From Neolewinella agarilytica (GTDB taxonomy: Bacteria; Bacteroidota; Bacteroidia; Chitinophagales; Saprospiraceae): DNA of 64,000 nt. Each line of letters opens with the position of its first letter. Position 1 is the stretch's first letter. The notes under the pieces were generated by a model. The model saw only the letters and a program-made list of their open reading frames with translations. It ran no database searches and was not told the origin of the DNA. A program made the position numbers and the translations under genes. Location of the stretch: contig NZ_FOFB01000003.1 in the NCBI RefSeq assembly GCF_900110645.1, positions 62,001 to 126,000 on the forward strand. The letters run 5' to 3'. Positions 1-64,000 of this stretch are shown here, piece after piece.

Positions 1-1005
1 GAGGTCGCGTTTGGTACGGTCAACCTCCCGATCGGCTTCCATGGTTTGTTGGCGGGCGGCGAGTATTTCCGGACGGCGGTTGAGCATAAATTCGGCGGCT
101 TCTTTAGCGGATATTTCCGTCTTCACTTTAGCATCGGGCAACTGTGGAAGGAGCAGCTCTCCCTCATAAGGGCGGCCCAATAATTGTTGGATGGAGGCGG
201 AAGCGGCAGCTACGAGGCGTTCGGCCCGCAGCAGGTTTTGTTCCGCGCTTGTGAGTTCGAGGCGGAGTTGTACCAGGTCACCCCGGTTAATCTTACCGAG
301 TTCGTAGCGCTTTTCGGCTACGGTGTAAAGTTGTTCGTTAGCCTGTTTGTTAGTCTCGGCAATGCGGCGTTCCTGATCGGCCGAGACGAGGTCAAAGAAG
401 CGCTCCGTAGCGTCCAGTGCGGCAGTGGCACGGGCGGCGGCCAGTTGCCGTTCGCTCACTTTTTGGGCGAGCGGTAATATTTTCCGATTCCACTTCCAGG
501 GGTTAAAGGCCAGCAGTGGCTGCCGGTAGAAAAGGCGAATGGGCGAGCCGTTGTACCCCTTGGTGTCTTGTGAAAAATTGTCGGTGCGTTGCAGGCGGCT
601 CTCCAGGCTGATGCTGCCGCCGGTACTGGCAATTTGCTGGCTGGCAAAGAGGCCGACGAAGCTGTTGTTGAGCTCAATTTCCCGGAAGGCAACGGTGCCG
701 TCGTCCTGGGTGACTTCAGTGCTGGTCCGGTAGTAATTCGGGAAATTAGCGTTTAGGTCCAGGCGGGGTTTAAGGCTGGCGTTAAAGGCCACCAGGTCAA
801 GATCGGCCGCGCGGAGATCCTGATCAGCCACCAATACCCCCAGCGCGTTTTGGGCCGCCATTTGTTGTAGCTCGCTGAGGCTGATGGTTGTTTGGGCGCT
901 AACGCAGGTGCAAAGAAAAGACAAGCAGCAAAGTAGGCCAGCGGTCAACACGAACCTGTTTTCTGTCTGCTTCTTACCCACCTTGATGATCATTGTCTTT
1001 AACAT
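1..1005 (-). CDS. TolC-family outer membrane efflux protein (C-terminus outside window)
   Basis: Reads leftward off the window start; 335 codons are visible and the C-terminus is missing. It would form the outer-membrane/periplasmic channel of a tripartite exporter. The N-terminus MLKTMIIKVGKK is followed by a hydrophobic segment and a cleavage-like CVSAQ end at about residues 32-38. Two long amphipathic coiled-coil stretches rich in Leu, Ala, Glu and Gln follow (for example AAARATAALDATERFFDLVS and EKRYELGKINRGDLVQLRLE), typical of the outer membrane efflux protein family. The gene lies 80 bp downstream of an HlyD-type adaptor on the same strand, so the two probably form one export operon. 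A second Met at 993 is possible. The signal-peptide end is encoded by a copy of the dispersed 18-bp repeat (894-912). Family assignment is firm; the exported substrate cannot be read. Confidence 0.88.
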   Translation of the reverse strand, partial: MLKTMIIKVGKKQTENRFVLTAGLLCCLSFLCTCVSAQTTISLSELQQMAAQNALGVLVADQDLRAADLDLVAFNASLKPRLDLNANFPNYYRTSTEVTQDDGTVAFREIELNNSFVGLFASQQIASTGGSISLESRLQRTDNFSQDTKGYNGSPIRLFYRQPLLAFNPWKWNRKILPLAQKVSERQLAAARATAALDATERFFDLVSADQERRIAETNKQANEQLYTVAEKRYELGKINRGDLVQLRLELTSAEQNLLRAERLVAAASASIQQLLGRPYEGELLLPQLPDAKVKTEISAKEAAEFMLNRRPEILAARQQTMEADREVDRTKRDL

Positions 1006-1027
1006 GTTTTCCGTTTTATTGGATGAT

Positions 1028-1085
1028 ACCCTGCAACCTGCAACCCGCAACCCGCAACCCGCAACCTGCCCCCCCTGCAACCTGC
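1028..1085. repeat. Tandem 7-bp repeat ACCYGCA
   Basis: Four direct units follow each other at 1036-1063 (ACCTGCA once, then ACCCGCA three times), with degenerate units on both sides. The array fills most of the gap between the adaptor stop codon and the TolC start. A related unit set, partly inverted, is found at 55949-56047. Confidence 0.8.
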
Positions 1086-2333
1086 TTACTCCGTAAGCTT
1101 AAAACTACTTACCCGTTCCAACTCCTCGGTGTCGGAGATGATGATCCGGTCTCCTGCCTCCAGGCCGCCCAGAATTTCTACAAAGTCTCCGTTTCGAATA
1201 CCCGTTGCTACTTCGAGACGCACCGCTTCCTCTCCGCGAATTGCGAAAACTGATTGCATTTTTCCTCCTCTGAAAGCCGGGCCGTTCTTCACGCGCAGGA
1301 CGTCCTCCCGGCGATTCGTGATTACGTACAGCTCAGCCCGGAGGTTGGGACGGAGGTTATCGTTGCTCGGGTTGTCGAGCTCGACGCGGAAGCGTAGTGC
1401 ATTGTCAGTTACTTCCGGCAGGATGGAGCTGATCTTTCCGGGGAGTTTGGCACCGTTAATCCGCATTTCGATGGGTAAGCCAACGTTGATTTGTTCCGCA
1501 AAGCGGTCGGAGCAGGTAGCTTCTATCTTGTAGCGACCCAGGTTGGCAATGCGCGCCAGCGGCGCGCCTTCGGTTACCTGCTGACCGATGTTCTCATTAA
1601 CCCAGGTGACGACACCGGGGCGGGGAGCGCGAACTTCCGTCTCCCGCATCTTCCGGCTCAGCTGCTGGACCTCTTTTTCTTCCATGCCTACCTCCAGTTG
1701 TAGCTGTCGCTTGCGGCCGGCGAGACTGTTTTGGCTGTAGGCGAGTGCATTGTCGAGCTTATCAGATTCCAGTTTGGTAATCTTTACGGCCAGTTCGGCG
1801 GCTTCTACTTCTTCGGCGGTGGCGCCGCCGATTTTCAGCAAACGGCGGGCGTCAGCCAGACGGGCTTCGGCGGCGGCGAGCTCAAGCTTTTTGATCTCGG
1901 CGTCGTAGCCGAAGTCTTTCAGGTCCCGCTCGTATTCAAGGTTGAGCAAACCAATGTTATTTTCCTTGAGCGCGAGTTGATCGCGGCGGCCGTCCAGCTG
2001 AAGGCCTACGTAGTCGCGGTCGAGCTTCATGATCAGCTCTCCGGCTTTTACTTCCCGTCCGGCGGTGAGTAGCACCTCATCGATGGTGGTGGACACGGGC
2101 GCATTGAGTTGTTCCTCAAAAGCGGGTAATACCGTTGCCGTCGCAGTAATTGTATTTAGCACCTCCCCGCGTTCTACCGTGGCGAAGCGAAGGTTGTCCT
2201 CATCCGCCGTAGGGCGGAGTAGGCGCATACCGAAGTATATGGCTGCCAATACGGCTATAATGGCGATAACCCAGGTCAGGATGCGCCCGTTGCGGCGCTT
2301 ATTGATGCTACTTTGGTCAATGGTACGGTCCAT
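1086..2333 (-). CDS. HlyD/MacA-type periplasmic adaptor of an efflux system
   Basis: 415 residues. Membrane fusion protein expected to link an inner-membrane transporter to the TolC channel encoded directly downstream. After a charged N-terminus there is one membrane anchor (ILTWVIAIIAVLAAIYFGM, about residues 18-36). Then comes a lipoyl/barrel-sandwich half (VSTTIDEVLLTAGREVKAGE), a long coiled-coil hairpin (about 130-220), the second lipoyl half (VRAPRPGVVTWVNENIGQQV) and beta-barrel/membrane-proximal domains ending in LEAGDRIIISDTEEL. This order and length fit the RND/ABC adaptor family. No inner-membrane pump gene is visible here; it may lie beyond the left edge or elsewhere. Good family confidence, substrate unknown. 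Confidence 0.9.
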   Translation of the reverse strand: MDRTIDQSSINKRRNGRILTWVIAIIAVLAAIYFGMRLLRPTADEDNLRFATVERGEVLNTITATATVLPAFEEQLNAPVSTTIDEVLLTAGREVKAGELIMKLDRDYVGLQLDGRRDQLALKENNIGLLNLEYERDLKDFGYDAEIKKLELAAAEARLADARRLLKIGGATAEEVEAAELAVKITKLESDKLDNALAYSQNSLAGRKRQLQLEVGMEEKEVQQLSRKMRETEVRAPRPGVVTWVNENIGQQVTEGAPLARIANLGRYKIEATCSDRFAEQINVGLPIEMRINGAKLPGKISSILPEVTDNALRFRVELDNPSNDNLRPNLRAELYVITNRREDVLRVKNGPAFRGGKMQSVFAIRGEEAVRLEVATGIRNGDFVEILGGLEAGDRIIISDTEELERVSSFKLTE

Positions 2334-2455
2334 GCCAATAAGGAGGGCCAGAATCGTGCCAAAATAAATGTATGCTGAAAATCAATTATTTACGAAGGTA
2401 AGGTAAAACGAATGTGTTCGTTTTCGGACGCTTGCTGTTCGGTTTTGGCGAGGTT

Positions 2456-2485
2456 TTTTCTCGGCTGACGCCTCGTGCTTTCGGA
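2456..2485. repeat. Direct repeat, left copy
   Basis: About 28 of 30 positions match 3273-3302; the shared core is TTTTCTCGGCTGACGCCTCG followed by TGC and TTCGGA. The two copies bracket the AT-rich gene at 2583-3251. Confidence 0.75.
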
Positions 2486-2582
2486 CCTCCGCTCCGAAAG
2501 AAGAGCTGCGCAGCAGCGGTAATAATGATGCTTAAAAATAGATCGGCAACATGATGTAGGCGTCCTTTATCGTTTATCTACC

Positions 2583-3251
2583 ATGATTACTTCCCTATGC
2601 TCAAGAATATTTTTGCCCCTGTTTCTAGTCAGTAATTGTCTTTCAGGGCAGCAAGGGGATAAAGCTTTGGTTGCATTTAGGTACGGACCCGTCTGTGGAA
2701 TGTATAACTTCTTTCGGGTAGTTGCCCAGCAGGAAAGACCCGTTAGCTCGGATCAAGTAAAAGCTTACCTTGATATTTATGATACAGGGAGGCAGCCCTT
2801 AGTAATTACAGGAGAGGACGGTTTCTTTCGGGTTATACCCGAATCAACAGGAGAGCTTGTCATTGAAGTAGAGCTTCTGGATACCATTGAATCGTTTCGG
2901 TTTTTCGTAAAACCACTTAAAGCCGTAGGACGATATGGAATGGCTAATGGGATAGACGGTAAGCCGATGAACAAAAATGTATTCAGAGCTCAAAGAGGTA
3001 TTTACGCCAGGGTTGAAGGTTATGATGTTTGTGCCACATGCAAAGTCTTAGGGTATGAAATTATTCTTGTCCGACCCGGTGAGAATGCAACCGTAGTTAT
3101 TAATGAGGGGGGAGATTTTAGTGCTAAAAACAGGCAATTAATAAGAAGAGCTGAGGCCGGAGACCGATACCTTTTTCGCAATGTCCGGTACCGTTGCCCG
3201 GGCGCTCAAATGGATCAACGCCTGCCGGATATGAGCTTTGAAATTGAATAA
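2583..3251 (+). CDS. Secreted protein of unknown function
   Basis: 222 residues, not recognised. The first 22 residues look like a signal peptide (SRIFLPLFLVSNCLSGQQ); if SNC is a lipobox it could be a lipoprotein. The mature part is mostly beta-strand in character, with motifs such as TGEDGFFRVIPESTGELVIE that resemble an Ig-like or carboxypeptidase-regulatory fold, but this is only an impression. Two Cys pairs (DVCATCK near residue 149 and YRCPG near 205) could form a disulfide. The gene is visibly more AT-rich than its neighbours, stands alone, and is bracketed by direct repeats at 2456-2485 and 3273-3302, which suggests acquisition by transfer. Confidence 0.6.
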   Translation: MITSLCSRIFLPLFLVSNCLSGQQGDKALVAFRYGPVCGMYNFFRVVAQQERPVSSDQVKAYLDIYDTGRQPLVITGEDGFFRVIPESTGELVIEVELLDTIESFRFFVKPLKAVGRYGMANGIDGKPMNKNVFRAQRGIYARVEGYDVCATCKVLGYEIILVRPGENATVVINEGGDFSAKNRQLIRRAEAGDRYLFRNVRYRCPGAQMDQRLPDMSFEIE

Positions 3252-3272
3252 TAGCTTTCTGGTAAGGGCGCC

Positions 3273-3302
3273 TTTTCTCGGCTGACGCCTCGTGCCTTCG
3301 GA
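3273..3302. repeat. Direct repeat, right copy
   Basis: Partner of 2456-2485, differing at the first base and at one C/T near the end. It lies 21 bp after the stop codon of the orphan gene. Confidence 0.75.
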
Positions 3303-3451
3303 GGCGACGTTCCGGAATGAGGAGCACTGCTCCGAAATCCTGCTGTACAACCTCCCCCTTGCACCCGTAAGGAACGGGATATGGGACCTGCGTTTGCGCC
3401 ACCAAACCGTCATATTTTATTTAGACTCACTAAAGACAGTGTGCGTTCCCC

Positions 3452-3459
3452 TATATTTG
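3452..3459 (+). promoter_or_regulatory. Bacteroidota -7 promoter element upstream of feoA
   Basis: TATATTTG fits the Bacteroidota sigma-A -7 consensus TAnnTTTG and lies 23 bp before the feoA ATG. A TTTAG/TTTATTTAG stretch lies about 25-30 bp upstream but no clear -33 TTG at ideal spacing was found. Confidence 0.45.
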
Positions 3460-3482
3460 CGTTTGCTACAAAAGTCTTACTC

Positions 3483-3716
3483 ATGCCCTTTCCCCGGATC
3501 ACTGCAGCTTCCCACTTCGATGTCGGTACCGCCGGCACCATTGATCGCTTTACCAATGAGAATCTTGCGGGTAAACTACTGGATATCGGGGTGCGCCCGG
3601 GCTCCCGGCTACGGATTATCCGCAAGGGGCCATTTGGGGGTAGCTGGTACGTGAAGATCGACCGGCACTGTATGGCACTGCGTAAGCAGGAACTCGCCTG
3701 CATCATGATTAAGTAG
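3483..3716 (+). CDS. feoA: Ferrous iron transport protein A
   Basis: 77 residues, the usual FeoA size. A small cytosolic SH3-like protein that supports FeoB. Diagnostic stretches are GTIDRF, KLLDIGVRPGSRLRIIRKGP and the C-terminal ALRKQELACIMIK. The ATG at 3483 is preferred over an in-frame Met 34 codons upstream because that extension overlaps the promoter and repeat DNA and would give an oversized N-terminus. feoB starts 31 bp downstream on the same strand, so feoAB is an operon. Confidence 0.9.
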   Translation: MPFPRITAASHFDVGTAGTIDRFTNENLAGKLLDIGVRPGSRLRIIRKGPFGGSWYVKIDRHCMALRKQELACIMIK

Positions 3717-3747
3717 CCAACCTTTTTCAGAAAAATGCTTCTCCTCT

Positions 3748-5889
3748 TTGGCCAATTCCGGAACCACCCCGCCAGTAATTTCTGCTCCCGTCGTCGGCCT
3801 GGTCGGCAACCCGAATAGTGGCAAATCCTCTCTTTTCAACTTACTGACCGGTCTGCGTCAACGCATCGGTAATTTCCCTGGCGTGACGGTGGAAAAGAAG
3901 TCCGGCGTGCTTCGGCTGGAAGGCTTGCCCGATGTTGAAATCATCGATTTTCCGGGGGCTTACAGTTGCTACCCGACGAGCCTGGATGAGCGTCTCGTGG
4001 TGCAGGAGCTCACGAACCCTGAAGGGGATCTTTTCCCTGATGCCATCCTTTATGTTGCTGACATAACGAAGCTCGATAAGCACCTGCTGTTGTTTACGCA
4101 GTTGCGGGATCTTGATCTGCCGATGATCCTCGTCCTGAATATGGCTGACCTGGCGAAAGAGACGGGGCTCATCGTGGATGTGGAGCGTCTTAGCCTGCAA
4201 CTGGGCGTTCCCGTAATTCCCGTCAGCGCCCGCGAGAATGAAGGCATTGCGGAGCTCCGCTCCGCCGTCACCGATCTTCTCCGGAACCCGAAAAAATACC
4301 GCCCCGAAGAGCCTTTCTACGAGCCCGGGGCTCAGGCCCGGGACGTGCTGGCTGACCTCCGTCAGGAACTGCCCGCCCGCAACGATTACCACGCCCTGCT
4401 GCTGACGCACCACGCCAGCTGGCTTAAGCATATTCCGGAAGAAACCCGTCACCTGGTGCAAAAAGCCAGGGTGAGTCGTGGGTTTCACAGCCTGCGCGCA
4501 CAGGTGGAAGAAACCATGGAGCGCTATGATACCTTTGAGCCCATCGTGAAGGACAGTGTCCGCCGCACCGGTGTCAATGCCAGTACGAGTGATCGATTAG
4601 ATAATTTACTGACGCACCGGGTGTTCGGACCGCTCATTTTTGTTACCATTATGCTTTTTCTGTTTCAGGCGCTCTTTGCGTGGACGGGAATGCCCATGGA
4701 TTTCATTGAATGGTTTTTCGAAACCCTCGGTAGTGGTGTCCGGGACACGCTGGGAGCTGGATGGCTTACCGACTTATTGGTCGACGGCGTTATCGCCGGC
4801 CTGGGCGGAGTACTCGTATTTGTGCCGCAAATTGCGGCCCTGTTCCTCTTTATCTCTATTCTGGAAGAAGTCGGTTACATGGCCCGTGCTGCGTACATGT
4901 TTGACAGTATTATGCAGCGTTTTGGGCTCAACGGCCGTTCCGTCGTGGCGCTCATCAGCGGGCATGCCTGTGCCATTCCTGCCATCATGAGTACCCGGAC
5001 GATCGCGAACTGGAAAGAGCGACTACTAACGATAATGGTTACCCCGCTAACCAGTTGTTCTGCCCGAATTCCCGTTTATATCATCCTTATCAGCTTTGCC
5101 GTGCCGGAGGGGTCATTCCTGGGAATGGGCTATCAGGGGCTGGCTTTTGCCGGGCTCTATTTTCTGGGAATACTGGCGGCGATGCTTTCGGCTCTCGTCT
5201 TTAAACTCATCCTGAAAAGTAAGGAAAGAAGCTTCCTGATGCTGGAACTCCCGGAATACCGCACGCCAGTGTGGCGAAACGTTGGCCTTACGGTGTGGCA
5301 GAAAGTGCGCACCTTTATTGTGGAGGCAGGGCAGATCATCCTGCTCATCAGTATCATCCTTTGGGGGCTTTCGACTTTCGGTCCTTCGGCGGATATGGCG
5401 GCGGCCGAAGCCAACGCCTCCCGTATCTCCGTGGAGCAAAGCCTCAGTGAAGACGACGCGGCTGACCTGCTGGCCAGTGAGCGACTTGAAGCCAGCTACG
5501 CCGGCCACATCGGAAAATTTATTGAGCCCGTCATCCGGCCACTGGGGTACGACTGGAAAATCGGCATTGCTCTCTTTACCAGCTTTGCTGCCCGGGAAGT
5601 ATTCGTTGGCACCATGGCGACGATCTATTCCATCGGCAGCGCCGATGATGAACTCCGCATCCGTGACCGGATGGCCGAAGAAATTAATCCCCGCACCGGC
5701 CAGCCGGTTTACAACCCCGCTACGGCCTGGAGCCTGCTGGTGTTTTACGTCTTTGCCATGATGTGTATGTCTACCTCAGCGGTCACGAAACGAGAAACCG
5801 GGGGCTGGAAATGGCCCATCATTCAGTTTACGTTCATGACGGCACTGGCCTACGTGAGTGCGATGGCGGTGTATCAGTTGATGGCGTGA
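3748..5889 (+). CDS. feoB: Ferrous iron transporter B
   Basis: 713 residues. Inner-membrane Fe(II) importer with an N-terminal GTPase domain. The G1 motif GNPNSGKSS is near residues 21-29, G3 DFPGAYS near 72, and G4 NMAD near 132. The membrane part starts near residue 290 and contains the gate motif ISGHACAIPAIMSTRT and the TPLTSCSARIPVYIILI stretch with the conserved Cys expected in FeoB. The reading frame has no ATG near the start; TTG at 3748 gives a normal N-terminus (MANSGTTPPV). The nearby ATG at 3735 is out of frame. Follows feoA; ends 110 bp before a convergent gene with a strong hairpin between. Confidence 0.95.
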   Translation: MANSGTTPPVISAPVVGLVGNPNSGKSSLFNLLTGLRQRIGNFPGVTVEKKSGVLRLEGLPDVEIIDFPGAYSCYPTSLDERLVVQELTNPEGDLFPDAILYVADITKLDKHLLLFTQLRDLDLPMILVLNMADLAKETGLIVDVERLSLQLGVPVIPVSARENEGIAELRSAVTDLLRNPKKYRPEEPFYEPGAQARDVLADLRQELPARNDYHALLLTHHASWLKHIPEETRHLVQKARVSRGFHSLRAQVEETMERYDTFEPIVKDSVRRTGVNASTSDRLDNLLTHRVFGPLIFVTIMLFLFQALFAWTGMPMDFIEWFFETLGSGVRDTLGAGWLTDLLVDGVIAGLGGVLVFVPQIAALFLFISILEEVGYMARAAYMFDSIMQRFGLNGRSVVALISGHACAIPAIMSTRTIANWKERLLTIMVTPLTSCSARIPVYIILISFAVPEGSFLGMGYQGLAFAGLYFLGILAAMLSALVFKLILKSKERSFLMLELPEYRTPVWRNVGLTVWQKVRTFIVEAGQIILLISIILWGLSTFGPSADMAAAEANASRISVEQSLSEDDAADLLASERLEASYAGHIGKFIEPVIRPLGYDWKIGIALFTSFAAREVFVGTMATIYSIGSADDELRIRDRMAEEINPRTGQPVYNPATAWSLLVFYVFAMMCMSTSAVTKRETGGWKWPIIQFTFMTALAYVSAMAVYQLMA

Positions 5890-5998
5890 TGATATAGTAT
5901 GGTAGTAGGGGTAGTATGGTAGTGATGGTAGTAGCTGCCGCGCGTTGGAGGCGGCAGCTACTACCCTACTATAAATTCTATCATACTATCAGTACTAC
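5884..5998. terminator. Hairpin repeat between convergent genes
   Basis: A 14-15 bp stem (GTAGTAGCTGCCGC at 5928-5941 with GCGGCAGCTACTAC at 5951-5964) closes a 9-base loop. It is flanked by ATGGTAGTAGG-like and CTATCATACTATC repeats. It can serve feoB and the convergent TPR gene as a bidirectional stop. The same word family recurs at 55214-55280 and, more weakly, at 14955-15125, so it is also a repeat element. Confidence 0.65.
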
Positions 5999-5999
5999 T

Positions 6000-7802
6000 T
6001 TACTGCACCGCATCTCCCCTTAACTCCCGATATTTTTTCCGGGCTTCCACCGCCAGGATGGAGCCACTGTAATCGATGAAGAGTGTTTCGTAGAGTTCCT
6101 GCGCTTTGGCTTTGTCGTCGAGCTGTTTTTCGTAGAGGCCGGCGAGTTTCCAGAGGCTGTTGTCCAGTCGGATGCTTTCCGGGTAGTCATTGATGACCTG
6201 CTGGTAGGCAGCAGCAGCTTCTTCGTAGCGGCGGCGCTTAAGGAAGATGTCAGCCTTCAGGTACACGATATCGTCTTCGAGTTCGTGGCCAGGGAAGGAT
6301 TTCTTTAGCTCATCGAGCGTGGTGAAGGCTTCGTCAAAGCGATTCTGGAAGACGAGTAGTTCTGCGTCGGCGTAGGTCTGCAGGGCAAGTGAGCTGGTGT
6401 CCAGGCCGAGATTGTCAAGAATAAAGACGGAGAGGTCCAGTGCATCATTGGCGATGAGGCGGGAAGTGGAGGCCTTTAGTACGTCGAACTGCGACTGCGC
6501 CCATTCAAAATCTCCCCGAAAATAGCTGAGTCGGGCGTTGCGGAAGCGGGCTTCGTGGCCGAGTAGGTCTTCCTTGAATTTCTTGTCTACCTGAGAGTAG
6601 AGCAGGGTGGATTCCCAGACTTCTCCCTGCATCAGGTAATAGTCCGCCAGGGCGAGTTTAGCACTGGCCTGGGTTTTCATGTTAACGCCGGGGGCTTTTA
6701 CGACATCGGATAGAATGTTGATCGCTTTGTCCAGATCATTCAGGTACAGGGCTTCCAGCTCAGCGAGCTGGATGGCGATGCGGGCGGAGGCGGGGTTGGT
6801 GCCGAATTCGTCCAGGAATTCGAGATAAGAGGCCTCCAGAATACGGAGATCTTCTTCCGTGTAGTCATAGCCGTCGGTGATGGCCCGGCGACGGGTGAGC
6901 AGCCCCTCACGCTTCGCATCAAGATAGATGGCCGTGGAAGGACTCTTGTTTTCGATGATGTAGTCGTAAGCGTCAATAGCCGTCTCGTAATCGCGGGAGT
7001 TGGCCGCCAGCTGGCCGATGCTCAGAACCCGTTCTCCGTTTTCGTCGAGGCGTTTGTCCAGCGCCCGGGCCTGCCGAAGTGCTGCTTTATAGTCTTTAAG
7101 CTGGATGAAGACCCAGGCCAGCATTTCCGGGTAAGTTGTTTCTTTACTGTCCGCTTCCTGAATGCGGGTGTAGAGCTGTTTTTGGGCTTCCTGCAGGCCG
7201 TCCTTATCGAGGTAGCGCTGGAAGTAAGTCTGTACCTGCCGTGCTCGTTTGGGTTGATTGCCCACTGCGTCGAGGTAGTTACTGATCATAGGTTCCTTAT
7301 CTCCCTTGCGGCGGTAAAGATCACCGAGGTTATAGCTGAACAAACCTTTCTTTTTCAGCAGCTGGCTTCCTTTTTCATAGACTTTGATGGCGTATTCATA
7401 CTTCGTCATCCCGATGAAAGCATTCGCCAATTGCGTAATGCGAAACTGATCAGCGGGCAGTTCGTCTACCGCTTTTTGGTACTGTACTTTCGCTCCGGCT
7501 TCGTCAAATTTTTCCTCCAGTAACTGCCCGTACTTTACGTAAAGAGCTACTTCTTCCGGCCGCTTGCGGAGCTGCTTTTTCAGCGCGCTCTCCGCATCGT
7601 CAAAACGTTGGAGTTGTAGCAGACTGGCGATGTAGCGATCAAAGTAAAAGCTATTGTCCGGCCGCTCTTTTGAAAGTGCCAGATAGAGCTCTGCTGATTT
7701 TTCGTACTCTCCGTCCCGGAAATACTGCTGAGCCAGTTGATTGTTCTGAGCGGAAAGAATCGTGAAGGAAAAGAGGAAAGCTGAAAATAGTAACCAACGC
7801 AT
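6000..7802 (-). CDS. Tetratricopeptide repeat protein, exported
   Basis: 600 residues from the Met at 7802, chosen because it begins a clean signal peptide (MRWLLFSAFLFSFTILSAQ). The open frame extends 37 codons upstream, but into the palindrome at 7834-7904. The mature protein is made of TPR-like helical pairs throughout: YFRDGEYEKSAELYLALSKE near residue 27, LYVKYGQLLEEKFDEAGAKV, YEYAIKVYEKGSQLLKKKG and, near the C-terminus, RRRYEEAAAAYQQVINDYPE. The overall architecture resembles BamD/YbgF-like or Bacteroidota periplasmic TPR scaffolds. No catalytic domain is seen. It is expected to act as a protein-interaction scaffold in the periplasm. Confidence 0.85.
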   Translation of the reverse strand: MRWLLFSAFLFSFTILSAQNNQLAQQYFRDGEYEKSAELYLALSKERPDNSFYFDRYIASLLQLQRFDDAESALKKQLRKRPEEVALYVKYGQLLEEKFDEAGAKVQYQKAVDELPADQFRITQLANAFIGMTKYEYAIKVYEKGSQLLKKKGLFSYNLGDLYRRKGDKEPMISNYLDAVGNQPKRARQVQTYFQRYLDKDGLQEAQKQLYTRIQEADSKETTYPEMLAWVFIQLKDYKAALRQARALDKRLDENGERVLSIGQLAANSRDYETAIDAYDYIIENKSPSTAIYLDAKREGLLTRRRAITDGYDYTEEDLRILEASYLEFLDEFGTNPASARIAIQLAELEALYLNDLDKAINILSDVVKAPGVNMKTQASAKLALADYYLMQGEVWESTLLYSQVDKKFKEDLLGHEARFRNARLSYFRGDFEWAQSQFDVLKASTSRLIANDALDLSVFILDNLGLDTSSLALQTYADAELLVFQNRFDEAFTTLDELKKSFPGHELEDDIVYLKADIFLKRRRYEEAAAAYQQVINDYPESIRLDNSLWKLAGLYEKQLDDKAKAQELYETLFIDYSGSILAVEARKKYRELRGDAVQ

Positions 7803-8206
7803 AAGGGAGTCATTTGGGGAAGAAGCATAAACAGGGCAATCGCAAGCGTCCCGCAGTATTGCGGGACCTTCGAGCGTCCGCGTTATCCGAGCCTGCGATT
7901 GCCCTGAAAGCATAAAGCTAACGCTTTGGGAAGGGATTTAGGTGTGAGTGGTTTCATCACATTTACGCTAATCTTTCCATGACGACAGGTAGTAGCTATG
8001 CGATCTCTCCGCCCTCCGCGTCCTTCTGCACCAGCCAGGGAAGTTGGGTGTTTAGAGTCCAAACCGGATTTTCAGAGGATTCCCCTCCACTGCTCCCTTG
8101 TCTTTTCCCTTGCATCCTGCGGAAGCGCCCCACGAAAATCTGTGTTCCTCTGTGTAAATCTGTGGTTCCCTTCCAATCGCGCAGCGATTCCCCTCTGCGT
8201 CCTCTC
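7803..8206. other. Non-coding gap with a nested palindrome and degenerate repeats
   Basis: No convincing gene. A nested cruciform lies at 7834-7904: outer arms GGGCAATCGCA and TGCGATTGCCC, inner arms GTCCCGCA and TGCGGGAC. From about 8000 onward the DNA is a run of degenerate CTGCGTC/CTCTGTG-like words (for example TCTGTGTTCCTCTGTG near 8140), similar in style to dispersed CACAGAG repeats seen in many environmental bacteria. Open frames here have repeat-driven composition and no recognisable protein. Confidence 0.6.
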
Positions 8207-8295
8207 CTCCTTCCGCGTCCATCTGCGTGAAAAACCCGTCGCGAAGCGACCCTCCTTCCGCCTCCATCTGCGTGAAACCCCGTCGCGAAGCGACC
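8207..8295. repeat. Two tandem 44-45 bp repeats abutting a stop codon
   Basis: Unit 1 at 8207-8251 and unit 2 at 8252-8295 both start CTCCTTCCGC, contain TCCATCTGCGTGAAA and end GTCGCGAAGCGACC. Each ends in a small palindrome (GTCGCGAAGCGAC). The second unit ends directly at the stop codon of the glycosyltransferase gene (8296-8298). Confidence 0.85.
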
Positions 8296-9909
8296 CTACT
8301 TCGCCAAGCTCAAATGCTTCACACTATAAAAAAAGATGGCCCCATAACCCAGCGCCAGCAAAGCATGAAAAATCACGAAAGTGGTATTCTGCAAATAAAA
8401 AGCCCCCCATACCGCAAAGCAGAAGTACAGACTCAGGACACCTTCCCCGATGGTGATAAGGTTCAACTTGCCGTTGAGGTATTTCTGAGACGTGAGCTTG
8501 TCTTTAATCGTATTGATGTTGAACTTGGGCGTGCGGACGAAAGGGCTCTTCTTACCCCGGTACCCCTGTAATACAGCAACGGTGTTGTGGAGAGAAAGCC
8601 CCATGCTCAAGGCCAGGAATAGTGGAAACAGCAGCAAAAATTTCAGCACAGACTTCAGGAAACTTTGCTCCTTATTGGCCACACTCTGCACGTTGGCGGT
8701 GTAGTAGATGCCGATAACAGACAACAGACCCGCCAGGAAAATGGCGAAGAAGTTTTTGCTAAAGCCAAACTCCACCAGTTCTCCGAAGAGGAATAATAAG
8801 GGTACACTGAAGACACCACAAAGGAAGACGAAGAGGAAAATCGTACTGCCCAGCAAGTGTGCCGTAGCGTGAATTTTGTGGCCCAGTTTAATGTCACTTT
8901 TCCAGACGGAGGGAAGCATCTTCTTGGCGGTCTCGGCACCGCCCTTCATCCAGCGGTGTTGCTGGCTTTTGAAGCTGTTCATCTCTACGGGGAGCTCGGC
9001 GGGGCTGCCGACGTTTTCCAGGAAGTGAATCTTGTATCCGGCGAGTTGAGAACGAATGCTGAGGTCGAGGTCTTCCGTCAAGGTGTCCGGCTGCCAGCCG
9101 CCACCGGCTTCGATGGTGGCCCGGCGCCAGACGCCGGCAGTGCCGTTGAATTGTAGCAGGTGACCGCCGTTCATCCGGCCTACCTGCTCCACGGTAAAAT
9201 GCACGTTGAGCTGCAGCGCCTGCAAGCGGGTGATGATGCTGTAATCCTGATTGATGTGCTCCCAGCGGGTTTGTACGACGCCCACTTCGGGGTCCGCAAA
9301 GTGAGGGATCGTCCGTTGCAAAAACTCGGGGTCAGGCACAAAGTCTGCGTCGAAAATAGCGACGAACTCTCCTTTCGCCACAGGCATGGCATCCCGCAGC
9401 GCACCGGCCTTAAAGCCCTGCCGTTTTTCCCGGATGATCTGGTCAATGTTGAACCCTTTGGCACGGTATTCATCGACTTTAGAAGCGACCAATTCAACGG
9501 TTTCGTCTGTACTGTCATCCAGAATATGGATCTCAAAACGGTCTTTTGGATAGTTGAATTTTGCCACGGCATCAATGAGGCGACCGATGACGTAATACTC
9601 GTTGTAAATCGGCAGTTGAACGGTAACGAAAGGGTAGTAGGGTACATCGGCAGGCTCAGCAGGGGGCGCGGCCGCGGGTGCAGAGGATGATTCTTTAAAA
9701 GCATTGTCTGGCCCACCCACCCCGGCTAAGGCCGGGGCTGCTGCCAGCTCCTCTTCCGGTTGGAGATTGTTAAACGATACGGGATGATCCGTCGGGTTAT
9801 TACTCTGTTTGTAATGGTACAACAAGTTGAACTGCAGTAAACAATATACTGTGATGTACAAAAGAGAAACCGTATAGACGGCCAGCACAAAAAGGGCGAG
9901 TCCGGTCAT
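8296..9909 (-). CDS. Processive family-2 glycosyltransferase (cellulose-synthase-like)
   Basis: 537 residues, inner membrane. One N-terminal membrane segment (residues 1-30), a cytoplasmic GT-A domain and about four C-terminal membrane segments. The D,D,D,QxxRW signature is complete: LDDSTDE near 140, FDADFVPD near 188, TEDLDLS near 280, QQHRWMKGG near 317. This set marks processive beta-glycosyltransferases that polymerise and export a polysaccharide. The linker at about residues 55-90 (APAAAPPAEPAD) contains a copy of the dispersed 18-bp repeat (9665-9682) and looks like a tolerated insertion. Starts 2 bp after the stop of another family-2 glycosyltransferase, so the two are co-transcribed. 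No PilZ domain is seen. The sugar is unknown. Confidence 0.9.
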   Translation of the reverse strand: MTGLALFVLAVYTVSLLYITVYCLLQFNLLYHYKQSNNPTDHPVSFNNLQPEEELAAAPALAGVGGPDNAFKESSSAPAAAPPAEPADVPYYPFVTVQLPIYNEYYVIGRLIDAVAKFNYPKDRFEIHILDDSTDETVELVASKVDEYRAKGFNIDQIIREKRQGFKAGALRDAMPVAKGEFVAIFDADFVPDPEFLQRTIPHFADPEVGVVQTRWEHINQDYSIITRLQALQLNVHFTVEQVGRMNGGHLLQFNGTAGVWRRATIEAGGGWQPDTLTEDLDLSIRSQLAGYKIHFLENVGSPAELPVEMNSFKSQQHRWMKGGAETAKKMLPSVWKSDIKLGHKIHATAHLLGSTIFLFVFLCGVFSVPLLFLFGELVEFGFSKNFFAIFLAGLLSVIGIYYTANVQSVANKEQSFLKSVLKFLLLFPLFLALSMGLSLHNTVAVLQGYRGKKSPFVRTPKFNINTIKDKLTSQKYLNGKLNLITIGEGVLSLYFCFAVWGAFYLQNTTFVIFHALLALGYGAIFFYSVKHLSLAK

Positions 9910-9911
9910 GG

Positions 9912-10616
9912 TCAGATCAGTTTAAAGATGGTCCAGAGGATCTTGTGCCCGGCCAGGAAGGTCCCCTTCACGGTGCCGGAAATTTTAGATACTCCAATTC
10001 GTTTTCGGTAACGGACGGGCACTTCCACGCAGTTCATACCCGCTTTGGCAGCACGAACCTGCATTTCTACCGTCCAGCCAAAGTCAGGGTCCTCCATGCC
10101 CAGCTCCCGCAGGGCGGGGTAGCGGATAGCGCGGAAGGGCCCGAGATCGGTAAACTCGATACCGTAGATTAATTTTATGAGTGAAGTCGCCAGCCAATTA
10201 CCAAATATTTGCTGAGGTTGCATGCTGCCAGGCTCCAGATCACCCGTTGCCCGGGAGCCAATCACCAGGTCTGCTCCGTTGTTCAGGATGGGAGCAACGA
10301 CTTCAGGCAACTGCTCGGGGTAGTCACTGTGGTCTCCGTCGATGAAGACCACAATGTCCGGCCATTCGGCCTCTGGTCGTAACGCAATGTGCGCCATCCC
10401 CCGCAGGCAGGCCGAGCCGTAGCCGGCCCGCTTCTCGTCCACTACCGTCGCGCCAGCGGCGCGGGCCACCGCAGCCGTGTCGTCCGAACTGTTGTTGTTA
10501 CACACGATGATGTCACGGATCAAGCCCGCCGGAAGCTCCTTCACCACCAGGGCAATGCTCTCCTCTTCGTTGTAGGCAGGAATGATGACATCAATGACGG
10601 GAGCCGTGGTGGGCAA
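9912..10616 (-). CDS. Family-2 glycosyltransferase, dolichyl-phosphate mannose synthase-like
   Basis: 234 residues with the DPM1-like GT-A fold. DVIIPAYNEEES at residues 8-19 and FIDGDHSDYPEQLPEV near 92 carry the nucleotide-sugar/metal Asp motif. VIGSRATGD near 120 and FGWTVEMQVRAAKAG near 175 are typical of this group. No membrane segments are evident, so the product probably charges a lipid carrier (polyprenyl phosphate) at the membrane. The first gene of a two-gene operon with the processive glycosyltransferase 2 bp downstream. Donor sugar cannot be assigned. Confidence 0.88.
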   Translation of the reverse strand: MPTTAPVIDVIIPAYNEEESIALVVKELPAGLIRDIIVCNNNSSDDTAAVARAAGATVVDEKRAGYGSACLRGMAHIALRPEAEWPDIVVFIDGDHSDYPEQLPEVVAPILNNGADLVIGSRATGDLEPGSMQPQQIFGNWLATSLIKLIYGIEFTDLGPFRAIRYPALRELGMEDPDFGWTVEMQVRAAKAGMNCVEVPVRYRKRIGVSKISGTVKGTFLAGHKILWTIFKLI

Positions 10617-10796
10617 AAGTAGGTTGGTTTGGTTTGGGCGGCAAAGATACGGCAGGGGGAGGGGAGTGGGGTGTCGGGATAAGGCAGAGCGTTAAATAGA
10701 TAGGAAGTGAAATAGTGCTAACGGAAAAGCACTTGGCGGGTTATCCAACTCTATTATTGATGCGCTGGCCTGTCCTTTTATTGCCAGTTTAGGTTA

Positions 10797-12117
10797 CAAT
10801 GGTCCGTTGCAAATTTAAGCCCTTCGTTTCCCATGATTCCTAATGCCTGGCCATAGTTTTCGGATTAATGGATGGTGTAGGTCGATTCGACACAGCGATA
10901 ATATTCTGATGGCTTGATACTCATTGCGGTACTGCGTCTTGATGTCGGCGATTGAAAATGGTTGTGATCGCTGAGTCTGCCCCTGTAAATGATGAGCCAC
11001 TTTTGCGAGCGAACCTACCGTAAGCGAAACGTTGAGATGAAAGTCAATTTTCTCCCAAGAGTAAGCCTGACAATGTTCCAATCCAAGTTCCTGTCTGGCG
11101 TCTCGGTAAAGGAACTCTTGCTGAAAGCGACACTGATAAATATGGAGTAGCTCACCCCCATCAAGCTGTACATCGGTAGCCACATAAATTCTATGGCCCA
11201 TAACTTTTCCGTTCTCGTCCAGGTCATGAATGATGACGATGCGAGCGGGACGTTTCCATGCTTTGATGTTTACCACAGCAGTATAGCCAATCCATGAGCC
11301 ATCTTCTGCTTGATAACAAGACGTGAAGACATCCGGCCTAAGCTGACGTGCATTCACTCGACCGTCGTATTTGCGCGGAGCACCACTTCGCTTTTCTTTG
11401 GGTCCGATATACAAATAGCGCAAATGAGCGTCTGTTCGTAATCTGCTCACCAACTCAAATCCACTGGCTACTAGCTGATCCACAAAAGGTTTTCTTGAAA
11501 AACAGGCATCTGCGGCTACATACTTGGATACTTCCATGAGTTTGTCCGCATTGATGGTAATGATGCATGCGTAGTAGTCCAGTAGCGATTCGTTGCTGTT
11601 CTTCTCGACTGTTTGTACTGCCAAAACATGCAAGGCCGTTTTATCCTCCAGATCAACTGCGGCGAGGCCACTAAACTCTAATCCACGTTTTGCCTCGCCA
11701 GCGCAGCCGCTCCAAAATCGACCAACGCCGTCCGTACATTTTCCGCTTTTGGGTAAAAAACTAGGATCAAAATTTAGGCTGCGATCATCACTCAGGTTAT
11801 CTTTTACCAGTTGAATATTGAGCTCCAACCAATTTACGGGTTTAGCAAAATTATTGCGATAAGTACTCTCGACGTAATCACCGTGCCGAGACATATTGAT
11901 GAAGTTGTGAGGGCCTTTTACGCATAGCCAAAGCACAAAGAGATGAAGTAGAAATTTTCGCTGCCAAGCGGTAAGTTCAACTTGATTTCGTAATATTGAG
12001 GTAGCGAGGGTTTCGATCTTCGTAGGGTGAGTCATAGGTCCTGTTTGTGTAGTTACTCACAAGGTAAGACTCACCTGATTTTAGCTTTTTATACGCTCAA
12101 TTCGCAACGGACCATTG
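10797..12117. mobile_element. Insertion sequence, about 1.32 kb, IS4-like
   Basis: Terminal inverted repeats of 19 bp with one mismatch: CAATGGTCCGTTGCAAATT at 10797-10815 and AATTCGCAACGGACCATTG at 12099-12117. They enclose a single transposase gene on the minus strand whose stop codon overlaps the left repeat. I could not find a clear target-site duplication. Outside the ends, AGGTTAC (left, overlapping the first IR base) and GTAACCT (right, 7 bp further out) are inverted copies of each other, which may be a coincidence or part of the target. Confidence 0.85.
10815..12035 (-). CDS. DDE transposase of the IS
   Basis: 406 residues, apparently intact. The catalytic core fits the IS4-like DDE transposase superfamily. 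First Asp in the stretch GLAAVDLEDKTALHVLAV (about 122), second in YVAADACFSRKPFVDQL (about 172), and a YREK-type Glu region FLYRDARQELGLEHCQAYS near residue 308, where the family has R..E..LG.EH. The N-terminal part (residues 1-110) is likely the DNA-binding domain. The gene almost fills the space between the 19-bp inverted repeats. Recent activity is plausible because frame and ends are intact. Family name inferred from motifs only. Confidence 0.85.
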   Translation of the reverse strand: MTHPTKIETLATSILRNQVELTAWQRKFLLHLFVLWLCVKGPHNFINMSRHGDYVESTYRNNFAKPVNWLELNIQLVKDNLSDDRSLNFDPSFLPKSGKCTDGVGRFWSGCAGEAKRGLEFSGLAAVDLEDKTALHVLAVQTVEKNSNESLLDYYACIITINADKLMEVSKYVAADACFSRKPFVDQLVASGFELVSRLRTDAHLRYLYIGPKEKRSGAPRKYDGRVNARQLRPDVFTSCYQAEDGSWIGYTAVVNIKAWKRPARIVIIHDLDENGKVMGHRIYVATDVQLDGGELLHIYQCRFQQEFLYRDARQELGLEHCQAYSWEKIDFHLNVSLTVGSLAKVAHHLQGQTQRSQPFSIADIKTQYRNEYQAIRILSLCRIDLHHPLIRKLWPGIRNHGKRRA

Positions 12118-12174
12118 ATTTTAGTAACCTCATTCAACTTGTCAATCTATAACCGGAATTGACCCATAACCCGT

Positions 12175-12465
12175 AAACCTATTTCAGGGAAGCTCATCAA
12201 GTTGATCCCAGAAACGAGTTTCAGGGGAACTTACCCAAATCATCCATTATCCCCAACCCCGCCACCAATCAAATAGCAATAGACGGCACAAGCATTGGAA
12301 CAACTATCCGAATCATGGACTTGCAGGGAAGGATATTGCTACAACGGAAGGCTGGCCATCAACGAGAGATACTTAAGCTCGGCAAATTAAAGCCCGGAGT
12401 ATACATCGTTAGTATGCACTCGCCTAATGGTACTTCTCAGACAGAACGTCTAATTATTCATTAAT
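12175..12465 (+). pseudogene. Remnant of a T9SS cargo gene (sorting domain only)
   Basis: An open stretch with no start codon begins after a TAA near 12172 and ends at a TAA. Its translation runs TYFREAHQVDP, then SSIIPNPATNQIAIDG, IRIMDLQGRILLQRKAG, LKLGKLKPGVYIVSMHS and TERLIIH. This is the type A C-terminal sorting domain pattern (PNPATN, then DLQGR, then L..G.Y). The rest of the protein is missing and the IS lies 57 bp upstream, so loss during or after IS insertion is plausible. I do not find the missing N-terminal part on the other side of the IS. Confidence 0.75.
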
Positions 12466-12522
12466 CCATCTTGCCGCGCCAACAAGTAAGGACTTTGTTG
12501 GCGCGGCTCATTTATAGAAACT

Positions 12523-14154
12523 ATGGGCTCCTCTTTCTCCACGAGACTACCATTTTATTTCTTTTCCATACTCGTTTTCTTCTGCATTAGTGACGTAGCG
12601 GCACAAATGCCCTGCACGTTTAATATTAGAACTAACTCCGAGCAAATTAATACGGTCTTTAATTCTGTGGTCTTATTTAATGATCAGTACCTCATTTCTG
12701 GAATCGTAAGAAGTAACGCTTATCCATTAAATCTGGGAAGTGAAATTTATTCCGTTGACTCTTTGGGTAATTATGAACTAAAGGCTACAGCTTTAGACAG
12801 CACAAGGTCAATAGAAGCTTGGGCAAGACAAAGCCTACTTAGTGAGGACGGTAATTTCTATTTCACTGGTTATAGTGTTGCTTCAGATCGAGAGTTATTA
12901 CTTGGCAAATACGATACGACATCTGACACCTTAAGAATACGCACTGTTCAACAGGGAATTCGAGAAGGAGGATGGATTAACGGCGTAGGAATTAAGGAAA
13001 TAAATAGCCAAACATTAGTCTACGGAAACTCAACAATAAGTGAAGAAAATAGGCTAAGTAATGGAATAGTATATGTAGTCGACTCAAACTTACATACAGT
13101 ACCTAGGGTCGCTATACAAAAACCGAGCCCCTCCCAAGTTGTTATACAAGATTTGTTGAGCAAAAAAAATAAGAACATATTAGTATTGTTTAGTGAAAGT
13201 GAGTCAGGTACACAATGCGAACCGTACATAAGGTTACACATACGAGAGTACGATCCTACGCTAAGCCTCTATGTGCGTGAATTTAGCTTTAATGACAGCT
13301 CATTGATTTCTGCTTCTAATACATCCTTACACGAAGCTCCCGACGGTTCTGTCTACCTTCATGCCCAACGGCTAACCTATTTAAATACCAACCCGAGGTG
13401 TAATGCGGCTAACTACAAAGATCCCCGGATTTTTAAATTCAACGACACCCTTGGCCTGGAGTGGGAAAGAGACTTCACCCGGCCCGATGATTTTGAATGG
13501 GAGAGCAGGATCGCGGACATTGCATCAACTCAGGACGGGAATTTCGTTACGGCTTACAGCCAGGCTATTCCTGCCGACAGCCCGGAGCTGACTTTTCAGA
13601 AGGTAGTGCAGATCATTAAATTCACGGATCAGGGAGAGCTACTATGGCGGCGGCTTTATTCTTCTTTTGGGGAGAGTGACACCATTAGTGTTGACAACAA
13701 AATTTACGATCTCAAGCCGACTCGGGACGGTGGGTTCATTATGGTTGGAGAGAGCCGGCGGGAAATCACCAACTTCGAGACAGATACCACCGATGCTTTC
13801 CGTCAGCGCGGCTGGATATTGAAAGTCGATTCAGAAGGACGACTGAACCCGTCCTGCCTCGATACAACGGTAAGTGCCGTTGGGTATCAACCAACTGAAT
13901 TGGTCGGTGGCATTCTATTTCCAAACCCGACACATGACTTACTCAACGTACAACCCAGGGGGAAATGGGGCCAACACCTCCGTTTTTCTATCATAGATCA
14001 GTTTGGCAGAGTGATTCGGAGTCATCGTGCCAGCATTCCCTTTACGGATGAAATAAACTACAGTATGGACGTGGGCAATTTACCGCCAGGGGCTTACCAT
14101 CTGATGATTGAGGACGGTCAACAAAGGTGGTCAGAGACTTTTGTGAAACGCTAA
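12523..14154 (+). CDS. Secreted protein with T9SS type A sorting domain
   Basis: 543 residues. Signal peptide at the N-terminus (LPFYFFSILVFFCISDVAA followed by Q). The central part has repeated beta-rich blocks with phrases such as SLLSEDGNFYFTGYSVA, SLHEAPDGSVYLHAQRL, IASTQDGNFVTAYSQA and LKPTRDGGFIMVGESRR, which look like beta-propeller blades. The last about 85 residues are a sorting domain (GGILFPNPTHDLLNVQP, IIDQFGRVIRS, LPPGAYHLMIED), so the product should be exported by T9SS and either released or anchored to the surface. The first half of the gene is clearly more AT-rich than the second, a possible sign of a mosaic gene. Function unknown. Confidence 0.85.
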   Translation: MGSSFSTRLPFYFFSILVFFCISDVAAQMPCTFNIRTNSEQINTVFNSVVLFNDQYLISGIVRSNAYPLNLGSEIYSVDSLGNYELKATALDSTRSIEAWARQSLLSEDGNFYFTGYSVASDRELLLGKYDTTSDTLRIRTVQQGIREGGWINGVGIKEINSQTLVYGNSTISEENRLSNGIVYVVDSNLHTVPRVAIQKPSPSQVVIQDLLSKKNKNILVLFSESESGTQCEPYIRLHIREYDPTLSLYVREFSFNDSSLISASNTSLHEAPDGSVYLHAQRLTYLNTNPRCNAANYKDPRIFKFNDTLGLEWERDFTRPDDFEWESRIADIASTQDGNFVTAYSQAIPADSPELTFQKVVQIIKFTDQGELLWRRLYSSFGESDTISVDNKIYDLKPTRDGGFIMVGESRREITNFETDTTDAFRQRGWILKVDSEGRLNPSCLDTTVSAVGYQPTELVGGILFPNPTHDLLNVQPRGKWGQHLRFSIIDQFGRVIRSHRASIPFTDEINYSMDVGNLPPGAYHLMIEDGQQRWSETFVKR

Positions 14155-14192
14155 ATCAAAAATAAACTCGGATAACCTAACGCTAAGCCCTC

Positions 14193-14927
14193 TTAAGACA
14201 TCCCCCCATCAACCCCAATCACCTGTCCGTTCACGTAGGAACTCAGGTCAGAGCCCAGGAAGGCACAGGCTTTAGCGATCTCTTCGGCGTCTCCCATGCG
14301 TTTGAGCGGGATTTGGCCGAGGTAGGCGGCTTTGAGGTCGTCAGAGAGCTCGTCGGTCATATCCGTGACGATGAAGCCGGGGGCGATGACGTTGCAACGG
14401 ATGTTGCGAGAGCCCATCTCTTTGGCCAGCGACTTGCTGAAGCCGATGATGCCCGCCTTGGAGGCGGCGTAGTTAGCCTGACCGGCCTGGCCGGTCACCC
14501 CGACGATGCTGGACATGTTGATGACGGAGCCGGCGCCGGATTTCATGAGCGGGCGCAGGGCGTGCTTCGTCAGGTTAAAGATGGATTTGAGGTTGTTGTC
14601 CATCACCTCGTCCCACTGGCTTTCGCTCATGCGGAGGAGGAGGGTGTCTCGCGTAATACCTGCGTTGTTGATGAGAATATCGAAGCCGCCAAAGTCAGCC
14701 GTGACGGCCTTAACGAGGTCTCCGGCCGCCTCAAAGCTGGCCGCATCACTCTGGTAAGCCTTTACGTTATCGCCTAATTCAGCTACTAGTGCCTCTGCCG
14801 GTCCGACGGAGCGTGCATAGGTGAAAGCAACGCGCGCGCCTTCGGCTGCGAAATAACGAACGATGGCTGCGCCGATACCGCGTGATCCGCCGGTGATGAG
14901 GGCTGTTTTGCCGGTAAGAAGTCCCAT
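14193..14927 (-). CDS. fabG: 3-oxoacyl-[acyl-carrier-protein] reductase
   Basis: 244 residues from the Met at 14927, which gives the standard FabG N-terminus (MGLLTGKTALITGG); an upstream in-frame Met at 14960 adds 11 unlikely residues. NADPH-dependent reduction of beta-ketoacyl-ACP in fatty-acid synthesis. Short-chain dehydrogenase signatures are complete: GGSRGIGAA cofactor loop, NNAGITRD, catalytic Ser in NMSSIVG, Tyr/Lys in YAASKAG, and the C-terminal SSYVNGQVIGVDGGMS. FabG and other SDRs can be hard to separate, but overall similarity to FabG is strong. Confidence 0.9.
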   Translation of the reverse strand: MGLLTGKTALITGGSRGIGAAIVRYFAAEGARVAFTYARSVGPAEALVAELGDNVKAYQSDAASFEAAGDLVKAVTADFGGFDILINNAGITRDTLLLRMSESQWDEVMDNNLKSIFNLTKHALRPLMKSGAGSVINMSSIVGVTGQAGQANYAASKAGIIGFSKSLAKEMGSRNIRCNVIAPGFIVTDMTDELSDDLKAAYLGQIPLKRMGDAEEIAKACAFLGSDLSSYVNGQVIGVDGGMS

Positions 14928-15249
14928 GGGTGTGTTTTTTTGTGGGGCAAATATAGTCAAGGAGTCAGGTAGTCAAGCAGTCCGAGCGTCAGGCAGTCCG
15001 AGCGTCAAATAGTAGCTGCCGCTGTTTTCTGGTACGCTGCTTCGCCGCTGGCGGAAATGGTCTGTTGGTCTTTTGGGCTGCAATCCCCTCACGGCAGCAC
15101 TACTTGACTGCTTGACTCTCTGACTTATCAACCCTCCTTCGCTCCAAAACTCAGCCCTGCACCTGCGTTCGCGCCACTAAACTTCACTCGCTCATCGAAC
15201 TAAACCCCTGCTGTAATCCTTAGTTAGTTTCCAACCAAACTCAACAGCT
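14928..15249. other. Non-coding gap with an inverted-repeat element and an 18-bp repeat copy
   Basis: Between divergent fabG and ybaB. An imperfect inverted repeat runs from about 14955 to 15125: GTCAGGTAGTCAAGCAGTC-like arms on the left match GACTGCTTGACTCTCTGAC on the right, with TAGTAGCTGCCGCTG facing CGGCAGCACTA inside. It resembles the palindromic family at 5884 and 55214. A copy of the dispersed 18-bp word lies at 15158-15175. No gene is apparent. Confidence 0.6.
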
Positions 15250-15561
15250 ATGTTCGGAGACATGATGAACCAGATGCAGGAGATGCAGGAACAGATGCAA
15301 AAGCAGCTGGCCGAGCAATCTTTCAGTGCCGAAGCCGGCGGTGGTGCCGTTACGGTTACCTGCAACGGTGCCCGCAGCATTACCAACGTAAAAATTGACC
15401 CGGAACAGATTGATCTGACGGACGCTGAGGGTCTGGAAGACCTCATCGTAGTGGCCACGAATCGGGCTTTGGAAGCCGCCGCTGCCTACGAAGCGGAGCA
15501 AGCGGGCTCCATGATGAATAATATGTTGCCCGGCGGACTGGGAGGCCTCTTTGGCGGCTAA
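15250..15561 (+). CDS. YbaB/EbfC nucleoid-associated protein
   Basis: 103 residues. A small DNA-binding protein of the YbaB/EbfC family. The N-terminus MFGDMMNQMQEMQEQMQKQL is a Met/Gln-rich helix that dimerises. The core GGGAVTVTCNGARSITNVKIDPEQID, split around residues 26-52, is the conserved beta sheet. The C-terminus is Gly/Met rich (PGGLGGLFGG). An antiporter gene begins 13 bp downstream, so the two are probably co-transcribed. The family usually sits beside recR or dnaX, which is not the case here. Confidence 0.9.
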   Translation: MFGDMMNQMQEMQEQMQKQLAEQSFSAEAGGGAVTVTCNGARSITNVKIDPEQIDLTDAEGLEDLIVVATNRALEAAAAYEAEQAGSMMNNMLPGGLGGLFGG

Positions 15562-15574
15562 GAAATAGCGGTGA

Positions 15575-17467
15575 ATGGAAGAACTAGCAGGAATAATCAT
15601 TCTTGGAATTTTTGCCCAATGGCTGGCCTGGCGCATTCGTGTACCCGCTATCCTGCCATTGATTGTGATCGGTCTGCTCGTCGGGCCGCTGTCTACGCTT
15701 TGGACCGAAGACGGATTAAAGCTCATCAGCCCGATTTTTGATGGTAAACCGGATGGTAAGGGACTCTTCCCCGGCCGCTCGCTTTTTTATTTCGTCAGCC
15801 TGGCCATCGGTATTGTTCTCTTTGAGGGAGGGCTGACGCTCAGGATCAAGGAAGTAAAAGAAACCCAGCGATCTATCCTTCGACTGATCTCGCTGGGGAG
15901 CCTGATTACCTTCATCGGGGCCGGTTTAGCGGCCCATTATATTATGGAGTTGAGCTGGAGTGTCAGCTTTCTTTTCGCCGGCTTGATTATTGTGACCGGA
16001 CCAACGGTGATTGCGCCCATCCTGCAAAATATCCCCTTGAATAAAAACGTCGCTACGGTGCTGAAGTGGGAGGGCATCCTGATTGACCCCATCGGGGCAC
16101 TGGTGGCCGTTCTTGTCTTTGAATTTATCAGCACGACGGACCACGGTATGAGCGTTACTTCTCATGCTTTTGGCACCTTTATTCAGGTAGTGATTTACGG
16201 CGGAACGCTCGGGTTTTTGGCCGGGCTGGCCCTGGTGCGCATCATTAAGCGGGAGCTGGTGCCGCACTATCTGCTCAATGTTTTTGTGCTGGCTTACGTA
16301 CTGCTTATTTTTGTGGCCAGTGATTTTCTGGCGCATGAGTCCGGGCTGCTGGCCGTAGTCGTGATGGGCCTGGTGTTGGCCAATAAAGATGTGCCACGGA
16401 TTAAAGAAATTCTTTCCTTCAAAGAAAGCCTGAGCGTACTGCTTATCTCCATACTCTTCATCCTGCTGGCCGCCAATATGGATATGGATGAGCTGCGCTT
16501 GCTGACCCAGGACTGGCGCCCGATCGCCCTGTTTGGATTTGTTGCTCTCGTTTTGCGGCCGCTCAGTGTGTTCATCAGTACCTACCAGGGGAACCTTTCC
16601 GTTGCCGAAAAATTATTCATCAGCTGGGTTGGGCCCCGCGGAATTGTGGCGGCAGGTATTGCTTCTCTCTTCGGACTTATCCTCCAGGAGAAAGGCGTTG
16701 CTGGAGCGGAATACATCACGCCCCTGGTCTTCATGATCGTGCTGGGCACGGTCTTGCTCAATGCCACTACGGCACGGATGGTAGCCCGGTTGTTGGGCGT
16801 TATTCAGGAAGCTTCCGGTGGCGTTGTTATTTTTGGGGCCAACGATTTTTCTATCGCCATTGCCAGTTATCTGAAGGAGCAGGGGCGCAATGTGCATCTG
16901 GTTGACAGCAACTACAACAACATCCGTAAGGCAAGGGATAAGGGGCTCGATGGTATCGTGACTAATATCTACAACAGCGAACTTGCCGAAGAGTACGAAC
17001 TGCTCGATGTAGGCTACATGCTGGCCTTTACCGGCAGTAGCGACGTAAATAATTACGCCCTTCGCCGCTACGCGAAAATATTTGGTGAAAGAGGCGCTTA
17101 CCGCCTCATCACGGCCGATGAGCTTAAGCAGAGAAGCGAGGCGGATGCAGAGTTCGTGTTCAGTTACTCGGATGATTTCCTCAACCTGAGTGAAGCCCAC
17201 CGCGAGTCAGCGGAGGTGCTGGAAATGGCCTTTAGCAGCAAAGACGAGCTTTTGGAGATCCTCAAGAACGTGAACGCGGAAGAGTATACCGTGCCGCTTT
17301 TCCTGAAGCACCCCGATGGAATGCTGCACGTAGTCCCCCGCGATCCCGAAGAAATGACCCTCGAAGAAGGAACTTATCATCTGGTTTACCTGGGGCTGGA
17401 ACTCCCCGCTCTGGCTGGCCGCGAAGAAAGTGGTGAGCTGCAGGATGCGCCTAACCAGCCGGCGTAA
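15575..17467 (+). CDS. Cation:proton antiporter (CPA1/NhaP type) with C-terminal nucleotide-binding domain
   Basis: 630 residues, inner membrane. The first about 400 residues form roughly 12 membrane segments. They include IGIVLFEGGLTLRIKE and LKWEGILIDPIGALVAVLVFE, where the adjacent IDP resembles the ion-binding Asp motif of CPA antiporters, and SWVGPRGIVAAGIASLFG. From about residue 415 a Rossmann-like RCK/TrkA-N domain follows (GGVVIFGANDFSIAIASYLKEQ, with a NVHLVDSNYNN strand), then a further domain that may be RCK_C. Probably exchanges Na+ or K+ for H+ and is regulated by a nucleotide or by pH. Ion specificity is not readable. Overlaps the convergent VOC gene by 17 bp. Confidence 0.9.
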   Translation: MEELAGIIILGIFAQWLAWRIRVPAILPLIVIGLLVGPLSTLWTEDGLKLISPIFDGKPDGKGLFPGRSLFYFVSLAIGIVLFEGGLTLRIKEVKETQRSILRLISLGSLITFIGAGLAAHYIMELSWSVSFLFAGLIIVTGPTVIAPILQNIPLNKNVATVLKWEGILIDPIGALVAVLVFEFISTTDHGMSVTSHAFGTFIQVVIYGGTLGFLAGLALVRIIKRELVPHYLLNVFVLAYVLLIFVASDFLAHESGLLAVVVMGLVLANKDVPRIKEILSFKESLSVLLISILFILLAANMDMDELRLLTQDWRPIALFGFVALVLRPLSVFISTYQGNLSVAEKLFISWVGPRGIVAAGIASLFGLILQEKGVAGAEYITPLVFMIVLGTVLLNATTARMVARLLGVIQEASGGVVIFGANDFSIAIASYLKEQGRNVHLVDSNYNNIRKARDKGLDGIVTNIYNSELAEEYELLDVGYMLAFTGSSDVNNYALRRYAKIFGERGAYRLITADELKQRSEADAEFVFSYSDDFLNLSEAHRESAEVLEMAFSSKDELLEILKNVNAEEYTVPLFLKHPDGMLHVVPRDPEEMTLEEGTYHLVYLGLELPALAGREESGELQDAPNQPA

Positions 17468-17834
17468 GAACTTTAGCAAAATGCCACAGTACCCCGGCGG
17501 GGTCAATCAGATGGATTTCCCGGAGGCCCCATTCATAATCGGTGGGCTCTTTCCAGCGAATGCCTTCGTAGCGATTTACCAGGTCCAGTGCCCGTAACTC
17601 CTCCCAGAGCTGCTCTAACTCTTCTACCATGAGGAATAACATGGTATTCTCCGCCCAGGCTTTGACGTAGTAGGCCTGTAAGTAAAACTGGCTGCCGCCG
17701 AGTTGGAACAGTACCATGTCATCCGAGGCCCAGATTTCAGTTGCTCCCAGGTCTTTGTAGAAAGCCCGGGAAACGGCGAAGTCTTTAGCGGGAACGAAGG
17801 GGCGGAGGTTAGAGGTCTTATTTAATATGGACAT
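17451..17834 (-). CDS. VOC-superfamily (glyoxalase/bleomycin-resistance-like) protein
   Basis: 127 residues, one vicinal-oxygen-chelate domain pair. Typical signs are the FVPAKDFAVSRAFYKDLGATE opening at about residues 14-34, QLGGSQFYLQAYY and the closing REIHLIDPAGVLWHFAK. The metal-binding residues of true glyoxalase I are not clearly conserved, so the reaction is unknown; members without activity are often antibiotic- or stress-resistance proteins. Its 3' end overlaps the antiporter gene convergently by 17 bp. Confidence 0.8.
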   Translation of the reverse strand: MSILNKTSNLRPFVPAKDFAVSRAFYKDLGATEIWASDDMVLFQLGGSQFYLQAYYVKAWAENTMLFLMVEELEQLWEELRALDLVNRYEGIRWKEPTDYEWGLREIHLIDPAGVLWHFAKVLTPAG

Positions 17835-17903
17835 AGCCTAAAAATAGGGGTGAAGAGACTTAACTCTACACCCCGTTGCTGAATTTTCTTTGCTGGCCAA
17901 TGC

Positions 17904-18620
17904 TTACTCCGGTACCGTAAGGCTACCATCATTCGCTTTTTTTGCCAGGTTTTCGTTGGCCTTAATGCTTAGTTCTACCCGCCGGTTCTTGGCGCGGCCG
18001 GCGTCTGTCTCGTTGCTGGCTACCGGGCGCATCTCACCGTAGCCGGTCGTTTGCATGCGGGAGCGGGTAATGCCGTCAGAGGCAAGGTAATCAGCAACTG
18101 AAGCGGCTCGCTGTTCGCTGAGTCGTTGATTAGCATCCTCCTTACCCACGCTGTCCGTATGACCATCGATGATGATATCGGTATCCGGGTAGCGGATGAA
18201 AATGGCTGCGAGGCGGTCAAGTTCCGCCCGGCTGGCGGCGGTAAGGGAGGCTTTGGCGAACTCGAAGAGTACCCCGCCCTCGAAGGTAACGGTCACACTT
18301 TCGGTAACGGTCTCTCCTGTTTCAGGGTCAATGGTTTCCACTTTTTCCACTTTGGCACCTGGTACTTCTTCTTCCAGTTCTTTAGCCTGTTTATCCATGT
18401 ATTTACCGATGATGGCACCGGCCGTTCCGCCTACGATGCCACCAATAACGGCGCCCTTGGTGCCATCTCCTCCCTTCTTGCCAATGGCTCCGCCGATGAC
18501 ACCACCTGTGGCCCCTCCGATGACGGCTCCTTTTGCGGTTTTTGAGGTATTACAGCCAAAACCCAGGAAGACGACAAGGACTGCCAGTAGCAGAATAGAA
18601 GCTGGTTTTGAAATATTCAT
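17904..18620 (-). CDS. OmpA-family lipoprotein with glycine-zipper region
   Basis: 238 residues from the Met at 18620, which begins a lipoprotein signal (SILLLAVLVVFLGFGCN, lipobox Cys near residue 24). Next is a glycine zipper (GGATGGVIGGAIGKKGG, then GGIVGGTAGAIIGKYMD) at about 35-75, then an OmpA C-terminal peptidoglycan-binding domain (about 110-225). The latter shows DIIIDGHTDSVGKEDANQRLS and NRRVELSI. It should tether the outer membrane to peptidoglycan. The frame extends 9 codons upstream to another Met, which is less likely. Confidence 0.9.
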   Translation of the reverse strand: MNISKPASILLLAVLVVFLGFGCNTSKTAKGAVIGGATGGVIGGAIGKKGGDGTKGAVIGGIVGGTAGAIIGKYMDKQAKELEEEVPGAKVEKVETIDPETGETVTESVTVTFEGGVLFEFAKASLTAASRAELDRLAAIFIRYPDTDIIIDGHTDSVGKEDANQRLSEQRAASVADYLASDGITRSRMQTTGYGEMRPVASNETDAGRAKNRRVELSIKANENLAKKANDGSLTVPE

Positions 18621-18764
18621 AATTTGATTGTTGGTTACCCGATACAACCGTTCCTCATTACCGGATGTTTGTTCCGGCAGGTTTTTCCGTGTCCAGCTCT
18701 GACGGCTGCAGCGTGTGCAATCTTATCGTTTAATAGGTCTGATTTTAAGCCCGGATATGGTGTT

Positions 18765-20246
18765 TCAGCCGGTCATCAATCCTGCAGTAATCTTCGCCGA
18801 AAGCAGGCACAATGGCACGCCCCCGCCAGGGTGCACGCTGCCGCCCAAAAAGTACAGACCGTCAATTTTCCGGCTGAAGTTCGGGTGTCGCAAAAAAGCG
18901 GCCATCGTGTTGTTGCTGCTGGTGCCGTAGAGCGCTCCCTGATGAGAGCCGGTCAGGCGTTCAATTTCCGGAGGAGTGACGATGCGTTCTTCCTCAATTA
19001 AATCTTCGAGGGTCAGGTTTTCTGCCGCTGACGCAGGTGCAAGGAGGCGTTTCTGGAGCAAAGTGAGTACCCGTGCCCGTAGCGTTTGTACCATACTTTT
19101 CCAGTCCTGCCCCGTATCCGCCGGAGCGTTCACCATCACAAACCAGTTCTCTGCCCCTGCCGGTGCATCTTCCTTGACGATCTTGCTGCTGACGTTGACA
19201 TAGACCGTCACGTCATCACTCAGTTCTCCGGCTTCCAACGCAGTGAACTCCCGGGCGTAGTCTTCGCTAAAGAAGATGTTGTGGACACCCAGCTCAGGAA
19301 ACTCCCGCCGGATGCCCCAGTAGAAGATGACGGCACTGGTGCTTTTTTGCTGGCTCAATGTTCGTGCCGGCCGCTTCGCGCCGGGCAACAGCCGGTCGTA
19401 GGCCAGCCAGACATCCATGTTGCAGACAACATTTTCCGCCGTCCACTCCCGTCCGCCCACCCGGACACCGCAGACTTTCCTGCCCTCCCGAAGGATTTCC
19501 TCCACCCGGCTATTGAAGTGAAAGCTGACCCCCAGTCGCATCGCTAACGCATAAATGCTCTGGCTGATATCGTACATACCACCCTCGGGCAGGTAAGCAC
19601 CGAAGTGATGCTCAAAGTGCGGAATCATGGATAACAGCCCCGGTGCTTTGTAGGGGTTAGACCCGTTGTAGGTGGCGAAGCGGTCAAAGAGTTGTACCAG
19701 CTTTGGGTGCCCCAGGTCGCGCTCATGCACGGCGTGCATGCTCTGGAACAGATCTAGACCGGGGATGCGGAGCATGGCGCCGGCCACCTGCCAATCCAGC
19801 CAGGTGCTGGCTTTGTGGAGAGACTTCTCCAGGAAGGTCCGCCCCGTCAATTCATACTTTCGGGCGGCATCAGCCATGAAGCCCGCGACGCGCCCGCGCG
19901 GCACGCCGAAGGTCTCCGCAGCGGCGTCTGCCAGTTGATCGGTATCGCCGGGGGCGGAGAAGCGGGTGCCATCCGCCCACCAGTAATGGCAGACTTCCGG
20001 CAGGCGGACGTAATTAAAGTATTCCGTTGGTTCTTCGCCAGCCATCCGGAAGAGTTCGTCTACGTACTGTGGCATGGTGAACAGGCTGGGGCCGAAGTCA
20101 AAACGGTAGCCTCCCAGGCTAAACTGGCTGAGTTTGCCGCCGGGGCCGTCGTTGGCCTCAAAGACCTCAACCTGATGGCCGGCTGCTGCCAGCCGGACGG
20201 CGGCGGCCAGGCCGGCGATGCCGGCACCGATGATGATGGTTTGCAT
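18765..20246 (-). CDS. Carotenoid desaturase (CrtI/CrtD family)
   Basis: 493 residues, FAD-dependent. The N-terminus has the dinucleotide-binding motif IIIGAGIAGLAAAVRLA and the following EANDGPGGKLSQFSLGGYRF. The C-terminus GLYFLGGSVHPGGGVPLCLL is the second FAD motif of phytoene desaturases. It resembles both phytoene desaturase (CrtI) and 1-hydroxycarotenoid 3,4-desaturase (CrtD). No other carotenoid genes (crtB, crtY, crtZ) are in this window, so I cannot choose; a lone copy away from crtB leans slightly towards CrtD. A weak copy of the 18-bp repeat (19024-19041) encodes LLAPASAAENL near residue 405. Confidence 0.85.
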   Translation of the reverse strand: MQTIIIGAGIAGLAAAVRLAAAGHQVEVFEANDGPGGKLSQFSLGGYRFDFGPSLFTMPQYVDELFRMAGEEPTEYFNYVRLPEVCHYWWADGTRFSAPGDTDQLADAAAETFGVPRGRVAGFMADAARKYELTGRTFLEKSLHKASTWLDWQVAGAMLRIPGLDLFQSMHAVHERDLGHPKLVQLFDRFATYNGSNPYKAPGLLSMIPHFEHHFGAYLPEGGMYDISQSIYALAMRLGVSFHFNSRVEEILREGRKVCGVRVGGREWTAENVVCNMDVWLAYDRLLPGAKRPARTLSQQKSTSAVIFYWGIRREFPELGVHNIFFSEDYAREFTALEAGELSDDVTVYVNVSSKIVKEDAPAGAENWFVMVNAPADTGQDWKSMVQTLRARVLTLLQKRLLAPASAAENLTLEDLIEEERIVTPPEIERLTGSHQGALYGTSSNNTMAAFLRHPNFSRKIDGLYFLGGSVHPGGGVPLCLLSAKITAGLMTG

Positions 20247-20301
20247 GTGAGTGAAAGGCTGCCTGGGGGAATATTGTTTTCATCGGGCAACTTAAAAACG
20301 G

Positions 20302-20724
20302 ACGATTCCGTTTACTCTCCGCAGGCAGGTCCACTCCACCGCTTGCGGCCCCTTAGGGGAGACCGCAAGAGGAAAGTCCGGGCAGCGCAGGGCACCACGC
20401 CGGCTAACGGCCGGGGCCTCCCGAATGGGGGAGGTACGGAAAGTGCCACAGAAAGCTAAACCGCCTTTCCCTTCGGGGAAGGGTAAGGGTGAAAACGTGC
20501 GGTAAGAGCGCACGACGTTGCGTGGTAACACGGAGCGTGGGTAAACCCCGTGGGTTGAAATACCGAGCAGTATTGTTGCCGCTTGCGGCAGCCGGCGGTC
20601 CGTCGGTTCTTTCGGGAGCAATGCGGGTAGGTAGATAGAGCCCGGTAGCAATGCCGGGCCTGGATAAATGGTGGAGCTCACCGCCTTCGGGCGGTGATGA
20701 CAGAACCCGGCTTATCGGAATCCT
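20302..20724 (+). ncRNA. rnpB: RNase P RNA
   Basis: Catalytic RNA of RNase P, which matures tRNA 5' ends. Hallmarks on the plus strand are AGAGGAAAGTCCGGGC near 20369, GGAAAGTGCCACAGAAA near 20438, GGTAAGAGCGCAC near 20502 and CAGAACCCGGCTTATCGG near 20701. The ends are set by a closing stem: GATTCCG at 20304-20310 pairs with CGGAATC at 20716-20722. Length about 420 nt fits type A. Stem loops such as CCTTTCCCTTCGGGGAAGG show UUCG-like capping. Exact 5' and 3' ends are approximate. Confidence 0.93.
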
Positions 20725-21353
20725 GACTGTACATGACGGCCCGGCTCTCTTCGGAGGGTGCGGGTCGTCGCCGTTTTTTGTAGTTGGGTGGTCTGATAGT
20801 CTAGTCGGCTGCCGCATTTTATAGGCGGCAATGTAGGGGAGATGCGATATTGCCTCCAACGCCTCCAACGCCTCCAACGTAGGGTGGTTAGAATCTGAGA
20901 TTCAGCACTCTGAATTAGATTATTGCTGGAGAGTAAAAACGTTATAATTCACTGATAATTAATATCGAAGGGTAACCCCTCTCCCCCGGAGAGGGGCCGG
21001 GGGCAGGGCTAACGCATACTCGAAGCCGGACCCTCACCGCGAAGCAGCCCCGAAGGGAAAGGAACATTTTATCCTTCGCTCCGCTACGGAAAATGCACAC
21101 TTCGAGGTCCTAAATTGGCAGTCTAGGACCTCGAAGTGTGCTCAGCCATGGAGCCGGAGGCGAAATTGCTGAGTTCCTTTGAGCGTCCGGTGAGTATGCG
21201 TTAGCCCTGGGGGCCGGGGGAGAGGTTTCCTAACGTAGGCAGTCACAAATTCTAACTACCCTACCTCCAGCGCCTCCAACGCGCGGAGCCTACAAGACTA
21301 CCGAACCACCAGACTACAATACCTCCCTATCTTCGCACAAAATTTTCGACAAG
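20725..21353. other. Intergenic repeats downstream of rnpB
   Basis: No gene is seen over about 630 bp. From 20779 there is a reverse-oriented AGTAGTTGGGTGGTCTGATAG word, then a 9-bp tandem array CCTCCAACG (about four units, 20852-20879). The nested palindrome at 20978-21225 follows, then another CCTCCAGCGCCTCCAACG plus CTACAAGACTACCGAACCAC stretch at 21263-21320. The last part contains TATCTTCG near 21326, a possible promoter for the next gene. Confidence 0.6.
20978..21225. repeat. Nested palindromic element, about 250 bp
   Basis: Outer arms: the left arm 20978-21031 and right arm 21185-21225 share CCTCTCCCCCGG and AGGGCTAACGCATACTC in inverted order; the left has a 12-bp insertion. Next inward, AAAGGAAC (21058-21065) pairs with GTTCCTTT (21173-21180). 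The centre is a perfect 18-bp stem, GCACACTTCGAGGTCCTA at 21095-21112 with its complement at 21124-21141, and an 11-base loop. The layered symmetry resembles a MITE or a large structured repeat. The CTCTCCCCCGGAGAGGGG word recurs near 23304-23356. Confidence 0.8.
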
Positions 21354-21719
21354 ATGGAAAACTGGGAAGAAGACTTTGCCTACCAACGCGTAAGGCACCT
21401 GATCAAAGAGCGGTTTAACCGGCCTGTGCTGCCAAACCTGGATGCCATGCTCTTCCTCATTGGTGTACAGGAGCTGGGCCGCTGGAAGGAAGAGTTTACC
21501 AAAGAGGAAAAACAGGACCTGATGCACATTGCTATTTGCCGGCTACTGAGCTATGACGGTCATTATGAATTTATCGGCCGTGACGATCAGGGGTGGCCCC
21601 ATTACGAGCTGATCAGTAAAATTCCGCCGAAGGACCTGGCCGGGCAGGAAGCCCTGATTAAGTCCCGAATCGTTACCTACTTCAATGAACTGGAGGAAGA
21701 AGAGGGTATGATTGGTTAG
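21354..21719 (+). CDS. Conserved hypothetical protein (Bacteroidota)
   Basis: 121 residues, not assigned to a function. Mostly helical and acidic, without signal peptide or membrane segment: MENWEEDFAYQRVRHLIKE, then LPNLDAMLFLIGVQELG and a C-terminal EELEEEEGMIG tail. Probably cytosolic. The start at 21354 is the only sensible ATG. The cyclophilin gene follows after 39 bp, with a promoter-like TACCTTTG in the gap, so it may be partly co-transcribed. The pattern resembles small Bacteroidota conserved proteins, but I have no family name. Confidence 0.7.
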   Translation: MENWEEDFAYQRVRHLIKERFNRPVLPNLDAMLFLIGVQELGRWKEEFTKEEKQDLMHIAICRLLSYDGHYEFIGRDDQGWPHYELISKIPPKDLAGQEALIKSRIVTYFNELEEEEGMIG

Positions 21720-21731
21720 TGCTTCATTAAT

Positions 21732-21739
21732 TACCTTTG
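21732..21739 (+). promoter_or_regulatory. Bacteroidota -7 element upstream of the first cyclophilin
   Basis: TACCTTTG matches TAnnTTTG exactly, 19 bp before the ATG at 21759. A TTG lies at 21712-21714, 17 bp upstream. Confidence 0.45.
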
Positions 21740-21758
21740 CCCGCAAACATACCTGACC

Positions 21759-22406
21759 ATGCGTAAATTGATTCTTCTTGTTTCTGTAGCCATCGCGCTT
21801 AGTCTGCTGACCGGATGTTCCGGAGACGGAAATACTTACGTCTTGATTGAGACTAATATGGGAGACATCAAGGTGTTGCTCTATAACGAGACGCCTCTGC
21901 ACAAAGACAACTTCGTGAAGTTAGTGGAAGAGGATTATTATGCCGGAACCTTGTTCCACCGCGTTATCCCGAATTTCATGATTCAGGGTGGAGACCCCCA
22001 GAGTAAGGGTGCTGCTCCTGGCACCATGCTGGGCGGTGGTGGCCCGGGTTACCTGATTGATCATGAGATCGGTGCTCCTCACCTCCGCGGCGCCCTCGCT
22101 GCTGCCCGCACTAACAACCCCGCTAAACAGAGCTCCGGCTCTCAGTTCTACATCGTTACCGGCCAGCCACAGAGTGCCGCCAGCCTGGATCAGACCGAAC
22201 GCATGAAAGGCATCAAATACAATGAAGCTCAGCGAGAGGCCTACATTAAAGAGGGCGGACGCCCCGACCTGGATCAGGAATACACCGTTTTTGGTGAAGT
22301 CGTATCCGGAATGGAAGTCGTTGACCAGATCAGTGCTACGGCTACCGGCGCGCAGAATCGCCCCGTATCAGACGTCATTATCGAGCACGTTTCTATCGTA
22401 CGTTAA
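21759..22406 (+). CDS. Cyclophilin-type peptidyl-prolyl isomerase, lipoprotein
   Basis: 215 residues. Catalyses cis-trans isomerisation of X-Pro bonds during folding of exported proteins. N-terminal lipobox LSLLTGCSG (Cys near residue 21), so it is probably anchored in the cell envelope. Cyclophilin core: ETNMGDIKVLLYNETPLHKD, LFHRVIPNFMIQGGDP (active-site Phe/His/Arg region), and SGSQFYIVTGQPQ. A Pro/Gly-rich loop after GGDPQSKGAAPG is normal. Followed 12 bp later by a paralogous cyclophilin with a PKD domain, suggesting duplication. Confidence 0.92.
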   Translation: MRKLILLVSVAIALSLLTGCSGDGNTYVLIETNMGDIKVLLYNETPLHKDNFVKLVEEDYYAGTLFHRVIPNFMIQGGDPQSKGAAPGTMLGGGGPGYLIDHEIGAPHLRGALAAARTNNPAKQSSGSQFYIVTGQPQSAASLDQTERMKGIKYNEAQREAYIKEGGRPDLDQEYTVFGEVVSGMEVVDQISATATGAQNRPVSDVIIEHVSIVR

Positions 22407-22418
22407 ATCATCCCTGCT

Positions 22419-23297
22419 TTGAAAAAATTATTACCGCTTCTCCTACTGGCTGTCCTTTTTAGTCAGTGCTCGGCTCCTAAGCCGATGTTTACGACTACTA
22501 ACCGTAACGCCAAGGTGCTGGATGAGGTCCGTTTTGCCAACACTTCGCAGAAGGCTTCAACTTACAGCTGGTCCTTTGGCGATGGGACGTCCTCTTCCGA
22601 GGAGGCGCCTACGCACCGTTATTTTAAATCAGGCGACTACGTCGTCACCCTGACCGCCGAAAACGAGAAAGGGAAATCCAAGACCATCACTCAAACCATT
22701 ACCGTGACTCCACCCAAGGAATGCCTCGTTCGCATTGAAACTTCTGAAGGCGATATGATCGCCCGTCTTTCTGACGCTACGCCTCAGCACCAGGATAACT
22801 TCGTCAAACTGGTAGAACAGAGCTTTTATGACGATCTGTTGTTCCACCGGGTAATTGACGGCTTTATGTTGCAGGGCGGAGACCCCAACAGCCGCGGTGC
22901 CGGACCGGGCGCACGTCTGGGGTCCGGTGGCCCGGGCTACCAGATTCCTGCTGAGTTTGTCGATAGTCTGGCTCACGTGAAGGGCGCCATCGCTGCTGCC
23001 CGGACGAACAACCCGCAAAAACTTAGCTCCGGTTCACAGTTTTACATTGTGTCCGGGCGTGCGGTAACGGACGCGGAACTCAATAAACAGGAAGCCAGCA
23101 CTGGTGTCCGCTACCCAAGTGCCATCCGCGAAGAGTACCTGGAAAAAGGAGGAGTTCCTTTCCTGGACCAGAACTACACCGTTTTCGGTCAGGTTATCGA
23201 AGGATTAGACGTGATCGATAAGATTGCTAAGGTGCAGACCGGAGCGGCTGACCGGCCAGCGGAAGATGTTTGGATGAAGATCAGCATGATTCAGTAA
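22419..23297 (+). CDS. Cyclophilin with PKD domain, lipoprotein
   Basis: 292 residues, starting at TTG (22419), with a lipoprotein signal MKKLLPLLLLAVLFSQCS (Cys about residue 17). Residues about 25-95 form a PKD domain (SYSWSFGDGTSS-like stretch WSFGDGTSSSEEAPTHRYF, then VVTLTAENEKGKS). The rest is a cyclophilin (ETSEGDMIARLSDATPQHQD, LFHRVIDGFMLQGGDP, SGSQFYIVSGRA). The PKD domain probably places the isomerase near a surface or partner. It is closely related to the preceding gene, 12 bp upstream. Confidence 0.9.
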   Translation: MKKLLPLLLLAVLFSQCSAPKPMFTTTNRNAKVLDEVRFANTSQKASTYSWSFGDGTSSSEEAPTHRYFKSGDYVVTLTAENEKGKSKTITQTITVTPPKECLVRIETSEGDMIARLSDATPQHQDNFVKLVEQSFYDDLLFHRVIDGFMLQGGDPNSRGAGPGARLGSGGPGYQIPAEFVDSLAHVKGAIAAARTNNPQKLSSGSQFYIVSGRAVTDAELNKQEASTGVRYPSAIREEYLEKGGVPFLDQNYTVFGQVIEGLDVIDKIAKVQTGAADRPAEDVWMKISMIQ

Positions 23298-23303
23298 GCG
23301 CAA

Positions 23304-23360
23304 ACCTCTCCCCGGCCCCTCTCCGGAGTGTCCTGCCAAAGGCGCAACGGAGAGGGGCAT
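23304..23360. repeat. CTCTCC/GGAGAG hairpin after the cyclophilins
   Basis: CCCCTCTCCG and CGGAGAGGGG form a stem across a spacer of about 25 bp. The word is shared with the outer arms of the element at 20978. It may act as a terminator of the cyclophilin operon; no T-run follows. Confidence 0.5.
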
Positions 23361-23453
23361 TGGCTCAACGCTTTGAGCTTTGGCTATAGAATAATCAAGT
23401 AAGGATGTAGAGAGAATCCCTTGCTTTTAGATTCAACCACACAGAGACACAAA

Positions 23454-24218
23454 ATGAAAGACCACGTAATTCTTGGCATTGACGTTGGGGCGACCGGCGT
23501 AAAGGGTGGGCTAGTTGATGTTCGCCACGGGCGAATGCTCACTGAGCGGCACCGTTTTGATACACCGGCTCCGGCTACGCCGAAGGCTATTGCCGCAACG
23601 ATCCAGAAACTGGTAGATCATTTTGAATATGACGGTGTCGTGGGGGTAGGTTTTCCGGCAATAGTCCGCCGGGGGGTGGCGGCTTCCGCCTCCAATATTG
23701 ATGATAGCTGGATCGGGACGAGTATTACCGATACCTTTGAAAAAAAGACGGGGCTCAAGTTCTTTGCCGTCAACGATGCGGATGCGGCGGGGATCGCCGC
23801 CATGAAGTTTGGCGTAGGTAAAGAATACGCTACTGATGGAACAGTAATTATGGTTACCATCGGTACCGGCCTGGGAGGAGCACTATTCGTTGACGGAAAT
23901 CTGATGCCCAACCTGGAAATCGGGCAGATTTACCTGAAAAACCAGAAAGAAGTAGCTGAAAAGTTCATCAGTAATAAAGTCCGCAAGGAAGAGAAGATGG
24001 ACTGGAAGACTTTCGGCAAGAAATTCAACAAGGTCATTAGCCACGTAGACTTCATCTTCAACCCTGACCTGATCATTCTGGGAGGAGGGGCAAGCAAATC
24101 CTTCGAGCAGTTCGAAAAGCACCTGGACGCCTACGCTACCATTAAGCCGGCCAAACTTCAGAATACGGCGGGGACCGTAGGTGCAGCGGTGTATGCCTGG
24201 GAGCGGAGTAAGAAATAA
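23454..24218 (+). CDS. ROK-family kinase, polyphosphate glucokinase-like
   Basis: 254 residues from the ATG at 23454; an in-frame TTG 33 bp upstream is less likely because it lies in a repeat-like CACAGAGACAC stretch. ROK fold: phosphate motif LGIDVGATGVKGGLVD, catalytic Asp in FAVNDADAAGIAAMKFG, and GTGLGGALFVDG. The compact length and the lack of a transcriptional-repressor domain fit polyphosphate/ATP-glucokinase (PpgK), which phosphorylates glucose using polyphosphate. The phosphoryl donor is inferred from family resemblance. Confidence 0.82.
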   Translation: MKDHVILGIDVGATGVKGGLVDVRHGRMLTERHRFDTPAPATPKAIAATIQKLVDHFEYDGVVGVGFPAIVRRGVAASASNIDDSWIGTSITDTFEKKTGLKFFAVNDADAAGIAAMKFGVGKEYATDGTVIMVTIGTGLGGALFVDGNLMPNLEIGQIYLKNQKEVAEKFISNKVRKEEKMDWKTFGKKFNKVISHVDFIFNPDLIILGGGASKSFEQFEKHLDAYATIKPAKLQNTAGTVGAAVYAWERSKK

Positions 24219-24418
24219 GATCGTAAACACTCGGTTTGGAGCCTGGGGGTAATTCGCGTAGTGGATTAGGTTCATCCGTGTGTCTTATTGAGACCGCTCA
24301 TGTGGTCTAGTTAACCGTTCGTGGAAAAAGGGGAAACGTATAGGTGAGTGCTACTCAACTTTGTGTAGCAAATGAGGCCAAGTAGTCTCTCTTTTTCTCA
24401 CCTTAATGCATTGTTATT

Positions 24419-27283
24419 ATGCGAACCGTTTCATCCCTTTTACACGCTACCTTGATGGCCTTTTTTATTCTTGTTGTTGTAACTCCTGCCTCAATACAGG
24501 CTCAACGCCCGGGTGGGGCTCAACTCAACAAGTCGATTAATGGGCGGAACGTCGGCCTGGTCACAGAAGCCTATAATTCAATTCAAACGACCTGGTTCCA
24601 GACCAGAGACAAAATCTGGCAAACGACCAATGCTTCCGGGCAGGTCGTTGGTACCTACAAAGAAATGGGGCGAGACGAGTGGTCTGTATATCTTCAAGAC
24701 AACCGACTCACCAAAATACAAATCGATCTGTGGCAAAAAAAAGTCTATGACCGTACGCGAGGTACGGAAGGGGACATTATAAAAGCATCGCTTCGTTCAA
24801 GCTCCACGGCACCTGCGTCCGCGCCTGGTTCGGGAAACTGGACTGCCTTCACGATGGATAATAAGCCCTATTACCTTCGCTCTGTCGGTATGCCCGCCGA
24901 GCGCATGAACGTATACGGGAACAAGGCCGCCGTTCGTGCTAACGTAAAGGTCAATCGTGCTCTGGATGAGCTTAGTCAGACTTTCCGCTTTGTTTCCTCC
25001 AGCGTTCCTGGTGTGTATTTACTCAAAACAGAGATGGGTAATATGTTTCTTTCCGTAGAACATTCCCGTACAGCTGATGGTACCAATATTTTCCTTAATA
25101 ATCTGCTCAGCGGAAAAGCCAACCAACAGTGGTACATAGAAAAAAACGCTCAGGGGCACCTGCGCTTCCGCTCCGCCCTGGCCCCCAATACCTATCTCGG
25201 AATAGACCATCAGTATAACATCGTACTGTTCAATGGAGAGAAGGGGGAAAACATGTACTTCACGGCGGAACCCGCCGCGGGTAAAACCCCATCAACCCAG
25301 ACCGCAGGCCGTACCAATCTGGGTTTTCCGAACCATACTATGTTTGATAACGGCCTGAATGACTTTGGACATAATGACGGCTGGAGTTCCATTAAGCATT
25401 TTCGTGGAGTAGGGGACGTGAATGGAGACCGAATTCCCGACTTTATTGGCTGCGGCACCAAGGATGTTTTTGTTGGTCTGATGAAGAAAGACCTTTCATT
25501 AAGGAAAGCTAAACGGGGACTACCAAACAACCTTGCCTACAACTCCGGCTGGCGGCCGAACCTGCACGATCGCTTTATTGGCGATATTAACAACGACGGT
25601 CGGGCAGATCTCGTTGGCTTTGGTAGCAACTCCGTGATGGCTGCTTTGGGCAAGACGGACGGTACATTTACCAGCGCTCGTGAGATACTTAAGGATTTTG
25701 TCAATAGTAAAGGCTGGACGAGTGAAAGGCACTTCAGGACTTTTGGTGATGTCAACGGTGATGGTAACCTTGATGTCATTGGTTTCGGTACGGCAAAGGT
25801 CTTTGTGTACCTCGGCAACGGAGATGGAACTTTTAAACCTGATGTAATAACCGCCCACACCAGCTTTACCCCCAAAGCAGGGTGGTCTACGAGTAAACAT
25901 CGCCGCTTAGTTGTAGATATGAATGGCGACGGCCGGGCGGATATTGTAGGCTTTGGAACCAACCAGGTATTAATGGCTGAAGGGCGTAAAAACGGCACTT
26001 TCGGGCCGGAAATCCCGCTACTCAATGATTTTGGTAGTGCTAAGGGTTGGGTAAACGACAAGCATGAGCGTGCCGTTGGTGATGTTAACGGCGACGGTAA
26101 AATGGACATCATCGGCTTTGGCTATCATAAGGTTTATATCGCACTTGGCCAGGGCAACAACCGTTATGCTACTGTTATAGAAGCAACGGGTGATTTTACC
26201 ACGAAAATGGGCTGGAATGGCAAAGACCATACCCGCCTGGTAGCAGATATGAACGGTGACGGTAAGGCCGACCTGGTAGGCTTTGGCAACCGTGGCATCG
26301 TTATCCGCTTGTCTCGATCGGAAGGCTCGACGATGCGGTTTGGTCACGTTCTTATGCCTTCAGGTCTATTATCGGATAACCGCAGTAATTGGATGGCTAA
26401 ACTGAAGGATGATCTGAGCATTAAAGACATCACCATTCCCGGAACCCATGACTCTGGCGCTGACTATGGCTGTCCCGACCCCGCTTTTAATAAATATGGT
26501 AAATGTCAGGACTGGTCCATCGATAAGCAGCTTAAGCAAGGTGTCCGCTACCTGGATATTCGCCTGAACATCGAAGACGGAAAGTTGCAGAATTACCATG
26601 GCCGCTGCGACCAGCGCGAAGACTTTGGTAGTATTCTAAAGACGATCACCAGCTTTCTGGCCGCTAACCCTTCTGAAGGAATCCTGATGCGCGTTAAGCG
26701 GGAAGACGATGAAGAGAGCGGATATAAAGATCGTTGGGACCAGTACGTTGCCGCCAATGCGAGTTACTTCTACAAAGGAACCAGCATCCCGACGGTAGCT
26801 CAGCTACGTGGTAAGATCATGGTACTCGACAATGTTGGCGACCTGGCTGATTACAAGTGGAATAGTATGAACGTACCCGGTGGAGGCTACAAAATCACGG
26901 ATGACAACACGATCAATGACCGCTACGTAAAGCAGTTCAATCGAATGGTGGCTTGTAATAATCTGGGGAGTCGCCGTAGTAAGATTTGGATCATTGCGTT
27001 CAACGGTAATGCACTTGACTGGAACAGCCTCCCGGAGGGTGCTTCGTGGGGTGAGGAAGTAGGTAATTTTTTCAGTAATGTCGGTAATATCCTGGGGGGC
27101 GTCGTTCAGGAGGAAATTGGCCCGGATGATGTAGCCGATGAAATTGTTCCGAAACTCACCAAAGCAATCGGTAGTCCGGATTACAATCGCGGTTCTTACG
27201 GTGTTGTCTGCCTGGACTTTCCTACTCCAAAACTACTTGGCTTACTGATTGACACTAATAATATGGAGAGTAAGCGTAATTAG
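24419..27283 (+). CDS. Secreted ricin-lectin / FG-GAP / PI-PLC-domain protein
   Basis: 954 residues. Signal peptide (LHATLMAFFILVVVTPASIQA). An unassigned segment of about 150 residues is followed by a ricin-type lectin region (about 190-285, with LLSGKANQQWYIEKNAQGHL, a QxW motif). Next come six or seven FG-GAP/VCBS units (about 320-630), each like DVNGDGRADIVGFG, which should bind Ca2+ and form a propeller. From about 655 to 870 is a phosphatidylinositol-specific phospholipase C X-box: ITIPGTHDSG with the first catalytic His, YLDIRLNIEDG, NYHGRC with the second. The C-terminus (about 870-954) has no T9SS sorting domain that I can see. Expected to be secreted, to bind a surface sugar and to act on inositol lipids or GPI anchors. 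An 18-bp repeat copy encodes a linker at 24808-24825. Confidence 0.85.
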   Translation: MRTVSSLLHATLMAFFILVVVTPASIQAQRPGGAQLNKSINGRNVGLVTEAYNSIQTTWFQTRDKIWQTTNASGQVVGTYKEMGRDEWSVYLQDNRLTKIQIDLWQKKVYDRTRGTEGDIIKASLRSSSTAPASAPGSGNWTAFTMDNKPYYLRSVGMPAERMNVYGNKAAVRANVKVNRALDELSQTFRFVSSSVPGVYLLKTEMGNMFLSVEHSRTADGTNIFLNNLLSGKANQQWYIEKNAQGHLRFRSALAPNTYLGIDHQYNIVLFNGEKGENMYFTAEPAAGKTPSTQTAGRTNLGFPNHTMFDNGLNDFGHNDGWSSIKHFRGVGDVNGDRIPDFIGCGTKDVFVGLMKKDLSLRKAKRGLPNNLAYNSGWRPNLHDRFIGDINNDGRADLVGFGSNSVMAALGKTDGTFTSAREILKDFVNSKGWTSERHFRTFGDVNGDGNLDVIGFGTAKVFVYLGNGDGTFKPDVITAHTSFTPKAGWSTSKHRRLVVDMNGDGRADIVGFGTNQVLMAEGRKNGTFGPEIPLLNDFGSAKGWVNDKHERAVGDVNGDGKMDIIGFGYHKVYIALGQGNNRYATVIEATGDFTTKMGWNGKDHTRLVADMNGDGKADLVGFGNRGIVIRLSRSEGSTMRFGHVLMPSGLLSDNRSNWMAKLKDDLSIKDITIPGTHDSGADYGCPDPAFNKYGKCQDWSIDKQLKQGVRYLDIRLNIEDGKLQNYHGRCDQREDFGSILKTITSFLAANPSEGILMRVKREDDEESGYKDRWDQYVAANASYFYKGTSIPTVAQLRGKIMVLDNVGDLADYKWNSMNVPGGGYKITDDNTINDRYVKQFNRMVACNNLGSRRSKIWIIAFNGNALDWNSLPEGASWGEEVGNFFSNVGNILGGVVQEEIGPDDVADEIVPKLTKAIGSPDYNRGSYGVVCLDFPTPKLLGLLIDTNNMESKRN

Positions 27284-27306
27284 GAGAAACGAATACCTTT
27301 CATGAT

Positions 27307-27344
27307 GCCACCGCCTCTTCCGGATTTTCGGGAGGGGCGGTGGC
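27307..27344. terminator. Hairpin between convergent PLC and cysS genes
   Basis: GCCACCGCCTC pairs with GAGGGGCGGTGGC around CCGGATTTTCGG. Strong stem; no clear T-run follows, so termination is inferred from position between two convergent genes. Confidence 0.5.
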
Positions 27345-27421
27345 TATAAGGTACGGTGAGTGGAAGGTGGCGAATATTGCCAGCAATTAAGGGCGGACGG
27401 AGTTGATTCTACCGACTATAC

Positions 27422-28915
27422 CTACCCCACCGTCCATTCCGTCCCGTCTTTACCGTCTTTGACGACGATGCCGGCGTCTTTGAGTCCATCGCGCATCTTA
27501 TCGCTCATACCCCAGTTTTTCTCGGCACGGGCCTGAGCTCGGAGGTCAAGAACGAGGTCCATCACCTTGCTCAGTGTTTCTCCCTCTGCACCTGCGTCTG
27601 CGCTCTCTTCCTTCAGGCCGAACACGTCGAACAGCAGTGTTTTCAGGCTGCTTTTAACCGCCGTCATGGTGGCCGGAGAGACTTCGTTGAGGCTTAATTG
27701 ACCACCCTTAAGGGCGTTGATGCGGGAGACGAGTTCGAAGACTTTTGCCAGCGCTTTTGGTGTGTTGAAGTCGTCGTCCATCTCGCCGTAAGCGTCCGCC
27801 AGAATCGTCTCCAATTCCTTGCCCACGGTGCCGTTTTGCGCCCCGCCTTTGCCTTCCAGACCCTGGAGATTGGCCCAGGCTTCCATCAGGCGGCTGTAGC
27901 CTTTTTTGGCGGCTTGCAGCGCGTCGTCCGTCAGATCCATCGTGCTGCGGTAGTGCGTTTGCAGCATAAAGAAGCGCAGTACCATCGGGCTGTAGCTATC
28001 CGTCACGTGCGGGCTTTCGCCGGTAAAGAGTTGTTGTGGCGTGATGGTGTTGCCGTCGGATTTAGACATCTTGCGGCCGTTCATCAGCAGCATATTCGTA
28101 TGCAGCCAGTAGCGGGCTCCGCCGCAGCCGCAGGAGCCGGCGTTCTGGGCAATTTCATTTTCGTGGTGTGGGAACTTGAGATCGTTACCCCCGCCATGGA
28201 TGTCAAATTCTTCGCCGAGGTACTTCGTACTCATGGCCGAGCACTCGAGGTGCCAGCCGGGGAAACCTTCGCCCCAGGGGCTGTTCCAGCGCAGAATATG
28301 ATCGTCGGTAGCCTTCATCCAGATGGCAAAGTCGGAAGGGTGCTTCTTGTCGCTCTGCGACTTGAGCTCGCGGCTCTCCGCCATCAGCTCATCGATCTTA
28401 CGGCCCGAGAGTTTGCCGTAATTATTATCGTGCTTTTTGTTGAAGGCCTCCACGTCGAAGTAGACCGAGCCGTTTACCTCATAAGCCAGACCGTTGGCCA
28501 GAATCTGTTGCACCATTTCAATCTGCTCGATGATATGACCCGTGGCGCGCGGCTCGATATTGGGCGGCAGGTTGTTGAAAGCCTGCATCATATTATGAAA
28601 GCCGACGGTGTAGCGCTGGGCTACTTCCATGGGTTCGAGCTTGGCCAGCCGGGCACCCTTGCTCATCTTGTCTTCGCCTTCATCGGTCAGGTGGCCCACG
28701 TCGGTAATGTTGCGCACGTAGCGCACCTTGTAGCCCTTGTGCATCAGGTAACGGTAAATGATGTCGAAGCTGGTAAAGGTCCGGCAGTTACCCAGGTGAA
28801 CGTCGCTGTAAACGGTCGGGCCACAAACGTAAAGACCGACGTGACCGGCGTGTAGCGGTTCGAAGACCTCCTTGCGGCGGTTGAGACTGTTGTAAAGCGA
28901 TAGTTCGTTAGACAT
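27422..28915 (-). CDS. cysS: Cysteinyl-tRNA synthetase
   Basis: 497 residues, class I synthetase charging tRNA-Cys. [19 protein letters not shown] holds the first zinc Cys and the HIGH-type HLGN motif (about residues 30-45). Then WHLECSAMS and PHHENEIAQ give further zinc ligands, and KMSKSDGN (about 284) is the KMSKS loop. The C-terminal anticodon-binding region contains [18 protein letters not shown], encoded in part by a copy of the dispersed 18-bp repeat (27587-27604). Length and motifs make this a functional enzyme. Confidence 0.96.
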
Positions 28916-29053
28916 TCTTGAGCATTTGAGAGCGCGAATTTACGGCTTTAGTAGTAAGGTCAGCAAGGAAAGAAAAGTTGCCGGGCGCGGACGCGGGTGC
29001 AGAGGGAGGGACCGAGGAGCAAAGTATCCAGGCCTGGAAGTATTGAGCGTTAT

Positions 29054-30286
29054 TTATTGTTTGTACTTAATTGTCATTTCGTCTACAGTTCCTGCTTTGC
29101 CTTCAGCACTAATGCCATGCTGGCGGAGACTTTTCAATAGTGCCTTGGTGGAGGTTACGTCGAGAATGAAATTGTACTCCTTACGGTGGTTGCCGGTGTA
29201 GCTCCAACGATCAGGGGAGTAACTGTTGAGAAGTTTGGCTAAGTCTCTGAGATCGTATCGTCTAATTTCAAAATTATGGAGGTCTCGATCACTGTAGTTA
29301 CCCAAATCTTGCATCCCTTCAGGAAGTCGGTTGCGGAGAGATACTTTCCTTGGGGTAGCTAATTTTTCTTTATTACTGATTGTAAGTTCATAATAAGTAG
29401 CGGGGAGTGGCGTAACGGAAGCTTCCAGACCTATTTCTCCGAGGATGTCGGCTGCCAATCGATCTGCCGTTTTCCGATCAGTATTTCGCTGGACAAACGC
29501 TACCCGATATTCTTTCTCCATGAGGTCACCGGGAATAACCAGCCGTTTTCGTGGAAATAATTTGTGAAAAAGGTCTTCAAGGGACATCGGGCCAATCGCC
29601 CCGGCATTGTAGGATAATGACCAAGTCGACATAAACATGTCATCTGAGAACTCATCCTTATCCCATACGCGCACGAAGGAACTTACGGAGTCTTCCATTT
29701 CAAGTTTGAAAAGTTCTTCACACGTCATGGGTTCGAATAAAAAACTCTCGGGAGCCAGCGGTACGTACTTTTCGGAGAGGTCAATTATTGGATATTCTCT
29801 GTTTACAAATCTTTCTAATGCTTCCTCATTGAGATCGTCACCATCTCCCTGCCAACGGACGATATTTTTATCGTCAATCAGAAGGGTCAGAGGCCAGCTG
29901 ATTAATCCGGTCTCACCATCACCGTAATGAATTTGTGTTTTTCCGTAGAGGTCGGTTGCCAGCGGAATACCTAAGTTATTGCCCTTGATGTCAGACTGAG
30001 CAAGTTCGGTACTGCCCCTAAATAAAGTAAGGAATTCCACCTTTTCGTTGGGGTAAGCAGCGCGCAGGGAGTCCTGAAAGACTATATCGTTGAAGCAGGG
30101 CTGGTCCCAGGTTTTGCAAAGAGTGAGGACGAGGAACTTGTCTTTGAGGTCGGACTTTTTCAACCTGTTTTCCAGGTATTCGGTAGGGGTGATGGGAGGG
30201 GCTTCGTCGCCTGTCATAGTGGTGAGTTGGGCAGAAAGGGGCGAACAAGAAAGACAAAAGAATAGCAAAGGAATAAAACGATGCAT
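29054..30286 (-). CDS. Exported thioredoxin-fold protein of unknown function
   Basis: 410 residues with a signal peptide (FIPLLFFCLSCSPLSAQ). The part from about residue 45 to 180 has a thioredoxin-like pattern (DKFLVLTLCKTWDQPCFNDI, then ISWPLTLLIDDKNIVRWQG with the cis-Pro type WPLT). The two Cys are six residues apart (CKTWDQPC) rather than CxxC, so classical redox activity is uncertain. The C-terminal half (about 230-410) resembles the DUF3738-type module found in Bacteroidota TlpA-like proteins, but I could not confirm this. Acts in the periplasm. No operon partner is evident. Confidence 0.65.
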   Translation of the reverse strand: MHRFIPLLFFCLSCSPLSAQLTTMTGDEAPPITPTEYLENRLKKSDLKDKFLVLTLCKTWDQPCFNDIVFQDSLRAAYPNEKVEFLTLFRGSTELAQSDIKGNNLGIPLATDLYGKTQIHYGDGETGLISWPLTLLIDDKNIVRWQGDGDDLNEEALERFVNREYPIIDLSEKYVPLAPESFLFEPMTCEELFKLEMEDSVSSFVRVWDKDEFSDDMFMSTWSLSYNAGAIGPMSLEDLFHKLFPRKRLVIPGDLMEKEYRVAFVQRNTDRKTADRLAADILGEIGLEASVTPLPATYYELTISNKEKLATPRKVSLRNRLPEGMQDLGNYSDRDLHNFEIRRYDLRDLAKLLNSYSPDRWSYTGNHRKEYNFILDVTSTKALLKSLRQHGISAEGKAGTVDEMTIKYKQ

Positions 30287-30346
30287 AGGAAAAAGAGGGT
30301 TGTAGTGATTTTCCGTTATAACTGATTTTGCTCAGGATTGGATTGA

Positions 30347-30889
30347 TTATTGATAGTCCTGTAGGCTAGGTTGGCTCATATTTATGTTGCCATCCTTATC
30401 AGGTTTTTGTTGATTCCAAAAAGTTGTATAACTGTCGATTTGTTCCTGTAGGCGAATATCTTCTCCTTTTAACCTCCGTTGGTAACTATCGAGAATCACC
30501 CCAGACATATCATCAGGATGACGCAAGCCCATTTTTCGGAATGATTGATGGAGCGGAGAACCAAGCCATAATCCCCAGTTATTGCGCAGATGCATACCAA
30601 GGCTTAAGTGAACCCTGGCGGAGAATGCCCCATCATCTATACATCTGATCCAGGATTTCAATGGATCGTTAATCATTTTATCGAGTTCTACAAAGCTCTC
30701 TTCCAGCGAAGTCGGTATATACCACGATTTGTCAAAATGATCCAGTTTGGATAAATATAAGAGGTGAAACATTTGATCACAGACTGAATCATTAGAGTAA
30801 GTCTCAGGCTCTTCAAAATCCTCTTCAGGACGTTCATTATTCCCACAAGAAAAATGAAAGATCAATAGGGATAGAAATAATTGTTTCAT
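30347..30889 (-). CDS. Small lipoprotein of unknown function
   Basis: 180 residues. Starts with MKQLFLSLLIFHFSCGNNE, where FSCG is a lipobox. No domain recognised. The mature part is helical and acidic with many aromatic residues (CDQMFHLLYLSKLDHFDKSWY). It is relatively AT-rich. It lies on the minus strand between the thioredoxin-like protein and the DNA glycosylase. Confidence 0.6.
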   Translation of the reverse strand: MKQLFLSLLIFHFSCGNNERPEEDFEEPETYSNDSVCDQMFHLLYLSKLDHFDKSWYIPTSLEESFVELDKMINDPLKSWIRCIDDGAFSARVHLSLGMHLRNNWGLWLGSPLHQSFRKMGLRHPDDMSGVILDSYQRRLKGEDIRLQEQIDSYTTFWNQQKPDKDGNINMSQPSLQDYQ

Positions 30890-30924
30890 GGATGTGAAAA
30901 CGAAAAAAGTTCAGGTTCCGTATC

Positions 30925-31545
30925 CTACACCTCCGTCCCCTTCATCGCCCACATAAACCGGCTGGCATAACTCCGGTACGGCCGCCACGGCTCGCAGCAA
31001 CGGATGATCTCCGCATTCAGTTTTTTACCCTTCAGCTTCGTATCGTCGATGCTGAACAGGGTGATGATGTTGCGCTTCACCACCAGGTCATCGAGGGGTA
31101 GCAGGTCGGGGCGCTTGAGGACAAACATCAGCATCATCTCCACCGTCCATTGCCCTACGCCTTTAATGGTGGTGAGCCGATCGATGATTTCCTGATCGTT
31201 CCACTGCTCCCAGTCTGCGTTGATGAGTTTATGGTCGAGCCAGTATTGGGCGACGTTTTTGATGTAGGCCGTTTTGCCCCGGCTCATTCCTGCGGCGCGG
31301 ATGGCGCCGTCTTCCATCTCCAGCAGGCGTTCGGGGTGGGGGTAGCCGTCGGGGAACAGGTCGAGAAAGCGGCCGAAGATGGTGCCGGCGGCTTTACCAC
31401 TCAGTTGTTGGTAGGCGATGGAGCGCAACAGGCCGAAGTAAACGTCTCCGTCGTGATCCGGCCGGGGCGGAATGGTGAGCTTTGCTACAATGGGGGCAAT
31501 CTTAGGCTCCTGGCTGAGGTGGGCACGGATAGCGGGGTCGATCAT
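30925..31545 (-). CDS. DNA-3-methyladenine glycosylase II type (AlkA/HhH-GPD)
   Basis: 206 residues. Removes alkylated bases from DNA. The helix-hairpin-helix with the GPD-type Asp is clear: LTTIKGVGQWTVEMMLMFVL at about residues 115-134, followed by LPLDDLVVKRNI carrying the catalytic Asp. Upstream, FGLLRSIAYQQLSGKAAGTIF matches the start of the HhH-GPD domain. It lacks the N-terminal domain of E. coli AlkA and therefore resembles the short MAG-like form. Start ATG at 31545. Substrate range is not readable. Confidence 0.88.
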   Translation of the reverse strand: MIDPAIRAHLSQEPKIAPIVAKLTIPPRPDHDGDVYFGLLRSIAYQQLSGKAAGTIFGRFLDLFPDGYPHPERLLEMEDGAIRAAGMSRGKTAYIKNVAQYWLDHKLINADWEQWNDQEIIDRLTTIKGVGQWTVEMMLMFVLKRPDLLPLDDLVVKRNIITLFSIDDTKLKGKKLNAEIIRCCEPWRPYRSYASRFMWAMKGTEV

Positions 31546-31974
31546 GGGAGTAAGTTACTTCTTCCCGTTGAAAGATGAGGCCGACTTCTTCCTTGCGATG
31601 ATCGCGGTAGTAGTAAAACCTGGGGGTGAGACTCTGATAAGATTGGGAAGGCTGCGTGGAATTAGCCTGAAATGTCACTTTGGATTTGTAACCTTTTGTA
31701 CAGATCGAAAGTCGCACTTGAAAATTGCACATTTTTGTACAGATTTAAAGTGAAGGTTTTCGCAGAGAGGTCCGACGGCATCCCCGCTCTAAAAGGTCTC
31801 CCCTGGCACCAGCACATTCGGCAGACTTAGTAATCACGGCCGCGCCCCAACTGCCCGCTCCTCCGCAAATTCTTCTCCAACACCTGCAAATACTAACCCT
31901 TCGCTAAGATCTCCCTCAATCTCCCTACCTTCGCACTCGGCTAAAAAGCAAACTGGAATTTACGGACATAAGCT
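31546..31974. other. Gap with paired direct repeats upstream of the ddl fusion
   Basis: No gene is supported. Two 19-bp direct repeats that differ at two positions, TTTTGTACAGATCGAAAGT (31694-31712) and TTTTGTACAGATTTAAAGT (31733-31751), are spaced 39 bp apart. A looser inverted copy (ACTTTGGATTTGTAA, 31678-31692) precedes them. They may be operators. TACCTTCG near 31928, about 45 bp before the ddl ATG, is a near match to the Bacteroidota -7 element. Confidence 0.5.
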
Positions 31975-34900
31975 ATGCGGATCAAAGTAGGCATCTTCTT
32001 CGGCGGCCCCAGCCGCGAACGCGAAATTTCTTTCGCGGGCGGCAGGACCGTCTACGATAATCTCGATAAGGAACTCTTTGAGCCCGTCCCTATTTTTGTG
32101 GATAGCTTCCAGAAGTGGCACCTGCTCGATTGGCAGTACCTGTACCGGGGTACCATCCGGGATTTCTTCCCGCCCATTGAGCTGGCGCCGAAGTCAGAAC
32201 ACGGCTTTCAGGTCTATCAGGAAAGCCTGGGGCCGCTGGATGAATTGAGCCTGGAAGCGATGGGCCGTAAGGTCGGTCGTCGCATCCGGCGGGACGAACT
32301 GCCCGAGCTCATCGATCTCGCTTTTCTGGCCCTGCACGGCGAGTATGGCGAAGACGGCCAGCTGCAGCGCGAACTCGAATACGCCGGCATTCCCTACACG
32401 GGCTCTGGTGTGAAGGCCAGCGAAATTGGCATGGACAAAGCCCTGCAGAAAGAACTGATGTCGGAGCTGGGCTTCGCCTCTCCGCCCATCCGGGTAATCG
32501 CTAAGGGAGACTTTGACGGAGACCGGGTTACGGAACACTTCGCCGCAGCGGAGAAAGAAATTGGCTGGCCAATGGTCATCCGCCCCGCCCGCCAGGGGAG
32601 TTCCATCGGGGTCGCCATCCTGCAAGAAGATGACGGCCTGGAGTCCTTCGAGCGGGCCGTTAACGCGGCCTTCTTTCGGGAGCTACTGCCCCTGAACGAA
32701 TACCGCGCCCGCGACGAATACGAGCGCCTCGAATACGTCCGTCAACTCAGTGACCTCCGCGACGGCATCGCCTTCCCGATGGACGCCCAGCGTGGCGACC
32801 ACGTGCTGACTTTATATACCCCCGATGATCTCCACACCTACCTGGAAAATGCGGTAAATTCCAACGCCTCCAACGCCTCCAACGACGGCACTACCAGACT
32901 ACCAGACTACCAGACTACTGAAAATGGCCTTGTCATTTTCACCGGTCACCAATCCGAAGAGCGCGTCATCGTCGAGGGCTTCATCGACGGTAAAGAATTC
33001 AGTACCATTGTCGTCCGTACTCTGGAAGGGAAAGTAGTCGCCCTGCCCCCGACGGAGATCGTCAAGTCTGGCAGCGAGCTCTTCGATTACCGCAGCAAAT
33101 ACATGCCCGGTCGCAGCCGCAAGGTGACGCCGATCGAACTGCCGACGGACCGGATTCAGGCCATTCGCGAAGAATGTGAGCGGCTCTACGAAGCCCTCGG
33201 TTTCCACGTGTATGCCCGCATCGACGGCTTCCACACGCCGGGAGGAGGCATCTATCTCAATGATCCGAACACGACCTCGGGCATGATGCCCAGCAGCTTC
33301 TTTTTCCACCAGGCAGCGGAAATAGGACTGAATCCCAGCCAGTTCCTCACCTTCATCATTCGGGCTTCTTTGCGCGAACGCGGGATGCAGAGTGAAGGAC
33401 AGGAAGCCATGGAAGTCGCCCAAATCCTCGGTGATCAGCTCGATGCCGCCATTGACGCCCAGCGCGCTGCGGCAACGGCTAAAGAACGCATTGCCGTTAT
33501 TCTTGGCGGTAATAGTTTTGAGCGCCACATCAGCGTTGAATCCGGAAGGAATATTTATGAGAAACTGGCTTCGAGTGAAGCGTATCGGCCGATACCTGTC
33601 TTTTTAGGGGGAAGCTCCTCCAACGACGGTACTACCAGACTACTGAACCACCAGACGACCTACTCCCTCCACCAGCTACCGATCAATCTTTTATTAAAAG
33701 ACAACGCCGACGACATCCGCGATAAACTCTCCAAAACAGCGGAGCATCCTGTCGTTGCTGACATCCGTCAGGCCTGCAAAAGCATCACCGATCGCTTTGC
33801 GGACCCTGATGTTGTGTTTCAGCCACGGCAGATCAGTTGGGAGGAACTGCCGTCGATTGCCGACGGTGTATTCATCGCCCTCCACGGCCGTCCGGGCGAA
33901 GACGGGCAGGTGCAGGCACTGCTGGAACCACTCGGCCTCTACTACAACGGCTCGGGCATTGCCAGCAGCCAGATCAGTATTGATAAGCACGCTTGCCTGA
34001 CGACCCTGCGCGAAGCCGGCCTGACCACCACCGAACAATGGCTCGCCACCGCAGAAGAGTTCATTGCCGACGAATATGCCTTCTACGATAAAGTGGAGCG
34101 CCTCTTTGGTTACCCCCTCATTGCTAAGCCCGTAGACGATGGCTGTAGCTCCGCCGTCAAGCTCATCAAGCAACGAGACGAACTCCACGCCTACTGTCAC
34201 CTCACCTTCCGGCCCTCAACGCTGGATGAAGCGCACTCCCGCAAGGAAATGAAGCTGACGGCCAAAGACGAATGGCCTTCCGGAAAAGATACCATCCTCT
34301 TTGAGCAGGCGATCACTGCCGAAGGAGCGGCTAAATTTCTGGAAATTACCGGCGGTATGCTTACCCACCGGGGCGTTGACGGAACCCTGCGCTACGAAGT
34401 TTTCGAGCCCAGCGAAACGCTGGCCGGCGGGGAAGTGCTCAGCCTGGAAGAGAAGTTCCTGGCGGGCGAAGGGCAGAACCTCACCCCCGCGCGTCTGGCT
34501 ACTGACGATTACAGCTACGATTTTGTCTCCGGACAGGTGAAAGCCGACCTGGAGCGGGCTGCCCGCGCCATCGGGGTGGAAGGCTACTGCCGCATTGATG
34601 CCTTCGTGCGTGTTTTTGCGGACGGCCGGGTGGAGACTGTCCCCATCGAAATCAACAGCCTGCCGGGTATGACGCCCGCAACGGCTATTTTCCATCAGGC
34701 AGCGATTGCCGGCTATCAGCCCGCCGAGTTCATCGGCGAGATTCTGAAGTACGGTAAAAGCCGGCGGGAACAAGGTTCCTTAGCCGTTCCGATTGCTGCG
34801 GCAGCGCCGGCAGCGCCGGCGGTCACCGTAGACCCTGATCTTCAACCGGCGGTTACGCCGGCAGACATGGAGCCCACCCCCGCTCCTACAACTTTCTCCG

Positions 34901-35856
34901 CACCTGCGGCCGCGGCAACCACCGCTGCTGCTGCATCAACTTTAGCTATGGCTTTTCAGGACGCACCCACCGAAGAGGAAACGCTCCTTCAGGAAACCGA
35001 AACCACGACGGAAGAAAGCCGCGAGGCTAACTCCTTTGCCGATCGGGCAAAAGCAACCGCTGCCAGTGGCTGGCGACTATTCAAATCCGGCTACTTTTGG
35101 AAAAGTATCTTCGGTGCTCTCTTGTTCTTCTTACTCTGCTTTGTTCTCCTTCGGGTAGGTATGAACCTCTACACCGCTCACGGCAAGAGTACCGAACTGC
35201 CCAATTTTGTGGATATGCAGCGGGCAGATGCGGAAGCGCTGGCTGACGATATGGGGCTCAAGCTCAAATTCGAAAAAGGTCCTTTTGACCCTAATCGCCC
35301 CGCCGGGTTGGTCGTGCTGCAGCACCCCAAGCCAGGAGCCGGGGTGAAGAAGAACCGCTCTATCTACCTCACCATCCTGAATGATGAGGCACCGCTCATC
35401 ACGCTTCCTGATCTGGTGGGTAAGTACGATTACACAGAATACAGCACTTATATTGAAGGGATAGGCGACATTCGCTCCAAGATTCGCGAACAGGTTTATG
35501 ATCCCAAATTGGAAGAAAACACCATTATTCACCTCTTCTTCGATGACCGGAAAATAACGGACTCCGACCTGCGCGGCGGAAACGTGCAGGTGCCGCAAGG
35601 CAGCACATTAGAGTTTGTCGTTTCCGTTCGCCAGACCGGCGAGGTAAAGGTTCCCGACCTGAAGTGTAAGCGCTTTGGGGTAGTAGAATTTTTGCTGGAT
35701 GGCTCTGATCTGTTAGTAGGCACCATCCATGGCAATGTGTCCGACCAAAGCGAAGCCTACGTTATCCGCACCGAACCACCGGGAGGGAAAATGGTGCCGG
35801 TAGGGTCGAAGTTTGACATTTACCTGTCCGCTCGTCGCCCGGATGGCTGTGATTAA
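31975..35856 (+). CDS. ddl: Double D-Ala-D-Ala ligase fused to TM and PASTA domains
   Basis: 1293 residues. First ligase unit at about 1-500 (GGPSREREISFAGGRTVYDN, LALHGEYGEDGQLQRELEY, PARQGSSIGVAIL); its metal motif reads LNDPNTTSGMMPSS instead of EINxxPGMT. Second unit at about 504-925 (ILGGNSFERHISVESGRN, ALHGRPGEDGQVQALLEPLG) with canonical IEINSLPGMTPAT. Then an Ala/Pro linker (930-1035) that includes an 18-bp repeat copy, a membrane segment (FGALLFFLLCFVLLRVGMNL, about 1043-1062) and about two or three PASTA-like modules. Joins D-Ala to D-Ala for peptidoglycan; PASTA domains bind peptidoglycan. Two repeat-derived insertions, at about residues 296-320 and 547-565, lie inside the ligase units. 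Gene order suggests an origin by fusion of ddl with the neighbouring PASTA protein gene common in Bacteroidota. Confidence 0.88.
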   Translation: MRIKVGIFFGGPSREREISFAGGRTVYDNLDKELFEPVPIFVDSFQKWHLLDWQYLYRGTIRDFFPPIELAPKSEHGFQVYQESLGPLDELSLEAMGRKVGRRIRRDELPELIDLAFLALHGEYGEDGQLQRELEYAGIPYTGSGVKASEIGMDKALQKELMSELGFASPPIRVIAKGDFDGDRVTEHFAAAEKEIGWPMVIRPARQGSSIGVAILQEDDGLESFERAVNAAFFRELLPLNEYRARDEYERLEYVRQLSDLRDGIAFPMDAQRGDHVLTLYTPDDLHTYLENAVNSNASNASNDGTTRLPDYQTTENGLVIFTGHQSEERVIVEGFIDGKEFSTIVVRTLEGKVVALPPTEIVKSGSELFDYRSKYMPGRSRKVTPIELPTDRIQAIREECERLYEALGFHVYARIDGFHTPGGGIYLNDPNTTSGMMPSSFFFHQAAEIGLNPSQFLTFIIRASLRERGMQSEGQEAMEVAQILGDQLDAAIDAQRAAATAKERIAVILGGNSFERHISVESGRNIYEKLASSEAYRPIPVFLGGSSSNDGTTRLLNHQTTYSLHQLPINLLLKDNADDIRDKLSKTAEHPVVADIRQACKSITDRFADPDVVFQPRQISWEELPSIADGVFIALHGRPGEDGQVQALLEPLGLYYNGSGIASSQISIDKHACLTTLREAGLTTTEQWLATAEEFIADEYAFYDKVERLFGYPLIAKPVDDGCSSAVKLIKQRDELHAYCHLTFRPSTLDEAHSRKEMKLTAKDEWPSGKDTILFEQAITAEGAAKFLEITGGMLTHRGVDGTLRYEVFEPSETLAGGEVLSLEEKFLAGEGQNLTPARLATDDYSYDFVSGQVKADLERAARAIGVEGYCRIDAFVRVFADGRVETVPIEINSLPGMTPATAIFHQAAIAGYQPAEFIGEILKYGKSRREQGSLAVPIAAAAPAAPAVTVDPDLQPAVTPADMEPTPAPTTFSAPAAAATTAAAASTLAMAFQDAPTEEETLLQETETTTEESREANSFADRAKATAASGWRLFKSGYFWKSIFGALLFFLLCFVLLRVGMNLYTAHGKSTELPNFVDMQRADAEALADDMGLKLKFEKGPFDPNRPAGLVVLQHPKPGAGVKKNRSIYLTILNDEAPLITLPDLVGKYDYTEYSTYIEGIGDIRSKIREQVYDPKLEENTIIHLFFDDRKITDSDLRGGNVQVPQGSTLEFVVSVRQTGEVKVPDLKCKRFGVVEFLLDGSDLLVGTIHGNVSDQSEAYVIRTEPPGGKMVPVGSKFDIYLSARRPDGCD
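32857..32930. repeat. Composite repeat copy inside ddl, site 1
   Basis: CCTCCAACG units are followed by three ACTACCAG-type units. Translates in frame as NASNASNDGTTRLPDYQTT. The same composite is found between genes at 21263-21320. Confidence 0.8.
33612..33665. repeat. Composite repeat copy inside ddl, site 2
   Basis: CTCCTCCAACGACGG is followed by ACTACCAGACTACTGAACCA, in frame as SSNDGTTRLLNHQTTYS. It has the GAACCACCAGAC variant also seen in the intergenic copy at 21290-21316. Confidence 0.8.
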
Positions 35857-35971
35857 TGTCGCTGTTTATTTGACAAATTCCGGCTTTGGGTGTTAGGCTA
35901 AACATAAGTTGAGGAGAACCGCAAGGTCCTCTGAGCGTATACCATTTTCATGCTGATAAAACGCAATTGCT

Positions 35972-36619
35972 ATGGCCATTGATGCCGGCGACCTCCGGGT
36001 CGATTACCAACTAGACGAACTACTGGAACGCACCGCTCCTGCGGATCCTTTTGCTTTATTTAGCGAGTGGTTTAAGGTGGCTAAAGACAGCGGGTCTCCT
36101 GAGCCGAATGCCATGATTATTGCTACGGTCACGGAGTCCGGAACACCGGCCGCAAGGGTCGTATTGCTTAAGCAGGCCTCTTCCGAAGGCTTCGTTTTTT
36201 ACACGAATTACGAAAGTCGAAAAGGCCGGGAGCTGTCCCGGAAACCCGCCATTGCGGCGGTACTCAACTGGCTGGAGTTGCAGCGGCAGGTCCGCATTGA
36301 GGGAACGGTAGAACGCGCTGCGCCGGAAGTGTCCACCAACTATTTTCACAGCCGCCCGAAGAAGAGCCAGATCGGAGCCTGGGTGAGCCCGCAGAGTGAA
36401 GAGATCCCTGACCGGAATTTCCTGGAAACCCGCCAGCAAGAAGTAGAACAGCAGTACGCTGATGCAGAAGAGTTACCCCGGCCTGAGTACTGGGGTGGTT
36501 ATGTTATCAAACCTAGCCTGATAGAATTCTGGCAGGGGCGTAGCAGCCGGCTGCACGATCGGCTGGCTTACCGGAAAACAGAAAAAGGCGATTGGGAAAT
36601 GGTGCGGCTGGCGCCCTAA
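35972..36619 (+). CDS. pdxH: Pyridoxamine 5'-phosphate oxidase
   Basis: 215 residues, the usual size. FMN-dependent oxidation of pyridoxamine/pyridoxine phosphate to pyridoxal phosphate. N-terminus DLRVDYQLDELLERTAPADP, then PNAMIIATVTESGTPAARVVL and LNWLELQRQVRIEGTVERA as FMN-binding strands. SQIGAWVSPQSEEIPDR and WGGYVIKPSLIEFWQGRSSRLHDR are family signatures. Two small unknown genes follow on the same strand (gaps of 47 and 81 bp). A hairpin GAGGA..CC-GCAA-GG..TCCTC lies in the 115-bp leader at 35913-35933. Confidence 0.94.
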   Translation: MAIDAGDLRVDYQLDELLERTAPADPFALFSEWFKVAKDSGSPEPNAMIIATVTESGTPAARVVLLKQASSEGFVFYTNYESRKGRELSRKPAIAAVLNWLELQRQVRIEGTVERAAPEVSTNYFHSRPKKSQIGAWVSPQSEEIPDRNFLETRQQEVEQQYADAEELPRPEYWGGYVIKPSLIEFWQGRSSRLHDRLAYRKTEKGDWEMVRLAP

Positions 36620-36666
36620 GGCCCCACACTTAATTACATTCTTTTCAAAAGAAGATCAAACCATTT

Positions 36667-37026
36667 ATGGCGGAACAAAAAAACGACTGGATTCAACTCC
36701 AGACTGACGTGAAACCCTACCTCCCGAAATTATCGGTAGCTGCTGAAACGGTGACCAATGAAGAGGTGAGTAATTACCCCATTTTTTTCGCCTACGTGGG
36801 CGAAGAAAACGAGCAGGCACCGGGCATTTTTGTACTTAACGTACCGACTAACCGGGGCATTCAATGGCGGGTGAATGTGTCTACTCTCGAAGAGTTGGTT
36901 GCTAAGCAGGTCATGACGGCGGATAAGGTCGACCCCTTTCGGAACGTCTACAAAAAAAGCCCGGACGCCCTCTGCTTCCTCATCGTGGACGCCGAAGGTG
37001 CCCGCTTCGGTTTTGTGCCGAAATAG
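36667..37026 (+). CDS. Small conserved hypothetical protein
   Basis: 119 residues; no domain recognised. Soluble, no signal peptide or membrane segment. Contains the FFAYVGEENEQAPGIFVLNV stretch and a C-terminal CFLIVDAEGARFGFVPK. The start ATG (MAEQKNDWIQ) is well placed 47 bp after pdxH, on the same strand, so an operon with pdxH is likely. Function unknown. Confidence 0.7.
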   Translation: MAEQKNDWIQLQTDVKPYLPKLSVAAETVTNEEVSNYPIFFAYVGEENEQAPGIFVLNVPTNRGIQWRVNVSTLEELVAKQVMTADKVDPFRNVYKKSPDALCFLIVDAEGARFGFVPK

Positions 37027-37107
37027 TGCGATAATGCCCTACCTTGCCGTCTCCAACATGCGGCAGCACTACATTACTACCGCTTACATTACTACACTAC
37101 TCCCCAC

Positions 37108-37569
37108 GTGATAAAAGAAGCCACCATCGAAAGAGTCCTTACCCGCCTGGAAAGCGGAGCGGACGACTTTGCGCTTGAAATTCAGGATTTCGCCCAATCT
37201 CAGCCGGAACTGATGAGTTACCTGACGAACGAAGAAATCGAAGCGTTCACGGATGCCGAACGGGAGCTTTTGTTGTTTGGAGCTGTGGTAATCTATCAAT
37301 CCGTTACGGACGAAAGGACGGAGCCAGACCCCGTTTCCGGTAACGCCATCAGCATCGCCGAAGAGGCCAACTACGAACTGATTGGCGAAGGGAAGGGGGA
37401 TTTTCGTCAGCGGGTCACCCCGGCTTTTGAGCAAAGCCCGGAAGAGGAGCTCCTCGCTTTTGTGGAAGATATGTTAGTGGGGGAGGCGGAAGAAGAGGGC
37501 ATTACCCGGGAAGCCCGCGAGCCCCTGTTCATTACTTTAAAGACGGTTGTTGACGTGCTGACGGTGTAG
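37108..37569 (+). CDS. Small acidic hypothetical protein
   Basis: 153 residues from GTG at 37108 (MIKEATIERV). Acidic and helical: DFALEIQDFAQSQPELMSY, EFTDAERELLLFGAVVIYQS-like region, and a C-terminal EEELLAFVEDMLVGEAEEEG. No domain recognised, no signal peptide. Its 3' end overlaps the convergent MFS gene by 38 bp. The intergenic DNA before it (37027-37107) contains GGCAGCACTACATTACTACC-type words of the palindromic repeat family. Confidence 0.65.
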   Translation: MIKEATIERVLTRLESGADDFALEIQDFAQSQPELMSYLTNEEIEAFTDAERELLLFGAVVIYQSVTDERTEPDPVSGNAISIAEEANYELIGEGKGDFRQRVTPAFEQSPEEELLAFVEDMLVGEAEEEGITREAREPLFITLKTVVDVLTV

Positions 37570-38809
37570 CCTTTTCCCGAATCATATTTACCCGCGAGAG
37601 TAATAAGCAGCCCACAGCGGCGATGCCACAACAAGCAAAAGTGGCCGTGGCGTAGCCACGGTTTTCAGCGATGCCAAAACCAATCAGCGGCGCCAAAACG
37701 AAAGCGGCTGAATAACTGGCGGAGAGCATTCCCAGATATTCACCTCTGCGTTTAGGCGGAGCGTGTTCTGACACATAGGTATTCGTAAAGGGCATATAAA
37801 GGATCTCTCCGATGGTCAGGAAGATCATCATTATGAACAATACAACAAAGCCGGTAGAGACGCCTGCGGGCAGTAGCAGATAGCCGACTGCGATCAGTAA
37901 GCCACCAATTACCATGATGGGGATCGGGCGAAAGCGCCGTTCCATAACGTACAGCATGGGCATTTCGACGGCAACGATGAGAAGACCGTTGATGGTCAGC
38001 AGCAGGCCAATCATTTGCTCATTGTAACCCGATTCACTCAGAAAAGCGGGCAGCGGCCCGAACAACTGAAAAAAGCAGAGAATAATGGCCACATTGGCTA
38101 CTACAAAAACCAGCAGCCAGGGTTGGCGATGGGCGGGCGCGGCCGCAGGTGCAGGGCGGGGCTGGCCGGCGGCGTCTTTCTCTTCTTCGGTAACCAGAGG
38201 TCTGGCCGTCTCATCCGGTGGCAGCGCAAAATAAAAGACGCCTGCGGCGAGCAGAAAGGTAATTCCGTCTCCCCAAAACATCAACTGGAAACCGTAACGA
38301 TGAATAAGCCAGCCCCCAATGGCCGGGCCAATGGATAACCCAAGATTAACCGCCATGCGAAGCAAACCAAAGGACTGGGTAAGTTTTCCTGGCGGAGCGT
38401 AAATGGCCACCGCTGCCCGGTTAGCCGGCCGGAAGGCGTCAGCAAAAAGTGAGATTAAAAAAGACATCAGGCATAAGGACCAGAACTGGTCCATCTGCCC
38501 CAGGATGATGTTAAGCAGGCCAGCTCCAATCATACTGTAAAACATGATGTGCCAGGAGCCAAAGCGGTCGTTCAGTAACCCACCAATATAGTTCCCGGCA
38601 ATCCCTCCCGCCCCGAAGGCAGCCATCACGTAGCCTGCTTTTATGGGAGCATAATCCAGGTCGTTGATCAGGTAAACAGATAAAAAGACGACGACCATTG
38701 CGCCACTCCGGTTGACCAAGAGAACGAGGGCCAGCAACCAAACCTTACGGGGGAGCCCAGAAAATGCTTTGACATAAAGGTCGAATATTCGGTGTAATAG
38801 TGCGCTCAT
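37532..38809 (-). CDS. MFS transporter
   Basis: 425 residues from the Met at 38809 (MSALLHRIFDLYVKAFSG); the open frame extends 13 codons further to a less likely start. About 12 membrane segments in two halves joined by a long cytoplasmic loop near residues 200-225, which contains PAPAAAPAHRQ, encoded by an 18-bp repeat copy (38136-38153). Major facilitator motif A-like stretch NYIGGLLNDRFGSWH lies near residues 80-95. Likely an efflux or uptake carrier; substrate unknown. Confidence 0.85.
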   Translation of the reverse strand: MSALLHRIFDLYVKAFSGLPRKVWLLALVLLVNRSGAMVVVFLSVYLINDLDYAPIKAGYVMAAFGAGGIAGNYIGGLLNDRFGSWHIMFYSMIGAGLLNIILGQMDQFWSLCLMSFLISLFADAFRPANRAAVAIYAPPGKLTQSFGLLRMAVNLGLSIGPAIGGWLIHRYGFQLMFWGDGITFLLAAGVFYFALPPDETARPLVTEEEKDAAGQPRPAPAAAPAHRQPWLLVFVVANVAIILCFFQLFGPLPAFLSESGYNEQMIGLLLTINGLLIVAVEMPMLYVMERRFRPIPIMVIGGLLIAVGYLLLPAGVSTGFVVLFIMMIFLTIGEILYMPFTNTYVSEHAPPKRRGEYLGMLSASYSAAFVLAPLIGFGIAENRGYATATFACCGIAAVGCLLLSRVNMIREKATPSARQQPSLK

Positions 38810-38984
38810 GGGCCGGAATTGAGAGCAGATAACCCACTCATAATCCATGAAGTTCCCGTTCCTTCCCGTAAGTTTGTAATATGACGGGGAAATCTTTCAT
38901 CGCCCACCACCACACCCGTCTTTTTTTTGATCAGACCAGGTTCACGCCTTCCTGATCTGCAGCTGACCTTAACCACCTTTGTAT

Positions 38985-39839
38985 ATGGCTATAGACAAAG
39001 AGAAGTTGATGATCGGCGGCCTGCGCCGCCTGCTCAATGGAACCGCCCGGATGACCCGACGTGGCGCGGGCCGCATTGGTTATTACCTGCTCTCGCACCC
39101 CCGGCGCCTGGAGGAAGACCCCGCCATTGAAGTTTTTCTCGAAGACGCTGATCAGGCTACTCTCCGCCTCAACGGTATGGACATCCATACCTATCATTGG
39201 CCCGGAGATGGCCCTTCCGTTTTGTTGCTTCACGGCTGGGAAAGCTCTACGGCCCGTTGGTTCGCCCTGTTCGAACCTCTACGGGAGGCAGGTTACAATA
39301 TCTATGCGCTCGATGCACCCGCACATGGTAAAAGCGGTGGAAAAAAATTTAGTGTCTTCGTTTACTGCGAAATCCTGGATGCCTACTTTAAGAAAATAGG
39401 TTTCGCTCAGGATTACTGGATTGGTCACTCGGGTGGAGGCATGGCCGCCATCTATTACTGCTCGCGCCTCGGGTATTCCTTCGAGCCCAAGCGCATTGTC
39501 AGTATGGCTGTGCCTGGCGAAATCGAAAACTTTATCGATAAGTTTTGTGAGCTGGTAGGGGCTAACGATCGGGTTAAATATGGTATCGAACACCGCCTCA
39601 ACCGGAAACTGGAGCACCGCTTTGCGGATATCCGTTTTACGGAATTTGTCAAGGAAGTTACCGTTCCCGGCCTGATCATTCACGATGAGGAAGACGACGT
39701 TGCCCCCTTCTCCGGTGCCCAGAAAATGCACGAAAACTGGCGTGGCTCTAAGCTGGTCTCTACCCGTGGCTGTGGCCATAGCCTGACCGGAGACCTCGTG
39801 CCGGCAATGGTAGTGGAATACCTAAAGCAGTTTGATTAG
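38985..39839 (+). CDS. Alpha/beta hydrolase
   Basis: 284 residues from ATG at 38985. Alpha/beta hydrolase fold: oxyanion-hole region LLLHGWESSTARW (about residues 80-92), nucleophile elbow GHSGGGMAAIYY (about 147), acid near EEDDVAPFSGAQ and the catalytic His in TRGCGHSLTGD near the C-terminus. A short N-terminal basic segment precedes the fold. Ester or lipid hydrolase is likely, but the substrate is not indicated. Stands alone, before HMG-CoA synthase. Confidence 0.85.
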   Translation: MAIDKEKLMIGGLRRLLNGTARMTRRGAGRIGYYLLSHPRRLEEDPAIEVFLEDADQATLRLNGMDIHTYHWPGDGPSVLLLHGWESSTARWFALFEPLREAGYNIYALDAPAHGKSGGKKFSVFVYCEILDAYFKKIGFAQDYWIGHSGGGMAAIYYCSRLGYSFEPKRIVSMAVPGEIENFIDKFCELVGANDRVKYGIEHRLNRKLEHRFADIRFTEFVKEVTVPGLIIHDEEDDVAPFSGAQKMHENWRGSKLVSTRGCGHSLTGDLVPAMVVEYLKQFD

Positions 39840-39960
39840 GCAGCGCCTGAGATGGGTGGTAAAACCTCTTAGGTTCCGTAAAATCCCTGGTGATTATAGG
39901 CGTTATGGCTGAACAGATTGAAGCAGGACCTGTTTCTCTCGCGTCACATAATCCTAGTAC

Positions 39961-41499
39961 ATGCACTCACCTACCGTCGGCATTGACGATTTTTCCGTCT
40001 ACATCCCCCAGTTATTCCTATCCATTGAAGACCTGGCCGTAGCCCGGGAATTGAACTACGCTAAACTCAACAAAGGCCTCGGCCTGGAGCAAATGGCCGT
40101 AGCGGATACCCGTGAAGATGCCGCCACCATGGCGGCAAATGCCGTGCTCGACCTCATCCATAAAAACGATCTGGACCCCCGAACTATCGGTCGCATTTAC
40201 CTCGGTACAGAAAGTGCACTCGACGGAGCAAAGCCAACGGCAACCTATGTGCTGGACATGCTCAAAGACCACTTCGCAGATACCTACGGCGGTAACTGTT
40301 TCCTGCACTGTGATGTGGTGGATCTCACCTTCGCCTGCATCGGTGGGGTTGATGCTCTCCAGAATACCCTTGAATGGGCTGCGGCAAAGGCCGACCGCAT
40401 CGGAATCGTTGTCGCCAGCGATGAAGCTAAATACGAAATGGCCAGTACCGGCGAGTATACCCAGGGCGCCGGGGCAGTTGCGATGCTCGTTAAGCAAAAT
40501 CCTCGCTTATTGGCCATCGATCCCGATTTCGGAGTCGCCACCCGGCCCGCGCACGATTTCTTTAAGCCACACCGTAAAGTCAGCAAACGCGAAATCATCA
40601 AAGAGGTCATCGGCCTGTTGCCCGACGTCTCCGCCGAAGATATGAACCTCGATCAGCTGGAAGCCCAGCTGGCGAATGGACTTACCGTAAACGGGGTGCT
40701 CGACTGTAATGAGTCCCACCTTCTGATTCATAAGAACACTCCCGTTTTTGACGGCCCCTACAGCAACGAGTCTTACCAGGCCCGAATCCGGGAAGCACTG
40801 ACGGACTACCGGCGTCGTAGCGGTCATAAAGCCGGTGAGCTGTTGCAAGACTTCGACTACCTCGTCTTTCACCTCCCCTATGCCTTCCAGGCACGGAGGA
40901 TGTTCTCCGAAATCTATATGGAAGAACTGAAGGCCAATGGCCAGTGGATCGACTTCGTTGACCGTAATCAGCTCGATGTGCCCTGTGCTGATAACTATGA
41001 AGATCGTGAGGAATACATCACTAAATGTGGGGAATTTCTGAGGCTGGTGTCCAAAACAGAAGAATACCGTCAATTCGTGAAGGAACGCATCGCTCCGGGC
41101 GAATGGGCCAGCTCGCGAGTGGGGAACCTTTATGCCGGCAGTGTCTTTCTGAGCCTGATGGCTACGCTGGAAAAAGCCCTGCACCTGGAAGAAACCGGGG
41201 ATGGAAAGTCTATTTGTGTCTTCGCTTACGGCAGCGGCTCAAAGTCTAAGGTCTTCGGGGCTACTCTTCAGCCGGAATGGCGAACGGTCGCCAGCGCTTT
41301 TGACCTGGAGCGACGCCTGGATAATCGGGAGGGAATCAGCTATGAGACCTACGAAAAACTGCACCGCTGTACTGCAGCAGAGAACGTCGCTTCTCATGAT
41401 GAAGGAAGCTTCTTCCTGGCCGACATACACGAAGAAAGAAACGAATCAGAAGGGGCCCGCCATTATGGTTACGCCAGCGCTCGTATTGAACCCGCTTAA
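39961..41499 (+). CDS. Hydroxymethylglutaryl-CoA synthase
   Basis: 512 residues, thiolase-fold. Condenses acetyl-CoA with acetoacetyl-CoA in the mevalonate pathway. The nucleophilic Cys lies in DLTFACIGGVDALQNTLEW (about residues 123-141). Other signs are VGIDDFSVYIPQLFLSIEDL at the N-terminus, IGRIYLGTESALDGAKP, SDEAKYEMASTGEYTQGAGAV and FHLPYAFQARRMF with the His-containing motif. Longer than E. coli-like thiolases, as expected. Consistent with isoprenoid (carotenoid, quinone) synthesis through mevalonate, which some Bacteroidota use. No other pathway genes are nearby. Confidence 0.9.
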   Translation: MHSPTVGIDDFSVYIPQLFLSIEDLAVARELNYAKLNKGLGLEQMAVADTREDAATMAANAVLDLIHKNDLDPRTIGRIYLGTESALDGAKPTATYVLDMLKDHFADTYGGNCFLHCDVVDLTFACIGGVDALQNTLEWAAAKADRIGIVVASDEAKYEMASTGEYTQGAGAVAMLVKQNPRLLAIDPDFGVATRPAHDFFKPHRKVSKREIIKEVIGLLPDVSAEDMNLDQLEAQLANGLTVNGVLDCNESHLLIHKNTPVFDGPYSNESYQARIREALTDYRRRSGHKAGELLQDFDYLVFHLPYAFQARRMFSEIYMEELKANGQWIDFVDRNQLDVPCADNYEDREEYITKCGEFLRLVSKTEEYRQFVKERIAPGEWASSRVGNLYAGSVFLSLMATLEKALHLEETGDGKSICVFAYGSGSKSKVFGATLQPEWRTVASAFDLERRLDNREGISYETYEKLHRCTAAENVASHDEGSFFLADIHEERNESEGARHYGYASARIEPA

Positions 41500-41597
41500 A
41501 CTTTTTGCTGGGCAGTACTTCGTGCTCTGAGCTGGCCGCTACGAAGTCAGGGGAAATCAGGGCTTGGATAAGGTCGCGAACGAAAAGTTTAAACGGG
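41491..41597. other. Long inverted repeat over the HMG-CoA synthase stop codon
   Basis: CCCGCTTAAACTTTT (41491-41505, includes the TAA stop) and AAAAGTTTAAACGGG (41583-41597) are inverted copies with one mismatch. Nested inside, ACTTCGT (41517-41523) and ACGAAGT (41543-41549) can also pair. It would fold the 3' end of the mRNA. Confidence 0.5.
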
Positions 41598-41622
41598 CTT
41601 ATTGACTAAAACAAAAGGAAAA

Positions 41623-41643
41623 GCCGGGGCAATCAGCCCCGGC
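41623..41643 (+). terminator. Hairpin downstream of HMG-CoA synthase
   Basis: GCCGGGGC and GCCCCGGC form an 8-bp GC stem with loop AATCA. No long T-run follows, so its strength is uncertain. Confidence 0.5.
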
Positions 41644-41939
41644 TCCGGTAAAATAGGGTCGCAAAAAAGTGAAAAATCTTTAGGTTTCAGGTGTTTATCA
41701 CAGTCGTTTAACGATTTCCGTTCGACCTGACAAAGATAATTAAAGAATCAATATGTTGCAACTATAAGTGAATTGTTTTCAATAAATATGATTTTGTAAA
41801 CTTATTGATTATATTTTGTGATCGCTTTTTGTGCTTCCCTTTTTTATACCAGGCTGCCGGACAAGGTTGTCCAAGGTTCATTGTAGATTGCGGACCTGAA
41901 TTTTGCTCTGGCAAAAAAAATAATTACAACTAAGCAATC
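41644..41939. other. AT-rich non-coding gap
   Basis: About 300 bp, clearly more AT-rich than the surroundings, with no open frame of note. It likely holds the promoter of the small gene at 41940, but I see no perfect TAnnTTTG element. Confidence 0.5.
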
Positions 41940-42107
41940 ATGTCTGACCATCCCGCAGGGGCTAAGCCTACTTCTAAGTTCAAACTATTGCTCTACGTCA
42001 TTTTGGGTATAATCCTGCTCACGGTTTTTCTGGAGATGACGGGTTTGGCGGATGTAGCCGGCAAGCGCGAGAATCAGGAAATAATTGACCGTCCGCACGA
42101 TCGTTAG
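41940..42107 (+). CDS. Small single-pass membrane protein
   Basis: 55 residues, too short for usual gene finding. Translation starts MSDHPAGAKPTSKFKLLLY; one membrane helix follows (LLLYVILGIILLTVFLEM), then a polar C-terminus ending DVAGKRENQEIIDRPHDR. The start ATG has an AACAACTAAG-like leader but no strong ribosome binding site, as usual in Bacteroidota. The clean hydrophobic/charged layout supports a real gene. Function unknown. Confidence 0.5.
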   Translation: MSDHPAGAKPTSKFKLLLYVILGIILLTVFLEMTGLADVAGKRENQEIIDRPHDR

Positions 42108-42209
42108 TAGTGAATTCGACCAGATATAGAAAGGCCTGCGATCTGATGTAAAACCGCGTGGTTTGCGGGCTGTTTCCCGGCGGTGGTGTTAATCATCACG
42201 CGACATCCG

Positions 42210-42229
42210 GGCGCGGGACCGCAGGTGCA
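42210..42229. repeat. 18-bp repeat variant with a 2-base insertion
   Basis: GGCGCGGGACCGCAGGTGCA; compared with the consensus it has two extra bases. It lies 6 bp from the stop of the methyltransferase gene. Confidence 0.65.
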
Positions 42230-42234
42230 AGCTT

Positions 42235-42942
42235 TTAATCGTTGATAGCATAGCGGGTCAGGTAAGTCCTGGCCGAAAGTTCATGTTTGCCACTACAGAG
42301 TTGACTAAGTCTTAGGCTGAGAGAGGCATGAGGCGTTTCGCTCTGGAAAGCCTCTTTAGCCCATTCCCGGAAGTCCCGCAAAGAGAGTAACAGATGAGCC
42401 AGCTGCTCCGCGCTGGCGCGGAAGCTCATTCCTCTGGTGACGCATTTTATTTTTAGGAGGTCTTCCCGCTCAAACCCTGCCTGGTGGTTGTAATCAGAGT
42501 GCCCGGGCGTATAGCCCAGGCAGTGGAAATAGTTATCCAGCCTGACTTCAAAGTCATAGGCGATGAGCGTGGCTCCTGTATTGAGTAGCGGTCTTAGCTC
42601 ATCGATCACCTGAAGAGAATCAATGTAATGCAGAGAACCGGCGAAGGTAACTACATCAAAAGCCGGCTTGCCTTCAAGGGAAGAGAGTGCTTGTGAGCTA
42701 AAAGAAACTTTTTCCCGGGGCATTGCCCGGGAGACCATCTCTTCGCCAGGGTCAATACCCACTACTTCGGAACAATACTTCGCTAAGGCGTGGGTCGAAT
42801 GCCCGGTGCCACAGCCCAGGTCCAGGCCCCGCTGGAACCATTCTCCTGCCGCAATACCAGTTGCCAGTATGCAGGAATGCAGTGGCGGCCGCCAGGCACC
42901 GTAGTGCAGGGCGGTCGCTTGTCCGTATTCGTCCGTAGACAT
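42235..42942 (-). CDS. SAM-dependent methyltransferase
   Basis: 235 residues, class I fold. The SAM motif I is LDLGCGTGHSTHALAKYCSE (about residues 40-59), followed by GIDPGEEMVSRA, FDVVTFAGSLHYIDS (motif II/III) and the LIAYDFEVRLDN stretch. Substrate unknown. First of four genes on the minus strand in reverse order of spacing: the membrane protein gene (12 bp upstream), the AI-2E-type permease and PnuC lie upstream. Confidence 0.88.
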   Translation of the reverse strand: MSTDEYGQATALHYGAWRPPLHSCILATGIAAGEWFQRGLDLGCGTGHSTHALAKYCSEVVGIDPGEEMVSRAMPREKVSFSSQALSSLEGKPAFDVVTFAGSLHYIDSLQVIDELRPLLNTGATLIAYDFEVRLDNYFHCLGYTPGHSDYNHQAGFEREDLLKIKCVTRGMSFRASAEQLAHLLLSLRDFREWAKEAFQSETPHASLSLRLSQLCSGKHELSARTYLTRYAIND

Positions 42943-42954
42943 TTTCCGGTGGGT

Positions 42955-43404
42955 TTAGAACCAGCCGGCGCCCAGGTTGCGGAAAGGCCAGGGGATAGAA
43001 ATAAGAATCAGAATCAATCCGATCAGGTACCAGGTGCTGATGGTTTTCCAACCTTTATTGAGTTCTGCCTGCCGCTTGGCTTTTGCGTGGCCAATGGTGA
43101 TAACGATAATGGCGGCGAGCATCCCGATCAGGTGTTCTACCCCGTAAAAACGGGCAACGGGGTTCTTCATCAGGTTGCCGTCAAAATTGAATTTCGGGCT
43201 CAGCCAGAGGTACAGCACCAGGCCAAGAAGGAGCTGGATGTGTACGGAGATCATACCGAAGAGTGCGAGCTTATCCTTCCCGGGGTAAACACTACCTCCA
43301 CGGCGCTTGCCGGCAGATTTAATAATGGCCGCGAGGAGCAGGCCGAGAACAAGCCAGCGAAGGCCGGAGTGAGCATGTTGAATGGCAGTGTAAAGAATAT
43401 CCAT
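42955..43404 (-). CDS. Four-helix membrane protein, cytochrome-like
   Basis: 149 residues, four membrane segments. His residues lie in or near the membrane at AIQHAHSGLRWLVLG, ISVHIQLLLGLVLY, VEHLIGMLAAI and TIGHAKAKRQ. A His-in-each-helix layout suggests a small b-type cytochrome-like protein, but this is not proved. It resembles a conserved Bacteroidota membrane family. Followed 12 bp downstream by the methyltransferase gene. Confidence 0.65.
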   Translation of the reverse strand: MDILYTAIQHAHSGLRWLVLGLLLAAIIKSAGKRRGGSVYPGKDKLALFGMISVHIQLLLGLVLYLWLSPKFNFDGNLMKNPVARFYGVEHLIGMLAAIIVITIGHAKAKRQAELNKGWKTISTWYLIGLILILISIPWPFRNLGAGWF

Positions 43405-43466
43405 CTGTGTGTTTTGCTTTGACTGCCCGCAAGGTAGTAAACAACCCCCGGAAACAACAGAAGGGC

Positions 43467-44531
43467 TTATTTCTGACCGAGGAGGTAGGCGTAGTCCCGC
43501 AAGCCGTCAACGTGGCTACAGATGATCCGGAGGATAGCAAATATGGGAATCGCCACAATGGCACCTACCGGCCCCCACAGGATACTCATGCCCACTACAC
43601 AAATGATGGTGACCAGCGGATTAAGGTCCACTTCGTCTCCAATAACCATTGGCGTTATCACATAATTTTCCAGTAGCTGGGCCAGCCCCATGGTGATGAG
43701 CACTCCGTAAACAGCCGAGATGTCTCCGCCACTGGAATAGGCCAGTGCAAGAGCAAATAAACCACCGATAATGTTGCCGAGATAGGGGATAAGGCTCAGC
43801 GTCGCAGCCAGAACGGCTACCAGAATGGCGTAGTCAAGCCCGGAGATGAGAAACCCAACGGAGTATAGAACCGACAGGACGCCGATGAGAATCATATAGC
43901 CACGCAAATAATTCTGCACGATGTCCCGGCTTTCATTCAGCGTCTGGTGCGTGAGACCCCGCTTCTCATCGGGGGCCACCCTGAGTACAAATTCTCTCAG
44001 GCGATCTTTTTGGGATAAAAGCAAGATGACGTAGATGAGCATCAGAAAGAAGTCGCCCAGAATACCGAAGGTACTACTGATAAAGCCCATAATACCACCG
44101 CCACTAACGGGCATGGACCCTGTTTCTGATTGCGTACTGGCGGCACCTTTTTTGCTTTCCTCGATAACGGGGACCTTGGGCAAAATGCTTTCCAGTCTAT
44201 ACTCTTTCCGGAGGGAGGATACCTGGGTACTGATGCGTTCTTTCGTTTCCGGCCAGTTGTCCGCAAAGCTTGCGGCCTGTTGGCCGATTGCAGCGAAAAG
44301 ACCGGCAAAGAATAATAAAAGTACGCCCACAGCTCCGGCGATGGACAGGCCGTTGGGCCATCCCCAGTCCAGAAACTTTTCGTGTAGAGGATTTAACACC
44401 ATGGCCAACAGGGCCGCAACTACTAAAGGAAGCAGCAGGCTCTGACCGAAGTAAAGCACCACGATAATTCCAATGAGGAGAGCTAACTGTAGAACAGCTA
44501 CGGATAGTTTGGAAGGTTGAGCTATTTGCAT
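43467..44531 (-). CDS. AI-2E family (PerM-like) transporter
   Basis: 354 residues, inner membrane. Two N-terminal helices (LALLIGIIVVLYFGQSLLLP), a soluble loop, then several C-terminal helices including LSLIPYLGNIIGGLFALALA, which carries the family-typical Pro/Gly stretch. It ends YVITPMVIGDEVDLNPLVTI, another hallmark. Called AI-2E transporters by homology, though most export other substrates or ions. Upstream, PnuC ends 21 bp away, so the two may be co-transcribed. Confidence 0.85.
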   Translation of the reverse strand: MQIAQPSKLSVAVLQLALLIGIIVVLYFGQSLLLPLVVAALLAMVLNPLHEKFLDWGWPNGLSIAGAVGVLLLFFAGLFAAIGQQAASFADNWPETKERISTQVSSLRKEYRLESILPKVPVIEESKKGAASTQSETGSMPVSGGGIMGFISSTFGILGDFFLMLIYVILLLSQKDRLREFVLRVAPDEKRGLTHQTLNESRDIVQNYLRGYMILIGVLSVLYSVGFLISGLDYAILVAVLAATLSLIPYLGNIIGGLFALALAYSSGGDISAVYGVLITMGLAQLLENYVITPMVIGDEVDLNPLVTIICVVGMSILWGPVGAIVAIPIFAILRIICSHVDGLRDYAYLLGQK

Positions 44532-44552
44532 GGAGTAGTGAATGTTAAAACT

Positions 44553-45221
44553 TCAAACCCCGGAGGTAACAGAGGTGTTCGGTTTTGACTGCTCTTTCCG
44601 CCAATTGAGGTAGCCGTAAACGGCCATCCCAATGTTGATTAGCATCATCAGGGCGAAGAGAATAGCTCCCGTGCTGCCATAAATCCAGACGTATACCGCA
44701 TCGATTACGATCCAGTAAAGCCAGTTTTCCAGTCGACGACTAATGAGCAGGAAAGTGGTGATGATACTGAAGACCGTCGTGATGGCGTCCGGATAAGTGG
44801 CCGCAGCAACGAGCGTGTTGCTGAAAAGAAAACCCAGGGCTAGCCCGCCCAACAGCCCGCCGCCAATGACAAACAGGTGTTCGTTGAAAGACATGGATTG
44901 AATACTGGTGTCCTCCGTGGATGGCATGGATGTTGTGCCCGGAACAGTATCTGCTGAAGTAGCCGGGGTGTTTGGTTGTCCACGGGTCCAGCGCCATAGA
45001 CCAACACCCGCCATGATGAAATAAAAAACCTGTAGCAACCCGTCTGACACCAGTTGATATTCGAAAAAAGATTGCCAGGCCCAGACGGAGGTGCTGATGG
45101 CGGCAAAGAGCCAACACCAGTTGTTGTCTTTGGCAGCGAGCCAAACGTATAACAAAGAAGTGAGTATCGCCAGCCAGTCAAGAAACGAGGCGGAAAGAAG
45201 TTGATCGGTTAACGCGTCCAT
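44553..45221 (-). CDS. pnuC: Nicotinamide riboside transporter PnuC family
   Basis: 222 residues from the Met at 45221 (MDALTDQLLSAS); the open frame continues 22 codons upstream through poly-Lys-like sequence next to the 18-bp repeat, which is less likely. Membrane protein with about seven helices. Family signs are LTSLLYVWLAAKDNNWCWL near residue 20, WAWQSFFEYQLVSDGLLQVFY, GVGLWRWTRG and a C-terminal NWLYWIVIDAVYVWIYG, typical of PnuC. Takes up nicotinamide riboside for NAD synthesis. A soluble loop of about 35 residues in the middle is longer than usual. Confidence 0.85.
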   Translation of the reverse strand: MDALTDQLLSASFLDWLAILTSLLYVWLAAKDNNWCWLFAAISTSVWAWQSFFEYQLVSDGLLQVFYFIMAGVGLWRWTRGQPNTPATSADTVPGTTSMPSTEDTSIQSMSFNEHLFVIGGGLLGGLALGFLFSNTLVAAATYPDAITTVFSIITTFLLISRRLENWLYWIVIDAVYVWIYGSTGAILFALMMLINIGMAVYGYLNWRKEQSKPNTSVTSGV

Positions 45222-45282
45222 CGGAGGGCAAGTTACTACGCTTAAGGCGGAGTTTTTTCCCTTGCTTTTCAAGAAAAAAACC

Positions 45283-45300
45283 TGCACCTGCGTCCGCGCC
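45283..45300. repeat. Exact copy of the dispersed 18-bp repeat
   Basis: TGCACCTGCGTCCGCGCC, the consensus form, between pnuC and tRNA-Asn. Other copies are listed in the findings. Confidence 0.8.
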
Positions 45301-45320
45301 GAAAAAAAAAGTTGCGCTAC

Positions 45321-45353
45321 TATTGCGAATTATCAGAACCGGATGTACATTTG
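45321..45353 (+). promoter_or_regulatory. tRNA-Asn promoter
   Basis: -33-like ATTG at 45321-45324, then 21 bp, then TACATTTG at 45346-45353, an exact TAnnTTTG element. The tRNA starts 19 bp downstream. The layout is a textbook Bacteroidota sigma-A promoter. Confidence 0.7.
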
Positions 45354-45372
45354 CAGCCGCTTCGCGAAAATT

Positions 45373-45446
45373 GCCTCAGTAGCTCAGTTGGTTAGAGCGG
45401 CGGACTGTTAATCCGTAGGTCAAAGGTTCGAGCCCTTTCTGAGGCG
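45373..45446 (+). tRNA. tRNA-Asn (GTT)
   Basis: 74 nt. Acceptor stem GCCTCAG pairs with CTGAGGC; TA at 8-9; D arm GCTCAGTTGGTTAGAGC; anticodon arm CGGACTGTTAATCCG with anticodon GTT; T arm AAAGGTTCGAGCCCTTT. Discriminator base G. The 3' CCA is not encoded (GCC follows). Confidence 0.95.
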
Positions 45447-45451
45447 CCTAA

Positions 45452-45487
45452 AAAGTCGAGTACGAATCTTCGTGCTCGGCTTTTTTT
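45452..45487 (+). terminator. Rho-independent terminator of tRNA-Asn
   Basis: A 15-bp stem (AAAGTCGAGTACGAA with TTCGTGCTCGGCTTT, two G-T pairs) with a 2-base spacer is followed by a run of T. Confidence 0.85.
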
Positions 45488-45538
45488 GTTTCTTATCCTT
45501 TTGCCCCTTCTTTCTTTTCCTCCTTTATCTCCTTACTC

Positions 45539-46453
45539 ATGAGTCTTCTTTCCATCGGAACCATTGCCTACGACGACGTATTCACTCCTTACGGTGAAGT
45601 ACGCATGATTGAAGCAGGCAGCTGCACTTACATTGCCATGGCTGCCACGCATTTCGCTCAGCCCGTTCAACTGGTATCTATCATCGGAGGAGATTACAAC
45701 CAGGCCTTTCTGGAGGATCTGAAAAAACGGGGAGCAGACCTGGAAGGAGTGGAAGTGGTGCCCGACGGAAAGTCCTTCTTCTGGGCCGGTCGTTACCACG
45801 ACGATATGATGGGGCGGGATACCCTCGAGACCCAGCTCAATGTGCTGGCTGACTTCAACCCAACACTGCCCGCCAGCTACCGCAATACCGACTACGTAAT
45901 GCTCGGTAACCTGAGCCCACAGGTGCAGATGCAGGTTATCGATCAAATGGAGAGTAAGCCGAAGCTGATTGCGCTGGACACCATGAACTTCTGGATGGAT
46001 ATTGCCATGGAGGAGCTCAAAGCCGTTTTGAAGCGGATCGACGTGCTGGTGATCAACGACGAGGAAGCCCGTCAGCTTAGCGGAGAGCTGAGCCTGCTGA
46101 AGGCCGCAGCCAAGATCGTCGATATGGGCCCCCGCATTCTTATCATTAAGAAAGGAGAGCATGGTGCTTTGCTGTTTGACGGAGACAAGGTCTTCAGCGC
46201 ACCGGCACTATTGCTGCCTACCGTTGTAGATCCAACCGGTGCTGGTGACACTTTCGCAGGAGGCCTGATGGGCTATCTGGCGGCTACGGATGACACCAGC
46301 TTTGAGAACCTCAAGCGCGCCATCATCTACGGCTCGGCTATGGCCAGTTTCGTCGTGGAAGACTTTGGCACCCGACGGATGCAAAACCTGGACAAGGCGC
46401 AAATTGATGCGCGCATCCAGCAGTTTGTTGATCTGATTGAGGTGAAGTTCTAA
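45539..46453 (+). CDS. PfkB-family carbohydrate kinase
   Basis: 304 residues. Ribokinase-like fold. N-terminal LSIGTIAYDDVFTP opening, a GGDYNQAFLEDLKKRGAD stretch, and the C-terminal DPTGAGDTFAGGLMGYLA (about residues 228-245) with the anion hole and catalytic Asp. The GAGDTFAGG signature is diagnostic of the family. Substrate may be a sugar, nucleoside or adenosine; the sequence does not decide. Its 3' end overlaps the convergent TauE-like gene by 4 bp. Confidence 0.88.
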   Translation: MSLLSIGTIAYDDVFTPYGEVRMIEAGSCTYIAMAATHFAQPVQLVSIIGGDYNQAFLEDLKKRGADLEGVEVVPDGKSFFWAGRYHDDMMGRDTLETQLNVLADFNPTLPASYRNTDYVMLGNLSPQVQMQVIDQMESKPKLIALDTMNFWMDIAMEELKAVLKRIDVLVINDEEARQLSGELSLLKAAAKIVDMGPRILIIKKGEHGALLFDGDKVFSAPALLLPTVVDPTGAGDTFAGGLMGYLAATDDTSFENLKRAIIYGSAMASFVVEDFGTRRMQNLDKAQIDARIQQFVDLIEVKF

Positions 46454-47211
46454 AGAAAGAAAGCTTTTACGATAGCGGCAATGATAACGATGATCAGTAA
46501 GCGGTAAGCGTATAGCCCCGCTTTCGGGTGCTGAGCGGCGAAGCGTGCCGTCAGGTAACCACCGATCATCTGCCCGGCAGCCATCAACAGCCCGATGGGC
46601 CAATCAATGAGACCCCGCCAGGAGAAAATGGCAACGGCAATCAGGGTGTAAGCAGTGACGACGAGTGCTTTGATAACATTGGCCTGAATGATCTCGTAGC
46701 GAGCAACGAGCACCATGATGGCCAGGAAAAAAACGCCCATACCCATCTGGATAAATCCGCCATAAATGCCAAGCGCAAAGTATAGCGGAATGCTTAACCA
46801 TTGCGGTAGGGTAGGGCGCCCCTCGGGAGCTACGAGCCAGCGCTTCGGTTTAACGAGTACAACAACCAGCATAACAATGAGCAAGTAACGAAATACCGCG
46901 CGATACGCCTCGTTGGAGATGATCAGGCTCAGGTAAATTCCCAGAACTGCGCCGAGTGTAGTGATGACCACTACCCGCGTCATTTCCACCCTTTCCTCTT
47001 TCTTTACGGTAAAGCGCCCCGCCCGCTGAAAGCCCAGGCTGGCGGCAAAGCCGTTACCCAATACGCCAAGCCGGTTGGTACCGTTGGCTACATTAGCCGG
47101 GAGGCCCAGTAATTCCATTAAAATGGTCAGGGTAATGGCAGAACCATTACCGGATAGTGTATTGACCGCTCCGGCAAGAATGGCCCCAACCAGGGCAATG
47201 AGGTAGAACAT
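46450..47211 (-). CDS. TauE/SafE-family membrane transporter
   Basis: 253 residues, about eight membrane segments. The N-terminus GAILAGAVNTLSGNGSAITL and the mid-part GIYGGFIQMGMGVFFLAIMV are the two internal repeat signatures of the TauE/SafE family, which export sulfite or organosulfur anions. The substrate here is unknown. Starts 5 bp downstream of an RDD-family gene on the same strand, so an operon is likely. Confidence 0.85.
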   Translation of the reverse strand: MFYLIALVGAILAGAVNTLSGNGSAITLTILMELLGLPANVANGTNRLGVLGNGFAASLGFQRAGRFTVKKEERVEMTRVVVITTLGAVLGIYLSLIISNEAYRAVFRYLLIVMLVVVLVKPKRWLVAPEGRPTLPQWLSIPLYFALGIYGGFIQMGMGVFFLAIMVLVARYEIIQANVIKALVVTAYTLIAVAIFSWRGLIDWPIGLLMAAGQMIGGYLTARFAAQHPKAGLYAYRLLIIVIIAAIVKAFFL

Positions 47212-47216
47212 ATAAG

Positions 47217-47951
47217 CTATCGGGTGAGTACGATATAGTCAAGCAGTAGCACCTGAAGAAATTTTTCCGGCGAGTATTTAACTTCGGCTTTATCTATCTC
47301 CATCTGATCCGCCAGGCGGACGGCCAGCTGCCGCACAGCCTGTCGATGAGCGGTATTGCCGTACTGCTGTGAGCGGGCAAGGGTTTGCTTGACGATCATC
47401 ATGTCTTCATCCGTAAACCGTTGCACGTTGGGAAACTCCGGCTCGTGATCGTCCCGGTTGCGGATCCCCATAATCTCTTCCAGGGTGAAAGCAGCGCTTA
47501 CCGTCGATTGTATGACGACCGTGCCCGCCACCATATCTCCAAGCCTTTGCTTATGCCGTCCGCTGGAGATAAGTAAAACAGCAGGAATGCCGGAAGAGAG
47601 AATGACGTCAGGGAGGAGGAAAATAGCACGAGCAAGAAAATCCGCTGGTGTAGGATCTTTACCATCGAGGCGAATAACCTTAATGCCGACTACTTTTTTC
47701 CCGATGGTTTGTCCGCGGTTGAACATCTCCATCAGGAAGTAGTAGAGGATAAAAGTAAAGAGTGGCCCGAAGGCGATCAGTACCGTCTCGTCAACTCCGG
47801 AAATCATGTTGAGCAATAAGGCTGCCAGAATCCAGTAAACGACGAGCATGAAAATCAGGTCAATAAAAAAACTACCTATCCGTGTCCCGGTTTTGGCCAG
47901 AGAATAATCAATGCTAACGTTTTGGGTGGTTTGGATCGTGACGGATTCCAT
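47217..47951 (-). CDS. RDD-family membrane protein
   Basis: 244 residues. RDD region at about 20-150: TGTRIGSFFIDLIFMLVVYW with the Arg and Asp, then YYFLMEMFNRGQTIGKKVVGIK and LDGKDPTPADFLARAIFLLPD, the two further signature blocks. About three or four membrane helices. The C-terminal part (about 160-244) is soluble and looks helical. Role unknown; RDD proteins are sometimes antiporters. The TauE-like gene follows 5 bp downstream. Confidence 0.8.
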   Translation of the reverse strand: MESVTIQTTQNVSIDYSLAKTGTRIGSFFIDLIFMLVVYWILAALLLNMISGVDETVLIAFGPLFTFILYYFLMEMFNRGQTIGKKVVGIKVIRLDGKDPTPADFLARAIFLLPDVILSSGIPAVLLISSGRHKQRLGDMVAGTVVIQSTVSAAFTLEEIMGIRNRDDHEPEFPNVQRFTDEDMMIVKQTLARSQQYGNTAHRQAVRQLAVRLADQMEIDKAEVKYSPEKFLQVLLLDYIVLTR

Positions 47952-48169
47952 TTCGGAAAGGTAAGGCGGTTTTTTAGAATGCTTCTTTTAAGATTGGCTT
48001 AGGTGATATCCACACTTAGCCTAAATAGACGCTCTGATGGGCTGTAACCGTTACCAATCCATTAAACTTATCCCGTTTTTCGCACTATTTTACCGGGGAA
48101 GACGTAATATGTAGCCTCGCAAGCGTAATTCTCCTGAAGAGAAGCAGGCCGCCGAAGCTAAAAGAACCC

Positions 48170-49594
48170 ATGAGCCAAAAGACCATATACCTCATCATAG
48201 GCCTGATCGTCACCGCCGTTTTGGGGGTGATTTTGCTGCAATTGGACATGATCCGTACGGGTATGGAGGTCAACGAGCAACGCTATGATGAAGCCGTTCA
48301 GGACGCGCTGAAGAACGCTGCCCGGGAGCTGGAGCAGCAGGAAGCATCAGAAATTAATTTGCAGACGAACGGCTTTAACTCTTCGGAGTCTAACATCAAC
48401 TTAGGGCCGGGCAAATTCACCCGGGATATACAGCGATCCAAATTGTTGGGGAATAACGGTATCCTCATTCCCGAGCCTTACTCTTACCGGCTGCGCCTGG
48501 AAAACCAGTACAACAATAAAGATCTGGTAGAAAGGGTGGATCGGAGCAGCCTGGAAAAAAAGCTCCAGAACGAAATTGAGAACGCCAATCTGGAAGGAGC
48601 GCTCGAATATGGTGTATACGACAATCGAAAAAAAGAATTCATCATCCGTAATGGCCGTCGACTTTCAGAGATCGGCGCGGACACTTCCCGTCACCTGGAC
48701 CTGCTACACAGTAATTTTCGGGTGTCTCTATTTGCCGGGGAGGTAGACACTCCCGGCTATCTGATGGCCTACAGCCCCCAGAAGAAAACGGTCATCTTTA
48801 ACTCCATCTGGTACAACCTGGTGGCCAGCCTGCTCTTTGTCGGCATCATTTTGGGGTGTTTCATCTATACGATCTACGTAATCCTGTTCCAGAAGAAACT
48901 GTCTGAAATGAAGACGGACTTCATCAACAACATGACGCACGAGTTCAAAACGCCGATTGCGACCATCTCGCTGGCTACGGACAGTATCGTCAGCCCCCGC
49001 GTTTCAGGCGATCCTGAGAAGGTGAAACGCTTTGCGAACATCATTAAGCAGGAAAATAAACGGATGAACGATCAGGTTGAGAAAGTCTTGCAGATGGCAA
49101 AACTCGATAAATCTAAACTTAACCTCAATCTTACGGCTGTCGACCTGAATGACGTCGTTACGGATGCGGCTGTTTACATCTCTTTACAGGTGGAACCCCG
49201 GGGCGGTTCCGTAGAAACTAAGCTGCAGGCGGAGCCCGCCATTGTGGAGGGAGACATGACGCATTTGTCCAGTTTGGTGAATAATTTGCTGGACAATGCC
49301 AATAAATATTCTCCCGATGCACCAAAAATCATTGTGTCCACACGCAATGTTAGCAAGGGTGTAGAGGTTACAGTAACGGATCATGGTCTCGGAATGACCC
49401 GTGAGGCGCGAAAAAACATTTTTGATCGTTTCTATCGTGTGCATACCGGAGATCGACATGACGTGAAGGGTTTTGGCCTGGGCTTGTCCTATGTGAAAAC
49501 CATTACGGAAGCCCACAACGGAACCATAAACGTAAAAAGTGAATTAGGCAAGGGCAGCAGTTTCATCGTTACTTTCCCCTACCGCCAGGATTAA
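48170..49594 (+). CDS. Sensor histidine kinase
   Basis: 474 residues. Two membrane helices (near residues 5-24 and 220-245) flank a periplasmic sensor domain of about 190 residues. The cytoplasmic part has the H-box NMTHEFKTPIATISLATDS (about 260), the N-box LLDNANKYSPDAP (about 370) and the G-boxes DHGLGMTREARKNIFDRFYR and GFGLGLSYVKTI. Response-regulator gene 33 bp downstream, same strand. The sensed signal is unknown. Confidence 0.94.
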   Translation: MSQKTIYLIIGLIVTAVLGVILLQLDMIRTGMEVNEQRYDEAVQDALKNAARELEQQEASEINLQTNGFNSSESNINLGPGKFTRDIQRSKLLGNNGILIPEPYSYRLRLENQYNNKDLVERVDRSSLEKKLQNEIENANLEGALEYGVYDNRKKEFIIRNGRRLSEIGADTSRHLDLLHSNFRVSLFAGEVDTPGYLMAYSPQKKTVIFNSIWYNLVASLLFVGIILGCFIYTIYVILFQKKLSEMKTDFINNMTHEFKTPIATISLATDSIVSPRVSGDPEKVKRFANIIKQENKRMNDQVEKVLQMAKLDKSKLNLNLTAVDLNDVVTDAAVYISLQVEPRGGSVETKLQAEPAIVEGDMTHLSSLVNNLLDNANKYSPDAPKIIVSTRNVSKGVEVTVTDHGLGMTREARKNIFDRFYRVHTGDRHDVKGFGLGLSYVKTITEAHNGTINVKSELGKGSSFIVTFPYRQD

Positions 49595-49627
49595 ATAACC
49601 CGTACACGACAAAAAAACCGACCCACC

Positions 49628-50371
49628 ATGAGCGAAGCTACCCAGGCAGTTGCCCCAAAAATTTTGCTGGTCGAAGACGATCAGAATTTCGGAGACGTTC
49701 TCCGTTCCTTTCTTGAAGTACATGATTACGACGTAACCCTGGCTACTGACGGTCTCGCAGGTTTCGAAGCCTACCGCCAGGGTAAGTGGGATGTTTGCAT
49801 CTTTGATGTAATGATGCCGCGCCTCAGTGGCTTTGAGTTGGCCAAAAAGGTTAGAGAAAGTGATAAGCAGACGCCCATCATTTTCCTGACGGCGAAGGCT
49901 ATGAAGGATGATATCCTCAATGGATTCCAGATCGGGGCTGATGATTACATCACCAAGCCCTTCAATAGCGAAGAACTGCTGGCCCGGATGAACGTAATTC
50001 TGCGCCGCAGCCAGGTGCCTGCGGACCCCAAAGAAGAGCAGACAGACTTCGAGTTCGGCCAGTTTCATTTCAACTTCCCGCTGCGCATCCTTACGCATAC
50101 GAACGATAAGGGGGAGAAGACCAAGGAGAAACTTAGTCCGAAAGAAGCACAACTTCTTCGCCTTTTTGCCATTAATAAAAACAACATTCTTAGTCGGAAC
50201 GAGGCCCTGACTAAAATCTGGGGAGAAGACAACTACTTCACTGCCAGGTCAATGGACGTTTTCGTGACCAAGCTAAGAAAGTACGTTAAGCCAGACGAGA
50301 ATATCGAGATCGTCAATATTCACGGCAATGGTTTCCAGCTTCTCGTCCGTAGCGAGATGGAAGAAAACTAA
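49628..50371 (+). CDS. Two-component response regulator (OmpR/PhoB type)
   Basis: 247 residues. Receiver domain at 12-125: acidic pair in LLVEDDQNFGD, phosphorylation Asp in CIFDVMMPRLSGFEL, Thr in IIFLTAKAM and Lys in DDYITKPFN. The C-terminal winged-helix DNA-binding domain (about 150-245) shows LSPKEAQLLRLFAINKNN, WGEDNYFTARSMDVFVTKLR and NIHGNGFQLLV. Partner of the kinase 33 bp upstream. Target genes unknown. Confidence 0.94.
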   Translation: MSEATQAVAPKILLVEDDQNFGDVLRSFLEVHDYDVTLATDGLAGFEAYRQGKWDVCIFDVMMPRLSGFELAKKVRESDKQTPIIFLTAKAMKDDILNGFQIGADDYITKPFNSEELLARMNVILRRSQVPADPKEEQTDFEFGQFHFNFPLRILTHTNDKGEKTKEKLSPKEAQLLRLFAINKNNILSRNEALTKIWGEDNYFTARSMDVFVTKLRKYVKPDENIEIVNIHGNGFQLLVRSEMEEN

Positions 50372-50434
50372 ACCGATGGTCTGACACAGATTAGAAAAGT
50401 CTTGTTTCTGTCCCTTTGCTGAGCGAAAATTCTT

Positions 50435-50442
50435 TACATTTG
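50435..50442 (+). promoter_or_regulatory. Bacteroidota -7 element in front of a hairpin region
   Basis: TACATTTG, an exact TAnnTTTG element, with a possible -33 TTG (50416-50418, spacing 16, short). It lies in the gap after the response regulator and points at a region that ends in a strong terminator. Confidence 0.5.
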
Positions 50443-50448
50443 GACTTC

Positions 50449-50542
50449 AATCAAGAAAAAGCATCCTCCCGGATGCGCAAGAATTTTAGTTTTTGGGATT
50501 ATGATTTATGGGCCGTCTCGACACTATCGGGACGGCTTTTTT
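50449..50542 (+). ncRNA. Candidate small RNA or leader ending in a terminator
   Basis: Between the TACATTTG element and a strong terminator there are about 95 nt with a small hairpin (GCATCCTCCCGGATGC, 50461-50476). The final stem is GCCGTCTCGA (50512-50521) with TCGGGACGGC (50527-50536) followed by six T. No protein fits. It could be a small RNA, or a leader/attenuator for the PBP4 gene just downstream. Function is inferred. Confidence 0.35.
50512..50542 (+). terminator. Rho-independent terminator upstream of PBP4 gene
   Basis: Ten-bp stem GCCGTCTCGA/TCGGGACGGC with loop CACTA, then TTTTTT. It ends directly at an in-frame ATG (50543), so the first in-frame ATG upstream (50501) is unlikely to be the true start. 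Confidence 0.8.
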
Positions 50543-50557
50543 ATGCCACCAATTCTA

Positions 50558-52027
50558 ATGATAGAATACCGTTTGATTTCCGCCAGTAAGAAGTGGTGCC
50601 ATGAGCACGCCCTCATTCGCTATACTTCAGCGACAGCTTTCAGGCTTGCAGTACCTGTTGGCCAAAGCTCCGGATTGCTCCGGATCGCTTTGCTGTTACT
50701 GATAAGCTTATGCTGGGCGCGGCCGCAGGTGCAGGGGCAAACCGATCTGAATGCCCGCTCTCACCGGCAACTACAGGAGTTCATCGAGTTCAACGAAGTC
50801 TTTGGTCAGGGGCATACCGGCTTCTGCCTCTATGATGTTGATTACCAGACTTTCCTGCACGGTTACAACGCTGATCGCCTTTTCGTGCCGGCCAGCAACG
50901 TAAAGTTGCTCACCTTTTACCTGGCGAACCGTCTGTTAGGGCATCGAACGCCGGCCATATTCTATCAGGAGTTTCCCGACCGGATCGAAGCCTGGGGCAG
51001 CGGTTATCCGCTGACTTTACACCCTGCCTTCACGGGCTACGACGAACTCGCTCCCTGGCTGCTGAACCAACGAAAGCCATTGGTTTTGAACTTCCCCCCG
51101 GGAGACGAATCAGTGGCCCGCTACGGCCCCGGCTGGAGCTGGGACGACTACAATGACAGCTACGTATACGAACGTTCCGCTTTCCCGCTTTACGGTAACC
51201 GCCTTTTTCTGGACCTCTCGGTTACGGATGCAGAAGGCCGGCAGTCCTTACTGGGAGCGCCACTGTCAATCGCTGGCGCCATGCGCCAGGTGCCTGCTCA
51301 GGAAGATCGCATCCGCCGCTCTGAGTTCGGGAATGATTTTACCGTCGGGCCTGATTTTTATGAGTCGGACCGCTTCCCGATTGAGCGGCCGCTTCACCTC
51401 TCTCCTTTTCTCCTGAGTAATGAGCTCTCTGCCGCTTACCCCGCACTACGGGTGAGCAGCGGGCAAAAAAGCTACCCACCGGCATCCACACTCAATGTGC
51501 TGGAAGCTTCTCTCCCTGACACCGTTTTTCGCCGCCTGCTGCAAGACAGTGACAACTTCCTGGGGGAACAATTACTGCTGCAAGCGGCCGCCAGCCGGTA
51601 TGCTCAGCCTGATGTAGAAGCCCTCCTGAGTTTCGCTAAGGATACCCTGCTGCCTGCCATCGGGGTTGAAAACATTCGTTGGGTAGATGGCAGCGGCCTC
51701 AGCCGCTATAATCTGCTTACCCCTCGCCATATGGCCCGCGTGGTGATGGCGCTTGATCAGGAGGTGGGCCGCGACCGACTCATTTCACTCCTCTCCGAAG
51801 GCGGAGTATCCGGCACGCTGGCTAACCGCTTTGATAATAAGCCGCAAGCATACGTATGGGCCAAGACGGGCTCTCTATCCGGCGTCGTTTGCGTTAGCGG
51901 CCTGCTGAAGACCGAAAGAGGAAAGTGGCTGGCCTTCAGCTTCATGCACAACAACTTCGTAGGCAGTAACCGAAATTACTACGCCGAAATGCAGAAGACG
52001 CTGAGCTGGTGCTACGAGAACCTGTAA
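50558..52027 (+). CDS. D-alanyl-D-alanine carboxypeptidase/endopeptidase (PBP4, S13 family)
   Basis: Residues 20 onward of the open frame are taken here (ATG at 50558; 489 aa). A TTG at 50675 would give a neat signal peptide, LRIALLLLISLCWARPQVQGQ, and may be the real start. Envelope enzyme that cleaves cell-wall peptides. The S13 motifs are complete: SxxK in VPASNVKLLTFYLA, SxN in DSDNFLGEQLLL, and KTG in WAKTGSLSGVVCVSG. The large insertion between SxxK and SxN, typical of class C PBP4, is present. An 18-bp repeat copy (50716-50733) encodes the signal-peptide end (ARPQVQG). Confidence 0.9.
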   Translation: MIEYRLISASKKWCHEHALIRYTSATAFRLAVPVGQSSGLLRIALLLLISLCWARPQVQGQTDLNARSHRQLQEFIEFNEVFGQGHTGFCLYDVDYQTFLHGYNADRLFVPASNVKLLTFYLANRLLGHRTPAIFYQEFPDRIEAWGSGYPLTLHPAFTGYDELAPWLLNQRKPLVLNFPPGDESVARYGPGWSWDDYNDSYVYERSAFPLYGNRLFLDLSVTDAEGRQSLLGAPLSIAGAMRQVPAQEDRIRRSEFGNDFTVGPDFYESDRFPIERPLHLSPFLLSNELSAAYPALRVSSGQKSYPPASTLNVLEASLPDTVFRRLLQDSDNFLGEQLLLQAAASRYAQPDVEALLSFAKDTLLPAIGVENIRWVDGSGLSRYNLLTPRHMARVVMALDQEVGRDRLISLLSEGGVSGTLANRFDNKPQAYVWAKTGSLSGVVCVSGLLKTERGKWLAFSFMHNNFVGSNRNYYAEMQKTLSWCYENL

Positions 52028-53743
52028 TCAGATCGTCCCGTTCCGCTTCATTTCCTTGTCTAAAAAGTCTACCGCTCGTGCCGTAAAGGCCATGTAGGTA
52101 ATGGAAGGATTCTGCGTGCCTGCGCTGGTCATAAAGGAACCATCGGTGACAAAAACATTCGGTACGGCGTGTACCTGGTTCCATTTGTTCAGTACGCTGG
52201 TCTTAGGGTCACGACCCATGCGGGCGGTACCCATCTCATGGATGGCGGCTCCTGGCGCAGTAGGTTGGTTGTGAACTTGTACGTTTTCGCAACCGGCGGC
52301 AAGCAGCATTTCTTCCAGGCAGTTCACCCCGTCGATGCGCAGCTTCCGTTCGTTCTCCTTCAGGCCGGCGTCGAATACCAGCATGGGGATGCCATACTTG
52401 TCTTTCTTCGTTTCGTGGAAATAAAAGCGATTCTCGTGGTAGGGGAGTAGCTCTCCAAAACAAGTTGCCCGGATGGTCCAGTCTCCGGGGCTGGTAATGG
52501 CTTCTTTGAAGCCTGCACCTAGCGGAGCATTGAGGTTCATCCCTCTGGCGGCTCCGCCCTGATAGCCGAAGCCACGGATGTAATCTTTGCGTTCGGTAGC
52601 CTTATCGATATTCCGGAAACGGGGGATGTAGAAGCCACCGCTGGGCTTGCGCCCACTGAAGTACTTGTCTTTATGCCCGGTGTAAGTACCGCTGCCGCCC
52701 ATGCCATAGTGATGATCCATGATGTTATGGCCCAGTTCACCACTGTCATTGCCCAGTCCGTCTGCGAAGCGCGCTGACTTACTGTTCATCAAAATGGCCG
52801 TGGAGCCAATGGTGCTGGCGTTAAGGAAAACGATTTTAGCGAAGTACTCTCTGGTCTCCATCGTCTCTGCGTCAATAACGTTTACGCCGGTAGCCCGCTG
52901 GGTTTTATCATCATAGATAACAGAGTGCACAATGCTGTTAGCCATCAGCGTCAGGTTTCCCGTGTCGTTCGCTACGGGGATGGTGGATGACAGGCTGCTG
53001 AAGTAGCCTCCGTATGGACAACCCCGCCAGCAGCGGTTACGGGCCTGGCATTGACCACGGGTGCCGTGGTGAAGCTCAGGGATGTATTTGGTCAGGTTGG
53101 CCGTCCGTCCGGGCGTAATCCGACGTACCGGCCACTTAGCCTCAACCGATTTCTTGAAGTGGTCTTCGACACAGTTGAGGTCGAAGGGTGGGAGAAACTC
53201 TCCATCCGGGACGTGAGCCAGCCCTTCCTTTTTGCCCTGTACCCCAACAAACTTTTCAACGTAAGTATACCAGGGAGCAATGTCTTTATAGCGCACGGGC
53301 CAGTCAACGGCTATACCGTCTTTCATGTTGGCCTCGAAGTCAAGGTCACTCCAGCGGTAGCAATGCCGGCCCCACATGATGGAGCGCCCGCCGACGTGCT
53401 CGCCGCGGATCCAGTCGAATCGTTGATCTTCTCCATAGTCCCGCTCATCATCCTTTACGATCCAGTGTTTATTGTCCTGGTTGACCCACCAGTTCAGGCG
53501 GTTTTGCTTGTAGTAGTGCGCTGCTATTTCCTCTCGTGGCACTTTGCCCTGAAATTCAAGATCCCAGCTGTCGAGGTTGGCCGTCGGGTATTCCCCGTGC
53601 TTTACCATTCGTCCACGCTCCAGCATAAGTACCTTATAGCCTTTTCGGCAGAGTTCCATTGCTGCATAACCGCCACTGATACCGGAGCCTACAACGATAG
53701 CGTCGTAGGTGACTTCGTCTTTACCTTGAGAATTGAATTTCAT
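52028..53743 (-). CDS. GMC-family oxidoreductase (paralog 1)
   Basis: 571 residues. FAD-dependent dehydrogenase of the glucose-methanol-choline family. FAD-binding GSGISGGYAAMELCRKGY (residues 18-35), MLERGRMVKHGEY, and the sequence GQCQARNRCWRGCPYGG with clustered Cys near residue 240. The C-terminal HEMGTARMGRD and NPSITYMAFTARAVDFL carry the catalytic His region. Close paralog of 56049-57776. Separated from the aminotransferase gene upstream by 96 bp. Probably oxidises a sugar or alcohol and passes electrons to a partner; no cytochrome subunit is visible. Confidence 0.9.
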   Translation of the reverse strand: MKFNSQGKDEVTYDAIVVGSGISGGYAAMELCRKGYKVLMLERGRMVKHGEYPTANLDSWDLEFQGKVPREEIAAHYYKQNRLNWWVNQDNKHWIVKDDERDYGEDQRFDWIRGEHVGGRSIMWGRHCYRWSDLDFEANMKDGIAVDWPVRYKDIAPWYTYVEKFVGVQGKKEGLAHVPDGEFLPPFDLNCVEDHFKKSVEAKWPVRRITPGRTANLTKYIPELHHGTRGQCQARNRCWRGCPYGGYFSSLSSTIPVANDTGNLTLMANSIVHSVIYDDKTQRATGVNVIDAETMETREYFAKIVFLNASTIGSTAILMNSKSARFADGLGNDSGELGHNIMDHHYGMGGSGTYTGHKDKYFSGRKPSGGFYIPRFRNIDKATERKDYIRGFGYQGGAARGMNLNAPLGAGFKEAITSPGDWTIRATCFGELLPYHENRFYFHETKKDKYGIPMLVFDAGLKENERKLRIDGVNCLEEMLLAAGCENVQVHNQPTAPGAAIHEMGTARMGRDPKTSVLNKWNQVHAVPNVFVTDGSFMTSAGTQNPSITYMAFTARAVDFLDKEMKRNGTI

Positions 53744-53839
53744 GATCGCTTTTTAATGCTTGTGTTTGGAGGATAAGGTAGCCATTTTGCGCATACGCAG
53801 GGTGCAATGTTGGCCGACAAAAGCAAGGCAATCGATTGG

Positions 53840-55105
53840 TTAACCCGCTAAAGCTTTAACTAATCGGTCTACATCCGCTTTTGTACAGTAAATGGCCAGA
53901 GAAATCCGGAGGCCATTGATGCTGTGGGCCGTCATCGGTCGGCAATCTATCCCGTGGTTGTCGGAAAGAGCTTTCCTTACCTCCGCGGCATTTTTGCCGA
54001 GTACCTCCACGGTTTGTATGCCCGCTGACAAGCCGTCAGGAGCCGGCGTTTTCAGCGCGAATCGGTCATCGCTGTTCAGCAACTCCCTGAAATAATGCTT
54101 CAGTTCGAAGATCCGCTGTTCGATGCGTTCCTGACCGATCAGCGACCGGAAATCCAGGGCAGCACCCAGGCCGAGCAGTTCGGGTAAGTTTCTGGTGTTG
54201 TAGTTTTCCAGCCGTCGGATAGAGGTATCTTCCCAACCCCGGCAAACGATGAGGGGCTTCAACCACTTCTGCGCTTCTTCCCGGGCGTAAAAAACGCCCA
54301 TTCCCTTTGGGGAGAACAGCCATTTGTGACTGCTGGAAGTGAAAAAATCACAGCCCAGCTCGTCGAGGTTAATCCGGAACATTCCCATGGATTGGGCACC
54401 GTCTACGGCAACGAGTACGCCCCGCTCGTGCGCCATGTCCGAAATCTCCCGGACGGGTAAGCGCATACCGTTGGTGTTGGTGACGTGGACGATGGAAATG
54501 ACCTTTGTTTTCGGGGTAATGGCCTGCCGGAAGAGTTCAACAATTTCTTCGCGGCTCTTGGGTAGTAAGGGGAGTTCTACGTCTTTCAGCACTACTCCCT
54601 TACGCTCTTGCCAGTATTTCCATGGCACGCGGGCGCTGGTGTGTTCGTGGCTGCTGAGCAGTACTTCATCTCCTTCCTCCAACTCCATGCTGGAGGCGAT
54701 GAGGTTCATCCCCTCTGTAGTGTTGTGGATCAGTGCAATGGTCTCCGGTGAGACGGCAAACGTTTCCGCCACTTTCTCCCGAACGGCTTCTTTTTCATCG
54801 TCCCAGCCACCCCACATGTATCTGGAAGGAAAACCGTCGAGAGTCTTCCTGAATTCGTTAGTGGCCTGGCTTACGTGATCCGGGCAGGCGCCCAGAGATC
54901 CGTTGTTGAAATAGGTAAGCCCCGGGGCGAAAGAGAACTGGCTTTTCACCATTTCCCAGTAGGCTTCGTCGCTTCCCGGAGTGGCTAATTGTTCGTAGAG
55001 CCTTGTTTGTCGGTCATTAAGCGCTTGCAGGCCTGCGGGAGCCAGTAAGGCCGCTCCGGCGGTAGCCAAAACAGATTGACGAAGCCAGTTGCGGCGATTA
55101 AGCAT
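53840..55105 (-). CDS. Class V aminotransferase with Tat signal
   Basis: 421 residues. N-terminal twin-arginine signal (NRRNWLRQSVLATAGAALLA). PLP-dependent class V fold: LTYFNNGSLGACPDHVSQAT near residue 60, VHVTNTNGMRLPVREISDMA, VAVDGAQSMGMFRINLDELG and the PLP lysine in FFTSSSHKWLFSPKGMGVF (about residue 265). Resembles isopenicillin-N epimerase-like or cysteine desulfurase-like aminotransferases that are exported folded. Substrate unknown. Its place between two GMC oxidoreductases suggests the same pathway. Confidence 0.88.
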   Translation of the reverse strand: MLNRRNWLRQSVLATAGAALLAPAGLQALNDRQTRLYEQLATPGSDEAYWEMVKSQFSFAPGLTYFNNGSLGACPDHVSQATNEFRKTLDGFPSRYMWGGWDDEKEAVREKVAETFAVSPETIALIHNTTEGMNLIASSMELEEGDEVLLSSHEHTSARVPWKYWQERKGVVLKDVELPLLPKSREEIVELFRQAITPKTKVISIVHVTNTNGMRLPVREISDMAHERGVLVAVDGAQSMGMFRINLDELGCDFFTSSSHKWLFSPKGMGVFYAREEAQKWLKPLIVCRGWEDTSIRRLENYNTRNLPELLGLGAALDFRSLIGQERIEQRIFELKHYFRELLNSDDRFALKTPAPDGLSAGIQTVEVLGKNAAEVRKALSDNHGIDCRPMTAHSINGLRISLAIYCTKADVDRLVKALAG

Positions 55106-55297
55106 ATTCGTAATGTTATGAAGAGTTCAGGCGGAAAAACCCACCACCCATTGCTTTAAAAAAATCCCCTCTGCACCCGCGTCCGCGCCCCTTATTTTAG
55201 TCTGATAGTAAATGGTAGTAGTGATAGTATGATAGTAGCTCCCGGCATGCGGCAGCTACTATCATACTATCACTACTATCAAACTCGCATTACTATG
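55106..55297. repeat. Hairpin repeat and 18-bp repeat copy between cluster genes
   Basis: A 27-bp stem with one mismatch: GGTAGTAGTGATAGTATGAT-type arm at 55214-55240 with its complement at 55254-55280, loop CCCGGCATGCGGC. A copy of the 18-bp word lies at 55172-55189. Hairpin family as at 5884-5998. Confidence 0.75.
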
Positions 55298-55939
55298 CTA
55301 CAGCGCCCAGGCTTTTCCGCCCGTTAGTTCCTGCAAGTCTCCACAAGGGATGTACTCTCCGGGAACGGGGTCGTAGGCAAGCATAGTTGTCGCTACTTCT
55401 TCGGTGTTGAAGTAAGAGCTGATGATCATTGATTTAAGGCTGAAATAGGCGTTGCGGGCGGTTGCTTCCGCCTTCATGTCTATTTCTTCCTGTGGCACGT
55501 CTTCGCCAGACATTTTGACCTCCGGCGCTTTATAGCTCTTATAGTGCAGGTCTTGGTCCTGAAGGTAGATCAGGGCTTTGTCACTGTCCAGTGCAGAGAA
55601 GCCGCCGGGGTTATCAGCGTCCATCTTTTCCATCAGTTTGGCCAGCCCTTTCCGTGTTTTTTCTGCGTTTTCTTCGTTGTAAACCTCACCGATCATCTTG
55701 TCGATCATTTGGGGGACACCGACCTCAACGGCTCCGGGGGTGCCATCGGAAGGTAACATAGTGTCGGCCATCTTGGAGATGTAGGCATATTCTGCCGCGC
55801 TGAAGAACGCAGGGGCGTAGCCCATATCCTTAATTTCCGGATCTGACTTACAGCTGGTAAAAAAGGCAGAAGCTATGGGAGCGCTTACCGCAAAACCCGT
55901 TGCGTAGGTTGCGTAGCGTAGTATTTCTCGTCTGTTCAT
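55298..55939 (-). CDS. Gluconate 2-dehydrogenase subunit 3 family protein
   Basis: 213 residues. Begins MNRREILRYATYATGF with a Tat-like RR and a hydrophobic core ending SAFFTSCKSDPE, which may be a lipobox. The mature part (FFSAAEYAYISKMADTMLPSDGTPGA, then YLQDQDLHYKSYK) matches the small subunit of membrane-bound GMC dehydrogenases. It should form a complex with the GMC flavoprotein encoded just upstream (109 bp gap, filled by an inverted repeat). Confidence 0.88.
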   Translation of the reverse strand: MNRREILRYATYATGFAVSAPIASAFFTSCKSDPEIKDMGYAPAFFSAAEYAYISKMADTMLPSDGTPGAVEVGVPQMIDKMIGEVYNEENAEKTRKGLAKLMEKMDADNPGGFSALDSDKALIYLQDQDLHYKSYKAPEVKMSGEDVPQEEIDMKAEATARNAYFSLKSMIISSYFNTEEVATTMLAYDPVPGEYIPCGDLQELTGGKAWAL

Positions 55940-55948
55940 TTTATAAGA

Positions 55949-56047
55949 GGTTGCAGGGTGCGAGTTGCAGGTTACAAGTTACTAGTTGCAGGTTGCAAGT
56001 TTCAAGTTGAGGTTGTCCTGCAACCTGCAACTTGTAACCTGCACCCG
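55949..56047. repeat. Inverted repeat of TGCAACCTGCAAC words
   Basis: Left part GTTGCAGGTTACAAGTT and GTTGCAGGTTGCAAG, right part CTGCAACCTGCAACTTGTAAC. They can form a stem. Fills the gap between the two cluster genes; the unit is the same as in the tandem array at 1028-1085. Confidence 0.7.
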
Positions 56048-56048
56048 T

Positions 56049-57776
56049 CTAGATATTCATTTTTTTGAGCTCTCTCACCGCGTGATCCGCAGCGCGGGCG
56101 GTAAAGGCCATATAGGTTAAGGAAGGGTTCACGCAGGCTGCAGAGGCCATAAAGGCGCCATCAGTCATGTAAACGTTGGGCGCAGCCCAGAGGCGGTTGT
56201 GCTTGTCCACTACGGAATTTCGCTTGCTGGAACCCATGCGGGACATCCCCATTTCATGGATGCCCAGGCCTGGATAAGAGTGTGCATCGTAGGTGTTCAC
56301 ATCTTTAAAGCCGGCCGCTTCGAGCATTTCTGCCGCATCGTTCATCATCCGGTCTTTCATGGCGTAGGCATTAGAGGTCCACTTGGCGTTGAAGCTTATC
56401 GTGGGCAGTCCGTCCTTATCCGTGACCTCGCGGTTGATGGTCATGCGGTTATTCGTGTCGGGCAGTGCCTCAGCGAAAGCCGTCAGGCCTACCTGCCATG
56501 GGCCGGGGGCAATCAGAGCTTCCTTCATGCCAGGGCCTACCTTAACGTTCATTTCCCGAACGGCGCGCATCCAGTTGGTGCGGCTACCGCCGCCCTGGTA
56601 ACCCCAGCCGCGGACGAAGTCCTTGCTGGCACTGGCTTTGTCTCCCAGGTTTTGGTAGCGTGGGATGTAGACACCGTTTGGCTTGCGCCCTTTGTGGTGC
56701 TTGTCTCCGTATTCATCCAGCTTGCCACGGGCACCGACGCGGAAGTGGTGATCCATAATGTTGCCACCGAGCTCTCCGCTGACGTCCATGGTCATTTCTT
56801 CTTCATGCTCCGTGTTCATCACGATGAAGCTGGAAGGGATAGCGGAAGCACAGAGGAAAATGACCTTGGCGTAGAATTCGTGGTCTTCGCCCGTTTCCGT
56901 GTCGCGAACACGGACACCCTTAGCTTTGCCGGCTTCCTTGTCCATGATCAGACTGTAGACCGAACTATTGGGCCGCAGGGTCATATTTCCGGTTGCCTCG
57001 GCTACGGGAATGGTGGAGGACAGGCTGCTGAAGTAACCGCCAAAAGGACAGCCCCGGATACAGCGGTTGCGGTATTGGCAAGCACCACGCGTGCCTTTGT
57101 GCACGGCGGGGTCATAGGCGGTCAGGTGAGCTACCCGGCCGGCGGTAATGACACGGCCCATTTTATCCATTACACCTTTGCGAAGGTGATCCTCGGCACA
57201 ATTGAGGGGCATCATGGGCAGGAATTTGCCGTCGGGCAATTGGGGTAAGCCCAGAAGCTCACCGCTGATGCCGGCAAAAGTCTCAACATAATCATACCAG
57301 GGAGCAATCTCGTCGTAGTTGATGGGCCATGGGGTGCCGTGCCCGTCGCGGGCGTTGGCTTCAAAGTCCATCTGGCTCCAGCGGTAACTGTGGCGCCCCC
57401 ACATGATGGAACGGCCACCGACGTGGTAGCCGCGCATCCAGTCAAAGCGAGCCTTCTCGTCATCGTAGGGGTGTTCGCTATCCTTAACGAACCATTTCTT
57501 GTGAGACTCCCGAATGGTATACCCCGTTCGGTTTTGCTTAGGGTAGTGCTTGGCGATTTCGTCCTGAGGGGTTTGGTTGTTGTTGGGGAGTTCCCAATTG
57601 TCCAGGTTGGCCGTTTCGTAATCGATCACGTGCTTAACCATTCGCCCTTTTTCCAGAACGAGTGTTTTAAGCCCTTTGGTGGATAACTCCATGGCCGCCC
57701 AGCCGCCGCTGATGCCGGTACCGACAACTATGGCGTCGTAGGTGACTTCTTCGTCACCCTGAGAATTAAATTTCAT
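56049..57776 (-). CDS. GMC-family oxidoreductase (paralog 2)
   Basis: 575 residues. FAD-binding VVGTGISGGWAAMELSTKG (residues 16-34), KTLVLEKGRMVKHV, a Cys-rich CQYRNRCIRGCPFGGYFSS block at about 235 and C-terminal IHEMGMSRMGSSKRN with NPSLTYMAFTARAADHA. Close paralog of 52028-53743; the pair probably arose by duplication. The partner subunit 3 gene is 109 bp downstream, so this is the likely catalytic subunit of that complex. Confidence 0.92.
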   Translation of the reverse strand: MKFNSQGDEEVTYDAIVVGTGISGGWAAMELSTKGLKTLVLEKGRMVKHVIDYETANLDNWELPNNNQTPQDEIAKHYPKQNRTGYTIRESHKKWFVKDSEHPYDDEKARFDWMRGYHVGGRSIMWGRHSYRWSQMDFEANARDGHGTPWPINYDEIAPWYDYVETFAGISGELLGLPQLPDGKFLPMMPLNCAEDHLRKGVMDKMGRVITAGRVAHLTAYDPAVHKGTRGACQYRNRCIRGCPFGGYFSSLSSTIPVAEATGNMTLRPNSSVYSLIMDKEAGKAKGVRVRDTETGEDHEFYAKVIFLCASAIPSSFIVMNTEHEEEMTMDVSGELGGNIMDHHFRVGARGKLDEYGDKHHKGRKPNGVYIPRYQNLGDKASASKDFVRGWGYQGGGSRTNWMRAVREMNVKVGPGMKEALIAPGPWQVGLTAFAEALPDTNNRMTINREVTDKDGLPTISFNAKWTSNAYAMKDRMMNDAAEMLEAAGFKDVNTYDAHSYPGLGIHEMGMSRMGSSKRNSVVDKHNRLWAAPNVYMTDGAFMASAACVNPSLTYMAFTARAADHAVRELKKMNI

Positions 57777-57971
57777 ATATGATTGGTGCTTTGCTGATCA
57801 AAATTAGGTAAGCTTGTCGCTTGGGGCGACAATTTACAAATAAAGTTTGGAGGTAATCGCTGAGGTCAGCATTTACCAAACTTAAATTTAAATGGTAACG
57901 AAAGATTGTGTGTAGAGGCGACTTATTTCGGCCAGCCGACAAATTTTATTGCCCGCAATCAGTAAGAGTTT

Positions 57972-58988
57972 CTATGCAATCCCCCGATTCAACCGGTTGA
58001 CCATGAAACCGAAGGCGCCGGCCATAACGGCGAGGATGATGCTCAATAACAACCATTGCTGGGCCGAGCTGGGGCCGAGCCCAACGCCCACGTCACCGGT
58101 TTCACCACGTAGCGCAGCAACAATGGTGCGGACGTTGTATTTGAGCATGCCCAAGTAAGTGCCAGCGGGACTGTCTGGTTCACCGAGGGAGTCCGCGTAA
58201 AGGTTACCACCGATGATGACGTCGTTGTCGGTAGCCAGCTGGCGGATCAGCTTTGGGTTAATGGTCGTTTCTACGAAAATGGCGGGCACTCCGGAGTTAC
58301 GGATGATGTTCGTAAGTCGGTTCACATCGTCGGTTTGTACCTCTGCGTCCGTGCTGGTACCCAGTGCCGCTTCGACCTGAATACCATAGTAGCGGCCGAA
58401 ATAGCGGAAGGCGTCGTGGCTGGTGATGAGGATGCGTCTGGCAGCAGGGATGGACTCTATCTGACGGAAAATTTCGGCGTCGAGATCCTGCAGTTGTTGA
58501 ATGTAAAGGCCTGCGTTGAAATCGTATACCTCTTTGTTGAAGGGGTCAAGTTCAATGAGGGCATCGCGGACATTTTCGGCGTAGCGGACGCCATTGGCGG
58601 CCGTCATCCAGGCGTGGGGATCGCTGGAATTGGCGTATTCTTCACTCTCGATGGTGCCGATGCCTTCGGTGATGGTCACGGTTTTTGCCCGGGTTCCGCT
58701 GTTGGCGATCAGCTCGTTCATCCAGCCCTCGAAGGTGAGCCCATTGATGAGTACGAGGTCTGCCTGAGAAACAAGGCGGACATCGTCCGGTGTCGGCTCA
58801 TAGATGTGTGGGTCACCACCGATCGGGACGACGGATTCAACGCGAACGAGATCGCCGGAAATCACTTCCGCCATGTCAGCAAAAATGCTGGCTGAACAAA
58901 CGACGAGTGGACGGGCATCCTTGTCTTCCTGGGCGCGGACGCAGGTGCAAACCAGAAGGATGAAAAGCAGGGTGATAAGACTACGCAT
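57972..58988 (-). CDS. Zinc/manganese-type metal-binding substrate protein, membrane-anchored
   Basis: 338 residues from Met at 58988 (MRSLITLLFILLVCTC). Signal ends in CTCVRAQEDKD, partly encoded by an 18-bp repeat copy (58932-58949). Cluster A-I ABC binding protein (ZnuA/TroA) with metal His/Glu/Asp in GGDPHIYEPTPDDV (about 65), SSDPHAWMTAANGVRY (about 130), ITSHDAFRYFGRYYGI (about 190) and IFVETTINPKLI (about 243). The C-terminus ends in a membrane helix (LLLSIILAVMAGAFGFMV) and basic residues. This tail is unusual for the family. No ABC ATPase or permease gene is adjacent. Confidence 0.87.
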   Translation of the reverse strand: MRSLITLLFILLVCTCVRAQEDKDARPLVVCSASIFADMAEVISGDLVRVESVVPIGGDPHIYEPTPDDVRLVSQADLVLINGLTFEGWMNELIANSGTRAKTVTITEGIGTIESEEYANSSDPHAWMTAANGVRYAENVRDALIELDPFNKEVYDFNAGLYIQQLQDLDAEIFRQIESIPAARRILITSHDAFRYFGRYYGIQVEAALGTSTDAEVQTDDVNRLTNIIRNSGVPAIFVETTINPKLIRQLATDNDVIIGGNLYADSLGEPDSPAGTYLGMLKYNVRTIVAALRGETGDVGVGLGPSSAQQWLLLSIILAVMAGAFGFMVNRLNRGIA

Positions 58989-59080
58989 ATAGCTACTACA
59001 CCGCCCGGAGCGGAAGGGTTGAGTGGTAAACTGAGGCAAGGTCGAAAAGTCTCGTAGCCTAAAAGGAGGAGATTTGAAAC

Positions 59081-59118
59081 TATTGGATAAAATTGGATGT
59101 TATTGGATAAAATTGGAT
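59081..59118 (+). repeat. Two tandem copies of an 18-bp word before fic
   Basis: TATTGGATAAAATTGGAT occurs at 59081-59098 and 59101-59118, followed by a third partial word (TTATGGAT) at the start codon. It sits directly in front of the Fic gene. Confidence 0.85.
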
Positions 59119-59122
59119 ACTT

Positions 59123-60181
59123 ATGGATAGGTTGCTGCGTTTGGATTACATCACCCAGACATCCATCAAAGGCTTAATCGAAAAGATTGACAAGTACAAC
59201 CGTAATTGGAAGCGAAGAGATCAGCTCGATCCGGAACAACTACGGTCCCTGAGAAAGTTGGCTGCCATCCAGAGTATTGGTTCTTCCACCAGGATAGAAG
59301 GCTCCAGCCTGAGTGATGAAGAAGTCGCCCGACTGATTGAGAATATGGACATCACCCAGCTTGTCTCCCGGGATCAGCAAGAGGTGGCTGGATACTATCG
59401 GGTACTGGATATCCTGCAGGAGCAGTATGAGGAATTGACGCTTAGCGAAACCTTGATCAAAGGGCTGCACAACGAGCTCATGCGATTCAGTAGCAAGGAT
59501 AACCATCATCGCGGCGACTATAAAAAACAGAGTAACCGAGTCGTTGCTACTGATGAGGCAGGAAACGAACGAACGATCTTTAATACGACAAGCGTACTGC
59601 AAACACCGGATGCGATGAGAAAAGCCGTTGAGTGGTATGACCGCTCTTTGGAAGAAGGTAACCGACACCCGCTGATCATTGTGTTTACGTTCGTTTATGA
59701 GTTCCTGACCATCCATCCTTTTCAGGATGGCAACGGGCGGTTATCTCGTCTTTTGACCAATTTTCTTTTACTAAAGGCAGGCTATGAATTTGTGCTTTAT
59801 CATAGTATCGAGCAGCGCATCGAGGACGAAAAGAAAGCGTACTACAAAGCCCTGATGTTGGCGCAGCGGTACCGTGGTAAAGAGGAGGAAGAGGTTGGTC
59901 GCTGGTTATTTTTTATGCTCAACACGATGCAGAAACTAACCCAAAAGCTTGATGATGATGAGGTGATGATTGTGGAGGAGCCACAGGCACTATACCTTAA
60001 TCGGCGGATGCGTAATGTGTTGGACTTTTTCAAGCGGGAAGACGAATTATCCGTTAGGGAGATCGACGAATTACTGCCCGAAATAAGCCGTAGTACGGTG
60101 AAGAACGACCTCTCGCAGCTCACCAAAGCCGGCTACCTCAAACGCCACGGAAAGGGCCGGGGAACGGTCTATACCCGGTAG
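59123..60181 (+). CDS. Fic-family protein with wHTH C-terminus
   Basis: 352 residues. The catalytic Fic motif HPFQDGNGRLSR (about residues 195-206) is intact and suggests AMP transfer (AMPylation) of target proteins. An N-terminal inhibitory helix motif STRIEGSSLSDEEV (about 52-65; the S-T-R-I-E-G part matches (S/T)xxxE(G/N)) suggests self-inhibition. The C-terminal about 65 residues (LSVREIDELLPEISRSTVKN, then KNDLSQLTKAGYLKRHGKG) form a winged helix, as in the DUF4172/Fic-wHTH group. It is preceded by the tandem word at 59081, which may be an operator. No antitoxin gene is next to it. Confidence 0.9.
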   Translation: MDRLLRLDYITQTSIKGLIEKIDKYNRNWKRRDQLDPEQLRSLRKLAAIQSIGSSTRIEGSSLSDEEVARLIENMDITQLVSRDQQEVAGYYRVLDILQEQYEELTLSETLIKGLHNELMRFSSKDNHHRGDYKKQSNRVVATDEAGNERTIFNTTSVLQTPDAMRKAVEWYDRSLEEGNRHPLIIVFTFVYEFLTIHPFQDGNGRLSRLLTNFLLLKAGYEFVLYHSIEQRIEDEKKAYYKALMLAQRYRGKEEEEVGRWLFFMLNTMQKLTQKLDDDEVMIVEEPQALYLNRRMRNVLDFFKREDELSVREIDELLPEISRSTVKNDLSQLTKAGYLKRHGKGRGTVYTR

Positions 60182-60491
60182 AAATCAGCGGTCAGTATTC
60201 CCTGTGTAAAGCCTGAATGCTGACCGCTGAATACTAACAGCCCCAAAGGGGAAATATCCGCCCCGGGCGTAAATTTTGCTCCTTTATCCCTTTCATTGGA
60301 CCTGCGCTTGGTCGCCCCAATACATGATTCTATAGGTATAAACCGTCATTTTTACCTAGTCAGCGACCAAAATCTCAGCGTATACCCCTTACTCAGCTTT
60401 AATTACACCGCACAAGGTAAGATAACGATTTCAGGCTCTTTTCTAACCAATGGAGGCCTTGCATGAATTCGAGCTTACTTATTCTTGTGGT
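60182..60491. other. Gap with a hairpin and inverted words before the alcohol dehydrogenase
   Basis: TCAGCGGTCAGTATT (60185-60199) and AATGCTGACCGCTGA (60216-60230) form a 15-bp stem with one G-T pair, likely the end of the fic transcript. Further on, TTGGTCGC (near 60309) and GCGACCAA (near 60363) are inverted. No gene is seen; the promoter of the next operon is probably in this stretch. Confidence 0.5.
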
Positions 60492-61613
60492 ATGGAAAAG
60501 ACGATTAGCGCCCTGACGGCGATTGCGGATGGTAAAGGTGGTTTTTCTATTGAGCTAACGGAGGTCAGCCCGCCAGCGGCGGGCGAGGTAGTGGTGAAAA
60601 TGCAGGCCGCAGGCCTGTGCCACACCGATTATGATTCCCTCAGCTGGGGTAAACCCATTGTGATGGGACACGAAGGCTCGGGCATAGTGTTTGCCATTGG
60701 CGAAGGTGTTGACGGCTTTAAGCCCGGAGACCGGGTAATCCTGAATTGGGCTACTCCTTGCTATGACTGTTTTCAGTGCGAACGCGGGAACGAACACATC
60801 TGTGAGAATAACTCCCCGGTGGTGGCTGGGGGCAACGGCTTTACTCCGGGCCACGCTCACCTGGAAGGTACGCGCTGGCGTGGACAGTCCATCGAGCGCT
60901 CCTTTAATCTGGGTACCCTTTCAGAATATGCCCTGGTAAAAGCTTCCGCGCTGGTGAAAATTGGTGAGGAAGATATTTCTGCCCCCGCCGCCAGTATCAT
61001 CAGCTGCGGTGTAATGACCGGAGTTGGCTCGGTCGTAAACGTCATTGATGTACAGCCCGGAGAGTCTGCCGCCGTCTTGGGTACCGGAGGGGTGGGGTTA
61101 AATGTGATTCAGGGATTGAAGATTGCGGGTGTTGACAAAATCATCGCTGTTGACATCAATCCGGCCCGGCTCGAGATGGCCCGCCAATTCGGAGCAACGG
61201 ATACGCTGCTGGCAGATCGGGACGACACGGGGTTGCTGCGCGCCGCTGAGCAGGTGAAAGCAATGACCGCAGGGCGAGGCGCTGATTATGCCTTTGAGTG
61301 TACGGCCATTCCCGCGCTGGGCGCGGCCCCGCTGGCGATGATTCGTAATGCCGGAACGGCCGTACAGGTTAGCGGCATAGAACAGGAGATTACCATTGAT
61401 ATGAACCTCTTCGAATGGGATAAAATCTACCTTAACCCGCTTTACGGGAAGTGCCGTCCGCAGCGAGATTTTCCGCGCCTGCTCCGCTGGTTTGCCAATA
61501 GAGAACTGTTGTTGGAGGAAATGATCACTAACATTTACCCTTTGCAGGACTTACAGCAGGCACTTGATGATATGCTGTCGGGGAAGAATGCTAAGGGAGT
61601 GATAACTTTTTAA
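60492..61613 (+). CDS. Zinc-dependent alcohol dehydrogenase (class III-like)
   Basis: 373 residues from the Met at 60492; the open frame extends 14 codons upstream to another ATG. Catalytic zinc: GLCHTDYD and GHEGSGIVFAIG. Structural zinc: CYDCFQCERGNEHIC, four Cys. Cofactor fold: AAVLGTGGVGLNVIQGLKIA. The pattern is close to S-(hydroxymethyl)glutathione/mycothiol-type formaldehyde dehydrogenases, which oxidise formaldehyde-thiol adducts. The esterase gene begins 4 bp later. If the substrate is a bacillithiol adduct, this fits the esterase and FdhF-like genes. Confidence 0.88.
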   Translation: MEKTISALTAIADGKGGFSIELTEVSPPAAGEVVVKMQAAGLCHTDYDSLSWGKPIVMGHEGSGIVFAIGEGVDGFKPGDRVILNWATPCYDCFQCERGNEHICENNSPVVAGGNGFTPGHAHLEGTRWRGQSIERSFNLGTLSEYALVKASALVKIGEEDISAPAASIISCGVMTGVGSVVNVIDVQPGESAAVLGTGGVGLNVIQGLKIAGVDKIIAVDINPARLEMARQFGATDTLLADRDDTGLLRAAEQVKAMTAGRGADYAFECTAIPALGAAPLAMIRNAGTAVQVSGIEQEITIDMNLFEWDKIYLNPLYGKCRPQRDFPRLLRWFANRELLLEEMITNIYPLQDLQQALDDMLSGKNAKGVITF

Positions 61614-61617
61614 AACT

Positions 61618-62424
61618 ATGAAACGATTTCGCACCACTGAGCTGTCCGATCCCCGCTTTGAAGCTGATGGCCTTCGCTTCATTACGGTAAAAACACGTCA
61701 CTTGCGTGGGCGGGGAGACATTTGTGTATTTGTGCCATCGGGTTACGGCCGGACAGACCTCCCGGTTGTTACTCTCTTACACGGTGTCTACGGTTCCTGT
61801 TGGTGCTGGGCGCTGAAGGGCGGTGCGCACCGCACCGCCGCCCGCATGATAGCCGCCGGGGAAATTCCACCTTTCGTTCTGGCAATGCCTTCGGATGGTC
61901 TGTGGGGAGACGGCTCCGGTTACCTGCCGCACCACGGGCGGGATTTCGGGCGCTGGATTTGCGAAGACGTTATTGATGCGGTAAGGTTGTTGGTTCCGGA
62001 AGCGAAAAACTCCCGGGAAAATTACTTGGGGGGACTTTCCATGGGGGGCTATGGAACCCTTCGTCTGGCGGGGGAGTATCCAGCAGTGTACCAGGCTGCC
62101 TCCGCCCACAGCTCAATTACCCGATTAGAGGAAATGGCCCGTTTCGTAGAAGAGCCCGTCTCAGACTACCGGGAAACGGACACTATTGAGGATGTTATTG
62201 ACCTGTTCCGGAACGAGCAAAATCTGCCCCGGCTTCGTTTTGATTGCGGGAGTGAGGATGAGCTCGTAAGCGGTAATCGATTGCTGCACCAGCAATTAAC
62301 AGAAGCCAGGATTGACCATGTCTACGAAGAGTTTTCCGGCGGCCACGAATGGAGCTACTGGGAAGAGCATTTGGTGGATAGCCTGCGTTTTTTCTTCGTG
62401 GATGAGGAGTTGGACTCCGACTAA
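61618..62424 (+). CDS. Esterase D/S-formylthiol hydrolase-like protein
   Basis: 268 residues, alpha/beta hydrolase. The oxyanion region VTLLHGVYGSCWCWALKGGA, the nucleophile elbow GGLSMGGYGTLRLA and the late FSGGHEWSYWEEHL with the catalytic His fit the esterase D family. In formaldehyde detoxification such enzymes hydrolyse S-formyl-thiol to formate. Follows the dehydrogenase by 4 bp; they are certainly co-transcribed. An esterase for another substrate remains possible. Confidence 0.82.
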   Translation: MKRFRTTELSDPRFEADGLRFITVKTRHLRGRGDICVFVPSGYGRTDLPVVTLLHGVYGSCWCWALKGGAHRTAARMIAAGEIPPFVLAMPSDGLWGDGSGYLPHHGRDFGRWICEDVIDAVRLLVPEAKNSRENYLGGLSMGGYGTLRLAGEYPAVYQAASAHSSITRLEEMARFVEEPVSDYRETDTIEDVIDLFRNEQNLPRLRFDCGSEDELVSGNRLLHQQLTEARIDHVYEEFSGGHEWSYWEEHLVDSLRFFFVDEELDSD

Positions 62425-62458
62425 GATTACTCACCCGGCGTGCAACTCCCCGATCGGG

Positions 62459-64000
62459 TTAATCCGTCAAAGCCGTGATCCGTACGCGGACAGATTTTGA
62501 AATCGGAGTATTACTTCCCCGGGCCGTGCGGGTGATCGGTACGAGCGTATTTGCCTCGGGGAAATAGGTGCCGATATTGCCGCGCGGAATAGAGTAAGGG
62601 ACCACCTGAAATAAGCGTGCGTGGCGCGTTTCTCCGTCATATTCACTACTTAGATTGACTTTGTCTCCGGTGGAGAGCCCCGCCTCGGCCATGTCTGCCT
62701 TGTTCATCATTACGATTCTCCGTTCGTTGTGAATGCCCCGGTAGCGGTCGTGCATGCCGTAAATCGTGGTGTTGTACTGATCATGGCTGCGCACGGTCAT
62801 CATCAGGTATTCACCGGGCTCAAGGATATGACAACTCAGCGGGGAGACGGTGAAGTGTGCTTTACCATCTTCGGTGCCAAAGCGACGATTACGTGGGCCG
62901 TTGGGGAGGTAGAATCCAGCGGGTTCGCGCACCCGCTCATTATAGCGTTCGAAGCCGGGTACACAGGCTGCGATGGCATCACGGACGTTGTCATAATCAT
63001 TGCTCATGTCCTTCCATTGCACCTGCGAGCGCGCCCCTAATGTTTTGCTGGCCAGGCCACAAATGATGGCTACTTCGCTGCGCAGGTTTTCACCAGCGGG
63101 CTTCAGTACACCTTTGCTCATCTGTACGACGCCCATGGAATTTTCACAGCTGACAAACTGCTCGCCCTGTGCCCGGATATCCGTTTCGGTGCGCCCCAGG
63201 CAAGGCAAAATAAGCGCCTGCTCACCGTGCACTACGTGACTGCGATTCGGCTTGGTAGAGATGTGGACCGTCAGTTTACACTGCCGGAGGCCCTTAGCTG
63301 TGTAGACCGTGTCCGGTGTTGCCGACAAGAAATTGCCCCCCAGGCCAAAGAAGACTTTCGCCCGGCCTTCGCCCATGGCTTTGATGCTGTTTACGACATC
63401 GTAACCATCTTTCTCCGGCGGCTCGAAATTGAAGTGAGCCCGAAGTGCATCCCGCAGTTCAGGCTTGAGTTTTTCCCAGACTCCGACCGTGCGGTCGCCT
63501 TGTACGTTACTGTGGCCGCGTACCGGGCAGATGCCGGCACCGGGTTTTCCGATGCTGCCCTTCAGCAATAGCAGGTTGACCATTTCCTTGATCACGTCAA
63601 CGGAGTTCTCGTGCTGGGTCAGCCCCATGGCGTAACAGAGAACGATCTTTTCCGAGCCGTGAATGAGGCCGGCGGCTTCTTCAATCTGATCGCGGTCAAT
63701 CCCGCAACCGCTGATGCATTGCTCCAGGTCAGTGGCCTCGAGCATGTTCGTCCAGGCCTCATATCCTGCCGTATGCTGTTCGATAAATTCCTGATCGAAA
63801 ACCGTACCGGGCGCTTCCTTTTCCTTCTCCCACAAAATCTTGCAGATAGCTCTGACCAGGCTCATATCCTCATTGATCCTGACCTGTAAAAAGAGGTCGG
63901 TTAGCTTGGTGCCTCGCTTCAGGATGTTGATGGGGTCCTGAGGGTCAACAAAACGCATTAGCCCGGTTTCTGGCAGTGGGTTGACACTAATGATACGGCC
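62459..64000 (-). CDS. FdhF-like molybdopterin oxidoreductase (N-terminus outside window)
   Basis: 514 visible codons; the gene runs off the right edge. Resembles the YdeP/TIGR01701 alpha-subunit family of formate-dehydrogenase-H-like enzymes. Motifs in reading order: ISVNPLPETGLMRFVDPQDP, KLTDLFLQVRINEDMSLVRA, VLCYAMGLTQHENSVDVIKE, RGHSNVQGDRTVGVWEK, and the C-terminal molybdopterin-binding domain YNTTIYGMHDRYRGIHNERR. The N-terminal part that would hold the Fe-S cluster and the Sec/Cys ligand is not visible. A weak 18-bp repeat copy (63018-63035) encodes ARSQVQ near the middle. Transcribed convergently to the alcohol dehydrogenase and esterase. Confidence 0.9.
   Translation of the reverse strand, partial: GRIISVNPLPETGLMRFVDPQDPINILKRGTKLTDLFLQVRINEDMSLVRAICKILWEKEKEAPGTVFDQEFIEQHTAGYEAWTNMLEATDLEQCISGCGIDRDQIEEAAGLIHGSEKIVLCYAMGLTQHENSVDVIKEMVNLLLLKGSIGKPGAGICPVRGHSNVQGDRTVGVWEKLKPELRDALRAHFNFEPPEKDGYDVVNSIKAMGEGRAKVFFGLGGNFLSATPDTVYTAKGLRQCKLTVHISTKPNRSHVVHGEQALILPCLGRTETDIRAQGEQFVSCENSMGVVQMSKGVLKPAGENLRSEVAIICGLASKTLGARSQVQWKDMSNDYDNVRDAIAACVPGFERYNERVREPAGFYLPNGPRNRRFGTEDGKAHFTVSPLSCHILEPGEYLMMTVRSHDQYNTTIYGMHDRYRGIHNERRIVMMNKADMAEAGLSTGDKVNLSSEYDGETRHARLFQVVPYSIPRGNIGTYFPEANTLVPITRTARGSNTPISKSVRVRITALTD

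Follow-up and report, generated by a model that had tools for sequence, protein, structure and literature searches.

The window, by which we mean the whole 64-kb stretch of DNA analyzed here, includes genes for a glycosyltransferase, an amine-oxidase-type protein, a protein with FG-GAP and PI-PLC-X domains, cysS and an MFS transporter. A search of the window with Rfam at gathering thresholds identified only RNase P RNA and one tRNA, and no family at the motif that is the subject of this report. This motif is an 18-bp word that recurs in genes and between them. With up to three mismatches allowed, 14 matches were found in the window, relative to an expectation of 0.08 and a maximum of one in 100 shuffles, bearing out a previous sequence-only reading that had described a dispersed repeat far above chance, at coordinates within 1–2 bases of ours. 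That reading had counted about 15 copies; 14 of these were recovered by mismatch count and the fifteenth by a scoring matrix, but two others, on the plus strand at 3383 and 60297, had been overlooked. At a threshold of at least 14 bits on the matrix, the window holds the following 17 copies (a site at 8112 on the plus strand, with 10.2 bits, was omitted from the set).

895..912, minus strand: motif copy, 35.8 bits; in a minus-strand ORF (1..1080) where it reads by hand as LSFL-CTCVSA-Q, resembling the end of a signal peptide; intergenic according to our home-made gene caller
3383..3400, plus strand: motif copy, 19.0 bits; intergenic
9665..9682, minus strand: motif copy, 35.5 bits; inside the glycosyltransferase gene, encodes SAPAAAP
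15158..15175, plus strand: motif copy, 33.5 bits; intergenic
19024..19041, minus strand: motif copy, 31.4 bits; inside the amine-oxidase-type gene, encodes LAPASAA
24808..24825, plus strand: motif copy, 26.8 bits; in the gene with FG-GAP and PI-PLC-X domains, encodes TAPASAP
27587..27604, plus strand: motif copy, 26.1 bits; antisense within cysS
28984..29001, minus strand: motif copy, 34.0 bits; intergenic, on the upstream side of cysS
34899..34916, plus strand: motif copy, 30.5 bits; within ORF 31975..35856, encodes SAPAAAA
38136..38153, minus strand: motif copy, 34.8 bits; inside the MFS transporter gene, encodes PAPAAAP
42212..42229, minus strand: motif copy with altered 3′ half, 22.1 bits; intergenic
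45283..45300, plus strand: motif copy, exact word, 27.2 bits; intergenic
50716..50733, minus strand: motif copy, 31.2 bits; between genes or at the start of one
55172..55189, plus strand: motif copy, 35.1 bits; intergenic, same position occupied in L093 (85% identity)
58932..58949, minus strand: motif copy, exact word, 26.9 bits; in translation resembles the end of a signal peptide (LLFILLV-CTCVRA-Q)
60297..60314, plus strand: motif copy, 22.1 bits; intergenic
63018..63035, plus strand: motif copy, 33.7 bits; antisense in a minus-strand gene from 62459

Two copies have the exact word, as previously stated, and the copy that had been described at 42210 as having a 2-base insertion is real, although it is the 3′ half that is changed. 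The GAGGG/GAGGA extension noted beside the word (CCCTC/TCCTC when read along the motif) proved to be part of a larger element with a second box upstream. The full signal is bipartite, about 45 bp long and worth about 30 bits, with an upstream box (C-N-Y-TGCT-Y-T-T) that in many copies lies 17–22 bases before the core, across a variable spacer. The core reads C-N-Y-TGCACCTGCG-K-CC-GCGCC-c followed by a short A-rich tail, and its column frequencies are not palindromic. The 18-bp word would be the core of a bipartite signal that is predicted to be bound by a protein, as one part of a self-DNA explanation whose chances, taken as a whole, we judge to be even.

Copy number and dialects within the genus

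Across the 6.22-Mb genome there are 588 + 595 matches on the two strands with up to three mismatches and 6 + 8 for the reversed word, i.e., 1,183 vs. 14. The motif is thus approximately 80-fold above its reversed control, and a whole-genome count near the random expectation, the result proposed as a refutation, was not obtained. A matrix scan of 1.2 Mb of the genome identified 322 sites, compared to five with the reversed control. Overall, the motif recurs about once per 4 kb.

The motif is confined to one genus, Neolewinella/Lewinella: 88–1,806 matches were found in 18 of 20 congeners and 0–24 in each of 39 genomes from other genera. Variants of the motif were present in all 10 of the other congeners sampled, being clear in five and having fewer sites in five. 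The matrix was built on the own genome, and other dialects score too low on it. One congener, G010, uses a largely different word of its own (893 + 885 matches). In 100 kb of the sister genus G021 no dispersed word stood out, the top words being tandem repeats.

Spacing, placement and origin of sites

The spacing of the motif depends on strand. Copies on the same strand lie less than 2 kb apart in only three pairs, relative to approximately 87 expected, and copies on opposite strands can lie within 2 kb of each other. The exclusion was also seen in other dialects, including the G010 word. Base composition is not its cause, because weak matrix matches (4–14 bits) are not excluded near strong sites on the same strand (43 of 91 have a strong site within 2 kb on the same strand, and 52 of 91 have one on the opposite strand). 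At the other end of the distribution, same-strand gaps longer than 15 kb numbered 10 vs. about 40 expected. The coefficient of variation of the spacing is 0.77 for both strands together (0.99 under random placement) and 0.46–0.49 for each strand, and the two strands are nearly independent in spacing. Same-strand pair density beyond about 4 kb is close to random, which rules out a uniform lattice. Strict alternation of plus and minus sites, as hinted at by the window, was also considered, but the 255 of 314 observed, compared with 231.7 expected when one strand was shifted, mostly follow from the regularity of each strand by itself. Divergent pairs 50–250 bp apart are in excess (24 vs. 4.3 expected), there are just three close convergent (hairpin-forming) pairs among the 322 sites, and every contig examined is covered by sites.

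Just over half of the sites (169 of 322) are intergenic, although intergenic DNA represents only about 14% of the 1.2 Mb as annotated with our home-made caller; these are often near gene starts or shortly beyond stops. The remaining 153 are in called genes, on either strand. Site density falls from 3.32 per 10 kb in the top GC quartile to 1.33 in the lowest GC decile, a depletion that may in part reflect the GC-richness of the motif itself. The longest interval without any site is an island of low GC, 20 kb in size.

Comparison of orthologous positions points to the origin of sites by change in place. At the position orthologous to the cysS site at 27587..27604, 10 of the 18 congeners compared had a gapless alignment and a score of more than 12 bits, and G013 in some cases has its own dialect at the orthologous position. 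Seven relatives were supplied for a count of shared and absent sites, and in four of them the alignable stretches contained own sites; of 15 such sites, 10 were shared (four without gaps, two with up to six gap columns and four with more) and five were absent, all five with more than six gap columns beside or in the site, mostly beside the core. Among the matches listed, the 114 orthologue comparisons represent 75 distinct sites, with both directions counted and 59 at cysS loci. No clean insertion of the motif was found among the orthologous comparisons. Gap runs of at least 18 columns opposite a site occurred just four times, with flanks that were 55–75% identical, and indels are hard to exclude in site-less intergenic comparisons, 31 of 34 of which had at least 15 gap columns. 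Where alignment is good, the aligned sequences indicate that sites within genes arise by substitution.

The motif is also carried by tailed-phage contigs, at roughly half the density of the host; these contigs had been selected for an exact match, and in each stretch one seed site was left out of the count. From an initial 31 phage stretches, L334, L343, L359, L360, and L364 were dropped as weak or compositionally deviant, and redundant members of families were set aside, leaving 12 stretches that represent 10 contigs and fewer independent families. In none of the phage stretches was there a same-strand pair closer than 3.3 kb. A search for integrated phage in the sequenced congeners, with one phage protein as query and no positive control, was negative in all 21 genomes.

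A candidate self-DNA signal and its alternatives

We propose that the motif is a mark of self DNA, for which a DNA uptake sequence is the most likely candidate, and hold the chances for and against this to be equal. A putative surface receptor would favor fragments bearing the signal, ComEC would bring in one strand, and DprA and RecA would recombine it. Alleles with a good signal would then be imported more often and could spread by drive or selection. If each strand is a separate substrate, as we infer, only same-strand copies would be redundant within about 2–4 kb, which would explain the exclusion. Conversely, the strand dependence counts against a simple double-stranded uptake model, in which redundancy should ignore strand.

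Of the machinery that uptake would require, comEC was identified in all 21 genomes of the genus, dprA in 20 of 21 and HHH_3, a domain of the ComEA type, in 18 of the 19 genomes examined for it. The ComEC and DprA families also occur in motif-free genomes and are thus necessary but not telling. Type IV pilus ATPases drive uptake in the known USS and DUS systems. A search with PF00437, the only ATPase family used, gave only short partial matches in the genus, lying in frames of about 300–1,070 residues and in some cases barely reaching the cut-off, and full-length matches in two other genomes of the same order. That this search found no type IV pilus ATPase in the genus counts against uptake. 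The genes adjoining comEC vary among genomes and yielded no receptor candidate. Of the 21 genus genomes, 20 lack the Riemerella-type DUF5689 protein and its adjoining outer membrane protein, and the congener with the deviant word keeps the DUF5689 operon. The absence of this operon from the motif-bearing congeners also weighs against uptake, as does our literature search, which found no uptake or transformation assay for the genus Neolewinella.

Uptake sequences have been described in Pasteurellaceae and Neisseriaceae (PMC7811141 and PMC1939737, in the parts used here). The marks given for them in excerpts of PMC1626085, PMC3630211, and PMC2397512, namely balanced strands, somewhat regular spacing, a bias toward non-coding DNA, sites that arise by substitution, flanking segments separated by about one helical turn, and dialects, match those of the motif and so support the uptake reading. 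An uptake sequence would also be expected to be rare in recently acquired DNA, and here the observations point both ways, as sites thin out at low GC and yet phage contigs carry them. The likeness extends, for the Pasteurellaceae USS, to copies in the hundreds to thousands, lack of orientation bias, spacing somewhat more regular than random, non-coding preference, substitution origin, a core whose flanking segments are spaced by roughly one helical turn, and clade-specific variants (PMC1626085, in part), and, for the Neisseriaceae DUS, to species dialects inside one family (PMC3630211 and PMC2397512, in part). The evenness of USS spacing is itself debated in the passages available: it is cited in PMC2238722, is disputed in PMC1939737, and PMC2346458 cites USS as placed “apparently randomly.” The motif differs from USS in its phylum, in its unrelated word, in its density (about one per 4 kb vs. 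about one per kb), in the type IV pilus ATPase not found here by PF00437, in its few hairpin pairs and in its strand-specific exclusion of close copies, which we did not find described in the USS texts consulted. It is longer than DUS and bipartite, and the word of one congener, G010, is largely different; the receptor for DUS is the type IV minor pilin ComP (PMC12061091, in part). The transformation system of Riemerella anatipestifer, also of the Bacteroidota, shares ComEC, DprA and a helix-hairpin-helix protein by domain, but there the DUF5689 protein and its outer membrane neighbor are essential, which most of the genus lacks, and the portions consulted make no mention of an uptake word (PMC8459023).

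The alternative with most in its favor is a Chi-like mark read inside the cell, in one orientation, by an AddAB/RecBCD-type nuclease or a directional translocase that would switch from degradation to repair. A site would then be needed every few kilobases on each strand independently and phages would benefit from carrying it, in keeping with the strand-specific exclusion, the near independence of the strands, the scarcity of long same-strand gaps and the phage sites with their minimum same-strand distance. Phage carriage is less expected if the motif is an uptake signal, since this would spread by chromosomal transformation, and so keeps the Chi-like mark a live rival. Chi occurs about once per 4.6 kb in E. 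coli and acts on one strand; the motif is alike in being an orientation-dependent signal of similar density. However, Chi sites known so far are 5–8 bp, far shorter than the motif, whose approximately 30 bits over about 45 bp and variable spacer resemble the target of a two-site double-strand DNA binder. Chi also has a strand bias along the replichore, and we found no relation between GC skew, which is only a proxy for replication, and strand difference (Spearman 0.05, 20-kb bins of 1.2 Mb). We know of no dialect series of Chi within one genus, and turnover that includes a largely new word would be fast for a core repair enzyme. On balance we consider a Chi-like mark doubtful, though it deserves to be taken seriously.

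A binding site for a nucleoid-organizing or chromosome-segregation protein (an SMC loader or bridging protein), spaced for compaction, would account for the regularity of spacing, the coverage of all examined contigs and the preference for intergenic DNA. Compaction does not predict the excess of divergent pairs or the same-strand exclusion, and the lack of strand bias with GC skew, the changing dialects and the phage copies make this role unlikely. Uptake, segregation, and protein binding had been named beforehand as candidates, and as a class these are supported; replication-oriented segregation by a KOPS-type motif is disfavored by the balanced strands (588 + 595) and the absence of polarity with GC skew. 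The intergenic enrichment near gene starts and just after stops would suit a regulatory or terminator element, a role made very improbable by the almost equal number of copies within called genes on both strands and the rarity of hairpin-forming pairs; we also know of no regulatory meaning for a kilobase-scale same-strand exclusion. The “very small mobile element” previously suggested (REP/MITE-like, with target immunity) is scarcely credible: dispersed copies, an exclusion that could imitate immunity and frequent gaps in site-less intergenic orthologues are what it would produce, but well-aligned orthologues in genes are gapless and graded by substitution, gaps at absent sites are mostly beside the core and not across it, none of the four long gaps has well-matching flanks, and the core is non-palindromic.

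Returning to the self-DNA mark, we tentatively suggest, at somewhat less than even confidence, that it may be a strand-resolved code: a series of long bipartite signals on each strand, with an exclusion of about 2–4 kb, in dialects that differ within the genus and are copied by phages, whose reader would have no type IV pili and would act on DNA that is single-stranded or strand-tracked. Such a code, if true, would represent a new form of self/foreign discrimination, distinct from both classical uptake sequences and classical Chi sites. If the motif is an uptake signal, it would be a third, independent case, in the Bacteroidota and without type IV pili, and would open to testing the division between general features of such signals (drive, spacing, dialects) and those linked to the pilus. 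The same-strand exclusion gives a quantitative hint of the reading mechanism and can be looked for straight away in the known systems, and the dialects of the genus, together with the congener that keeps a Riemerella-type operon, may offer a route to the receptor.

Abundance, structure and placement of the motif

The sequence-only reading had described a dispersed 18-bp repeat present in about 15 copies in the window, far above chance, and this was borne out by 14 matches to its word (up to 3 mismatches) against 0.08 expected. Over the whole genome (6.22 Mb in 74 contigs) there are 588 forward and 595 reverse matches, against 6 and 8 for the reversed word, so that the genome-wide count it proposed is not near random. 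Using a 36-column matrix built from 1.2 Mb of the genome with a site threshold of 14 bits, 322 sites above threshold were identified in 1.2 Mb (one per 3.7 kb), compared to 5 in the reversed sequence. In the window 17 sites reach 14 bits or more, two of which had been missed.

The core of the element, as deduced from 145 sites in 0.8 Mb, is C-N-Y-TGCACC-T-GCG-K-CC-GCGCC-c, with a T/C-rich stretch on its 5′ side and a few A's on its 3′ side. A second box with the consensus C-N-Y-TGCT-Y-T-T lies upstream; 179 of the 322 sites have a TGCT starting between -24 and -13, mostly at -17 to -22, and C-N-Y-TGC opens both boxes. Since the spacing varies around two helical turns, the motif would probably be bound as double-stranded DNA, by a protein whose two DNA-binding parts are joined flexibly.

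Intergenic sites number 169 of 322, with non-coding DNA making up about 14% of the sequence; sites within genes are sense (88) or antisense (65). Sense frame 0 (29 sites) encodes CTCVRA, and for 13 of the 29 the called start is 33-57 bases away, the distance at which signal peptides end. The window has one such copy, LLFILLV-CTCVRA-Q, and a second, read by hand, at 895. The 43 sites in sense frame 2 give APASAP-like strings (in the window SAPAAAP, LAPASAA, TAPASAP, SAPAAAA and PAPAAAP). The rule of placement within genes seems to be tolerance. Sites per 10 kb increase with GC (Spearman 0.44), with their minimum in low-GC bins, and site strand has no relation to GC skew (Spearman 0.05). The longest gap between sites in the 1.2 Mb (20.3 kb, contig C26:144144-164441) is 44% GC in a contig of 52% and, judged from the translated genes, resembles an acquired biosynthetic cluster of polyketide or peptide type.

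Other features of the window
20325-20730: RNase P RNA (class A)
45373-45446: tRNA
52028-53743 and 56049-57776, minus strand: neighbouring genes that look paralogous, as their common repeated blocks are 70-79% identical
55213-55281: near-perfect 32-bp inverted repeat of CTACTATCATACTATC type (94%, 5 bases between arms), its second-arm region similar to 5951-6009

Dialects among congeners and the origin of sites

The motif has 88 to 1,806 matches in 18 of 20 congeners; the remaining two are near background (G001, 19; G010, 16), and all 39 tested genomes of other genera have 0-24. Among the 80 loci listed with exact words, the titles are Neolewinella, Lewinella, Saprospiraceae or Bacteroidia in all but four (Xenophilus, Thermalbibacter, Albimonas and a Rhodothermaceae record, one match each). 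A survey of stretches from 10 other congeners and one genome of the sister genus (G021) identified species-specific dialects.

Dialect words and same-strand pairs closer than 2.5 kb, observed/expected (reversed control 0 for the first four words)
G004: TGCACCTGCGgCCgCGCC; 8/30.5
G013: GCACCTGCGGCAGCGCC; 0/12.8
G001: ttttACCTGCGCtCCGcCGCC; 0/4.3
G006: cTCCtGCGCtcCG.CGCc; 4/13.0
G010: CaTTGCTACTTTGatagCcaaaa; 1/8.8

Further variants occur in G003, G015, G017, G019 and G020 (16-26 sites each, 0-6 control matches at the first threshold), and no dispersed word was found in the 100 kb examined of G021. In G010, YTGCTACTTTGNNAG (up to 2 mismatches) has 893 + 885 matches genome-wide, against 225 + 238 for the reversed pattern; the other 20 genus genomes have 33-140 per strand and the 39 of other genera 25-421, the maximum being in an 11.2-Mb genome. 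The G010 word opens with C-N-Y-TGCT, as does the upstream box of the common motif, so a move of weight from one box to the other may connect the dialects.

The proposal of a very small mobile element was not supported by comparison of orthologous loci, as no clean insertion of the motif was found in 114 comparisons and well-aligned sites change by substitution. The site within cysS (27587, plus strand) aligns gaplessly, and the corresponding position exceeds 12 bits in 10 of 18 congeners and not in the other 8. Within the 114 comparisons, genic alignments had no gaps in 26 of the 32 cases with a shared site and in 8 of the 24 without one; site-less intergenic alignments had at least 15 gap columns in 31 of 34, too many to judge. 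Long gaps (18 columns or more) face a site in four cases, with flanks just 55-75% identical in all. Of 15 sites alignable in a less selective comparison with seven relatives (G004 6, G013 5, G015 2, G001 2), 10 were shared (4 gapless, 2 with up to 6 gap columns, 4 with more) and 5 absent, each of the latter with more than 6 gap columns. When the alignments were read singly, the larger gaps, at shared and absent sites, lay mostly beside the core. Three G013 orthologs and its cysS site have GGCAGCGC of the G013 dialect where N. agarilytica has its own. These gapless, graded orthologs and the lack of a clean insertion indicate that, where the alignment is good, sites arise by substitution, as stated for Haemophilus USS in PMC1626085.

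At cysS, one of the 8 site-less congeners (G019, locus L172) has a short palindromic insertion of CCCGATTAAATCGGG type at the motif position, possibly another dispersed repeat. An intergenic repeat, GGTCCAACCG/CCGTTGGACGG, fills the region upstream of cysS in several congeners (L175, L177, L178).

Strand-specific spacing

Pairs on one strand are nearly absent below 2 kb (plus, 0 against 47.4 expected; minus, 3 against 39.7), occur at about half of expectation at 2-4 kb and are near random further out, while same-strand gaps above 15 kb number 10 against about 40 expected. Divergent opposite-strand pairs are allowed, with an excess at 50-250 bp (24 against 4.3 expected), and convergent pairs are rarer at 250-1000 bp (7 against 16.1). 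Weak matches (4-14 bits) show no exclusion. The weaker dialect sets have a deficit in the same direction, although not significantly for G003. Strand alternation, considered as a separate rule, is mostly a by-product.

The exclusion could arise if a fragment needed one signal for use, as a second in the same fragment would gain nothing and would decay. Its restriction mainly to copies of one strand points to each strand being a substrate of its own, or to the signal being read by a machine that tracks one strand; uptake of double-stranded DNA that needed a single signal per fragment would be indifferent to strand. The 2-4 kb exclusion would then reflect how much DNA is typically handled at a time; in Neisseria, the spacing of DUS corresponds to the length of conversion tracts (PMC2397512).

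Competence genes, phages and function

Within the genus, comEC is present in 21 of 21 genomes and dprA in 20 of 21, and 18 of the 19 genomes tested for HHH_3 proteins have them, the sole miss of the latter two being the same 55%-complete genome. A type IV pilus ATPase was not found in the genus, where PF00437 matches are short, partial and in some cases just at cut-off; it is full-length in two other genomes of the order. Riemerella transformation depends on a DUF5689 protein and on the outer-membrane protein next to it (PMC8459023). A similar operon, by domain and gene order, is present in G010, G021, G022 and G024.

Operons with an outer-membrane protein (carboxypeptidase-regulatory and TonB-plug-like) and a triple DUF5689 protein
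G010, L266:5673-10601
G021, L267:5355-10216

DUF5689 is in none of the other 20 genus genomes, in which the outer-membrane protein has only short N-terminal or weak partial matches; motif-bearing congeners are thus without the Riemerella-like module, and G010, which has the deviant word, keeps it. A nuclease gene (Exo_endo_phos_3) adjoins the operon in G021 and is elsewhere in the genome in G010; a search of 15 further genus genomes (E up to 1e-20) did not recover it.

Exact TGCACCTGCGKCCGCGCC is present in 31 IMG/VR stretches, 15 of which are one family. Metagenome contigs of tailed phages with the motif include L335, L337, L339, L340, L344, L345, L347, L348 and related loci.

PHROGs matches of phage contigs
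L337: tail fibre
L339: terminase large subunit, portal-like match
L340: head maturation protease, endolysin, tail fibre
L348: tape measure

In 12 representative stretches (117.7 kb, chosen for an exact match, one seed site each excluded) there are 17 sites, or one per 6.9 kb, about half the host density (reversed control 0); none of 10 same-strand neighbours is closer than 3,345 bp. These phages may infect Neolewinella, a host assignment that is based solely on the motif; a search of 21 genus genomes with one phage protein gave no match.

In most tested features the motif resembles uptake sequences; the exceptions are the pilus, the phages and the strand rule. Phage carriage fits phages profiting from host uptake or recombination, and it fits a Chi-like protective mark, a self mark read within the cell, at least as well as uptake. 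Mainly for this reason we consider the chances that the motif is an uptake sequence to be evenly balanced, and we do not class it as one, since the known machine was not found and the uptake role is read from sequence. Even spacing of USS was reportedly described by Karlin et al. in 1996, as relayed by citing papers, one of which disputes its meaning. In the open-access library searched, no paper mentions an uptake sequence along with Saprospiraceae, and the papers listed on DNA uptake sequences, on Lewinella or on natural transformation in Bacteroidetes do not, from their titles and opening abstract lines, deal with a motif of this kind. The motif is a real, genus-wide DNA signal, selected or driven, that occurs in dialects and obeys a strand-specific rule of exclusion.
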